Shown piece by piece: positions 1 to 64,000 of a stretch of DNA of 64,000 nt. Location of the stretch: the NCBI RefSeq assembly GCF_964355755.1, contig NC_092674.1, positions 29,252,001 to 29,316,000 of the forward strand, read 5' to 3'. The notes under the pieces were generated by a model that had not been told where the DNA came from, did not search any database, and was given only the letters and a program-made list of their open reading frames with translations. The first letter of the stretch is position 1. Every line of letters starts with the position of its first letter. Source of the stretch: Antedon mediterranea (Eukaryota; Echinodermata; Crinoidea; Comatulida; Antedonidae). The position numbers and the translations under genes were made by a program.

Positions 1-209
1 ATATCTCACACTCACACATGTTAATTTATTGAATGTGTCACAAGCACATACATAACCAGTAAAACCTTTTTAATTTTAGCCCTGTCAGTTATCAAGACAA
101 TTCAACCAATTTATGGAAACCATAAGAGTTTAAATAGACTTATTTCCAGCTATACTTACTTAATTTTGTTTTAACTTATTTATACAATATATCTTCTTTT
201 TTTTTGTAG

Positions 210-1199
210 AAAGATGACCACAGACACTTGAACCAATTCATCGCCCATGCTGCCCTTGACCTTGTTGATGAACAAATGTGGAATACAAATAATATGTAAA
301 TACAACAAAAATAAAGTTAATCTTAAAAGTAATGAATGAATGAAATGCTTTTATTAATTGTTAATGAAAATTGTTTTTCATAATTCTTATATGTGGATGT
401 CCAATCGCGAGCAACAATTTAAAATGTATTCTTGTTTTTATTCTTTTCAGGTATTTAAAAATTGTTGATAAATTTAATGAATGGTTTGTCTCTGCTTTTG
501 TCACAGCTGGAGGTAATTTTTTTAATTTCATTTATATGGCGCTTTTTACCAAGCGCCTGACAGTACAAAACAAACATCAAACATCTTAAATAAAAAATGC
601 AAGAAACACACGATACACAACATCAAAAACCTTGAATAATAAAAAAAAAAGATACACAAAAGGAAAGGTAATCAGGCCTGCCTGACGTCATCGGGCAAGT
701 CAATTATTGCTGTTTACTTATTATAACTGTGTTGTGCATACTAGTCTATACAGAAGGCACCTTTGTCTTGAATTATTATACTGTCAAACCTCGAAAAGAA
801 GCTTTGGGCCTCTTCTTTTTAGGACTCTTAGGTGGGCTTCTTTTCAAGATTACTTCTGCAAGCCAAGTGGTTGGCACTTCTTTTCGAGTTTTGAAGTGTT
901 TTAATCGTAACAAACTGTGTTTGTTTCCTCCAGGCATCCGCTTTCTGATGTTACATGACGTAAAAAATGAAGATGGAATTAAGAATTTCTTTTCTGAAGT
1001 CTATGAGATTTTTATAAAGGTAAACAAAATTTATAGTACAATATTTTATAAATATGAATATTTTTCATCTTTCTATACAAAATTTTTTTTTTCTTTTCAG
1101 TATTCTATGAACCCATTTCATGATCCTGGGTCGCCAATAAAATCATCAGCTTTTGAGAAGAAATCGCAATATTTGGCCAAAAAGTTCCTCACCAGCTGA
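210..1199 (+). CDS. TRAPPC2: TRAPPC2 (sedlin), 3' four exons; gene starts before the window
   Basis: TRAPPC2 is a small longin-fold subunit of the TRAPP complexes, which act in ER-to-Golgi transport. Four exons join in frame: 210-295, 451-512, 934-1019 and 1101-1199 (TGA), giving 110 residues plus stop. The first starts [20 protein letters not shown]; later exons give [30 protein letters not shown] and [18 protein letters not shown] recognise these as the near-invariant C-terminal three quarters of the roughly 140-residue protein. All introns are GT-AG with pyrimidine-rich acceptors. About 30 N-terminal residues must lie in exons left of position 1. The long reading frame through 729-1199 only runs through the intron before exon 934. 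An AATAAA at 1549-1554 may be the poly(A) signal. Confidence 0.96.
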
Positions 1200-2418
1200 C
1201 AATCAGCGATCGCAATCTAACCCACCGAGAGATATATATTATATAATATTCTATGTTGTTTTGTATGCTTATTTAAATGTATTATTATTATTGTGTACTA
1301 CTTAATTTGGCCTGAATATTGAATGATAATCATTTTAAACTGACCGTTTTGAAAGGCAAGGCTTAAGGCTCTGTCTACACTATCAAACTAGTTTGACAAT
1401 AAAGTGTGATGTACCCAAATATGGTAGTGATACACAATTTGTGGCCACATAAAGTTTGATAGATCTGAACAAACATTAATTGATTTAAAAATAATAGTAA
1501 TAGTTATCATTAACAGGCAAATCTATATCCAGTATTTCATTAAGTTTCAATAAATGAATGTCATCACTGGGGCGAGGTATTCTTTTTTTACTGTATATTT
1601 TAATGTTTAAAGTTTAGTATTACTGTACTAGTCTATATTTAAATAATTTTTTTTAATTTGTTATTTTGAATATATGAAAATTTTTAAACTGATTTACACA
1701 AGCAATGAAATTCTATAAATGAATGAATTTTAGTTGAATGCTATATAAACTAAAAAAGACAGAAAATCCTGGCCTTTCTAAGAAGAATCATCGTGGTGGT
1801 GTAAATTGGTGTTTTTTTGTTTGTACAGTATATATTTTTTCCTTAATTTTTTTTTTGGTAACTGAATTATAAGGCCTATTAGTCAATATTGTATAAAATA
1901 ATATGGTAATGGGTTAAACTTAAAACAATTAGAATTTTGGTTGTTTATTTACATTTCAATAATTGTTTGTTTTATATAATATAACGCTTAGAACTAGTAA
2001 AGTTTACTTAAAACAAACACATTTTCGTAGTCCATCACGCCGGGGTTTTTAAATTATTATTTCAGTTATAATGTTTTGTTTGGTAAACAATAATAAAAAT
2101 ATATGATAAAACACTAATATCATAAAACATAGTTATTCAAAACGTCCTTGATGCAGTTCAACGACGTAGACGCAACGCAAGTGAGCTTTCCAACATATCA
2201 CACACACGTCGGGCACAGTTCATATAATAATGGTGCATCGCGCGAACGATTGGTCCGAAGTTAGGTTGCGTTCAAATGGGGGGGGGGGGGAGCCAACCAG
2301 CTAGCTTTACGCGGCCGCACGCGTATGCGCAGCGTTCCCATGGTCAGAATTACGCGTTTCCCACAAAACAAAAACGTATGTCACTGCACTATTAATTTTA
2401 TTTTGCAAACAAAACAAC
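1200..2418. other. Intergenic, TRAPPC2 to SPATC1-like
   Basis: No credible coding sequence is seen. The stretch contains the TRAPPC2 3' flank, a family-1 MITE at about 1366-1463, AT-rich DNA and a G homopolymer near 2279-2291. The last 200 bases are comparatively GC- and CpG-rich and probably hold the promoter of the next gene. Confidence 0.6.
1366..1463. mobile_element. MITE family 1, degenerate copy
   Basis: Starts AAGGCTCTGTCTACACTATC and ends with the inverted CACATAAAGTTTGATAG motif. The right terminus is truncated compared with the intact copy at 14946-15066. No coding capacity. Confidence 0.7.
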
Positions 2419-3748
2419 ATGACTTCTTTCCAAACAGACAAAAGCACTTTCATATCTACTCTTTATCTGTCCGATTTGGATTCAACTTTTGAGACGACAA
2501 CTGACAATAGTACAGTTACTCGTATGTTGTCAGAAGCAACGAAAAATGCTGTTAAACTGAATAATAATTTGAAAAAGCTCTTGGGTGACCATCGCAAATT
2601 AGAGGAAACGTATTGCCGACGTTCTATATCTTCAAAACAGAATGTAACTGTTGATGATTTTATAGAATTTAATCCAAAACTTATGTCGACAAAACGATCA
2701 GGGAGGAATTTCCGTGAAATACGCACTGACGATGACGACCTGTACCTACGTCCGGTCTTACGTCACAAGGAGGAAGAATTAACAACAAATGTTACCATTC
2801 AACATGAAGATAAAGATTATATGTTTGATTGTGATTACACTTTAACAGATTTAAAGAAAAGACTAGCAAAATTTGAAGACGATTTGGAAGATTTTAAAGG
2901 AGTTAAAGAATCGTTTAATAAAAGAGTTAATCAACTCCAACGAAATGCTATTATTCGTGGTCGAACTTGGCGCGCTTTGCTCAACCAAAGAAATAAAAAT
3001 GCAGACGATCAGAGGCCCGCCATTCAAGAACATCAAGCGTTAACGTTCAGACGACAATTCAAACTGTTTAAATATATTTACCCAGTTCTCAATAACTGTC
3101 TTTTAGTTGGTGAAATTGCGTTTCAACTAGAACGACAGATTTTAGCTTGTATCTTCCAAAGTGAACGTTTTTCGTATGGACACAACCTTAGAAACATTGA
3201 AAGTATGTTGAGAATTTTACCAAGGTACACGACAAATGATGCGATTCGAACTCGGTATGTTGACACCATGAGACTACTTCGTGGATATGGGTGGAGAACT
3301 ACACATCATCCTACCTTTGTAAATGACGTAATACACTATTACGGGACTTTCCCTGATTTGGAGACAGCGCGAAGTTACGCATTGAAACAAGGTTACTTTT
3401 ACTTCGGTACTTTTTTGACGTTCAAAGTAATGAGCATACTAATTTGGTTGATGAAAATACTACCGGTCAAATTAAATCCAAAGAACGAGATAAATGTGGT
3501 AGTTTCTTTGACTTTAAAAAGGATTCACAGTTTTAAAATACTCTTTCCTCCGATTCCCTATACTTTTTAGCATTCAGTATTTCTAAAACTAAATCATAGT
3601 TTTGTTGACATTTTCAGGTTGGACTACAATGGAAGACATCCGACTTGTTGTTCTTAAAAACGTAACAAATCCATTGATTCGCGACACACTGGTCATATTG
3701 GACTGCTTTGAAAATCTACTTCAGGATAACCAAATATTTCGATGGTAA
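2419..3748 (+). CDS. Speriolin / SPATC1-like protein
   Basis: Two exons. The first runs from ATG 2419 to a donor at 3392 (or, less likely, 3407). The second is 3618-3748, ending in TAA. The product is about 367 residues. The N-terminal 200 residues are charged and likely coiled (heptad-like around residues 150-185). The C-terminal 150 residues match the speriolin C-terminal domain of SPATC1/SPATC1L: GEIAFQLERQILACIF, then YGHNLRNIE, RYVDTMRLLRGYGW, FVNDVIHYYGTFPDLE, and in exon 2 EDIRLVVLKNV and ending LLQDNQIFRW. The family is testis- and centrosome-associated in mammals. The donor choice is uncertain because 3392 (GTTACT) is weak, but both options keep phase 1. The uninterrupted reading frame to 3570 is intron read-through. 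Confidence 0.85.
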
Positions 3749-4146
3749 AAATACTTTAAAAAGAAAATATATTAAAATATAGTTATTTTCAAACAAAATG
3801 TGTTTTCATTACTTGCACCACAAAGTTGACGTGTAATGTACAGGTACTAAAAGTCGTCCTAATATACAATTATTTATGCTGAAAAGAAAACAACCACAAA
3901 CATGTACAGTATATTCAAATGGAATTTAAAAAACAAAGAATCACTACTTTTTTAATGAATTTGTTTTTATTTGCTTATTAATAATAATTATTTCAATACT
4001 GTATAGCATTTAGTTTGCTTTAAATCGGTATTATGCCTTGTTAGGAATAAGCAGCCTTGTTTTCGTATGCATATATCAATAAATCATCACTGCAACCATT
4101 AACTGTTAGATAGATAGTGTTTTACTGGAGCTACACTGCACAATTA
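3749..4146. other. Intergenic, 3' flank of SPATC1-like gene
   Basis: AT-rich, no coding signal. An AATAAA occurs at about 4078-4083. The right end abuts the fold-back element. Confidence 0.5.
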
Positions 4147-4938
4147 ATAATCGCTGTGGCTAAAGATACGGTACCGTATTCTAACTTCTGTTTACTAAAG
4201 GTACGGTAAAATTGCATTACGTCATAATCAGCCAATGGGGTGCTGGTACGTGTGTGACGTCATCGTATAAGGACTTTTGTTTTTTTTTCATATCATCGCG
4301 TCTGTTGCATGATATGTAGACAATTCCTGTCGGCGGCGCCAGGCTGCATGGATGTGTGTGTGCGCGCTGATCGGAGGGTTTTATTTTTATTCCAAATGGC
4401 CTATAGGCCTATATTTTTTATTAAACTTTGTTTACAATGGTGACCATAAACAACAAGCAAATGCGGACAATAAAGGGGCCCTCAAATACTATGATTTTTT
4501 AGACAGTAGCCCCAGGTCTGAGTCACAGAAATCAGCGCACACATGCAGCTGGCCCCAGCCTGGCATCGCTTTCCCTACACAAACAAACTCATAAAATGAG
4601 GTTATAGTACGTAGTAAGTAGGCCTAGGCCTCTTTTGAAACGGTTTTCTGTATTCTAGAATTAAAATCAACATGTTTTGGCTTTTCAATAATAATAACAG
4701 ACGTAGGCTACATTTAGTTTTTGTCACACACGACGGCGATAATATAGAGATAAATGAAACATAAAGAAAATGCGGTTGATCACTGTTTTCCCGATATGAA
4801 AAAAATCCAAAGTCCTTATACGATGACGTCACACACGTACCAGCACCCCATTGGCTGGTTATGACGTAATGCAATTTTACCGTACCTTTAGTAAACAGAA
4901 GTTAGAATACGGTACCGTATCTTTAGCCACGGCGATTA
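4147..4938. mobile_element. Fold-back element with ~130-bp terminal inverted repeats
   Basis: The left arm (about 4147-4278) and right arm (about 4809-4938) are near-perfect inverted copies. Both contain, in opposite orientation, GATACGGTACCGTATTCTAA, GGTACGGTAAAATTGCATTA and TGACGTCATCGTATAAGGAC. The interior of about 530 bp has no similarity to a transposase that I can see, so this looks non-autonomous. Short open frames inside (for example 4352-4594) are composition artefacts. Confidence 0.75.
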
Positions 4939-5202
4939 ATAATATTCTGAACCAGATTCTAAATAAAGTACTGTACTTTCAACTTTCTGTTGATAAATTC
5001 GCTCAGTCAGGTAAGTTAAATTTCAACTCTGTGTGTGGGTGTCTCCTCTCCCGATCTCGGTACCTAAATCTTATTGTTGTGGTTCATGCAATCATCAAAT
5101 GGCAATGCCATTTGTTACATTTGTTTGGTCTGCTGATGAAATCAAACAAATACATTTTCTGTTTTTATTAAAATCAGACAGTAGGTAGTTCTGTACGAAG
5201 GG

Positions 5203-5499
5203 CTACATTGCTTGTTGACGTTCTAATAATTGTTGAAATCGTTGGGTGACTGTGAAAGTTGTGTCAATAAACCGCTCTACACAGTTAGTTAGGCACGTTT
5301 CCGTCTTAGAGTCCAGCTTAGCCCCTGCTTTGTCCACGCATTTATCCCAGCACACGTCCGTAAACTGATGGATCTGGGCCTGGAATTTAGCTTTCTGGCT
5401 TTCCATGGCGAGAAATTCCTGTAATTCTGCATCAGCGCCTGCACCACCTCCTACACTACCGGCACTATTTGCACCAAATGCTGATGAATCAAAAGACAT
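5203..5499 (-). CDS. TIMM8: Mitochondrial import chaperone Tim8
   Basis: A small Tim of the mitochondrial intermembrane space that pairs with Tim13 to escort hydrophobic precursors to TIM22. It has 98 residues in one exon. It carries the twin CX3C signature: CWDKC at about residues 50-54 and CLTNC at about 69-73, separated by 14 residues, followed by the family-typical VERFIDTTF. The N-terminus is glycine- and alanine-rich (SAGSVGGGAGADAEL), then LQEFLAMESQKAKFQAQIHQ. The length matches the family. The ATG is followed by a CpG-containing upstream region shared with CCDC158. The sequence does not tell TIMM8A from TIMM8B. Confidence 0.95.
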   Translation of the reverse strand: MSFDSSAFGANSAGSVGGGAGADAELQEFLAMESQKAKFQAQIHQFTDVCWDKCVDKAGAKLDSKTETCLTNCVERFIDTTFTVTQRFQQLLERQQAM

Positions 5500-5700
5500 C
5501 TTACAAATTTTCGAAAGTTAAACAAAAACGAAATTTTAGTACAAAAATACTCGAGCGTTTAAAAAACGTGGTGGCTTGATTGCACGCTTCATCGATTTAG
5601 CTTCAGAACAATAGAGGGCTTTTTAAACAAAAGCGGAACATTCAAATCTGGGTTACGCATGCGCATTCATTGTAAACAACAACAAACTGGAGATCAATGA
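5500..5700. promoter_or_regulatory. Probable bidirectional promoter, TIMM8 / CCDC158
   Basis: TIMM8 (minus) starts at 5499. The next gene on the plus strand is CCDC158, whose coding exon 1 begins with an untranslated piece after a splice acceptor, so its 5' UTR exon lies upstream. A plausible one ends at a donor at 5785 (ACAG/GTAATT). The interval is locally GC-richer. Inferred from gene arrangement only. Confidence 0.4.
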
Positions 5701-5784
5701 ACATGAACAGAAGAGATTGGCAGTCAAATTCCCTCTTCTTTTCAGTCATTTATTTATTATCAGATATAACTAGAGGTATTACAG
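5697..5784 (+). other. Candidate first exon (5' UTR of CCDC158 or a short secreted ORF)
   Basis: The segment ends at a good donor (ACAG/GTAATT). It also reads open from ATG 5697 or 5703 as a hydrophobic leader-like peptide (SNSLFFSVIYLLSD). It could splice to the acceptor before 6692, where 66 further codons stay open, or directly to the CCDC158 acceptor at 7946. Position favours a CCDC158 5' UTR exon; coding status is doubtful. Confidence 0.25.
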
Positions 5785-7536
5785 GTAATTATAAAATCAT
5801 TAACGAATGTAGGTTTATGTGTCAGAGCAGCTGTAATTATGTAGGCCTGTTTTCTAGGCTAGGCTAGCTAATTAAATTACCGTTTGGGGGCGCTATTCAT
5901 CAGTGATTCTAACATCGCGATAGAAAATAGTTCCACGACTAAGAAAGATACCCAATTGGTTTTTGTTGTATTGTGCGGAAGGATATCGCAATTTGACCGA
6001 ATTACTTCCAAATAACGCTCGAGAAATAAATTCCCAATCTATATTGGCTTTTCAGAGAGCGTGATTTGATCCAGTAGAAGTTTTTTGTTTACATCAAATA
6101 TTTCGGTGCTTTTTAAGAATAGAAAGGAAATCGTTTCAAGTTTTTAGGTTAATGTGTTCGTCTTCTTCAGGTTTTAAAGTATAAAGGTAGGTAAATCATA
6201 AATAATATTATTGTGACTGCTAAATATAATAGATGCCTTTAAACATTACTTTTTTGTTGCCTTTGTCATATTGCTGAGCTAGGCTCAGTATTGAGGGCGC
6301 CCTTGTTAATTTTACAGAGGCTACACGCCCGGTAAACAATGTTTTCCCCGCTGGCTACCATGTTGTATGAGCCCTATACTTAGGCCTAGCGATACAATAT
6401 CAATGAAACATAATTTGTCATAGAATCTCTATCAGCTGATAATAATTAAGAAATATAATATAATTACATAATAAATTATAATCATAATAATACATAATAG
6501 CAATTGTCAAGTATAATTTTAAAGGAATAGGCCTAGGCCTAATAATAATAAGAGTTTTTAATTATAAACATTTTATTTTCATTCGCAACTAAATTATTCA
6601 ATAATATTTTATATGTATAGCATAACAACACCATGGTATTCACTCTAAGAATCTATCGTTACAATTGTATTATTTTTACTTTAATTTACAGGATTGAAAT
6701 GTTTATTCGGATGCGATAGGGAGGATCGGAAGATGCCGTTTGTAAACTTGATGGTCAACACATTACTAATGCCGATGGTGCTGTCCTTGAAATGCGAGAT
6801 GTTTAATAATAGATTAAATAATAATTATAATAATATTAGTCATTTTGGAATTTTTGATATAATAATAATATTGCACAATAATTTAATGTAAAATTCGCAA
6901 ATTATCTAGATTTTTTAGTCTATATGCTTTCTTATTAGTATATTACCTCCTGTGACCTTTAACAGTGACCTTGGATGATGACTGTTGAACTTTACGTATT
7001 ACATAATTAAATATTTATAATAATAAGTTCATGTGACGTTATATTTAATAATGAAAATAAACATATACAGTAAATAAATGGTCTAAAAATGCGTTATTTT
7101 TATACTGTAAGGGACACGTATAATATATAATAAAAATAAAAGGAATTTGCTCCAACAAAAGGCGTCATTAATATTATAATATCTCCGCTAATACTGGTCC
7201 GATTTACATAATTTTTGTATTAAAATGATTCATGCAGTTATGCCTTTCTTTTAAACATAATTATAAAGACCTGTGAGACACTTCTAATATTTATGTTTGA
7301 AGCTAGCTAGGCTAGGCCAGATGAGTCCAGTCAGCAGGAAGATTGTTCCAGTCCAGGCATAGGCCTACTCATACTGTATTTATCAGCAAAGCAGGGTCAG
7401 AATAGGGGGAGCTTCACTTCATGAATGGGTGATTGAAATGAGAGTGACAGATTCTGGTCGGATAGTCTGACATTGGATCCATGCGATTTTGTCTTGTTGA
7501 TAGACCTAGGTAGACCATTATTACGCTTCGTTAATC
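5785..7536. other. Probable CCDC158 5' intron
   Basis: AT-rich sequence with many TAATAATAAT runs. It holds a possible exon after the acceptor at 6690-6691 (open for 66 codons, not recognised) and GGCCTA-rich patches near 5855, 6380 and 6530. Nothing else is supportable. Confidence 0.4.
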
Positions 7537-7816
7537 CAGCAGACTTCTTCTAAAACCTGGACCCCGTTCCAGAACTCGGTTTTACGGTGATCGTGCTTTC
7601 GCTGTCGCAGCCCCAAAACTCTGGAACACTCTACCCCTCGAAATACGCTCATCAAAATCTGTAATCACATTTAAAACTAAACTCAAAACTCATCTCTTCA
7701 GAGAAGCATAATCACACGCTACTACTTGCACAGATTTTGGAAAACACAGCGCTTTGAAACCTTTGTCTCTTGCGCTTTATAAATGTTATTTATTATTATT
7801 ATTTATTATTATTTAC
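7537..7816 (+). mobile_element. Non-LTR retrotransposon 3' end (reverse transcriptase C-terminus)
   Basis: The frame ending TAA at 7709-7711 reads TRFYGDRAFAVAAPKLWNTL, then PLEIRSSKSVITFKTKLKTH and LFREA. This is the conserved C-terminal tail of CR1/L2-like LINE reverse transcriptases. It is followed by a short 3' UTR and a TTATTATTATT tail (7787-7816). The element is 5'-truncated to under 300 bp and sits just upstream of CCDC158 coding exon 1. Confidence 0.85.
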
Positions 7817-7952
7817 TAGTTCGTTACTTAGGACTTTTTCTCATTCTCACATATTCACAGATTTCCTATGCATATCTTTCATTTTTTGTTGTCACTACTG
7901 ACTGAAACATTAATTAAACAAAGAACTCTTGTTTTTTAAATTACAGTAAACT

Positions 7953-10900
7953 ATGGCCAGTCCTGCAATCCCATCAAGCAAGCTGACCAGCGAGCATTAT
8001 GAAGAACAGATTCGTAACTTGGAAAGGGAACAAGCTAAAATACTGGGAATAGATGCACAGCGTAGAAATGATGAAAGTCTATCATCTGTTGCTAAAGCCT
8101 CACATGTGCCTAAGGGGATGGTGAGCCATACACTTCTGCAGATGAAGGATCAAGTTAGTCTTCAGGAGGATGCATTGAAAGCCTTTCAGAATGAACTGAC
8201 AATCAAATCTGCTGAGATGGAGAAACTTAAAGCCTCTTTTGAAAGTCCGGTAAATATGACAAAGCCATTTACCACAGTGCCATAAACAACAAATGGCACT
8301 GTGGTAAAAGGATGTCTACTATAAAAAAGTAAATAAATGTCTACTATAATTGTAGGCAATCACAATTTGATAATGCTCTATTTTCAATGTTAACAGTATG
8401 TTTCCACTATGTTTCCACTAATTGTCAATGTTCGTGTTTTTTTACAGGATTTTTCCAGATTTACTGATACATCACTGCCAGTAGCTTCTACAACCGTCAG
8501 ACCACCTGATGTTTTACAATTAAGGTTTCGTATTGTTTTAAAAGATTCTAATTAGTCTCTGCTGAAATGTTTGTAACTATGTTATGTGATGATGAATGGT
8601 GCTTACAGTTAGATAATTGATGACATACATTCAAGTTTCATAACATTAGTTTCTAGACTTTGACATAAAAAATAATAATGTATGTACAGTGCAATAACAA
8701 AATAATACTAGGCAGATGCCCTGGAAGATGAAAAAAAAACATCTTGTGTTGCGCGAGTCTTAAAAAAATAATTGAATTAAAAAAGAATAAATAAATAGAC
8801 AGTATGGAAAAGACATTATTGTATTAGTTTATGATGTTGACAGAAAAGGATAATTTATCCAATCCTCATTTTTTATTTGATCCCCATACAGACGTGCACT
8901 TGAGCAAAAAACAAAAGAGAACGAAATGCTTCAAAACAGACTGGATGCCAGCAAGGCTGCTGCCAGAACCATCACAAGTGCAGGATACGGTACAGACAGG
9001 AGTCTCAGCATTCCAAGAAGTCTAGCAAGGTCAAGGTCATTGACCTCATTCCCTAACACCCACAGCGCTGTTGATGTCAACATGTTACCTTTTATTCCAT
9101 TCCATCAATCACATGAAAAAGAGTAAGTATTCATTTTTACTAACTAACTGATGTATAGCCACAAGAAAGAAAAGAGAACAATCTTTGTTCAAGCCACATG
9201 GTTGTCAAATGCCTCTGTGAAAAAGTGGTCAGGTTAAAACCCTCTAACCGTACTGGTAGCTACGACCCTATAACTTAGCAAGCTCGTCTTTATTTGTTTC
9301 CTGTATTTGTTATTATCTATACTTTTTTATAATTGCTTTATAGTTACATTTTAACTAGATTTAGTATATTTTTGTTTCCAACAGAGTCCTAGAACAAAAG
9401 TTACATCATTCTCAACTACATATTGATCGACTTACTAACAAACTTAAAGAGGTAAGGCTAAGAAAATGTTTATAATTCAGTATTCGATGATAAGATAATC
9501 ACAAAGACAAACAAACAACAAATATACACAAGATGAACAGTCTTATTACAAGTATTTATAGTGAAGTTGTTCGGTCATAAAAACAAAAATCCTGGCATCT
9601 GACAGGATTTGAACCCAGCATCCAAGCTATACAAGCTTTAACACCATGTTACATAATAAGATAAATTACTTTGCTTTCTTTCATCATAATGTAGCTTACA
9701 GAGGTGTCTGAGCAACAAAAATCAAATTTCCGGCAAGCTATTGAGGATTTGCAGACTAAATTAACTGAAACTGTCGTTGGCAGAGATTCACTTCTTGACA
9801 TGAGGTTTGTTTGTGCTCAAATCAAAAACAAAATATTCATACAAAGAATGAACATCTCTCCTATTATTTATTAAAGTAAAATCACTTAAATTTTACTTAT
9901 TTTTTAGAAAAACAGAAGCTGATGAGCAAGGAAAGATGATCAAGAAACTACAAGAATCGTTAAAAGAGGCTGAAGAAAATGCTAAGAAAAATGACCAGGT
10001 TGGTCTAAACCATCAGCTACTGTTTTGACTTGATTAATTTCCCATCTAGATTTTAGCTCAAATGTCCAGTAGGTATGACATGCCATGTGTGTCAAAATAT
10101 TTTTTGTTTATGAAAGTTAAGCCAAATCATTGATAAATTTAATTTATTGGTAGGCCTGCCGTGAGTCAACCTCCAAGGTGGAGGTACTACAGAGCAGTCT
10201 GACAACATCTAACGCTGTCATAGGCCAGATTAGACATCAAGCACAAGCAGAAAACGACCGCAGAGGCAAAGAAATTCTCACAAAAGACATCCTAGATGAA
10301 AACGATGTCTGTAATATTTCTACTATTCTTCAGATGCTGTTTGAAAATTCACAGAAAGAGATTAAAGAGTTACGAGAGACATTAGAAGAACGAACAGCAA
10401 AGTTTAATAATGAACGTGAAACCTATGAAACACAGCTACAAACTATACAAACAGAATCCAGGAACAAGTAAGTTTAGTTTATTTTGAATTATAATTTTAC
10501 CTCATTTACTTAATTCTACCTTAATTTTACCTTTAAATGCATACATTTTTTGTTAGAATCAACCAGTTATCAGAAGAACATGAAAAGCAAATGAATGCTG
10601 CCACCGAGAGAGCAATGAATGCAAGAAAACAATCGCTTAGTCTCCAATCCCAGCTGACTCAGTTACAGTAAGTTGAAAATATTGGAAATATTTTGATATA
10701 TGGCACATTCATTGGTTGGAATATGGTGATGTTGTTAGATATGTATTTTTAATTTATAGTATTTTCTTTACGTTTGGTTTTCAGAGAAATGATGCAGGAG
10801 AAACTGGACCAGAGAGAACAAACTGTAAAGACTTTAGAACAACAGTTAACACAAGTTAAGAAAAGTGACCAAGATCTGTTGTCCAGTTGGTCTCAGAGGG

Positions 10901-13900
10901 TATGTTAAGAAAATACTTCAATCATTACAAATTTCTTTGAGTTCTGTGAAAATGTGTCCTATTCCAGTAAAAAAAAACTTTTTTTATTTCGCAGAATAAC
11001 AATTTAAGCGCTGAGACTGAACGATATCGAAATCAAGTAAAAAGTTTGGAAGACGAGCGGAATAGTCTTCAAGCAAAATTGTTGGAACTTACAGAACAAG
11101 TTGATAAGCAAAAGGTAGTAACAGTATATACAAGTGCACACCAAAATACATGGTCCCTTTCCATGGTGAATCACTGTTTGTGTGATAACATTTGAGTTCA
11201 GACTCTAGTTTATTATATAACTTCTTTGGTAAAGCTAAATTCCATCTTCTTCTCTACAGGATGCTCTTTATCGAGCTGAAGAGGAGATTTCTTCTGGCAG
11301 AGAACAGAACAACAGATTGTGGACAATGGAAGAAGAGAATAACAAACGATGTGAAGACATCCAGGCACAGCTGGAGAATAAACTGATAGAGATTGCTGAC
11401 TTGCATCGAAATATTGAAAGTATAAGGGAGGAGTCTAAGAAAGATCTAATGGAAAAGGTTTGTATAGAGTATACAATAAATAGAATATGGCATTGCAGGT
11501 TGGTGGTTAACATACTTGCTTAGAATCCTGTGTTCAAATCCTGTCACAATACCAAAATTGTCCTCATGGCCAAAAATAGGACCACTACTGAAGCCTGACA
11601 CAAGAGTAGTATATAAAACTTTTTTGTTTATTTAATGCATGCATGTCAAAATTATAAGTATTTTTATATGATAGTATTTTTTTTTATAATTCTTTTTCAA
11701 GCTCTCTGTAATTTTGATTTTGTGCATTATAGGTGAATTCTTTAGAGAAAGATTTACAGCAGTCAGCACAAGACCAAGCCAGCGACTTAATTACAAAATA
11801 CCAAGATTTATTGCAGATGTACCAGAGACAAACCGAGGAAAAAGAGCAACAGAAGACTACCTTGGATAACCTTCTAGAGCATAGAACTCGGACAGAGGCA
11901 GGCTTAGCTGAGGCTCAAACAGAACTTACAAAATGCAACGTGGAAAGTGAACAGTTTAGACGCAATCTTGAAGAAAAAGAACAAGACTTTGAGATCTTGA
12001 AACAAGAGCGTGATCATTACTTTAATCTCTTGAAAGAAAGGAATGAAGAAGTGAGCAAGTTAAAAACACTAAATGATCAAATGAACATCCAGATGAAGGA
12101 AGGAGAGAAGCACTTTGAAGATTTTCGAAAACAGAATGAAAACTTGTCACAGTGGGTAGAGATGAACAGTAAAAAAACAAATGATGTACAGGAAGAGAAG
12201 GAACAACTCATAAAGTTGTTAGAGGAAAAGAATTTTAGTAATCAGGAGTTAAAAAGGACAAATGAAGATTTTAGAAAAAGGTTGAAAGCAAGTGATAAAA
12301 AACTGGGTTTGCTTAACAATGAGAATGAAGATTTGAAATTGACATTAGAAGAGAAAAATAAAGAAAATGATGATGCACTAAAAGAGAAGGAAAAAATGTT
12401 TATTGAGTTAAAAGAATCCAGATATGAGGTAATAACATTTACTAAATTGGAAATACTATTTGTGTATTTCCTCCCTGTGTGCTCACATTATGTGCACCAT
12501 ATGCTTTGTTCACTTCCATATGTTTTGAAAAATGCTTAAAGTACCTGTCACACCATACAGCCTAGACTTGCGGCAATGCCCAAGTCTGTAGTTATTGTCT
12601 TTTTCATGTTAGTCCACCTGTCGGCTTTTTAATTTTTGTCCAAACAAGCTCAATGTATGAGCTTCATATCAGTATCAGTTCATGTATGAAACGCCATATG
12701 TGCCAAATTTTTTATCTTTTTACTAATATTGAGTCAAAACTTTGTCTATAACCTAGACTACATACAGCATAATATTGAATCAGTAAAATAGTGAATATTT
12801 ATCATCCAATCAGGTTGCTTCTTTGACCGAGGAAACTGATAGACAGAAGTCAGAAATTAAAGTTATAAGTAAAAGAATCAACGAAGACAAGCAGAGGTAC
12901 AGAGCTAAGATTGTTGCTTTAGATAATGAGCTCAATGCTGTTCATAGCGCCCTCACAGCAAGCAAGTCCGCAGATGCAAAAGGCAAGTGCGTTTTCTTAT
13001 TGACACTGATTGTTAAAAGCAGTCTTGTAATCTATCTTTGTAAACTCCATTCTTCTATTCTCTTTTATACAGCAATGCAAATGGCTGAAAACATGCACCA
13101 GGATATGACATCAAAAAGGTCCCAGATCGACTCTCTGATAAGCAAGGTTCATTGGCTAGAGGAAAGTCTAGAGGCAGCACGCAATGTAAACTTTTATAAA
13201 TTGAAACACTCAAAAACTTAATTGTTCTCACAAATTCCTTTGAATTTTCTAAATTTTATTTTAAACTTTCTAGAAAAACCAGTATTTAGGCTGACTTCAA
13301 AGTTGACACATACTATTCTACTATTATTATTATTGTAAACTTGTTTTTAAATATCATTGATTTCAGGATAACAAAACGACAGAAGCAACCAAGGACAAGT
13401 ATCATTTACGATGTTCTAGGCTTGCTGAGGAGCTGGAGAAACTTGGCCTTGAGTTAGAAGAAGTAAGGCACCAACACAGCAAGCAGACAGCGTACGTCAC
13501 AAAACTAGAAATAGCCTTAGACAAGGTACTTTTACTTATTTTCACCTCTTGCTTTCAAAGTAATTTGGCTTTTACAGAGCAGCTTTCTTCTATCTAGCAT
13601 CTTCCTGGAAAGTTGTTTCATAACAAATTAATGGTAGATCTGTGAATTTCTTTAGGCCGCTTCACTGCATGCTGACGTGAAAACAGCAGCAGAAAACCAA
13701 GAACAAGAGATGACAAGAACCAAACTGAGATATAGCCTGGAAATAAAAGTATGTTTACTTTCCTAATTAGCTTTCCTTGGGAAGTATTTTCATGAATTAG
13801 ACACTTATTTCCAACCATGTTTTCATTGGCTCCTCATTACTAACTTACATTTGGATTATTATTGTGTTTCTAGGAGTTGCAACAAGCCTTAGAAGCCGTT

Positions 13901-15895
13901 ACAAAAACAAATAAATCTCTAAGCCAATCTTCTAAGAGAGATCCAGTAAAGGAATCTAGGACTAAAACATCAAGACCAACATCGGCCAGAATGGAAGAAT
14001 CAAAGAAGCCAGAAAGAAAAGTTGTAAAAAAATCAGACTTTTCTTCTAAGAAAGACAAAGTATGTCATGTTAACATGAACTATGTTTAATGAGACCAGGG
14101 AAGAGTGAGATTAAATCTGTTACTTCTTCACTATACTTTCTGAACCAATAACAGAATATTGTATACTAGTGCAATGCATTATAAATTATTCTTTCATTTT
14201 TATTAGAAGGTGGATAGCGACATGAATAGTGAACTGAGACAGCTGCTTGGCGAGATGAAGACGATGTTGTCAAATGGAATGGTAAACCAACAAAGAGAAC
14301 CTCCTAATACAAACCAGAGCAACTCACAACATAATGCTAGGTACTGTTCAACAGTTTTAAATTCTGTACCTTATAGCATTACACCATTCTGAACTTGGAT
14401 TAATCTGCCATTTATATACCTTGCTAAAGAGACATTTAGAGTCAATCTAGTCAAAGTAGAAAACATTAGGCTTAAACTCACAATCAGTATCAGTACATGT
14501 ATATATCTTTATTCATCCCTCATGGGGCAATTAACAAACGAAGGAAATGGATTACATCAGCTTACAATAAAAAGTACAAATTGGATTTGCCTACTTTCTG
14601 TGTAAAAATATATACAAATATATTTAAATACAATGTCAACAGGTTTATTGCTTGAACTCACCAATACACTTGTTATGTTTTAGTAATAGTTCAACTTCGA
14701 TTGATGAAAAATATACCAGGCCAAGCTCAAGAGGCTTGCCAACTGATAGATACCAGCAGACAAAGAATGAACCTATTCTTCGTTCAGCAACTCCACCAGA
14801 AAGACTAACCGGTATTATATTCGAATCAATATTTCACAACAGAGTCAACTTTATAAGCAATTTTCTTTTAAAAATGTGTGAAAAATTGTTAATAGGGTCA
14901 ACCAAGCATTTAACTTGTAACAGTCACCATCATAGAAATATTATAAAGCTCTGTCTAGACTATCAAACTAGTTTGACAAATATGGTAGTGATATGACATC
15001 ATCATGTCCATATATGGGCACATTACATTTTTTGTCACATAAAGTTTGATAGTGTAGACAGAGCTTTAACTACAGTACATTTACACTTCAATTTGAATTT
15101 CTTTTCAGATTTTAGCTCTCCATTACATGCATCATCACCATTCCACCACCCAGTAGATTCAACAACAGATGTCCACAGCCAGCCTAGGACAACCCAGCTA
15201 TCCCCTGTTGAGAAGCTACTGCTCCAACAGCCCAACAGGCAGACAACATTCCATCATAGGTCAGGGAAAAGCAGGGCTCAACGAAAGTATGATGGATACC
15301 ATGAGAAGGCTTACTGGGACAGTGATGAAACATCCACAAGCATAACCAACTCTGATACAGGTAACCTACTAAAAGCATGTAATAAAACAGGTTTAGACCT
15401 GCTTCTGAGTGGTACAAGTAACATATCTTTTAATATTTCTGCATGCTTGATATAATAAATGTTTAAATATATGATTGAAAATTATTGCAGAAATGCAGGC
15501 AAGAAATCAACAATATTCATTAAAGAAACTTGAAGAGCGTTTACAAAGTTTATCAAAGATTGGTGGGAATTTAAAAGATGGAAATGAAGGTATGTATAAT
15601 TACTACAATACAGTAACATCTGGAATTTTTTTGTTTTATATATTTCTGTAATTTTTGTTGTGCCAACATTTAATAAATTAAATCAAACATTTTATGAATC
15701 AGTACATCAAGTATTGATTTCTCATGTTGCAATGTTAAATGTTACATTTGGTAATTCAGATGTCATACACTATTTCTAATGTCCTTGAATGTGTTTATTA
15801 TAGCAATGGCGTCACTGATTCAAAACCAGGGATTGAAACTGAAACAATGTCGACAACATGAAATGCAATTAAAAACGAAGAAGGAGATTCGATGA
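7953..15895 (+). CDS. CCDC158: Coiled-coil domain-containing protein 158
   Basis: A 1283-residue, mostly coiled-coil protein. Its 22 coding exons all join in phase: 7953-8249, 8448-8524, 8892-9122, 9385-9451, 9695-9804, 9908-9998, 10154-10467, 10557-10667, 10785-10899, 10995-11114, 11260-11457, 11733-12428, 12814-12982, 13073-13185, 13367-13525, 13656-13748, 13874-14059, 14207-14340, 14684-14811, 15109-15360, 15491-15589, 15804-15895. An in-frame TAA just before the ATG supports the start. Identification rests on the distal part: MTSKRSQIDSLISKVHWLEE, KLEIALDKAALHAD, LRYSLEIKELQQ, ELRQLLGEMK, and the end LEERLQSLSK...AMASLIQNQGLKLKQC, all colinear with vertebrate CCDC158. Function is poorly known. 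Residues from about 900 to 1170 are low-complexity and Ser/Thr/Gln-rich between two coiled parts. One intron is GC-AG. Confidence 0.93.
11487..11600 (+). mobile_element. Degenerate tRNA-derived SINE fragment in CCDC158 intron
   Basis: GGTTGGTGGTTAACATACTT resembles a box A region and GTTCAAATCCTGTCAC a box B. A similar box B in reverse orientation lies at about 9605-9630. Too diverged to classify. Confidence 0.35.
12983..13072 (+). other. GC-AG intron in CCDC158
   Basis: Only a donor at 12983-12984 (AAAG/GCAAGT) keeps phase 1 into the acceptor at 13071-13072. The alternative GT at 12986 would shift the frame. GCAAGT after AG is the usual compensating context of GC donors. Confidence 0.75.
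14946..15066. mobile_element. MITE family 1, intact copy in CCDC158 intron
   Basis: A 121-bp element with termini AAGCTCTGTCTAGACTATCA and TTTGATAGTGTAGACAGAGC(TT) in inverted orientation, flanked by TA on both sides. A TA target site suggests a Tc1/mariner-type parent. The core reads GGTAGTGATATGACATCATC and repeats in the other copies. Confidence 0.85.
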
Positions 15896-16192
15896 CAAGC
15901 AAGAACGTTCAATTATAAATGTTTCCTGAAATTTAGTGAAAGAGGGAGTGGGGGGAGGGGAAGTAGTTCTAGTGGTGATGGTTTACACATAAATATTACA
16001 TAACACATTTATAAGTGCAGTTTAAATTTATTTCTCTACACTAAGCATTTTATACATACAGTATATACATTTCTGAGGAAAAGAGAAAAAGTCTAAACTA
16101 AATGTTAAAAATAGATGAGAAAACTTGCAATAAAGTCTATTAATCAAATTGATCCAAATTTAGTTTAGAACCGTAATCTTATGCTTGATATA

Positions 16193-16351
16193 GCTTGGTT
16201 CCTACTTGGATGCAATGCAATTAGGAGGTAGGCGCAATGCAAGTGAGTTGACCAATCACAAACGAGAGTTCAGTTGATCCATTGGGTTGTGATTGGTCAA
16301 ATTACTTATTACTAATTTGCATGTGTTGCATTTTAAGTGAGAACCAGGCTT
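16193..16351. mobile_element. MITE family 2, diverged copy
   Basis: Left end AGCTTGGTTCCTACTTGG and right end GTGAGAACCAGGCTT are inverted. Inside are ACCAATCACAA and TTGTGATTGGTCAA, as in the copies at 55-59.5 kb. Confidence 0.7.
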
Positions 16352-16689
16352 ATGCAGATGGCCTATTATAATTGTACAGTACTTACACTTAGCAGTATTA
16401 ATAATATTTAGTTTATAAATAATTAATATTGATTATAATCATAATATATTACCTATAAAATCTACTTGTTCTCTGTTCATTACATAGTTCAGGTAATTAT
16501 GTAGAAAACTACGTCTATGCAAACATTAATAAATCTTCCACAAACAGGAAATTTAAATATAAAAACAATATGATATTGAAACTATGCAATCTTTTACATT
16601 TCATTATGACCAGGCTGCTTTACTGATTTTTATCCAGAGACAAGACAAGTTTGCAAAACTGTACAGCATACAACTTTTTTTATAAATAA

Positions 16690-16990
16690 AATGATGTACT
16701 ATTTAATGATAATGTACTATTATAATGATGTACTATTTAATGATAATGTACTATATAATGATGTACTATATACTAGAGTAAAAGCAGTTCTTCCAAAAGT
16801 AAAGCATTGTATATAATTAACTTATTTTGGTAATTTACTTATAATTCTTACCTAAGTGGGGTTATATTAATTTTTTCAACTTATAGTTACAATGTTTAAA
16901 AAAATATAATGCACTTATACTAGAGTAAAAGCAGTTCTTCCAAAAGCAAAGCATTGTATATAATTAACTTATTTTGGTAATTTACTTTGT
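16690..16990. repeat. Local tandem repeats and a 70-bp direct duplication
   Basis: A TACTATTTAATGATAATG-type motif repeats over 16690-16772. The segment beginning ACTAGAGTAAAAGCAGTTCT occurs at 16773 and again at 16919, 146 bp apart, with one or two differences over about 70 bp. Confidence 0.75.
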
Positions 16991-17504
16991 ATGATTATTA
17001 CTATTGTTGGTTTCTATTTATTTTAAGTTATAATTTATAATTTTTCGATTAGAATATACATATTATTACGATATTGGTATCCGTATTCTATAATTATATA
17101 AGATATCTATGCAAGAATAAAGTTTAAAGAGCAACTCATTCACACATTTTAAACTCATTTCGTTATAATTTTGAAGCTTTTTATAGTAGGTAGCCCTACA
17201 GTTTTCTAATAAATAAAGTAATAATGAAAGTATACTGTCGTTGCTGGAAACTGTATTTTTCGTATTTACAATTTGATTTACAAAATGGACAGACATTTTC
17301 ATTTTCTATGATGTTTAAATTACACCACATTACTTGTTTTTTTTAACTTCTCATATGCAAATAACACATTGCGACTGTATTGCATTTTTATTCGTTTCTG
17401 ACCTTTCCTCCGTCGAAACACATGTCATTTTTACTATCAACCATAACATGGTCCAATTCAAAGTCGTACAGTAATCATACCTTGGTTTTTGTCATCAAAC
17501 AATC

Positions 17505-17587
17505 TAAAGCCTGTTTTCCAGTCGACGCTATCGTTATCATTTCAACTTGATCGTTTTCAAACGATTGTCGTCAAGAAAACAGGCTTA
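17505..17587. mobile_element. Small MITE with AAGCCTGTTTTC termini
   Basis: AAGCCTGTTTTC at the left and GAAAACAGGCTT at the right form perfect inverted termini around a roughly 60-bp interior that itself contains inverted CGTTTTCAAACG-like sequence. Only one copy was noticed here. Confidence 0.55.
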
Positions 17588-17720
17588 AATACAGTAAACT
17601 AAGTTTTGTGTTACATTGTCATAATTAATACGTGTAAATTAATTAAACAAGAAAGAGTTTTAAAGTTTAATAATGAGCAAGTTAGAGTGTAAAGAAATGA
17701 TAATGTTCAGTTCGTGTTTA

Positions 17721-18690
17721 TCATGGATATAGTCTTGTTTTCTCCAAATATAATGGATATGGTATCATCCATATTGTGAGTGTACAACTGCAGAGAGGTT
17801 CTGTTGGTTCTGTCACTACCCGGATGCTTGTATTCCCAGTTGCATGCCAATACATATTAGATACATCACATGTTAAAAGTTGTTGGTCATTTTCCTGACG
17901 AATCTCCCGGATGCAGTATTGATTCGAGTTGTTGTGCATCTCATCTTCCGTACCATTTCTCGACCACAAGTACTCGACATTCAGAAGACTCCCTGCAGTT
18001 ATAGCACAAATGAAGCAAATTAATTTTAATCGATTTTGGAATAATATGGAGAGTATTCGTAAAACATCTTTGCACAGGTTGTTTTGCACTTTCACACATA
18101 AACGAAATATCCGTGTCATTTGTCATAACAGTGTAAGTGTAACTTTGATTTACTGTTTTGAGAAAACGTGTATTACCGTTTCCAACATCGTATAAGTAGA
18201 GTCTCACCTGGTCTGAAAGTTCATCCTCACAAAATACATTCACTAAATCTCCAATACCTGCGGACATAGGTATCGGACCGCAGACTATGTTTGACATACA
18301 TTTTGGAAGAACGACCAAATTTGTAACGTGCATTGTATACAATCCAGAATCTGCCAGGGCAGCATCAGTTATTGTCAGTGTATTGGTTGTGTAATTATTA
18401 TACGTTTCTTTACATTGTTTTATCGACAAACTAAAACGATCTTGACGTAGACCCAGTACATTTGTATTAAATTTATATTGGTAATTCGAAAGCCACAAGT
18501 CAGTACAAAATACACGTATATACCAAAATAGAACGGATTTTTCTCCTGCTGAACAATCAGTACTACATCTCATGGTCACGTTCTCTTCTTCATAAACCGT
18601 GACATTATGCATTACAACATTCACATTACAGGTTACACGATGCAGAGCCGAAATCAAGAATAGCACCACTGACAATGCAAACAACGTCAT
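17721..18690 (-). pseudogene. Ig-receptor gene A, decayed (pseudogene)
   Basis: Same layout as its intact neighbours: signal peptide (MTLFALSVVLFLISALHRVT), then Ig-like domains 1 and 2. Three lesions separate it from them. First, a 27-bp in-frame deletion at about 18331 removes the DSGLYRC cysteine of Ig domain 1. Second, a net 38-bp deletion at about 18020 shifts the frame at the start of Ig domain 3, so the N-terminal frame ends at 17941 after 249 residues and the rest continues in another frame (17721-18119). Third, the lysine-bearing membrane segment is lost, ending ...IWMIPYPLYLEKTRLYP. It could only make a truncated soluble product. Domain 1 resembles gene B and domain 2 resembles gene C. 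Confidence 0.8.
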
Positions 18691-19539
18691 TATCTTCGAC
18701 TACTGTAGGTATATAACCGTTATAGTTACAAACAATGCTATGATGTTCATTTTTTTTTTAAAGTGAATCAAAACTTACTTTCTATTATAAGAACTGTACC
18801 ATTAGGTACAGTTGGGTTTGTTTGTTCGATAATATTGTTTGTCATGGATAATATAATTTGATCAGTGGCAATCAACCAATATTAAAATGAAACTACTACA
18901 ATAATTACAAAACTAACAATAATGTAGACTATACACGCAATATTGCCTATATATCATAATCATATATTGCATATTTTAATTTATCTAGTAATATTATTAA
19001 TCACGTTTTAAAAGTACTACTATACTATTACGTAATATTACGATACGCAAGAGTTTCTATATTATTAGTTTGTCTTACACGATATGATATCGATATTGTT
19101 ACTGGCATAACATTAAATTTAGAATTATTATAATAGCTACCGTTAACATTGGTTAAATATATGAAAAGTTTCTTAACTTAAAAATAAGAAAGAGTTTAAC
19201 TCCGAATAAAGATAATTTGATATAATCATTATTATCTTATTATTTAAAGCTCGTTGTAATATATACAACATATATAGGTTAAAATATAAGTATAATCATT
19301 CTACAGTATAAATGTGTACATACGTATATAGGCCTATTATGTCATTTATTTGTCAAAATTGTCGTCGTTCGTTAAAATTACCTTGTTTCTTCAAAGTAAT
19401 ATATTATCTACTACCAAACTGGTGTCATGCTGCTCTGGCAACCGATTAACCAAAGAGTAATACGTGTAACAACAGTGAGCAAGGTGGCAGAGTGTAAAGA
19501 AATGTTCAGTTCGTTTTTATCATGGATAGTCTTGTTTTC
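18691..19539. repeat. Intergenic; flank duplicated between genes A and B
   Basis: About 18700-19440 is nearly identical to about 20690-21740 upstream of gene B: same GTACCATTAGGTACAGTTGG, TATCTAGTAATATTATTAAT-type stretches and the AT-rich end near 19300. This shows A and B arose by tandem duplication of a ~2-kb unit. No gene is seen in it. Confidence 0.8.
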
Positions 19540-20664
19540 TTACAGTCTACCGTCATATATATCAACAACCTCTATCTGTGCATCCTCTGTGTTGTCAGTA
19601 CATTTGATGTTGTTACACCTCTTACATATCACAATGAGAACAGCTATCATTAAGAAGACTTTGATTATCAATGGTATCATCCATATTGAGAGTGAACAAC
19701 TGCAGAGAGGTTCTGTTGGTCCTGTCACTACTCGGATGCTTGTGTTCCCAGTTGCATGCCAATATTTATTAGATACATCACATGATAGAAGTTGTTGGTC
19801 ACCTTCCTGACGAATCTCCCGGATGCAGTATTGATTTGAGTTGTGCATCTCGTATGTGGTACCATTTCTTGACCACGAGAACTCGACATTCAGAATACTC
19901 CCTGTAGTTATAGCACAAATGAAGCATACTTTATCACCATCGTAGAATGGCGTGTTGTTTAGCGGCAGGACTTGGATCGATGCTGTTTCAATAACATGGA
20001 GAGTATTCGTAAAACATTTTTGCCCTCGTACACTCTCACACATAAACGAAATACTTGTGTCATTTGTCATTACAGTGTAAACGTATCTTAGTGTTTCTTG
20101 GTTTAAGGTTTTGAGAAAACGTGTATTACTGTTTTCAACATTGTACAAGTAGAGTTTCAACGGGTCTGTATGTTCATCTTCACAAAATACATTCACTAAA
20201 TCACCAATACCTGCGGACATAGGTATCGGACCACAGACTATGTTTGACGTACATTTTGGAAGAACGACCAAATTTGTAACGTGCATTGTGTAGTTTGCTT
20301 CTACAACTTGGCATCTATACAATCCAGAATCTTCCTGGGCAGCATCAGTTATTGTCAGTGTATTTGTTGTGTAATTATTGTAAGTTTCAGTACACTGTTT
20401 TACCGACAAACTAAAACGATCTTGACGTTGACCCAGTGCATTTTTGTTAAATTTATATTGGTAATCAGAAAGCCACAAGTCAGTGCAAAATACACGTAGA
20501 AACCAAAATAAAACGGATTTTTCTCCTGTTGAACAATCGGCACTGCATCTCATGGTCACGTTCTCTCCTTCATAAACCGTAACATTATTGGCATCTGCAG
20601 CATTCTCATAACATGTTACACAACGCAAGGCCGAAATCAAGTACAGCACGTACAATGCAAGCAT
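19540..20664 (-). CDS. Ig receptor gene B: three Ig domains, Lys-containing TM, short tail
   Basis: An intact 374-residue type I membrane protein in one exon. It has a signal peptide (MLALYVLYLISALRCVTC). V-type Ig domain 1 spans about 24-135 with MRC, a core Trp and DSGLYRC. Ig-like domain 2 spans about 136-235 and domain 3 about 236-320 (VCFICAI...YCIREIR...LLSCDVSN). The membrane segment is about 327-347, with Lys near 335 inside it. The 27-residue tail ends VVDIYDGRL. N-glycosylation sequons are frequent. The intramembrane Lys with no tail signalling motif is the design of activating immune receptors that partner an acidic adaptor; this is inference. I do not recognise a named family. The start is the first ATG, directly before the hydrophobic leader. 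Confidence 0.85.
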   Translation of the reverse strand: MLALYVLYLISALRCVTCYENAADANNVTVYEGENVTMRCSADCSTGEKSVLFWFLRVFCTDLWLSDYQYKFNKNALGQRQDRFSLSVKQCTETYNNYTTNTLTITDAAQEDSGLYRCQVVEANYTMHVTNLVVLPKCTSNIVCGPIPMSAGIGDLVNVFCEDEHTDPLKLYLYNVENSNTRFLKTLNQETLRYVYTVMTNDTSISFMCESVRGQKCFTNTLHVIETASIQVLPLNNTPFYDGDKVCFICAITTGSILNVEFSWSRNGTTYEMHNSNQYCIREIRQEGDQQLLSCDVSNKYWHATGNTSIRVVTGPTEPLCSCSLSIWMIPLIIKVFLMIAVLIVICKRCNNIKCTDNTEDAQIEVVDIYDGRL

Positions 20665-21844
20665 CCTGAATTTATCCGACTTGTAGAACCACTATTGTTT
20701 TAGTTACAAAAACTGCTATGATGTTCATTTTATTTCGAAAGTGAATCAAAACATACTTTCTATTATAGGAACTGTACCATTAGGTACAGTTGGGTTTGTT
20801 TGTTCGATAATATCGTTTGTTGGATAATATAATTTGATCAGTGGCAATCAACCAATATTAAAAATGAAACTACTACAATAATTACAAAACTAACAATAAT
20901 GTAGACTATACACGCAATATTGCGTAGGCATATCATAATCATATATTGCATATTTTAATTTATCTAGTAATATTATTAATCACGTTTTAAAAATACTACT
21001 ATACTATTAAGTAAAATTACGATACGCAAGAGTTTCTATATTATTAGTTTGTCTTACACGATATGATAACGATATTGTTACTGGCATAACATTAAATTTA
21101 GAATTATTATAATAGCTACCGTTAACATTGGTTAAATATATGAAAAGTTTCTTAACTTAAAAATGAGAAACAGTTTAACTCCGAATAAAGATACTTTGAT
21201 ATAATCATTATTATCTTATTATTTACGAGTGAGTGAGTGGCCGAGCGGTTACAGTGGAACCGTAATTACGTAGCCATAACATCGGCAGGGGTTCGAGGCT
21301 CCATGGTTCTGGTGGTAGAACGAATCTTCTCGGATAAGGACTATAAACCGTAGGTCCAGTGTACACATAGCTCGTGTGCACTTTAAAGAACCTAGTACAT
21401 CTTTCGAGACGAGTAGGGGGTTACCCCGGTGTATTAGTACATCACAGCCACTGGGCCCTCTGGGAGACCAGTCTTTGACTGAAGAGATTACCCAGTATAA
21501 ATATATATTTCAATCAATCAATTTCAATTCAATTTCAAGCTCGTTGTAATATATACATTATATATTGGTTAAAATATAAGTATAATCATTGTACAGTATA
21601 AATGTGTACATACGTATATAGGCCTAAACATAGGCCTATTATGTCATTTAGTTGTCAAAATTGTCGTCGTTCGTTAAAATTACCTTGTTTCTTCGAAGTA
21701 ATATATTATCTACAGTACTACCAAACTGGTGTCATGCTCTGGCAAACGATTAACAAAAGAGTGAATACGAGTAACAACGGTGAGCAAGGTGGCAGAGTGT
21801 AAAGAAATATTCAGCTCGTTTTTATCATGGATAGTCTGGTTTCC
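20665..21844. repeat. Intergenic; duplicated flank of genes A/B with later SINE
   Basis: Paralogous to 18691-19440, interrupted by the SINE at about 21229-21530. No gene is seen on either strand. Confidence 0.75.
21229..21530 (+). mobile_element. tRNA-derived SINE
   Basis: GAGTGGCCGAGCGGTTACAG is a tRNA-like box A and GGGTTCGAGGCTCC box B, as in Leu/Ser tRNAs. The non-tRNA body contains GGACTATAAACCGTAGGTCC and ends in CAATCAATCAATTTCAATTC. The paralogous site upstream of gene A reads straight through ...TTATTTAAAGCTCGTTGT..., so the SINE inserted after the duplication. A second copy lies at 40478-40748. Confidence 0.85.
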
Positions 21845-22960
21845 TTACAGTCTACCGTCATATATATCAACAACCTCTATCTGTGCATCCTCTGTGTTGT
21901 CAGTAGGTTTGATGTTGTTACACCTCTTACATATCACAATGAGAACAGCTATCATTAAAAAGACTTTGATTACCAATGGTATCATCCATATTGTGAGTGT
22001 ACAACTGGAGAGAGGTTCTGTTGGTTCTGTCAATACCCGGATGCTTGTGTTCCCAGTTGCATACCAATACGTATTAGATACATCACATGTTAAAACTTGT
22101 TGGTCATCTTCCTGACGAATCTCCCGGATGCAATATTGATTTGAGTTGTGCATCTCGTATGTGCTACCATTTCTCGACCACGAGTATTTGACATTCAGAA
22201 GACTCCCTGCAGTTATAGCACAAATGAAGCATATCTGGTCACCAGCGTAGAATGTAGTTCTATTGATCGGAACAACTTGAATCGATTTTGGAATAACATG
22301 GAGAGTGTTCGTAAAACATCTTTGCACAGGTTGTTTTCCACTTTCACACATAAACGAAATATCGGTGTCATTTGTCGTCACGGTGTAAGTGTAACTTTGA
22401 TTTGATGTTTTGAGAAAACGTGTATTACCGTTTCCAATATCGTATAAGTAGAGTCTAATCTCATCTGAAAGTTCATCCTCACAAAATACATTCACTAAAT
22501 CACCAATACCTGCGGACATGGGGATCGGATTGCAGACTATGTTTGATAGACATTTGGAAAGAATGACCAAATTCAATGTTAACAAAATCGTTGAGTTTGA
22601 AACTGTTATCATTCCACATTTATACCAACCAGAATCTACCTGGACAGCATCTGTTATTGTCAGTGTACTTGTTGTGTAATTATTATACGTTTCATTGCAT
22701 CGCTTTACCGATATATCAAAACGATCTTCTTGAGGCGAGTCCAATATATAATGGTTAAATTCATATCGGTGATCAGAAAGCCACACGTAAATGGAGCCTA
22801 TACGTAGATACCAAAGTAGAACGGTTTCTCCTGCTGAGCAATCTGAACTACATCTCATGGTAACGTTTTCTCCTTCATAAACCGTGACGTTATTCGTTTC
22901 AAAATGTATATGACATGTTACACAAACCAGGGCCAAAATCAAGTATAGCAACATAGACAT
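21845..22960 (-). CDS. Ig receptor gene C: three Ig domains, Lys-containing TM, short tail
   Basis: An intact 371-residue single-exon protein. It has a signal peptide (MSMLLYLILALVCVTC). Ig domain 1 has MRCSSDC and DSGWYKC. Domain 2 runs from about 132 (KCLSNIVCNPIP). Domain 3 has ICFICAITAGSLLNVKYSWS and LTCDVSN. The membrane segment is about 324-344 with Lys near 332, and the tail ends VVDIYDGRL as in gene B. Domain 1 is the most diverged in the cluster (RIGSIYVWLSDHRYEFN) whereas domains 2-3 match gene A, so ligand contact is likely to differ. No introns lie within the coding region. Confidence 0.85.
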   Translation of the reverse strand: MSMLLYLILALVCVTCHIHFETNNVTVYEGENVTMRCSSDCSAGETVLLWYLRIGSIYVWLSDHRYEFNHYILDSPQEDRFDISVKRCNETYNNYTTSTLTITDAVQVDSGWYKCGMITVSNSTILLTLNLVILSKCLSNIVCNPIPMSAGIGDLVNVFCEDELSDEIRLYLYDIGNGNTRFLKTSNQSYTYTVTTNDTDISFMCESGKQPVQRCFTNTLHVIPKSIQVVPINRTTFYAGDQICFICAITAGSLLNVKYSWSRNGSTYEMHNSNQYCIREIRQEDDQQVLTCDVSNTYWYATGNTSIRVLTEPTEPLSSCTLTIWMIPLVIKVFLMIAVLIVICKRCNNIKPTDNTEDAQIEVVDIYDGRL

Positions 22961-23342
22961 CTTTTCAAGCGAACGTTTAATTTACTCTGACATGATATGA
23001 TTGCTTTGATTATCATCAACGGGTTTTTTTTTCGAAAGTAAAATCTCAATACCTATATTAAATATACACTGTACTTTAAATTGGTTTTGTTTTGACAAAC
23101 GACAAACATTCACTTTTCAACAAGTTTTCGTAAGCCACTAACACGAAACCCATATGATCAATTTTAAAAGTTGGATATGCGTTTGTGGAGTTGGCCTAAT
23201 TTAGATTAAAGCTTGTTGAAAAGAATCCACCTCACAACATTATGTAGGCCTCACTGCAGTATAATCATTGAGTTACAGACATTACATTGTGGTACCAACC
23301 TCGAGGTGTATATGCAAATTAATTTGATTCAGTTCACCCACG
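22961..23342. other. Intergenic between Ig genes C and D
   Basis: 382 bp, AT-rich, nothing recognised beyond flanks of the two genes. Confidence 0.5.
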
Positions 23343-25226
23343 TTATAAATTGTCAGTTTCTTCGTAGTCATTATTAATATGATCCACAACCAAACCGATA
23401 CCATGATCAGGCAACCAATCTTGATATCTTGGTTCCTCTAAAACATGATATAATTGGCCCATCGTCGTATCCACAGATCGCTCTTCTCGAAGCGTGTCGT
23501 CATGAAGTCTTCGATTGTCAATAGGCTGTGACGTCATCTGGTGACGAGTGATTGCAGAATTCTGTTCAGCACTTATTTCATCATCAGGTATTTCTTGATA
23601 TACATTAGTTACGTCATCTGTGGACAATATTTTGTTATCTTTTTCTAACCATGATCTCTGTTCTTCTTTAACGGGTTCAACAACCTGCTGCGGAGTCCTC
23701 GGAGCAAATGAAGATCTCTGCCTTTGTATTCTTCTTCTATCATCGGATATTTCGTTATAAACACGCGATACATTATTTTTCGGGCGAATTGGTACTAACA
23801 ATATCTTGTCTTGTTCATAAACGTGTTCTTGATCTAGTTCACCAAAATGTCTTTTCCGATTATCTTGGATATTGCCATCGAATTCCCGTTCTGGTGACTG
23901 CTGCTCCTGATGCTGTCTACCAACAAGTGAATGATCTTGATTGTTGCTATCAACTTCTTGTTCTTGCTGTTCCTGGTCAAGTGTACTTAAAGGAACTGAT
24001 TGACGATTGCCATCAAATATTTGTGGCTGGTCCTCTTCTTCGACGCCGTGAGTAATTGTATGTGGATGGTTGATTCCATTGTGATAGATATTTTCTGCTA
24101 AAGTGACGCCTGTAGATTCATTCATTTGAATTAATTGTACATTGTCAGTGTTGATCAAGGGTTTAACGCGTATACAACTCTTACAGCATATCGCAAGGAG
24201 CACAACTATTATGACGCAGATGATGACTGGCACAAAGAACCATAACATACGTTTCCATCTTAGTAAATAATGTAAATCTATCACCAGTGTTGTATTTCCA
24301 GTTGCATGCCAATACTTATTAGATACAACACATGTTACAACTTGTTGGTCATCTTCCTGACGAATCTCCTGGATGCAGTATTGATTTGAGTTCTGCATCT
24401 CATCTTCGGTACTATTTCTCGACCAAAAGTACTCAACATCTACAAGACTCCCTGCAGTTATTATGCAAACAAAGCATACTTTATCACCAGCGTAGAATGG
24501 GGTGTTGTTTAGTGAAAGGACTTGGATGGATGTTGTTTCAATAACATGGAGAGTATTTGTAAAACATGTTTGTCCTTGTTTATTTTCACACATAAACGAA
24601 ATATCTGTGTCGTTTCTCGTAACGGTGTAATTGTAACTTAACTCTTTAGTATGGTTTAATATTGTAAGAAAACGTGTACCACCTTTTGTACCGAAATACA
24701 AGTGGAGTGTCAGCTGGTCTGAAAGTTCATCCTTACAAAATACATTCACTAAATCTCCAATACCTGCGGACTTGGGTATAGGACCGCAGACTATGTTTGA
24801 CGTACATTTTGGAAGAACGACCAAATTTGTAACGTGCATTGTGTAGTTTGCTTCTACAACTTGGCATCTATACAGTCCAGAATCTGCCTGGGCAGCATCA
24901 GTTATTATCAGTGTATTTGTTGTGTAATTATTATACGTTTCTTTACATTGTTTTACCGACAAACTAAAACGATCTTGACGTTGACTCAGTGCATTTTTGT
25001 TCAATTTATATTTGTAATCAGAAAGCCACAAGTCAGTGCAAAATACGCGTAGAGACCAAAATAAAACGGATTTTTCTCCTGTTGAACAATCAGCACTGCA
25101 TCTCATGGTAACGTTCTCTCCTTCATAAACTGTAACATTATTCGTTTCAAAATTCACATCACATGTTACACTACGTAGAGACGCCAAGTACAGTATAACC
25201 AACACAAGTGTTCTAGTAAGCGTCAT
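23343..25226 (-). CDS. Ig receptor gene D: chimeric ectodomain with long Tyr-rich cytoplasmic tail
   Basis: An intact 627-residue single-exon protein. The start is taken as the ATG at 25226, just before the leader MTLTRTLVLVILYLASLRSV; the frame extends upstream only from a GTG. Residues 1 to about 310 (three Ig-like domains) differ from gene E at only about four positions. After GNT (plus-strand position about 24297) the sequence switches completely: TLVIDLHYLLRWKR, an uncharged membrane segment (LWFFVPVIICVIIVVLLAIC, about 327-346), then about 280 cytoplasmic residues. The tail is rich in Gln, Glu and Asp and has SRVYNEISDD, TNVYQEIPDD, GQLYHVLEE and NDYEETDNL, which are candidate SH2-docking YxxI/L sites. 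None strictly meets the (S/I/V/L)xYxx(I/V/L) ITIM rule. Inferred to be the signalling partner of Lys-type neighbours. Confidence 0.85.
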   Translation of the reverse strand: MTLTRTLVLVILYLASLRSVTCDVNFETNNVTVYEGENVTMRCSADCSTGEKSVLFWSLRVFCTDLWLSDYKYKLNKNALSQRQDRFSLSVKQCKETYNNYTTNTLIITDAAQADSGLYRCQVVEANYTMHVTNLVVLPKCTSNIVCGPIPKSAGIGDLVNVFCKDELSDQLTLHLYFGTKGGTRFLTILNHTKELSYNYTVTRNDTDISFMCENKQGQTCFTNTLHVIETTSIQVLSLNNTPFYAGDKVCFVCIITAGSLVDVEYFWSRNSTEDEMQNSNQYCIQEIRQEDDQQVVTCVVSNKYWHATGNTTLVIDLHYLLRWKRMLWFFVPVIICVIIVVLLAICCKSCIRVKPLINTDNVQLIQMNESTGVTLAENIYHNGINHPHTITHGVEEEDQPQIFDGNRQSVPLSTLDQEQQEQEVDSNNQDHSLVGRQHQEQQSPEREFDGNIQDNRKRHFGELDQEHVYEQDKILLVPIRPKNNVSRVYNEISDDRRRIQRQRSSFAPRTPQQVVEPVKEEQRSWLEKDNKILSTDDVTNVYQEIPDDEISAEQNSAITRHQMTSQPIDNRRLHDDTLREERSVDTTMGQLYHVLEEPRYQDWLPDHGIGLVVDHINNDYEETDNL

Positions 25227-25298
25227 TTTAGTGGATGGATGGTGTCGAACAATTATGAATGAATGAGTGAACGGAGAATATACTTTTTGTTCATACAC

Positions 25299-25665
25299 TC
25301 ACTTTTCTGTGAAATATAATTTCTAAACCAGGAAATTGCGTAATTTGTTTCGTATCTGTTTCCGAAACAACATTATATAATAATATGCTCTATAATGTTA
25401 ATTGCGTATAGTTGATATTAGTATCTCGTGATGAGAAATAACTTATTTTCAAGGTAAACGTATTATCTTTCACGTATCAATGATACCAGCGGCTAACTAT
25501 AGTTTAGACTAGTGAGAGTAGTAAGTAGTGTACATGGATTGACACCGTGTAGAATTGTCCAGTCCATGGTATGGTCCGATACCCATTTTCCCTAAATTTA
25601 TAATAGTAATATTATACACACCTTCAACAGTAATAGACTTTGTCATCTCTCATTAATGTAAGCAT
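25299..25665. other. Intergenic between genes D and F1
   Basis: Sequence shared almost base for base with units 2 (29642-30011) and 3 (35018-35421). It likely carries the 3' UTR and poly(A) region of F1 on the right and the promoter of D on the left. No coding signal. Confidence 0.6.
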
Positions 25666-27042
25666 TTAATGACTGAGTGTTGTGCAGTATAATTGACCGC
25701 CCTGAGTAGATTTGAAACTATCATTAGAACCAGGCCGAGATACACGCATTCGCTCAATAGTATCCGCATACACGTGTCCTGGATAAGGTGGTTTTCTAAC
25801 TTCGTGCTCTTTGTCAGCTAGCCCAGAGTATTTCTTTTGATCATTCTGACGAACATCATTCTTAATAGTGTCGTAAATCGATTCCTTTCGGTCATTTGAC
25901 TGTCGTTTAAGCTTTCTTGTTTTGGAACAAATCACAACAGCCAGGCACACAATTGTGATTATGAAAACCGTATTAGTTGATAACAACAGAAGTATAATGA
26001 TAAACATGGTTGAAGGATCGGCGAACGTTGGTAGGTTAGAAGTAAGTCCAGTCGTCTGGTCAGATGAAATAAGTATCGGTGTTACCGCAACATTGATGGG
26101 CGCGCTTACAGCTGCATACTGGTGGCGGTGCTTAGTAGACACGTTGCAGAAAATGAGCTCCTTACCATTTGTAGCTTCAACCTCATTGACGCAGTACTGG
26201 TTTGATCCAGGATGCTGGTCATTTTCATGACTTGTTGACCACCAATATTCAACGTCTGTAAAACCTTCTCCACGGATTACGCAGACGAAACACATCCGGT
26301 TGACATCTTGTTGCCAGAGCTGTAGAACTTCAACTATCATCTTCTGGATAATATGCATGTTGTTTGTGACACAACCTCTTTGTTCTTGGTTCCGGTTATT
26401 CACCAGTTCACATACGAAATATACAATAGTATCATCACTGCTAACGGTGTAAACGTGACTTAGCGTCAGGTTTGTAATCTGACGGTTTACTGTCTGAAGT
26501 AAACGCTTTATATGATCTTTCTCGTTAAACGCATACAGATTTAACTCCGTATTTTGGTCTTTACCGTCAGCCACACACGACAAGGTCACTAAATCACCAG
26601 GAACGGCAGATATTGGTACTCGATTGCAGGTTGGATTTTGCAAACACAGATCAACAACTTTGAATTCTATAGAACTTACAGAATTCGTACCAGCAACACC
26701 GCATTGATATACCCCAGCATCGCCTTGATCCGCGCCAGTTATCGACAGTGTACTTGTGATGTTCATTACGTCGTCTGCGTTGCGTTTCTTGTAAACGGAC
26801 ACACTGTAACGGTTTTGGCGGGAATCCAGAAGATCAAGATTCAATTTGTCAAATACATCGACAAGCCACATTTTCCCGGTGTACCATAATATGCTTTCTG
26901 TATTCCCAGAAGACGTGATCGAACAACTGAGAGTCGCCGTTTCTCCTTTGTAAATTTGAAAATCTGGGGTTCGTACAATCTCAACCCCATCTGCATAATA
27001 TATGAACACTAACTGTAGAAATATTTTAGTAACAACTGCCAT
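25666..27042 (-). CDS. Ig receptor F1: three Ig domains, ITIM-like cytoplasmic tail
   Basis: An intact 458-residue single-exon type I protein. It has a signal peptide (MAVVTKIFLQLVFIYYADG). V-type Ig domain 1 has LSCSIT, WYTGK and DAGVYQC. Domain 2 runs from LCLQNPTCNRVPIS. Domain 3 has MCFVCVIRGEGF, SNQYCVNEV and IFCNVS, and shares its SNQYC-x-x-E pattern with genes A-E. The uncharged membrane segment is about 348-372. The 86-residue tail has SIYDTI (Tyr about 390), which meets the ITIM consensus. It is followed after 11 residues by YSGL (Tyr about 405), so the pair is also close to ITAM spacing. PPYPGHVYADTI and GQLYCTTL follow. Inference: an inhibitory or dual-signal receptor paired with the adjacent Lys-type gene. 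Confidence 0.87.
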   Translation of the reverse strand: MAVVTKIFLQLVFIYYADGVEIVRTPDFQIYKGETATLSCSITSSGNTESILWYTGKMWLVDVFDKLNLDLLDSRQNRYSVSVYKKRNADDVMNITSTLSITGADQGDAGVYQCGVAGTNSVSSIEFKVVDLCLQNPTCNRVPISAVPGDLVTLSCVADGKDQNTELNLYAFNEKDHIKRLLQTVNRQITNLTLSHVYTVSSDDTIVYFVCELVNNRNQEQRGCVTNNMHIIQKMIVEVLQLWQQDVNRMCFVCVIRGEGFTDVEYWWSTSHENDQHPGSNQYCVNEVEATNGKELIFCNVSTKHRHQYAAVSAPINVAVTPILISSDQTTGLTSNLPTFADPSTMFIIILLLLSTNTVFIITIVCLAVVICSKTRKLKRQSNDRKESIYDTIKNDVRQNDQKKYSGLADKEHEVRKPPYPGHVYADTIERMRVSRPGSNDSFKSTQGGQLYCTTLSH

Positions 27043-27573
27043 TTTTAAAACAAAAAATTGTTTTTGCTAAATTATATTTCGCAATACGACTACTATCCAG
27101 GTCTCTCGTCCATGGAAAGACAAATGCAACATTGGTTTCTATAAATATTTAAAAGATAATCAAAAGTTATCTTATCTTTTTTTTTATTTCGAAAGCTATT
27201 ATAACTGATTCACTTTCAGATTAGATCAATGGCTATATGCGATTTGTTTAGATAATAATATAGTGTATACAAACAGTACGTACATACAATTATAGGCTAC
27301 ACAATCATTTGTTTTGATGTATTTGTGCGGGCCCTTGTGAAAAAAGTAATGTTATCAAACTGACCTGCGCCAGAGATGGTTTTGATCTTTAAAGAAGACT
27401 AACAAAAGATAAACAATTTAAATGAGTACCGCATCGCATAACTTTGTTTCTTGATTATGTATTATATTAAAAAAATGTAAAATTGCCAAGAACGCTTTTT
27501 TCACACGCATTCGTTTTGTCGCCGTTTTGTTGTTGTAGTTTTTTGACAGCTCATGAATATGTAAAACCAGTTG
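27043..27573. other. Intergenic between F1 and the ALG8 exon relic
   Basis: AT-rich promoter-side flank of F1 (conserved in units 2 and 3 for about 450 bp). No coding signal. Confidence 0.5.
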
Positions 27574-27574
27574 T

Positions 27575-27625
27575 TAACACACTAGCGTTGTGTGTGAACA
27601 CACACTAGCATTGTGTGTGAACGCA
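27575..27625. repeat. 23-24-bp tandem repeat, about 2 copies (unit 1)
   Basis: CACACTAGCGTTGTGTGTGA-type repeats, each with a GTGTGTGAACACACAC hairpin-like core. Orthologous positions in units 2 and 3 have about 3 and 4 copies. Confidence 0.75.
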
Positions 27626-27770
27626 CCTGTATTTGCTTTGCGTTGTAAAAAGACCTTGCTATTTGCAACGCAGTGTATATATACAGCAACTACATCAGTC
27701 CATAGAGATATTATAAAATCTCTTCTCGAGTATCTGAACAAAGAGAGGCAAAAGTTCAAACCGTTTCTCA

Positions 27771-27931
27771 GTACACGGATGTCAGCATCAAGGGAAAAAA
27801 AGCCAGTTTCTTCCCTAAACCGAGTAAGTACTAGGTTACAATAAAAATATAGAGGAAGCAAGCCTAGAATATAGATTGATTCCAATGGTGACAAGAAAGC
27901 AATATTTGGTAAACGATAAATTTTTAGGACC
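27771..27931 (-). pseudogene. ALG8 terminal-exon relic, unit 1
   Basis: In the minus frame it reads YRLPNIAFLSPLESIYILGL as in ALG8 exon 12 (37703-37964), then shifts frame near GAAACTGG and is cut off by the deletion that removes the last third and stop codon. The intronic sequence before it is partly conserved, with an extra ~85 bp (27935-28018). Not functional. Confidence 0.85.
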
Positions 27932-28438
27932 ACAATGGAAATAAGTTTGCCGTCTCGGTACTTTTTTGTGTTTTTTATCCTATTGATTTTATATCAGAAT
28001 AAAGGAAAAAAAAAAAATGTGGATCTCTGTAAAACAATAACAAAACAACTTTTTGAAACAATTTGTTAGTTTTAAAAAGCAATAATCTTTATTAATTAAA
28101 AAAAAAGTATTAAAGCATTCAATATTTCAAATTAATTGATCAACATTATTAAAACGTTTTCTATTCAATAGATCATAAAATATGTAAAAATAAAATAAAT
28201 TAGAATTCTATATAGGTATCAAAAGTAACAATGTTTTTACATTGTTTATTCACTTCAGAAATCTGACCAATCATTAGTTGTTTTAAAGTCATGTGATAAA
28301 ATGTAAATGATCTGAATGAATACGTGTAAATTACATACATTAAACAAGAAAGAGTTTTAAAGTTTAATAGTGAGCAAGTTAGAGTGTAAAGAAATGATAA
28401 ATTTCAGTTCGTTTTTATCATAGTTGTTGTTTTCTTAG

Positions 28439-29569
28439 TCAACGGTCATATATGTCAACAACCTCCATCTGTGCATCAACTGTGTTGTCAGTAGGTTTGA
28501 TATTGTTACACCTCTTACAGATCACAATGAGGACAGCTATCATTAAGAAGACTTTGATTACCAATGGTATCATCCATATTGTGAGTGTACAACTGCAGAG
28601 AGGTTCTGTTGGTTCTGCCACTACCCGGATGCTTGTATTCCCAGTTGCATGCCAATACTTATTAGATACAACACATGTTACAACTTGTTGGTCATCTTCC
28701 TGACGAATCTCCTGGATGCAGTATTGATTTGAGTTCTGCATCTCATCTTCGGTACTATTTCTCGACCAAAAGTACTCAACATCTACAAGACTCCCTGCAG
28801 TTATTATGCAAACAAAGCATACTTTATCACCAGCGTAGAATGGGGTGTTGTTTAGTGAAAGGACTTGGATGGATGTTGTTTCAATAACATGGAGAGTATT
28901 TGTAAAACATGTTTGTCCTTGTTTATTTTCACACATAAACGAAATATCTGTGTCGTTTCTCGTAACGGTGTAATTGTAACTTAACTCTTTAGTATGGTTT
29001 AATATTGTAAGAAAACGTGTACCACCTTTTGTACCGAAATACAAGTGGAGTGTCAGCTGGTCTGAAAGTTCATCCTTACAAAATACATTCACTAAATCTC
29101 CAATACCTGCGGACTTGGGTATAGGACCGCAGACTATGTTTGACGTACATTTTGGAAGAATGACCAAATTTGTAACGTGCATTGTGTAGTTTGCTTCTAC
29201 AACTTGGCAGCTATACAATCCAGAATCTGCCTGGGCAGCATCAGTTATTATCAGTGTATTTGTTGTGTAATTATTATACGTTTCTTTACATTGTTTTACC
29301 GACAAACTAAAACGATCTTGACGTTGACCCAGTGCATTTTTGTTCAATTTATATTTGTAATCAGAAAGCCACAAGTCAGTGCAAAATACGCGTAGAGACC
29401 AAAATATAACGGATTTTTCTCCTGTTGAACAATCAGCACTGCATCTCATGGTAACGTTCTCTCCTTCATAAACTGTAACATTATTCGTTTCAAAATTCAC
29501 ATCACATGTTACACTACGTAGAGACGCCAAGTACAGTATAACCAACACAAGTGTTCTAGTAAGCGTCAT
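28439..29569 (-). CDS. Ig receptor gene E: three Ig domains, Lys-containing TM, short tail
   Basis: An intact 376-residue single-exon protein. The start ATG is at 29569 before the leader MTLTRTLVLVILYLASLRSV; the frame continues upstream only to a GTG. The ectodomain is nearly identical to gene D (for example Ile for Val in SVIFW, Gly for Ser in NALGQRQ, Ser for Arg in GLYSC). The remainder is that of the A/B/C type: SIRVVAEPTEPLCSCTLTIW, a membrane segment about 331-351 with Lys near 339 (IPLVIKVFLMIAVLIVIC), and a 25-residue tail ending VVDIYDR. Inferred activating-type member paired with D (same ectodomain) and F2 (neighbour). Confidence 0.86.
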   Translation of the reverse strand: MTLTRTLVLVILYLASLRSVTCDVNFETNNVTVYEGENVTMRCSADCSTGEKSVIFWSLRVFCTDLWLSDYKYKLNKNALGQRQDRFSLSVKQCKETYNNYTTNTLIITDAAQADSGLYSCQVVEANYTMHVTNLVILPKCTSNIVCGPIPKSAGIGDLVNVFCKDELSDQLTLHLYFGTKGGTRFLTILNHTKELSYNYTVTRNDTDISFMCENKQGQTCFTNTLHVIETTSIQVLSLNNTPFYAGDKVCFVCIITAGSLVDVEYFWSRNSTEDEMQNSNQYCIQEIRQEDDQQVVTCVVSNKYWHATGNTSIRVVAEPTEPLCSCTLTIWMIPLVIKVFLMIAVLIVICKRCNNIKPTDNTVDAQMEVVDIYDR

Positions 29570-29641
29570 TTTAGTGGATGGATGGTGTCGAACAATTATG
29601 AATGAATGAGTGAACGGAGAATATACTTTTTGTTCATACAC

Positions 29642-30011
29642 TCACTTATCTGTGAAATATAATTTCTAAACCAGGAAATTGCGTAATTTGTTTCGTATCT
29701 GTTTCCGAAACAACATTATATAATAATATGCTCTATAATGTTAATTGCGTATAGTTGATATTATTAGTATCTCGTGATGAGAAATAACTTATTTTCAAGG
29801 TAAACGTATTATCTTTCACGTATCAATGATACCAGCGGCTAACTATAGTTTAGACTAGTGAGAGTAGTAAGTAGTGTACATGGATTGACACCGTGTAGAA
29901 TTGTCCAGTCCATGGTATGGTCCGATACCCATTTTCCCTAAATTTATAATAGTAATATTATACACACCTTCAACAGTAATAGACTTTGTCATCTCTCATT
30001 AATGTAAGCAT
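29642..30011. other. Intergenic between genes E and F2
   Basis: Near-identical to 25299-25665; 370 bp with no coding signal. Confidence 0.6.
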
Positions 30012-31388
30012 TTAATGACTGAGTGTTGTGCAGTATAATTGACCGCCCTGAGTAGATTTGAAACTATCATTAGAACCAGGCCGAGATACACGCATTCGCT
30101 CAATAGTATCCGCATACACGTGTCCTGGATAAGGTGGTTTTCTAACTTCGTGCTCTTTGTCAGCTAGCCCAGAGTATTTCTTTTGATCATTCTGACGAAC
30201 ATCATTCTTAATAGTGTCGTAAATCGATTCCTTTCGGTCATTTGACTGTCGTTTAAGCTTTCTTGTTTTGGAACAAATCACAACAGCCAGGCACACAATT
30301 GTGATTATGAAAACCGTATTAGTTGATAACAACAGAAGTATAATGATAAACATGGTTGAAGGATCGGCGAACGTTGGTAGGTTAGAAGTAAGCCCAGTCG
30401 TCTGGTCAGATGAAATAAGTATCGGTGTTACCACAACTTTGATAGGCGCACTTGCAGCTGTATACTGGTGGCGGTGCTTAGTAGACACGTTGCAGAAAAT
30501 GAACTCCTTACCATTTGTACCTTCAACCTCATTGACGCAGTACTGGTTTGATCCCGGATGCTGGTCAATGTCACGACTTGTTGTCCACCAATATTCAACG
30601 TCTGTAAAACCGTCTCCACGAATTACGCAGACGAAACACACCCGGTTGACATCTTGTTGCCAAAGCTGTAGAACTTCAACTATCATCTTCTGGATAACAT
30701 GCATGTTGTTTGTGACACAACCTCTTTGTTCTTGGTTCCGCTCATTCACCAGTTCACATACGAAATACACAATAGTATCATCACTGCTGACGGTGTAAAC
30801 GTGGCTTAGCGTCAGGTTTGTAATCTGACGGTTTACTGTCTGAAGTAAACGCTTTATCTGATCTTTCGCGTCAAACGCATACAGACTTAACTCGGTATTT
30901 TGGTCTTTACCGTCAGCCACACACGACAAGGTCACTAAATCACCAGGAACAGCAGATATTGGTACTCGATTGCAGGTTGGGTTTTGCAAACACAGTTCAA
31001 CAACTTTGAATTCTATAGAACTTACAGAATTCGTACCAGCAACACCGCATTGATACACCCCAGCATCGCCTTGATCCGCGCCAGTTATCGACAGTGTACT
31101 TGTGATGTTCATTACGTCGTCTGCGTTGCGTTTCTTGTAAACGGACACACTGTAACGGTTTTGGCGGGAACCCAGAAGATCGAGATTCAATTTGTCAAAT
31201 ACATCGACAAGCCAAATTTGCCTGGTGTACCATAATATGCTTTCTGTATTTCCAGAAGACGTGATCGAACAACTGAGAGTCGCCGTTTCTCCTTTATAAA
31301 TCTGAAAATCTGGGGTTTGTACAATCTCAACCCCATCTGCATAATATATGAACACTAACTGTAGAAATATTTTAGTAACAACTGCCAT
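30012..31388 (-). CDS. Ig receptor F2: three Ig domains, ITIM-like tail
   Basis: 458 residues, single exon, colinear with F1 without gaps. Differences cluster in the ectodomain, for example VQTPD for VRTPD, WYTRQIW for WYTGKMW, AFDAKDQ for AFNEKDH and TTSRDIDQ for STSHENDQ. The leader, membrane segment and whole 86-residue tail (SIYDTI, YSGL, HVYADTI, QLYCTTL) are identical. This fits conserved signalling with a varying binding face. Confidence 0.87.
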   Translation of the reverse strand: MAVVTKIFLQLVFIYYADGVEIVQTPDFQIYKGETATLSCSITSSGNTESILWYTRQIWLVDVFDKLNLDLLGSRQNRYSVSVYKKRNADDVMNITSTLSITGADQGDAGVYQCGVAGTNSVSSIEFKVVELCLQNPTCNRVPISAVPGDLVTLSCVADGKDQNTELSLYAFDAKDQIKRLLQTVNRQITNLTLSHVYTVSSDDTIVYFVCELVNERNQEQRGCVTNNMHVIQKMIVEVLQLWQQDVNRVCFVCVIRGDGFTDVEYWWTTSRDIDQHPGSNQYCVNEVEGTNGKEFIFCNVSTKHRHQYTAASAPIKVVVTPILISSDQTTGLTSNLPTFADPSTMFIIILLLLSTNTVFIITIVCLAVVICSKTRKLKRQSNDRKESIYDTIKNDVRQNDQKKYSGLADKEHEVRKPPYPGHVYADTIERMRVSRPGSNDSFKSTQGGQLYCTTLSH

Positions 31389-32264
31389 TTTTAAAACAAA
31401 AAATTGTTTTTGCTAAATTAGATTTCGCAATACGACTACTATCCAGGTCTCTCGTCCATGGAAAGACAAATGCAACATTGGTTTCTATAAATATTTAAAA
31501 GATAATCAAAAGTTATCTTAAATGTTTTTTATTTCAGTATAACTGATTCACTTTCAGATTAGATATGGCTATATGCCATTTGTTTAGATAATATAATAGT
31601 TTATACAAACAGTAACATTCTGTTTATTTGAATACATATAAGCTACACATAGCTATAGGTTCCGATCATAATCATTTTTTTTGATGTTGCGGGCCCTTGT
31701 AAAAAAGTAATGTTATCAAACTGACCTGGGCCAGAGCTATATATGGTTTTGATCCTAAAAGAGAACTAACAACATATAAACAATTTAAATTAGTACTTTG
31801 TTTATGTATTATATCAAGCCAAGAAAGCTACAGTTTTGTTGTTTATTGACAGCTATGAATATGTAAAAGCCAGTTAACACACTAGCTTTGTGTGTGAACA
31901 CACACTATCGTTGTATGTGAACACACACTATCGTTGTCTGTGAACGCACTTGTATTTACTTTGCGTTGTAAATCGACCTTGCCATTTACAACGCAGTGTT
32001 ATATACAACAACTACATCAGTCCACAGAGATATTATAAAATCTCTGAGTATCTGAACAATGAGAGGCAAAAGCTCAAACCGTTTCTATGCATTTATTTTA
32101 TATATTCATTTTACCATTGATTTACAAAAAATTTAAAATAATTTCTTATACTATTTTAAATATATACTGTAATCTTTAACTTTTACTAATAAACCTTTGT
32201 TGTGACATTTTTCCTATTATTTGTAAGTAGTACTGAGGCCGAAATATAAATTTAACATGATTTC
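31389..32264. other. Intergenic between F2 and the ALG8 exon relic
   Basis: Shared with unit 3 (36799-37700) over most of its length. Includes three copies of the GTGTGTGAACACACAC repeat at about 31877-31950. No gene is seen. Confidence 0.6.
31877..31950. repeat. 23-24-bp tandem repeat, about 3 copies (unit 2)
   Basis: Units of the ACACACACTATCGTTGTATG type; same locus as 27575 and 37295. Confidence 0.75.
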
Positions 32265-32524
32265 TGAATGCGCTTATCTTTCTGTGAATGTATCTTCCCC
32301 TCCCGCTTTAATGAATTATAATAAAATTTAAACCAGGCCCATGAAACACCTGCTGCACAGTAGACGGATGTCAGCATCAAGGGAAAGAAAGCCAGTTTCT
32401 CCCTAAACCAAGTAAGTAATGTACTAAGTTACAATACAAATATAGAGGAAGTAAGCCTAGAATAATATAGATTGATTCCAATGGTGACAAGAAAGCAATG
32501 TGTGGTAAATGATACGTTTTTGGA
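32265..32524 (-). pseudogene. ALG8 terminal-exon relic, unit 2
   Basis: Full-length copy of the ALG8 last exon. One G is lost in the GGGG run near 32403 (frameshift), the TAG stop is changed to CAG, and a 3-bp insertion lies near 32460. The acceptor TTTTACAG is kept. No upstream ALG8 exons accompany it. Confidence 0.85.
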
Positions 32525-32826
32525 TCTCTGTAAAACAATAACAAAACAAACTTTTTGATACAAATTGTTAGTTTTAAAAAGCAATAATCTTTTTATAATT
32601 AATTATGAAAGTGATTGTTAAACAAAACAAAACTATAAACAATGAAACAGGAAGAATAATAAATAAATAAAAACAAAAAGAAGTAGCAGAGCATTAAATA
32701 TTTCAAATTAATTGATCAACATTATTAAAACGTTAACGTTTTTTATTCAATAGATCATACAATATGTAAAAATAAAATAAATTAGAATTCTATATAGGTA
32801 TCAAAAGTAACAATGTTTTTACATTG

Positions 32827-33667
32827 TTTTTATTTATTTTTATTTATTTTATTTATTTAATCGGTATAAAAAGACTCAAAATACAACTCATAGTTGAAAT
32901 GAAGAGCTTACATATGAAAATGATAATTCACATAGCCTAAACAAAGTTAAACGAAGAAAAAACACATTAAAGCCTAAGAAACAGTAATAATTACTGTATA
33001 ATTCGTTAAACTTAAAATTACTATAAAAAATGCACAAATTCTTAAATATACAATTTTAAAAAATAGAGACTAATATTAATAATCACATTATTTTTAAACA
33101 CCAATAAAATATATGTAAAATTCATTAAACTAAAAGTACAATAAAAATTGCACAAAATTCAAATTCAAAGGATGATATTAATAATTACAAATTCTTATAT
33201 TATATTTACAAATTTAAAAAATTGAATCTTATAAATCACATTTTTATAGTCCCATAAGTAGTTACAAAAAAAAATTTAAAGCATAAAACAACCACTTGAC
33301 AAAGAGACAATAGAACATACTCTTCGAAATGTCTTTAAAGGTTAATTGTCCAAATCTATTCATTATTTAAGAGTCCAATAACAGTTGGAATTGTTGATGC
33401 AGCAAGTCTTTTAGTCCGACATCGTGGCACATCAAACTTATTAACTTTACGCAAACACCTTGTCGGCTTTTCTTTTTCAGGGATCCATTCCTTAAAGCGA
33501 TCCGACTTTAGCAGCCCCTTTCCAAAGTTATAAAGAAGAACCTGACGTCTATGCTGCAATGTCTTTAACTTGAGGGTTTCAAGTGATTTTGCGTAACTAA
33601 CATAGTTTTGATATCCAATAATAAGTTTTACAACACGCTTTTGGATGAATTCAAGTTGATCACTCTG
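32827..33667 (-). mobile_element. 5'-truncated non-LTR retrotransposon inserted in unit 2
   Basis: The minus frame 33356 to about 33667 encodes a LINE reverse-transcriptase C-terminal region: LEFIQKRVVKLIIGYQNY, LKTLQHRRQVLLYNFGKGLL, then PRCRTKRLAASTIPTVIGLL. A ~500-bp 3' UTR follows and the element ends in a TTTAT-rich (A-rich on its own strand) tail at 32827-32860. Units 1 and 3 have uninterrupted ACATTGTTTATTCAC / ACATTGCTTATTCAT here, so insertion is younger than the duplication. A TGTTTA-like short target duplication is possible. Confidence 0.88.
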
Positions 33668-33859
33668 TTTATTCACTTCAGAAATCTGACCAATCATTGG
33701 TTGTTTTAAAGTCATGTGATAAATGTAAATGATCTGAATGATCACGTGTAAATTACATACATTAAACAAGAAAGAGTTTTAAAGTTTAATAGTGAGCAGT
33801 TAGGGTGTAAAGGAATGATAAATTTCAGTTCGTTTTTATCATAGTTGTTGTTTTCTTAG

Positions 33860-34990
33860 TCAACGGTCATATATGTCAACAACCTCCATCTGTGCATCAA
33901 CTGTGTTGTCAGTAGGTTTGATGTTGTTACACCTCTTACAGATCACAATGAGGACAGCTACCATAAAGAAGACTTTGATTACCAATGGTATCATCCATAT
34001 TGTGAGTGTACAACTGCAGAGAGGTTCTGTTGGTTCTGCCACTAACCGGATACTTGTATTCCCAATTGCATGCCAATACTTATTAGATACATCACATGTT
34101 ACAAGTTGTTGGTCATCTTCCTGACGAATCTCCTGGATGCAGTATTGATTTGAGTTCTGCATCTCATCTTCGGTACTATTTCTCGACCAAAAGTACTCAA
34201 CATCTACAAGACTCCCTGCAGTTATTATGCAAACAAAGCATACTTTATCACCAGCGTAGAATGGGGTGTTGTTTAGTGAAAGGACTTGGATGGATGTTGT
34301 TTCAATAACGTGGAGAGTATTTGTAAAACATGTTTGTCCTTGTTTATTTTCACACATAAACGAAATATCTGTGTCGTTTCTCGTAACGGTGTAAATGTAA
34401 CTTAACTCTTTAGTATGGTTTAATATTGTAAGAAAACGTGTACCACCTTTTGTACCAAAATACAAGTGGAGTGTCAGCTGGTCTGAAAGTTCATCCTTAC
34501 AAAATACATTCACTAAATCTCCAATACCTGCGGACTTGGGTATACGACCGCAGACTATGTTTGACGTACATTTTGGAAGAACGACCAAATTTGTAACGTG
34601 CATTGTGTAGTTTGCTTCTACAACTTGGCAGCTATACAGTCCAGAATCTGCCTGGGCAGCATCAGTTATTATCAGTGTATTTGTTGTGTAATTATTGTAA
34701 GTTTCATTACATTCTTTTACCGACAAACTAAAACGATCTTGACGTTGACCCAGTGCATTTTTGTTAAATTTATATTTGTAATCAGAAAGCCACAAGTCAG
34801 TGCAAAATACGCGTAGAGACCACAGTAGATTGGATTTGTTTCCTGCTGAACAATCTGAACTGCATCTCATGGTAACGTTCTCTCCTTCATAAACCGTGAC
34901 ATTATTCGTTTCCACATTCTCATCACATGTTACACTACGCAGAGACGTCAAGTACAGTATAATCAACACAAGTATTCTAGTAAGCGTCAT
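33860..34990 (-). CDS. Ig receptor gene G: three Ig domains, Lys-containing TM, short tail
   Basis: An intact 376-residue single-exon protein; the start ATG at 34990 precedes MTLTRILVLIILYLTSLRSV. Ig domain 1 begins MRCSSDCSAGNKSNLLWS, which is closest to gene C, then switches to the D/E type from VFCTDLWLSDYKYKFNKNAL onward: a mosaic. Domains 2-3 match E almost exactly. The membrane segment is about 331-351 with Lys near 339 (IPLVIKVFFMVAVLIVIC), and the tail ends VVDIYDR. Confidence 0.86.
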   Translation of the reverse strand: MTLTRILVLIILYLTSLRSVTCDENVETNNVTVYEGENVTMRCSSDCSAGNKSNLLWSLRVFCTDLWLSDYKYKFNKNALGQRQDRFSLSVKECNETYNNYTTNTLIITDAAQADSGLYSCQVVEANYTMHVTNLVVLPKCTSNIVCGRIPKSAGIGDLVNVFCKDELSDQLTLHLYFGTKGGTRFLTILNHTKELSYIYTVTRNDTDISFMCENKQGQTCFTNTLHVIETTSIQVLSLNNTPFYAGDKVCFVCIITAGSLVDVEYFWSRNSTEDEMQNSNQYCIQEIRQEDDQQLVTCDVSNKYWHAIGNTSIRLVAEPTEPLCSCTLTIWMIPLVIKVFFMVAVLIVICKRCNNIKPTDNTVDAQMEVVDIYDR

Positions 34991-35017
34991 TTTTAGTGGA
35001 TGGATGGTGTCGAACAA

Positions 35018-35421
35018 TTATGAATGAAAGAGTTAACGGAGAATATACTTTTTGTGCATACACTCACTTATCTGTGAAATATAATTTCTAAACCAGGAAA
35101 TTGCGTAATTTGTTTCGTATCTGTTTAATTAATTATTAATTGCGTATAGTTGATATTAGTATCTCGTGATGAGAAATAACTTATTTTCAAGGTAAACATA
35201 TCGTATTATCTGTCACGTATCAATGACACCAGCGGCAAACTCTTATAGTTTAGACTAAGCAGTAGTGAGAGTAGTAAGTAGTGTAAATGCATTAACACCG
35301 TGTAGAATTATCCAGTCCATGGTATGGTCCGATACCTCTTTTCCCAAAATTTATAATAATAATAATATGATACACACCTTCAACAGTAATAGACTTTGTC
35401 ATCTCTTATTAATGTAAGCAT
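35018..35421. other. Intergenic between genes G and F3
   Basis: Paralogous to 25299-25665 with small indels. No coding signal. Confidence 0.55.
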
Positions 35422-36798
35422 TTAATGACCGAGTGTTGTGCAGTATAATTGACCGCCCTGAGTAGATTTGAAACTGTCATTAGAACCAGCCCGAGATACA
35501 CGCATTCGCTCAATAGTATCCGCATACACGTGTCCCGGATAAGGTGCTTTTCTAACTTCGTGCTCTTTGTCAGCTAGCCCAGAGTATTTCTTTTGATCAT
35601 TCTGACGAACATCATTCTTAATAGTGTCATAAATCGATTCCTTTCGGTCATTTGACTGTCGTTTAAGCTTTCTTGTTTTGGAACAAATCACAACAGCCAG
35701 GCACACAATTGTGATTATGAAAACCGTATTAGTTGATAACAACAGAAGTAGAATGATAAACATGGTTGACGGATCGTCGAACGTTGGTAGGTTAGAAGTA
35801 AGCCCAGTCGTCTGGTCAGATGAAATAAGTATCGGTGTTACCAAAACATTGATGGGCGCACTTGCAGCTGCATACTGGTGGCGGTGCTTAGTAGACACGT
35901 TGCAGAAAATGAACTCCTTACCATTTGTACCTTCAACCTCATTGACGCAGTACTGGTTTGATCCCGGATGCTGGTCAATGTCACGACTTGTTGTCCACCA
36001 ATATTCAACGTCTGTAAAACCGTCTCCACGAATTACGCAGACGAAACACACCCGGTTGACATCTTGTTGCCAAAGCTGTAGAACTTCAACTATCATCTTC
36101 TGGATAACATGCATGTTGTTTGTGACACAACCTCTTTGTTCTTGGTTCCGCTCATTCACCAGTTCACATACGAAATACACAATAGTATCATCACTGCTGA
36201 CGGTGTAAACGTGACTTAGCGTCAGGTTTGTAATCTGACGGGTTACTGTCTGAAGTAAACGCTTTATCTGATCTTTCTCGTTAAACGCATACAGATTTAA
36301 CTCCGTATTTTGGTCTTTACCGTCAGCCACACAAGACAACGTCACTAAATCACCAGGAACGGCAGATAGTGGTACTCGATTGCAGGTTGGATTTTGCAAA
36401 CACAGTTCAACAACTTTGAATTCTATAGAACTTACAGAATTCGTACCAGCAACACCGCATTGATACACCCCAGCATCCCCTTGATCCGCGCCAGTTATCG
36501 ACAGTGTACTTGTGATGTTCATTACGTCGTCTGCGTTGCGTTTCTTGTAAACGGACACACTGTAACGGTTTTGGCGGAAACCCAGAAGATCAAGATTCAA
36601 TTTGTCAAATACATCGACAAGCCAAATTTGCCCGGTGTACCATAATATGCTTTCTGTATTCCCAGAAGACGTGATCGAACAACTGAGAGTCGCCGTTTCT
36701 CCTTTGTAAATTTGAAAATCTGGGGTTCGTACAATCTCAACCCCATCTGCATAATATATGAACACTAACTGTAGAAATATTTTAGTAACAACTGCCAT
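35422..36798 (-). CDS. Ig receptor F3: three Ig domains, ITIM-like tail
   Basis: 458 residues, single exon, ungapped against F1 and F2. It mixes F1-like (VRTPD, AFNEKD) and F2-like (TTSRDIDQ, VRGDGF-type domain 3) segments, a sign of exchange. The tail keeps SIYDTI, YSGL, HVYADTI and QLYCTTL with minor changes (KAPYPG, RAGSND, ending LGH). The membrane segment is uncharged. Confidence 0.87.
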   Translation of the reverse strand: MAVVTKIFLQLVFIYYADGVEIVRTPDFQIYKGETATLSCSITSSGNTESILWYTGQIWLVDVFDKLNLDLLGFRQNRYSVSVYKKRNADDVMNITSTLSITGADQGDAGVYQCGVAGTNSVSSIEFKVVELCLQNPTCNRVPLSAVPGDLVTLSCVADGKDQNTELNLYAFNEKDQIKRLLQTVTRQITNLTLSHVYTVSSDDTIVYFVCELVNERNQEQRGCVTNNMHVIQKMIVEVLQLWQQDVNRVCFVCVIRGDGFTDVEYWWTTSRDIDQHPGSNQYCVNEVEGTNGKEFIFCNVSTKHRHQYAAASAPINVLVTPILISSDQTTGLTSNLPTFDDPSTMFIILLLLLSTNTVFIITIVCLAVVICSKTRKLKRQSNDRKESIYDTIKNDVRQNDQKKYSGLADKEHEVRKAPYPGHVYADTIERMRVSRAGSNDSFKSTQGGQLYCTTLGH

Positions 36799-37702
36799 TT
36801 TTAAAACAAAAAATTGTTTTTGCTAAATTATATTTCGCAATACGACTACTATCCAGGTCTCTCGTCCATGGAAAGACAAATGCAACATTGGTTTCTATAA
36901 ATATTTAAAAGATAATCAAAAGTTATCTTAAATGTTTTTTTTTTATTTCGAAAGCTATTACAGTATAACTGATTCACTTTCAGATTAGATATGGCTATAT
37001 GCTATTTGTTTAGATAATATAATAGTTTATACAAACAGTAACATTCTGTTTATTTGAATACATATAAGCTACACATACAGTAGCTATAGGTTCCTATCAT
37101 AATCATTTGTTTTGATGTTGCGGGCCCTTGTAAAAAAGTAATGTTATCAAACTGACCTGGGCCAGAGCATATAAACAATTTAAATTAGTACATGTATCGC
37201 ATCGCAAAACTTTGTTTATGTATTATGTCAAGACAAGAAAGCTACAGTTTTGTTGTTTATTGACAGCTTATGAATATGTAAAAGCCAGTTGTTAACACAC
37301 TAGCTTTGTGTGTGAACACACACTATCGTTGTATGTGAACACACACTATCGTTGTATGTGAACACACACTATCGTTGTGTATGAACGCATTTGTATTTAC
37401 TTTGCGTTGTAAATCGACCTTGCCATTTACACCGCAGTGTTATATACAACAACTACATCAGTCCACAAAGATATTACAAAATCTCTGAGTATCTGAACAA
37501 AGAGAGGCAAAAGCTCAAACCGTTTCTCTGCACTTATTTTATATATTTATTTTATCATTGATTTAAAAACAAATTTAAAATAATTTCGTATACTATTTTA
37601 AATATATACTGTATTCTTTAACATTTACTAATAAACCTTTGTTGTGACATTTTTCCTATTATTTGTAAGTAGTACTGAGGCCGAAATATAAAGTTAACAT
37701 TT
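36799..37702. other. Intergenic between F3 and ALG8
   Basis: Promoter-side flank of F3 and 3' flank of ALG8, with four copies of the GTGTGTGAACACACAC repeat (37295-37385). No other gene is seen. Confidence 0.6.
37295..37385. repeat. 23-24-bp tandem repeat, about 4 copies (unit 3)
   Basis: GAACACACACTATCGTTGTA repeated; one more copy than unit 2 and two more than unit 1. Confidence 0.75.
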
Positions 37703-43611
<5,909 letters not shown>

Positions 43612-44798
43612 TTTTCATCCGGTTCAGCAACAAATGAGGGCAGTATTTTGGTTGACCTGGGGAGGGGAATACCTGGAGGAATGCGACTGGACTGGACACT
43701 TGGGAGGAGAGGAGATACTGAGCTGCAACTGCGCGATTTAAACGATGGCGCTCAAGTTGCGCAATTTGAAATTGAAACCTGCTGAATCTATCATTTTATT
43801 AACAACCACACCATACTACTACCACAATGTGCCAATTTAAAAATTTAAAATACGATTGATTAAAAATGTTAAAGATGTATTGTCCCCCAAAAACATGAAA
43901 AATTAAGATTAATTAAATCAGAATTAGAATATTTTATTTTGTAGTTTTAATAAAGTTAATCACTTCCATAGAAAAAAAACCGAAAAAATTATGTTTTCAC
44001 TTACAATATGACAAAATAAATGGTTAAATTCAACCGAAAATCCATTGGCTGGCAGCCAATTTGACCATTTTCTCGTTAAATTACATTTTTTGTCAGGTAA
44101 ATACATTTTTCTTCGATCCAATTTTTGGTCAAAGTGGATAACTATTATAATTTGTTTAAGAATTATTTTTTCAGGGGGATAATACATTTTTAATGTTACC
44201 ATTGTACCATTTTGTGCAGTAAAGTTCCATTTAACGTAGCCTACATGAAATGTGACAGTACATTATGTAAGGCCTATTTATTGTTTAGGTTTCACCGTGC
44301 ATGTTCAACTTCTTCCTATGAAACGCACAGTTGTTATTTTAAAATGTCCCGGGAGGCTTGTGAGTCAACATGAAACACTTTTTGTCATCTTTCTTTCTGG
44401 ATCGAGTGGGACCACTATTACATGTTGTGTTTTGTACTAATTTTTTAAACGTGCGTAATCGTTGGTGGTCGCTACTAATAAATTTAACATTATTTACAAT
44501 TTTTATATATGTGCAATAATGATTCGTCACTCACAGAACACTGTTATAATTATGGTGTAAATAGCCTTTTAATTTCTTACGCAAGTGCAAGTACTTTTAC
44601 GTTTAGCAAAGATCAATATTAAAGGCTAATTGAGCTTCGACATCAATAAATATGCTAGGCCTACTCCTTGATCCTTTGCAAGCTGTATTGAAATATATCT
44701 ACACGTGATGCGAGACCCAAATTCAAATATCGTATTGCTAGTCTAGATAGCTTGTTAGTGAACAAATAAGCATCATTTGTTCTTGTTCTAAGTGAAGT
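43612..44798. other. Intergenic between ALG8 and GPCR copy 1
   Basis: ALG8 promoter side, a family-3 MITE at 43868-44196, and a single copy (about 44695-44752) of the 60-bp unit that is amplified at 51080-52208. No gene is seen. Confidence 0.6.
43868..44196. mobile_element. MITE family 3, best-preserved copy
   Basis: Begins AAAGATGTATTGTCCCCCAA and ends CAGGGGGATAATACATTTTT, imperfect inverted termini. The interior has ATCCATTGGCTGGCAGCCAA. Confidence 0.75.
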
Positions 44799-47157
44799 TC
44801 AATTCTTCTTTGATGACGTCACTATGGCTTTAACTGAGTTGGTGACATTAAATGCAATGAAGATGAAGAATCCTTGAAGTGAGTTCAGAATCGTGTAGAT
44901 GAACCACAATACAACGTGATCTACGTACGCTGCAATGAATCCAAGACACCATGTCACCCCCATGACTGTCGAAATCTGCAAAAAAAAACATTAACAAATA
45001 GTATCATTATTTTGTTAATAATGTACGGTAGAGGCTAGCTACGAAAGTATCGTTAAGTGGGAAAGCTTTACGTATTCCTAACTCAATATGATATGAAATA
45101 GTTTCCTTAATGTAGGCATATTAAGTGGCTCTGAGACTTTTGGTGAATTTTCAATCTCCTAGTGCCGTTTGAACATTATTAAGGAAGTATTGAGAAACGT
45201 CAGTTCTGTAATCTCTAATCTGGACTGGAAGTCAAAATCTGTTTGTCACAATAACCATTGCAGTTGTATATTGATGAAGAAGGGTTAATGGTAAAATGGA
45301 ATTCATTATACAACCATGCAAAAACTTACCCTTATGTAAATGATAATTTCTTCCGTCAGTTGCTGTTTTTTCGACTTATCACCATTGACAACCGAAGTTG
45401 TTTTCTTCGTCTCTCTGATTCCTGTAATTGTTGCAACAAATAGTATCAGGTTGGGCAGAATGATCACAGCTAACGGGATACCGAACCAGTAGAGATTAGC
45501 GAGTTCATCTCGAATCCAGCAGATTGTATCATCACCGTATCTGACATTCACACCAGTGCAATCACAGTAAATCAAGCCTACGATGATACCTACGTATATT
45601 GATGGCACTCCCCAACTGTAGATATTGTAAAAGATGAAAGATGTTCGCTGCGATGCCTTGCTTCTTGCTGACGTTCTAAAAAACATGAATGTTCGGAAAA
45701 GTTCAAATGCTAACGTGTTCATCCAAAGGAAACAAGAAAGCCATATGAAATGAAGGAATACTGCCACAATCTTGCAAGCTAACTTCCACTTGATGAACGA
45801 GTTTTGAAAAGTAGTCATCAACAAACCACAGAACAAAGATATTGAAATATTCATAATGATCTTTCCACAAAGTGTTCTTAATTCCTTAAACATCATACGG
45901 AAAATAATTGTAATGAAGAGACCAACAAGCGACAAACTGATTCCTACAATATTGATAATGTTAAGGTATACATTATCTTTATTTTCCATGAATTGTTTTG
46001 GTAAATTCTGTGATTCAGAATTGTTAAGAAAGGTACAGACGCCGATACTACTATTTGTATCATCTGATACAATATAATCCATCTCTTCAAATATCTTTCC
46101 ATTATACTTATAAACTAGAGTTCCGTTGCCATGATTCATAAAAGCTGATGAATCCAGATAAATCAGGGAACACACGTCACAAGTCAATACCGATAGACTA
46201 CTATAGACGTAACTAGACTCATTTCCAAACTGGTGGACAACTTCCAACACATACTCTTCATCAGGAATTTCAGCAGAAAGGTTACCGTAACGTAAATTTC
46301 GCGTAGAATTGTCAAAACTCTCAAAAAGATCGTCTGTGAGCGTAAACACGTCAAAGTCACATGATGGGTATTCGGGAATAATTTTAAGTGAACAATTCTG
46401 CCGAATGATCACCAGTCGTATAAATACTGTCGCACAACTTACAGCATTTATTGACACTTCTAAATTGGTCATATTTGCATATTCTATCACGTGATGTGAA
46501 TAGCTCATACCACTGTCATTTAGATGCCCTATGAAGACTTCTACAGCTACAAATTTATTCTCTTCCTTCACATATTGAAAGGCAACATGTATTGAATGGT
46601 TTAGAAGCTCGCATAAACAGTAGATTTCTTTTGGTGTATGAATAGCCTTCGTTTCGCAACCTGAAGAAGTCAGTAGGCCTACTGAAGGAACACATGTTGA
46701 GCCTTCATACGTAAAACTAGGTTTACAAGAAATCTGAAGTTGTATACACTCTCCAGAGAACGGGTCAACAAACACTTCTTCTGCAGCACATGTGTTTATT
46801 TCTGTAATAGAAGCTTGCGTACTACTAGACGTCTGCACACTAATGCTGTTTTGAGTAGAAAAATCAAATATGATGGTTAATGGACTAAATGGTGGAGCTT
46901 CTCCATGTAGGTCATCATCACCATAGCAATTGGAAATTGAAGATTTAGACCTAAGCGTATAATTGTTGCAAATGACAATATGTGGACTGAAGTATGGGAT
47001 ATCATTACGGTAAATAACAGCCTTATACGTTTACATGTCGAATCCGAAGAATTGGAGCAAACGATTTTAGCCTTCGGGTTACACACTCTTCTGTTATCCG
47101 TTTTACCGGGCGGTGGAGTAAATTCAATATTTCCACATTTAACAGCCTGGTCTATTG

Positions 47158-47276
47158 TATCTAATGCGTCAGATGATGATGATTCGGATGATGATGATGA
47201 TCCAGATGATGATGATCCAGATGATGATGATGATTTAGATAGTATAACAAATGCATATGATGATGACGATGATGAT
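47158..47276 (-). repeat. ATC/TCA trinucleotide expansion inside GPCR copy 1
   Basis: A GATGATGATG-rich tract encodes a run of serines (SKSSSSSGSSSS...) in the minus frame. Copy 2 has only SASESSPSDALD here. Confidence 0.85.
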
Positions 47277-48088
47277 GGTAAATGACAGTTGAATGTCGTT
47301 TTCCACGCAAACACGTTCTGTAAAGGAACACCATTACACAATGCACAGTACACATTCTTGTAAATATTGTTATCTGTATCGGAAACGATAACCTTTAAAA
47401 GAATGTTATCCGGATCAGGATTTTCACATTTGGCAATGGTCTCAGTATCGACTGAACTATCGCATAAAGCAATTGTATAGTATCCGGCGGCCCGAATGTC
47501 AAACGACGATCCGCGTTCCACACATTTGAGACGGTTAGAATCTGCTGTCAATGTAAACGTAACATTTGGTCTGCACGCGGTCACATAGTCGTAGCAACAG
47601 TCACCATAGTATTCACACGCCGCATCACAACCACAATCATCCTCCTCCAACGTACGGAGCCAAGCCACATTTTGTAATGTTATCTCTTCTATTTACACAG
47701 TTATGTGTCAGAGGACATTTCACGTCATCAATTAGTTCTAAATAATAATATTTAAAAGACATTAATGTATTACAAATTTTTTTATATGTGAACTTTATTC
47801 AATCAATCGTACATTTGTTATAATGGTAACCACAATAAGGTATAATATTACAGTAGATTTTTACAAACAAAAAAAACAAGACCAATAAAAATATAAATTA
47901 TAAAATATATACAATGATTATTTACAGTAATGATAAAAATAAAAATTAATTGTTTATATTGACTATTATTGGAAACAGAAGTTGAATAATAAAATACTGG
48001 AAAGTTTAGTTAGAGGTTTACAATCAATGGAAAAGATGAAAACATATAATATTGTATCTTGAAAGAATTTCATTTAGCTTCGATTTTG

Positions 48089-48204
48089 TATAGATGACAA
48101 ATTTCGTTTTTGTAAAAGCACAAGTTAACGGAGTACTTACTCGAACGTTCGAGTAAGTACTCCGTTAACTTGTGCTTTTACAAAAACGAAATTTGTCATC
48201 TATA
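48089..48204. repeat. Perfect 116-bp palindrome without spacer
   Basis: 58-bp arms meet at TCGAAC/GTTCGA (48146/48147). Every base from 48089 to 48204 is matched, for example ATAGATGACAAATTTCGT with ACGAAATTTGTCATCTAT. It lies in the first intron of GPCR copy 1. Confidence 0.95.
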
Positions 48205-48899
48205 TAATATTGTAAGTATTAAAAGTAGCATTGTTTAGAGAGATTACTGTATATTGGCAACGGCCTACAGTTGAACATGGTTTTAAGCAAAAGTTATATA
48301 TTGATTGATTGAATCGGGCATCACTGTAAGCAAAGCTTTAAAATGTGATGTCCTATGTAAGAATTAAAAATTGGAAAAATTAAATAAATAAATAAATTAC
48401 AATAAAAACAATAACAATTAGTAAATATATATAAATAAATAAACGTATATAAATAAATTTGTATACGTTATAAAAACATGCAAAAAGAAATTTGCAAGTT
48501 ACAAGATGTATGTAAGCGCACCGAATCAGCTCTTATAATAATATTTGTTTCTAGCCTATTATATGTAGTGTTTCTATTAAATTTTTCAATGTAAGATCTA
48601 TGAGGCGTACAACTTGTAGAGAAGGCCTTCGTGGTACTTTCTACACACAGTACACACACAAACAAAAGTGCCTTTATCCACTTAGAGACTAATAAAAAGA
48701 ATTGACTGGGGGAGATATCATTTTCAAAGAATTATTTTTGTATTCGCCCCTGACATGACATCAAATCGAAAAATGAAACCACCATAAAGCCAGAAGACTT
48801 ACCATCATATTTTGTGCAGTTCTCTGCTCCATGAATAACAACACTCAGTGACGTAATATAGAAGACTACAATAAAGACACTGGATTTATATGGTTGCAT

Positions 48900-50780
48900 T
48901 TTAAAGTCTAAAATATCAAATATAATATTATTAATAACCTAAACGTCTCTAAATTAAATACTTACATTGCGTAAAGATAATCAGTTTTAAACTAGAAAGG
49001 AGTCTTCAATTTTGTTCAGGAATATATTTTTTATCATAAATAAAAATAAAATACGTTTTATAAAGTCATAGGCCTACACACTTTTTGTAGTTGAGGTTGC
49101 AGAAATAAAAAGAATTCGGGCTCTGCAGTAAAGTAGTAGCGGTTAGACGCCAATAATTTATCAAAATAATTCCCTAAACTTATTCCATGCATTTGTCAGA
49201 AACGAAAACTAAAACTACAACTATATCCGTACACTTTGCCGTGAGTAGTAATGTAGGATTATACTGTCAGTACGGACCAGTGGAAACGTCGAAACACATA
49301 ATGAGTTTTGTATTGGAGATATATTTTAACGTTTTGTACATATAGGCCTATAGGCAAAACATACGCACCTGAACAACCTGTTCTTCTGGCCTCCTTTGTG
49401 ACAGAATTGATTGAATGCTTTTTCGATGAGCACCAGTAACAGAATGACTCGATAACTTATTGGTGCAAAATAAAACTTATTCATCCTGATTGTCTCTTTC
49501 TTAAATGCATTCTATTTCTACTTATAATTTCAAAAGACCAGCTTGATAAAACCATCATTTTTATTATTAATTATCAGATTATGCATTAATTTCTTTATAT
49601 TGATTGATTGATTGAAGTAAAATTGACACAAACGATTTAGTTGAAAAGACTCAGAAGCTTAATTAAGGTTAAATATGTATTTTATCTCCCCCCCCCCCCC
49701 CCACCAAAAAAAAATAAATAAATGAAGATTAATTAAGATCAGACTTTGAATAGATTATAATATAGTTTTAATAAAGTTAATCACTTCCGTAGGAAAAAAA
49801 AGCGAAAACAACAATAACAAACCAGACCAACAAAATGGCAAAGTTCAACCTAAAACCCATGAGCTGCTGGCATCCAATTTGAGTATTGTTTGCTTTAAAT
49901 TACAGTTTTTCAGGTAAGTACATTTTTTTTTCGATTTCATTTTTGGCTAACGTTGATAACTATTATTAAAATTAAATTACAATGGTATATTCAACAAAAT
50001 AAATGTTTCAAAACTTTTTTTTCATGGGATTAATACATCTTTTATAATAAATTGAAAAGTTTACATTTTTTCAATATCATTTTACATAAGAATATGAAAT
50101 TTCGTCACAATAGTTCTATAATTATAACTAGAAAGCCACTCCGAGAGTGCATACCTCCGCCTACTTTAAAATTCGTTTACATAAAATTAAGTCTCCGGAA
50201 AAATTGTGTGTCTTAATGCTGTGTGTGATTTAGACTTATTTCACTACAAGCATGTGTATGCGAGTTTGGTGTGATGGTTTATGTAACCAGCCTTTCAACT
50301 AACAATAGCTTCAGCTGACTAACAATAGAACAGCAACGCAAAAAACAAACAAATGAATTTGAAAAGAAATAGGTATTACTTGCTTCAAAAAACGTGTACA
50401 TTAAATCTAATTAAATTCATTCATTCATTCATTCATCTTTTTATTTCGGATTATCATGGTGCCTCTTGAACAAAAATGAAATTTTTTGGACAAGTAGTTC
50501 TCGAGAAAATGCATTTTTAGTTTACTTGTTACTGGAGATTGTTCACCGGCTTTTGAAAATTCTGTCCTATCTTTTAACACTAGCAGATCTGAAAATAATT
50601 CTAAAAAGTGGTCCAAAATTAGGACCGTGCATGGTCCGGATTGCTTCTAAAATTTAATGTAGTGGTCCTTGACCACATATCTATCTGTAATTTCATTTTA
50701 GAAAAGATCTTGAAATTACATTTTAAGTCATCCCGGAAAAGCTTGTGTCACCATAAAGGTGTTCTTCCACAAGGCCGTGA
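48900..50780. other. Intergenic between the GPCR copies
   Basis: Holds a family-3 MITE (49671-50044) and an ATTC microsatellite (50416-50443). No gene was recognised; short frames such as 50466-50657 lack support. Confidence 0.55.
49671..50044. mobile_element. MITE family 3 copy
   Basis: Shares ATGAAGATTAATTAAGATCA, GTTTTAATAAAGTTAATCAC and GCTTTAAATTACAGTTTTTC with the other two copies. The left terminus has become a C homopolymer (49688-49702). Confidence 0.7.
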
Positions 50781-50784
50781 TCAA

Positions 50785-51065
50785 CTAACAGTAATACATT
50801 ACAAATTTTAAAATAACAAATTTTAAAAATAACAAACAGAAACCTTAATTAAATGTATGCTAAGAGTACAAAATAAATCATAAATTACACCAATAATTTT
50901 TTTAAAGTATTTAAATTTGTTTTTCTAGAGTATTCCATAATCTAGCACCATGATATGAAAAACTTTTTTAATATATTCTGTTTTGGGTTTATCCAATTTT
51001 AATACATCCTTTGATCTTGTATTGTATTGTATAAGTCCTGTATTTAGGTTAAAACAAACTATGCT
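50785..51065 (-). mobile_element. Degenerate LINE reverse-transcriptase 3' fragment
   Basis: The minus strand reads YNTRSKDVLKLDKPKTEYIK, then after a frameshift FSYHGARLWNTLEK, the standard C-terminal motif of CR1/L2-like elements. It directly borders the minisatellite. Confidence 0.75.
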
Positions 51066-51079
51066 ATATACAAGTATAC

Positions 51080-52208
51080 ACCACGTGATGCGAGGCCAAC
51101 TTCAATTACCGTACTGCTAGTCTTTAGTAATAATATATCTACACGTGATGCGAGGCCAACTTCAATTACCGTACTGCTAGTCTTTAGTAGTAATATATCT
51201 ACACGTGATGCGAGGCCAACTTCAAATACCGTACTGCTAGTCTTTAGTAGTAATATATCTACACGTGATACGAGGCCAACTTCAATTACCGTACTGCTAG
51301 TCTTTAGTAGTAATATATCTACACGTGATGCGAGGCCAACTTCAATTACCGTACTGCTAGTCTTTAGTAGTAATATCTACACGTGATGCGAGACCAACTT
51401 CAATTACCGTACTGCTAGTCTTTAGTAGTAATATATCTACACGTGATGCGAGACCAACTTCAATTACCGTACTGCTAGTCTCTAGTAGTAATATATCTAC
51501 ACGTGATGCGAGACCAACTTCAATTACCATACTGCTAGTCTTTAGTAGTAATATATCTACACGTGATGCGAGACCAACTTCAATTACCGTACTGCTAGTC
51601 TTTAGTAGTAATATATCTACACGTGATGCGAGGCCAACTCCAATTACCGTACTGCTAGTCTTTAGTCGTAATATTTCTACACGTGATGCGAGGCCAACTT
51701 CAATTACCGTACTGCTAGTCTTTAGTAGTAATTATTATATCTACACGTGATGCGAGACCAACTTCAATTACCGTACTGCTAGTCTTTAGTAGTAATATAT
51801 CTACACGTGATGCGAGACCAACTTCAATTACCGTACTGCTAGTCTTTAGTAGTAATATATCTACACGTGATGCGAGGCCAACTTAAATTACCGTACTGCT
51901 AGTCTTTAGTAGTAATATCTACACGTGATGCGAGACCAACTTCAATTACCGTACTGCTAGTCTTTAGTAGTAATATATCTACACGTGATGCGAGACCAAC
52001 TTCAATTACCGTACTGCTAGTCTTTAGTAGTAATATATCTACACGTGATGCGAGGCCAACTTCAATTACCGTACTGCTAGTCTTTAGTAGTAATATATCT
52101 ACACGTGATGCGAGGCCAACTTCAATTACCGTACTGCTAGTCTTTAGTAGTAATATATCTACACGTGATGCGAGACCAACTTCAATTACCGTACTGCTAG
52201 TCTTTAGT
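51080..52208. repeat. 60-bp minisatellite, about 19 units
   Basis: The unit begins ATATATCTACACGTGATGCG and ends GTACTGCTAGTCTTTAGTAG. Most units are exactly 60 bp, a few 58 or 64. Variants alternate GAGGCCAAC/GAGACCAAC. Because 60 is divisible by three, an open frame of 20-residue repeats appears on the minus strand, but the GPCR copy 2 stop at 52197 precedes it. Confidence 0.95.
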
Positions 52209-55200
52209 CGACAAAGAAGTGTCAATTGTTCTTGTTTTAGACGATGTTTGTTTCTTCTTTGATGACGTCACTATGGCTTTAACTGAGTTGGTGACATTAA
52301 ACGCGATGAAGATGAAGAATCCTTGGAGTGAGTTCAGAATCGTGTAGATGAACCACAATACCATGTGATCTACGTACGCCGCAATGAATCCAAGATACCA
52401 TGTCACCCCCATGACTGTTGAAATCTGCAAAAAAACACGTTAATAGTATCATTATTTTGTTAATAATGTACGGTAGAGGCTAGCTACGAAAGTATCGTTA
52501 AGTGGGAAAGCTTTACGTATTCCTAACTCACTATGATATGAAATAGTCTCCTTTATGTAGGCCTATTAAGTGGGTCTGAGACTTTTGGTGAATTTGCAAT
52601 CTCCTAGTGCCGTTTGAACATTCTTGAGGAAGTATTGAGAAACGTCAGTTCTGTAATCTCTAATCTGGACTGGAAGTCAAAATCTGTTTGTCACAATAAC
52701 CATTGCAGTTGTATATTGATGAAGAAGGGTTAATGGTAAAATGGAATTCATTATACAACCATGCAAAAACTTACCCTTATGTAAATGATAATTTCTTCCG
52801 TCAGTTGCTGTTTTTTCGACTTATCACCATTGACAACCGAAGTTGTTTTCTTCGTCTCTCTGATTCCTGTAATTGTTGCAACAAATAGTATCAGGTTGGG
52901 CAGAATGATCACAGCTAACGGGATACCGAACCAGTAGAGATTAGCGAGTTCATCTCGAATCCAGCAGATTGTATCATCACCGTATCTGACATTCACATCA
53001 GTGCAATCACAGTAACTCAAGCCTACGATGATACCTACGTATATTGATGGCACTCCCCAACTGTAGATATTGTAAAAAATGAAAGATGTTCGCTGCGATG
53101 CCTTGCTTCTTGCTGACGCTCTAAAAAACCTGAATGTTCGGAAAAGTTCAAATGCCAGCGTGTTCATCCAAAGGAAACAGGAAAGCCATATGAAATGAAG
53201 GAATACGGCCACAATCTTGCAAGCTAACTTCCATTTGATAAACGAATTTTGAAAAGTAGTCATCAACAAACCACAGAACAAAGATATTGAAATATTCATA
53301 ATGATCTTTCCACAAAGTGTTCTTAATTCCTTAAACATCATACGGAAAATAATTGTAATGAAGAGACCAACAAGCGACAAACTGATTCCTACAATATTGA
53401 TAATGTTAAGGTATACATTATCTTTATTTTCCATGAATTGTTTTGGTAAATTCTGTGATTCAGAATTGTTAAGAAAGGTACAGACGCCGATACTACTATT
53501 TGTATCATCTGATACAATATAATCCATCTCTTCAAATATCTTTCCATTATACTTATAAACTAGAGTTCCGTTGCCATGATTAAAAAAAGCTGATGAATCC
53601 AGATGAATCAGGGAACACACGTCACACGTCAATACCGATAGACTACTACAGACGTCAGCAGACTCATTTCCTAACTGGTGGATAACTTCTAACACATAAT
53701 CTTCATCAGGAATTTCAGCAGAAAGGTTACCGTAACGTAAATTTCGCGTAGAATTGTCAAAACTCTCAAAAAGATCGTCTGTGAGCGTAAACACGTCAAA
53801 CTCACATGATAGGTATTCGAGATTAATTTTAAGTGAACAATTCTGCCGAATGATCACCAGTCGTAACTGTGTACTATTTGTGCTGATGATTTCTCGATTT
53901 ATGAAATTCGATATGTTAAATACTGTCGTGCAATCTACCGCATTTATTGACACTTCTAAAATCGTCATAATTATTTGCATATTCTATCACGTGACGTGAA
54001 TAGCTTATACCACTGTCACTGAGATGCTCTATGAAGACTTCTACATCTACAAATGCCTTCTCTTCCTTCACATATTGAAAGGCAACATTCATTGACTGGT
54101 TTAAAAGCTCGCATAAACAGTAGATTTCCTCTGGTGTTTGAATAGCCTTCGTTTCGCAACCTGAAGAAGTCAGTAGGCCTACTGAAGGAACACATGTTGA
54201 GCCTTCATACGTAAACCAGGTTTACAAGTAATCTGAAGTTGTATGCACTCTCTTGAGAACGGGTCAAACACTTCCCCTGCAGCACATGTGCTTATTTCTG
54301 TAATAGAAGGCCTACTACTAGACGTCTGTACACCAATGCTGTTTTGAGCAGAAAAATCAAATATGATGGTTAATGGACTTGTTAATGTATCCGGTCCAAA
54401 TATATTTCTCCGTCTTTTTCCCTCATCATAGCATATGAAAATTGAAGATTTAGGCCTAAGCGTATGCCTATTATTGTTGCAAATGACAATATGTGGATTG
54501 AAGTATGGGATATTATTACGGTAAACAACAGCCTTATATGTCATACATGTCGAATCGGAATAATTGGAGCAAACGATTTTAGCATTCGGGTTACAAACTC
54601 TTCTGTTATCCCTTTTATCGGGCGGTGGAGTAAATTTAATATTTCCACATTTAACAGCCTGGTCTATTTTATCCAATGCGTCAGATGGTGATGACTCAGA
54701 AGCTGATATTTCAGCAATAGGACAGTTGAATGTAGCTTTCCACGCAGACACGTTTGGTAAAGGAACACCATGACACAGTGCACAGTACACATTCTTGTAA
54801 ATATTGTTATCTGTATCGGAAACGATAACCCTCAAAAGAATGTTATCCGGATCAGGATTTTCACATTTGCTAATGGTCTCAGTATCGACTGAACTATCGC
54901 ATAAAGCAATTGTATAGTAACTGGTGGCATTGTTATCAAACGAAGATCCAGGTTCCACACATTTGAGATGGTTTGAATCTGCCTTTATTGTCGATGTAGA
55001 TATCACTGGCCTGCACGCGGTCATATAGTCGTAGCAACAATCACTATAGTATTCACATGCCGCATCACAACCACAATCATCCTCCTCCAACGGAGCCAAG
55101 CCACATTTTGTAATGTTATCTTTTCTACTTACACAGTTATGTGTATTTGGACATTTCACCTCATCAATGAGTTCTAAATGTTTTTTTTTTTTAAAGTAAA

Positions 55201-55933
55201 AAAGAATGATAATAATGTTAACAACCGTCGAAGAAAATATAGCGTACCGTTAGATTCCAGTTCGGTGCGTTAATTCATTTTTATTTGGGTGGTGTTGAGG
55301 TTGTAAGATATAAGTTGTAAGTTTTAAAATTGCAACCAACGCGTTGCACCGCGAACTGTGATTGGGGAACTCATATTGTGTTGTTGCGTCTACGTCATTG
55401 CGTTGCGTCAAATTGAGGCCTTATCATGTTTAATACGATCAGGTTTTTATATCAAGTAAAATAAAACAGGTTAAACAAGCGAGGAAACAGAAATCTCTGC
55501 CCGTCCGAACATTTTTCATATTTAAATCGCCTACATAATTCGAACACCGTGAATAAACTCCGAAGAAACACCAGAGCGTCTCCAGAGTTTGCATGCTGGA
55601 CGCGCGATGTGAAAACACAAGTAGTAAAGCTTGGTTCCCACTAGAACGTAACGCAAGGACGTAAACGCAACGCAAGCGTTTTAACCAATGACAAGCGAAG
55701 TTATAGACAGTTAGCAATCACAAGCGAATTAGCCATCGCTTGTGATTGGTCAATTCATTTGCGCTGCGTTACGTCCTTGTGTTGCGTCGCTAGTGGGAAC
55801 CACGCTTTAGTGGGAACCAAGTATCAGAAGACTTACCGTCATATTGTGTGCAGTTCTCTGCTCCGTGAATAACAACACTCAGTGACGTAATAAAGAGGAC
55901 TACAATAAAGACAAGCAACTTGTCTTGTTGCAT
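52197..55933 (-). pseudogene. Somatomedin-B / secretin-type 7TM receptor, copy 2 (frameshifted)
   Basis: Exons: 55837-55933 (signal peptide MQQDKLLVFIVVLFITSLSV), 52775-55173 (ectodomain, TM1-5) and 52197-52424 (TM6-7, with a longer tail than copy 1). Here the somatomedin-B module is in frame (ELIDEVKCPNTHNCVSRK... CGCDAACEYYSDCCYDY). A 1-bp deletion at about 54214 (versus copy 1) shifts the frame after CKPG, with a stop at 54179. A 4-bp insertion at about 53968 restores it, so the whole 7TM region is open again. The gene would be broken by those two indels unless they are assembly errors. The 7TM region is over 95% identical to copy 1 by eye, and even the intron before TM6 is conserved. Confidence 0.75.
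55627..55809. mobile_element. MITE family 2 copy
   Basis: AAGCTTGGTTCCCACTAG to CTAGTGGGAACCACGCTT, inverted termini. Subterminal inverted GTAACGCAAGGACGTAAACG and CGTTACGTCCTTGTGTTGCG; interior ATCGCTTGTGATTGGTCAAT. Lies upstream of the GPCR copy 2 splice donor. Confidence 0.85.
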
Positions 55934-57378
55934 TTTAAAATCTGAAACAGATAATGTTTTCCATTATTTTGAACATCCTACTAACAAATACAAACAATAA
56001 AATGTTTTAAGAAATCATTGAAAAAAGGGCAATTGAAAGACAATTTTCTAGACAAAAATTTAGGCATTGATTCCTTACAACACGGCAACCATGGAAAACT
56101 GAGAATGAAGTTGAAAGCGAGAAAAATAGGAACGAGTTTTCCGAAACATTGTTTTGAACATGTTTACCCACATTAACAAATTAGAAAATATTTTATGGTA
56201 AAGTATAAATGTTTACCTACCTGCTGAACGCATCCTTTGAGCTATATGTATGTGTATAACGGCGTCTAAACAACAACACCTCTGTCGTCTGCCCATCGGA
56301 CAGATTCTTCCTGTTTTATAACTAGTTGCACGCTTCGATGAACATCAGTAAAGTATGTCCTCACAGGTACTCGATCATTATTGGTGGAAAGTAACTTAGA
56401 TATTAATTTCTAAGCATTGACTGCATGAAACGTATTATTTATAAAGTTCTTCATTAGAGGATTTGACTTTCCAGTTTAAATGTGATACAATGTTTAAATA
56501 ACTAATTTATATAATTTTAAAAGACCAGTAGTTTAATAATGAGGTTAACACGAAACCATAATTTCGTTATCAATATAATATGTTCCATTTATTAACAATT
56601 ATACAGTATTGATTTCTTTTTTATTAAATTGATTGGAATATCTAATCAAATTGTTTTACCGCAGATAACAAATGCTTATTGTTGTTCCATACGAAAATTC
56701 ACTTTTAATTGCACAAAAATACGCATTTGGAAATTAACTTTCGTTAATACATCTTAATAATTGTAGTTATTTGTGTTAAATGTACAATACTGTAGGTTTA
56801 AAATTACATCCTATAAATAACCTAGGATGCAAATTAGTGCATATTTATAGAATGAGAGACTAATCAAATTTCACATTGTAAAGTAAAGTCATTGATCGAT
56901 CGAACAAACGAAGAAGTTTCGTTATCGGAATGACATCCGTTATCGGAATGTACGCCGTTGTCAATTGAAGTGCTGCTGTATCAAAAACACTGCACCATCA
57001 CTGTAATACATCGAGTCCTAGTTTAAAGCCGTTAGGGCACAAAGTGTTTAGAAACAAGCATTATAGTATTCAAATCATGATTACGTAAACGTTCTAAAGC
57101 TTGGTTCCCACTGGAGAACGTAGACGCAGCGAGTTGTCCAATGAAAAGCGACACTTAATCCATCGCTTGTGATTGGTCAATTCACTTACGTTGCGTTACG
57201 TCATTGTGATGCGTCTCTAGCATTAGGACGCGATGGATTATTACCCAAACTGTTGCTTGTGATTGGTCAACTCACGCGTTGTGCATACGTCGTTGCGTAC
57301 AAGTGCGATCCTCATTATTGCAATGTGGTCTTCTAATAAAAAAAAACCGGAACCGGAAGTTGCGCCACTGAACATTCA
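55934..57378. other. Intergenic between GPCR copy 2 and MITD1
   Basis: AT-rich, no gene. A family-2 MITE relic lies at 57096-57228 and related sequence runs to about 57310. Confidence 0.55.
57096..57228. mobile_element. MITE family 2, partly degraded copy
   Basis: AAGCTTGGTTCCCACTGG at the left and GATGCGTCTCTAGCATTAGG at the right; contains CATCGCTTGTGATTGGTCAA. Confidence 0.65.
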
Positions 57379-60282
57379 CTATGATTTTACTTCATGAAAA
57401 ATGTTAACAGTTGTTTTATGGCATTTTCTAAAGTCCATATCACAATAGCCAACGGAAAATCTTGATTTAGTTGGTTTAAAATAGTCCAGACCACGTCCAA
57501 TCTTAATAATCCAACCACTATCTAATCTAATTAAGAGAAAGGGAGGAAAATAAAAAAAAAACTCACAAATACAGTTTTAAAGCGTGGTTCCCACTAGATC
57601 GCAGCGCAGCGACGTATCGATGCAAAGTTCTGTATTGCGTAATAAGTGGGAACCGACGATACAAAAGCTGAAAACATTTTAGGTTTGATTTTGATTTTAC
57701 GCAGGCGGGGGAAAACACAATTATGGGAAGGCCATTTTCTTACGTTGCGTAGATTGCGTTACTTTGCGTCGCTAGTGGGAACTTAAGCTTGGTTCCCACT
57801 AGAACGTTACGCAAGGACGTAAACGCAACAAAAGCGTTTTAATCAATGACAAGCGAAGTTATAGACAGTTAGCAATCACAAGCGAATAAGCCATCGCTTG
57901 TGATTGGTCAATTCACTTGCGTTGCTTTACGTCCTTGTGTTGCGTCGCTAGTGGGAACCACGCTTAATTAATTATTGACGCGTCTTGCGTTCAGGTAATA
58001 ATAATGTACGCACACGCTCGATTGACGGCTAACGTCATTATTAACTATTACTACTATACAGCAAAACATTCATTTTATGCATGTATAGTATAATATGTAT
58101 GTCAAGTATTATTGCATTTTATTTAACATCTTAGCAATATGCTAAAATATTTCTATATTTTGTTCAATTATTTTGTGTCATCAGCCATTCATTTCTTATA
58201 AATACAGATTAATATATCGCACCTTATGGCCCTGTCGTGTAATGTGGCTGAATATCGTACTTCTAACGTTACACCGTGCTGTGCTAAACTCTCAGTTAAT
58301 TCATTCAAACCACTTGATTGTTGTTGACTGGTTTTCTGTAAACAAAGAGGAAACATGGCAGATTGTGGTTCAAGGGTTCATCGTGGTTTCAAACGAACTT
58401 CCATAGAACAAGATCGATCACAAATATGATTTCTAGTTTACCCTCTTCTTTAACACAAGTTTGAAAATAATATAATTTTGAGCAGATGATTAGGTTTAGT
58501 GACGTTTCGAAAATTACTGTATATTGCATTGGTTCAACTCAAGTGTCCACCCAAGTCCAAGAACACGTTTTCTGGAGTTCCAAAAGTACGCTAGGATTTC
58601 ACATCATGACAACAAAAATAAATATATAACGCAACATTATTGGGTGCACTGATTGACTTGCACATAAGCTAAAGGCCAATTTACACAGACGAGCGGTAAC
58701 GTTAAAACAAATATAGAATCTCTGTTATTCCTTATGACCACAACGCGGAGAGGATAGGCGGTGGTTCCCACTAGAACGTAACGTAAGGACGTAAACGCAA
58801 CGCAAGCGTTTTAACCAATGACAAGCGAAGTTATAGACAGTTAGCAATCACAAGTGAATAAGCCATCGCTTGTGATTGGTCAATTTTCTTGCGTTGCGTT
58901 ACGTCATTGCGTTGCGTCGCTAGTGGGAACTACGCTTTAGGATAGATACAGATTCTACACGGGACAAGCTATCGGTTTTCCACTTACCGCTCGCCTGTGT
59001 AAATTGGCTTTTAATTTAGGCCTACAATGTCAAAATAGAAGGAGTCTTTTTATACCTCGTCTTGTCCAGTCGTTAGAACGATTCTTTTAACTGAGGATGA
59101 TTTCTTTTTGACAAGTTCACAGAAGCGAAGAAAGTTAAAGAGTTGATGTGTAGTTCGGATGTAAGGATCTTCGACCTCTACGCTATCAGTGATCTTGTTG
59201 AGAAAACTTCCAAACACTCGCTCATAACTGTTTCCAGTCGAGTCATCTTCAATGTGAATCTCTTCGTGAAACTTTCCAGCTTTAAATAAAAAGAACTTGA
59301 TATTGAGTTTACTAAAAAGGAAGGGGAAGATAATGCGCGTAAAGAGTATTTATTTTATGGGAGTGTTACACCTTCAGAAGCTTGGTTCCCACTAGGACGC
59401 AACGAGACAATTTGACTAATCAGAAGTGACAGACTATCCGAACATTGCTTATCATTGAGGTTGCGGCTACGTTGTCATTGCGTGCTTTGCACCCTACTTG
59501 TAGGAACCAAACATTAGTACGCATTCGATCGTCATGTATTCTATATCGTCCAGTAGGGATACCACCAGAGTAGGTAGTTCAGGTTCCTTAATAAATAGTG
59601 TTGAAATAATTATTACAAGAGTTTGTCTAGGCTGCCAGACATATTCCAATACTCTACACAGAACGATAGTTTAATCATCAGCAATTCAAAATGTCAAGTC
59701 CCAAGTTTTACAGTTAAAATGCTTTTTGTGGTTGACTTTTCACACGTTTTGAGATTTTACCTTTCTTTTGTTCTTCAACAACCTTCTTTAATTTTTCAGC
59801 CCTTGACATATAATTTTCTATTTTCTCTCGAATTCCTTTCTTTAAAGTCTCGTTTGTCTGTTCTGAAAGAAACAGTGTCGTTTACTATTACTATACTCGC
59901 TCTCAGTTACAGGTGAATGTCTTAATTAATGATTGATCTGTTTTTTTTCCCGTTTTTTTTCTTTTTGCAAAATTTTTGGTTGTTTTTAGTTTCAATGTTA
60001 TTATTTTTCATGGTTTTCACAAGCGCCTTGAGCACTTTGTGGATACGTGCGCTCTATACATTTTTATTATCTTATCTTATCTTAATTTATAAAAGGAATT
60101 GTTTGGCCTTACGGGAGACTACGGACACAAGGAATTAAAAATATAAAATGACAATATTAATTACCTTTAAAAACATTCAAGAGAATTTGAATTCCTTCTT
60201 GGTAGCAAATAGATGCCTCTGTGTAGCGCTTCTCTTTGTCAAGTTCAACTGCCCGAGCCAATACACTCCCTGCTGCTTCCAT
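57379..60282 (-). CDS. MITD1: MITD1, MIT domain-containing protein 1
   Basis: MITD1 binds ESCRT-III tails through its MIT domain and membranes through a C-terminal PLD-like domain, and acts in cytokinetic abscission. Five exons, in gene order: 60165-60282, 59761-59862, 59056-59279, 58223-58335, 57379-57526, total 705 nt, 234 residues, all junctions in phase. The MIT domain is in exons 1-2 ([20 protein letters not shown]...[20 protein letters not shown]). The C-terminal domain has [52 protein letters not shown], and [20 protein letters not shown]...[20 protein letters not shown]. Length is close to the mammalian ~249. Its introns hold three family-2 MITEs. Confidence 0.95.
57578..57783. mobile_element. 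MITE family 2 copy in MITD1 intron
   Basis: AGCGTGGTTCCCACTAGATC to GCGTCGCTAGTGGGAACTTA; a divergent interior relative to the next copy, which abuts it. Confidence 0.75.
57785..57966. mobile_element. MITE family 2 copy in MITD1 intron
   Basis: GCTTGGTTCCCACTAGAACG to CGCTAGTGGGAACCACGCTT; about 95% like 55627-55809 by eye. Confidence 0.85.
58764..58938. mobile_element. MITE family 2 copy in MITD1 intron
   Basis: GTGGTTCCCACTAGAACGTA to CTAGTGGGAACTACGCTTTA, same interior as the previous copy. Confidence 0.85.
59379..59517. mobile_element. MITE family 2, short copy in MITD1 intron
   Basis: AGCTTGGTTCCCACTAGGAC to ACTTGTAGGAACCAAACATT; internally deleted. Confidence 0.65.
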
Positions 60283-61043
60283 GCTTCTCCTAGATTAGGC
60301 CTAATTCTCCTCCTACTTATAGCTAGTACACTATAAAGTAGTAGTATTAGTAACTGCAGTGAGACTTCAGGGAAACTCAGCCTACAACAACAATATTGAT
60401 TTTTTTTTTAAAAACGAACTTTCAAGATAAATTAAAGCATTAGCATAAAATAAAGCATTATACCATTTACACAATTTTTAAAATAGGCCTACCACCGAGT
60501 GTTTGAGGCTTATTAAACATATATTCAATGCTACTATAGGCCCTATAGCTTGCTGGTTTAGGTTCTGGTAGGCCCATGGAGGTATCCTCCATCGTAGGCC
60601 TAACTAGCACTCTAGATCTGCAGTAGAGTCGAGTAGGAGCTAGCCTAACTAGTTGTTTGTAGCCTACACTACATCTACTAGTTACAGTATATACTACACG
60701 GCAAAGAAAACAATATTTATTAACATATCTGGTAATTTATTAACTATATGTTAACTTATAGCCTTCAGTACTACTTACTTACTGCATACGTTTAGCTTTG
60801 ACAATTAAAAGTCTTATATAAACCCTTTTTAAGGCATTTATTATTATAGAGAGGACCACTCTGCGTTTCCATTTATTCAACATAAACAATTAGGGAATTT
60901 CCCTTATTTGCGCCCTCTATAGTATGTTGGGAGGTAAATATGAGAGTCACGTGGGGTACGGTGGGTACGGTGTAAACATTGTGCGGTAACCAAGGAAAGG
61001 ACGTGTTTTGTATAGAGGAGAGGTGGTAAAGAGAGAGAAAAGA
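60283..61043. promoter_or_regulatory. Shared upstream region, MITD1 / SPATA4
   Basis: The two genes diverge from this 760-bp interval. The part next to SPATA4 (60900-61040) is GC-richer, with GTGGGGTACGGTGGGTACGG. A likely MITD1 5' UTR intron or exon cannot be placed. No other gene is seen. Confidence 0.4.
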
Positions 61044-61120
61044 ATGGCTACTCTGCCACGAGATGTACACAAATGGCTTCAAAGTTTAGATTTATCCTTT
61101 CCCGTAAGAAATCCGAGAAG
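61044..61120 (+). CDS. SPATA4: SPATA4-like, first coding exon
   Basis: ATG followed by 25 codons to a donor AGAAG/GTAAAT (phase 2): MATLPRDVHKWLQSLDLSFP then VRNPRR. This corresponds to the start of the calponin-homology-like (CH-like/DUF1042) domain of SPATA4, where vertebrates have [20 protein letters not shown]; the related SPEF1 is less similar. The following exon, expected to read DFSNG, was not found in the remaining 2.9 kb, so the gene probably continues beyond the window. Short, hence moderate confidence. Confidence 0.65.
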
Positions 61121-62567
61121 GTAAATGTTAAGTGTGTTTGGACGGCCAAGTGAATAAAATGCGAACTGGTGCTTCTCTCGATCAATCATCTTCTCATCAT
61201 TCCTTTATCCGGCGGATCATTCAACCGGTCCAACCAGGCCAGGCCAGGCCCTGGGTAGGCCATAGCCTAGGCCTATGTAATGTATGCCTATAGCCTATGA
61301 TGCTAGGCCTAGCACAGTAGTCGGATCAACTGCCGTTTTGGCTCCGGAGTTTTTTTTGTGGTTATTCCATTATTAAAGTGGGGGTGTGTGGTTATGAATA
61401 TTGTGTGCAGGTACGTCAATAGAAATGACATTGAGAGCCCTCTTCTGTCAGTTGACTGGTTCCCGGTCTACCGCCTTGTAATTGACTTAATCATGATCGA
61501 ATTCCAACAACTTAAGAATATACAAAATGTTTACATAATTATATAACAATGTAGATCTATCTAATAATGTTTTTATTTTTTTGCAGATAAAGGAGGATCA
61601 TCAATAAAATAAAATGATAAAAATTCCAGGCATTTAATATACGGTTTACTGATAAAATATAATGTACCAATGAAATAAACCTGGTGTTCTGAAACATATT
61701 TTAATAACTTTTGCCGGCCTAGCGCCTTTGTGTATCTAAATCTATCTAAATAATTAAGTTAGTACAGTATTAACAAATAAAGGGTTAGGGTTATGTATAA
61801 TAAAATGATAGAAATGAGGCATTATCTAATAATGTTTTTATTGATTTTTTTTTCAGATTTTTATAGTTTTAAAATTCAAGTACCGTTTTTATAGCGTTAC
61901 TGTATGTATCCTGTAAATGCTAACCTAAAAATGTTATCTGAATGTTTCTTTTTACGTTATAGAAATGTAATAAAATAACGGTTATTAGTGAACCTAAACA
62001 TTAACCAAACACTAACGTTAGAAAACCACTATGTGTTTGCTGGACTGCCACAATGGAACAATAGACCTAGGCATGTTAAACAAAGAAATCACGTCAAAGC
62101 AGGGTGGAGACGGAATTTTAAGACAAAGGCGTTCTATACAAATGCAAATCATTCATGTATACTTTTTACAAATTTTGTTTAGTTTCTTTATTAAAAGATT
62201 TTGATATGTTGTTATATATAAATATTCTAATACATAGAATAGCAAAATTATCATAATACATAGGATAGCAAAAAATAAACCAAACATAACAACAACAAAA
62301 TTAAATTGACAATGTATTTTTATTTAGAAATTCATTTCAATAATATAAATATTTTTTATTAAATTTCATCATTATTTACTTACAATTAATTAATTACTTA
62401 ACTTACATTACAGTAACTGAATAAATGGTACATAAAATTACTAAATAATTGCACATAAAATGCAGGTTATAATAAAGACATAAGTATACATATAATGGTA
62501 CAGGTTATAAATATTTAAATTACGCTTTTTAAATGTAATTATAATAATTAATGATGAGAACACTTAC
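61121..62567. other. Probable SPATA4 intron 1 / intergenic
   Basis: GGCCTA-rich start (61230-61320), then AT-rich DNA. Acceptor-like sites at 61584, 61857 and 61963 do not lead into recognisable coding sequence. Confidence 0.45.
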
Positions 62568-62703
62568 GGTTACGAGTAGACATGTACATTGGTACATTAC
62601 AGTACGAGCAATCCTTGGCAGTTGGATAAAAACCCCTTCGTTGGAAAAAGTCCAGGTAGTCATCAAATCCATTAAACAAATGTGGTCCTATCTTCGGCAG
62701 CAT
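62568..62703 (-). other. Possible zinc-ribbon exon of a transposase-like gene
   Basis: ATG at 62703 opens MLPKIGPHLFNGFDDYLDFF, then QRRGFYPTAKDCSYCNVPMY and a donor-like ACC/GTAAGTG. The pattern of a hydrophobic helix, then RGF.PT...C..C, resembles the N-terminal zinc ribbon of ISXO2/Merlin-type transposases. No downstream DDE exon was located. Confidence 0.35.
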
Positions 62704-64000
62704 GGTCCTTGGTTTAAATCGCAGTAAAATCAAATCGAGAACGCAGTAAAATATCGGAGTTGTATAATATAGTTGAAAGTTTTTCGAAAAATGAGTGATT
62801 TGAAGACAACTGATCTTGGTTTATATGCATGTGCCATATTTTAGTTTGTACACATAGCTCCATGTCGGCATGAGTGATATTGTTATATGCTTTATTATGT
62901 AATATTGTAAGCTTCAATGAGACACCTTTGTGCAGCGATAAAAAAAAGTAAAACTATGCTACAGCGGTTTTTGTTTCTTAACCTGATTACATATATTTTA
63001 TTAATATTTATTCTTCCCAACCATTTTTTTTTAAACTCAAAATTTGAAACCCTACCGTTTAGCTTTTTCATTCAAATTTAAGATTGAACTTAATGAAATT
63101 TTACTGTACTGTTTAACAAATCAACATAACGGTACAATGGTTATGATTATTTCAAACCAAAATAGCTAGGTTTTTAAGGACTGATTTATCTTTAAAAAAT
63201 GCCTAGAAATAAAAGAGAGAGAGAGAGAATAGCAATTACGTGTTGGAATAATACAGTAGTAACGGTACAATATATAATCATTTTGGTAAAGAAAATCGAA
63301 TACTAGGTTTTTTAAGGTCTGATTAAACCCAAGTGTGACGTCGTCTGGAAGCAGGAATTTAATATTCATAATTAGGTGATCATTTAGAATAAAATGATCA
63401 CCTATTGTTATTGTATCAAATCTTTATTGGTTATCCGCAACGAAGTTGCTGATAACCTCTTGTGATTGTACGAAATCATCATCAACATCAACTTTTTATT
63501 TCTCTTCTTTCTTTCTGTATGATTTTTGTGCAACGCTTTTCTCTGAAACTTGCAAACATAACATTTTGTGACCTATGTTAACATTTTGACATTTATGTAA
63601 CGTCGTCAAGCGAAGCTTATATTAATTCATATAAAAATTAAGCCTATCGGATGTTGTGACGTTACCGTATGGCCAGTTGAAGTATTTTTTTCATCGCTTT
63701 CGTAAAAGTTATACAATTTTTAAATAGCGCGCGCCAAATTTTCTTCCAATTGTTATATTTTATTACTCAATTCATTATCTTTCGATATTGTTATCTTCAA
63801 GTTTATTTTGACAACGTCATCATACCAAAAAATTAGAACATGATGTGGGTCCCGTAATTTCACCTATGCTACACTGTATATAGATATACACAGTACAGTA
63901 TATACTGTACATATTGTATATGGCATATAATAGGCACAACTCAGCACTATAAGCGTATAATAGGATGGCATACATCAACATTTTCCGATTGTATGTTAAC
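62704..64000. other. No gene recognised
   Basis: AT-rich. Includes an AG microsatellite (63213-63227) and a hairpin AGGTGATCATTT/AAATGATCACCT (63374-63403). Short frames on both strands are not supported. Confidence 0.5.

Follow-up and report, generated by a model that had tools for sequence, protein, structure and literature searches.

Introduction

Paired activating and inhibitory receptors are best known from vertebrates, where KIR, LILR/PIR, SIRP, Siglec-11/16 and CEACAM1/3 form pairs with short and long tails, and a related logic is found in a tunicate and a cnidarian. The Ig domains of KIR and LILR lie on separate exons, and the SIRP ectodomain has a V-C1-C1 composition. For the tunicate Botryllus, the literature describes an FcoR ectodomain of V-sushi-C2-C2, splice variants that join separate exons, and adjacent FF and FcoR genes for which an obligate heterodimer is proposed (PMC12065747). 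Hydractinia Alr and oyster CgIgIT2 are described as receptors that signal through their own tails (PMC12065747, PMC11999971). The locus presented here lies in a 64-kb window (C5:29252001-29316000) of the 354-Mb Antedon mediterranea assembly, and is compared with these systems below.

A tandem array of single-frame receptor genes

Eight stop-to-stop frames of 371-627 codons lie on the minus strand between positions 19540 and 36798 of the window, each with an uninterrupted path from ATG to stop. In every intact gene a single open frame covers the leader, three Ig domains, the one membrane segment and the tail. The adjacent single-frame genes of the original prediction were recovered where it had placed them, together with a broken ninth copy, A, and the eight intact frames are coding over their whole length, judged by dN/dS. 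The term intronless refers here to the coding frame from ATG to stop, UTRs apart. In transcriptional order the genes are F3, G, F2, E, F1, D, C, B and A. F1 (25666-27042, 458 aa) has a leader, three Ig domains and an uncharged membrane segment, with SIYDTI, YSGL, HVYADTI and QLYCTTL in its tail; F2 (30012-31388) and F3 (35422-36798), also of 458 aa, have the same architecture. G (33860-34990, 376 aa), E (28439-29569, 376 aa), C (21845-22960, 371 aa) and B (19540-20664, 374 aa) each have a leader, three Ig domains, a Lys-containing membrane segment (SIWMIPLIIKVFLMIAVLIVICKRC in B) and a short tail; C has the most divergent V domain. D (23343-25226, 627 aa), the partner of E, joins an E-type ectodomain to an uncharged membrane segment and a 279-aa tail containing YNEI, YQEI and YHVL. 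Copy A (17721-18690, minus strand) is of the E/B type and has decayed into two overlapping partial frames; it is 82.6% identical to B, and most of its membrane segment and tail is lost.

Two receptor designs are present, as the membrane segments and tails show, but they do not alternate as had been proposed. The genes instead form three tandem units of an F gene followed by an E-type gene (F3-G, F2-E and F1-D, with spacers of 431, 442 and 439 bp), after which come C, B and A. The view of the array as a converting family is supported: F1 and F2 are identical over about 600 bp, and D and E over most of the ectodomain. The F1 tract (25416-26044, minus strand) comprises the 3' part of the gene and the adjoining spacer, is identical to 29762-30390 of the F2/E unit, and represents a recent duplication or conversion tract. 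The 100-150 bp or so immediately before the F start codon (27236-27044 at F1) are 99-100% identical in F1, F2 and F3, unlike the farther 5' flanks, which diverge and contain many indels. This conserved stretch is likely a promoter or 5' UTR.

Other features of the window include a 119-codon frame between F2 and G (33356-33715, minus strand) that resembles a LINE-type reverse transcriptase at its C-terminal end. A gene for a 7TM receptor with a cysteine-rich ectodomain, adhesion-GPCR-like in appearance, is present in two tandem copies at 45306-47692 and 52751-55249 (minus strand), and in a 60-bp minisatellite at 51048-52267 (STRDARPTSITVLLVFSSNI...) both strands carry long open frames.

Domain fold and coding constraint

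All eight intact proteins scored above the Pfam cut-offs for V-set and Ig_3, with three Ig stretches in most of them, and a profile built from the eight matched Ig receptors in the PDB (FCRL5, CEA, TCR alpha V and NITR). AlphaFold models, for which the input was the eight sequences, had a low mean pLDDT of 54, and the parts taken as evidence were restricted to domain 2 and the V-like domain 1. In the E model, domain 1 can be superposed on V domains of TCR and antibodies with Z-scores of 11-12 and an rmsd of 2.2-2.6 Å over 95-100 residues, at about 16-26% identity. Domain 1 is thus predicted, from profile and model together, to be V-type, and the assignment of these proteins to the Ig superfamily holds by both Pfam and structure prediction. 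A Foldseek search with the three-domain F model returned SIRP-alpha as the best match (E 1.3e-10, 15% identity). As ICAM, nectin and IgLON scored like SIRP-alpha or better in a second structural comparison, we claim no orthology.

Pairwise dN/dS is mostly 0.3-0.6 across the Ig domains, membrane segment and tail, and for each pair compared it is about 0.3-0.5 along most of the sequence; the leaders contain too few changes for an estimate. The F frames are 93-100% identical to one another with no indels. Over the stalk, membrane segment and tail, E and C differ with a dN of 0.043 and a dS of 0.168, and B and C by 8 nonsynonymous and 2 synonymous changes, a comparison in which constraint is not clear. 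Since dN/dS is mostly 0.3-0.6 and the F frames are free of indels, each cluster frame appears, from its pattern of substitution, to be translated whole. These values also bear on the view that the array is birth-and-death debris, a set of recent, partly decaying duplicates without a dedicated function. The broken copy A and the near-identical units within the array would fit such an origin, but the eight frames of 371-627 codons are intact with dN/dS mostly about 0.3-0.5, and ectodomain dS reaches 0.4 between copies with no loss of frame. We regard debris as a very improbable explanation.

Membrane segments and tails

B, C, E and G have the membrane segment IWMIPLVIKVFLMIAVLIVIC, with one Lys, and a tail of 25-27 residues whose single Tyr fits neither an ITIM nor an ITAM. 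Among 54 sampled members of the wider family with a membrane segment, these four are the only ones with a charged residue in its core (0/46 sampled outside the cluster); they are close paralogues, and the conservation of the Lys does not amount to four independent observations. The uncharged membrane segment of F1-F3 has Ser-Thr-Asn-Thr at mid-depth and is followed by a tail of about 90 residues.

The Tyr-motif tails ascribed to F1-F3 and D were found, but taken singly they are no better than chance, and only the family-wide enrichment described below is significant. The SIYDTI of F1-F3 fits the ITIM consensus, and an ITIM occurred in 4279 of 20000 shuffled F3 tails (21%). A strict ITIM is absent from D, and its count of YxxI/L/V was equalled in 2955 of 20000 shuffled tails (15%). 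Because shuffled tails often match them, the F and D motifs prove little individually. An alternative reading of the F tail is YDTI-x11-YSGL, an ITAM-like motif with wide spacing. A canonical ITAM (spacing 6-8) was considered as the activating device within the cluster and rejected, as none is present there. Strong matches to the membrane segment and tail of E are confined to this cluster; elsewhere in the genome none was convincing. A derivation of the D tail from another gene was considered and rejected, as the genome yielded no second copy of it.

The main rival reading of this arrangement is that F and its downstream E-type neighbour are co-expressed as one receptor, an obligate heterodimer like that of Botryllus FF/FcoR. 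The E-type chain would bind ligand and F would signal, with the Lys pairing with the polar Ser-Thr-Asn-Thr patch of F and not with a separate adaptor. The three tandem units with their 431-442 bp spacers speak for such a receptor, as does the patch at mid-depth. The F membrane segment has no acidic residue, however, neither C nor B lies next to an F gene, and D is an exception in that its E-type ectodomain comes with a long tail of its own. We consider a heterodimer unlikely.

D and E share an ectodomain and differ in their signalling parts

A blastn comparison of D and E gave 99.2% identity (25599-24290 against 29945-28633) that stops abruptly at the end of Ig3; the junction in D lies at 24287-24290 on the minus strand, the alignment ending at 24290 in D and 28633 in E. 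Ectodomain dS is 0.011, compared with about 1.07 for the aligned membrane segment and tail. This hundredfold gap between the modules of two genes indicates that ectodomains were exchanged between the short-tailed Lys form and the long-tailed form. The original prediction of a paired activating/inhibitory architecture consequently has stronger support than was first thought. Near-identical ectodomains (99%) are joined here to differing signalling parts, and a basic membrane residue is found in the short-tailed genes (Lys in B, C, E and G) and not in D or F. In Siglec-11/16, the same pattern arises through gene conversion (PMC5701461).

The membrane segments of D and E are themselves homologous, with the Lys of E aligned to an Ile of D. 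Their alignment over the membrane and juxtamembrane region scored 69, compared with 34 +/- 6 for shuffled sequences, and none of 500 shuffles reached this value. Homology of the C-terminal parts is limited to this region, and the 3' flank of E holds no detectable remnant of the D tail. A simple frame truncation that left the D tail behind in this flank was not supported as the source of the short E tail, the score of the flank against the D tail being 318 and the shuffled mean 340.

A genome-wide intronless family

Searches with E and F3 revealed more single-frame receptors on C1, C3, C5, C7, C8 and C11. A more central member from C11, P0001, matched at least 70 places; almost every one lies in a frame of 378-1213 codons, whereas the generic V-set and Ig_3 models matched mostly exon-sized frames of 100-200 codons. 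The merged lists contain 108 places on nine chromosomes. At least one of these (C8:5.07 Mb) is not a receptor frame and the search counts are lower bounds, and we therefore place the family at no fewer than about 105 intronless Ig receptor genes; the family thus extends beyond this cluster. Tandem clusters among the merged places include 23 at C3:18.70-18.82 Mb, 19 at C11:15.81-16.12 Mb, the 8 described here, and others. In a tree the eight proteins of the cluster group together with support of 100/99.

The tails of the wider family are enriched in Tyr motifs. In the 41 tails outside the cluster, the ITIM-type pattern [SIVLT]xYxx[IVL] occurs 33 times (12.7 +/- 3.4 expected), YxxI/L/V 79 times (38 expected) and [ILVST]xYAx[ILV] 11 times (0.55 expected), counts reached in 0 of 1000 shuffles for each pattern. 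The C-termini of L039, L045, L060, L068 and L069 read LxYAxL...YAxI/L, resembling vertebrate ITIM plus ITSM tails. L091 (C11:5569950-5571600), an intronless gene with three Ig domains, ends in ETDYSELTPTTPSIYSEL, a canonical ITAM; the strict pattern arose in 12 of 20000 shuffles of its tail, a figure to be read with the fact that L091 was chosen among about 50 tails and that ITAM spacing is not enriched across the family. It adjoins close paralogues bearing other Tyr tails. L091 is 60-61% identical to its neighbours L053 and L097 in the ectodomain and 24-30% in the membrane segment and tail, whereas the tails of L053 and L097 are 80% identical to each other. By these identities, L091 is a second instance of tail exchange.

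L059 and L060 (C7:25.0708-25.0760 Mb) are adjacent intronless genes with one Ig domain each. L059 has an Asp and a His where the membrane segment begins and SEYTTL in its tail, and is a possible acidic-membrane partner; L060 has LTYAQL...TNYAVI. L089 (C11:16106600-16108350) is an intronless three-Ig member whose frame has no membrane segment, and is possibly a secreted form. More than 100 exon-sized V-set and Ig_3 matches are densely packed in C8:0.38-1.66 Mb and C8:4.70-6.15 Mb; these two stretches are giant multi-exon Ig receptor complexes, apart from the intronless family. Another repeated family, with frames of about 750-1370 codons and two Ig_3 domains each, is represented by L002 (C9), L006 (C10), L007 (C5) and L008 (C6).

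Signalling partners and host

The genome contains tandem SH2 exons of SHP2 at C3:14.097-14.101 Mb (E 3.6e-83) and a Syk SH2 match at C6:0.5449 Mb (E 5e-38). The Pfam ITAM model gave no genome match at E<=10, and the best TCR_zetazeta match, with an E of 0.28, fell short of the cut-off. Both are short, insensitive models with which no control gave a signal, and an adaptor somewhere in the 354 Mb could have escaped them.

The outcome of these two insensitive searches is compatible with a role in adhesion or self-recognition without an activating arm. The short forms would then be decoys or modulators competing for ligand, and the Lys would be tolerated or serve as an ER or sorting feature. ICAM, PECAM, IgLON and nectin are among the structural neighbours, and several other intronless members of the family (L021, L057 and L087) are short-tailed without a core Lys. 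Against it, a membrane-core Lys is seen in none of the 46 other members, and the stalk, membrane segment and tail have been kept between E and C at the dN and dS given above. We judge this explanation decidedly unlikely.

The host had been predicted to be an invertebrate, which is right and can be given more exactly as a crinoid echinoderm. The L-type SALMFamide GLRFHKGAPF is given for three feather stars (PMC9793003), and a 33-base degenerate pattern for this crinoid-type peptide had one match in the genome, the reversed control having none. The match sits in the frame ...NPTR-GLRFHKGAPFG-KR..., the expected precursor context. Mitochondrial COX1, sought in the assembly as a species marker, gave no match, and the peptide pattern took its place.

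Proposed mechanism

The reading we favour, and hold to be reasonably probable, is that this crinoid array of tandem, gene-converting, single-exon V-type Ig receptors is a paired activating/inhibitory recognition system. The receptors would be displayed on coelomocytes or epithelium, with the V domain reading surface ligands. The tailed forms (F, and probably D), once phosphorylated, would recruit SHP-type phosphatases, for which an SHP2 gene is present, and so inhibit. The short Lys forms (B, C, E and G) would activate by way of a partner whose membrane segment has an acidic or polar residue, with Syk acting downstream. They may derive from a tailed ancestor by truncation and gain of the Lys, and conversion would keep ectodomain specificity matched within a pair. 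By analogy with vertebrate receptors of this design, the cluster may serve an immune function.

A broader proposal, which we put forward tentatively and at somewhat less than even chances, is that crinoids have independently evolved an intronless repertoire on the scale of KIR/LILR, with at least 100 genes and with ITIM/ITSM, ITAM and Lys-membrane arms, whose activating and inhibitory partners continue to share ectodomains by conversion. If so, the recognition logic of vertebrate NK-type receptors would be an ancestral or a convergent deuterostome strategy. An echinoderm case in which tail exchange is visible in the sequence and SHP2 and Syk genes are present makes convergence versus inheritance directly testable, and with its single-exon genes the family lends itself to cloning, editing and counting in different individuals.

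Comparison with known systems

The literature searched yielded no paper combining intronless, immunoglobulin superfamily and ITIM, and nothing on crinoid Ig receptors. The proposal of an undescribed system stands for crinoids within that literature, but not for invertebrates in general, where ITIM/ITAM families have been described (Botryllus FcoR, Hydractinia Alr and oyster IgIT2). As far as the literature searched shows, what is new is the single-exon form, the family size, the occurrence in a crinoid and a tail exchange that can be seen in the sequence.

Like the cluster, Botryllus fester/FcoR is described as an invertebrate Ig-family system with adjacent gene pairs, one partner signal-less and the other with a Tyr-motif tail, and FF/FcoR resembles it further as a large polymorphic family with ITIMs (PMC12065747). 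FcoR differs in belonging to a tunicate and in having a hemITAM where the cluster has a Lys-bearing membrane segment (PMC12065747), and no sushi domain is among the Pfam matches at E<=10 in the eight cluster proteins. Hydractinia Alr and oyster CgIgIT2 are likewise invertebrate Ig-superfamily receptors with ITIM/ITAM motifs; the descriptions consulted make no mention of a Lys-membrane short form that carries the ectodomain of a tailed form (PMC12065747, PMC11999971). AcFREP1 of Aplysia shares with the cluster an Ig-superfamily gene reported to have no introns, but it is a fibrinogen-related protein and not a membrane receptor family (PMC11999971).

The vertebrate paired receptors and the cluster have in common near-identical ectodomains on opposite-looking membrane and tail designs, a basic membrane residue with a short tail set against a tail with candidate ITIM-type motifs, and a tandem arrangement with gene conversion, the last as in Siglec-11/16 (PMC5701461). 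Unlike the vertebrate receptors, the cluster consists of single-exon genes in an echinoderm, and the insensitive models used recognised no ITAM adaptor. Identity to the solved Ig receptors that the cluster resembles over three domains is only about 10-20%, with no evidence of orthology. All three Ig domains of each cluster gene lie in a single open frame; because of this difference in exon structure the cluster stands outside KIR/LILR, and because it has no sushi domain it stands outside FcoR. The cluster would work like a paired-receptor system while belonging to neither group, and is best read as an independently evolved receptor system of the paired type in an echinoderm.
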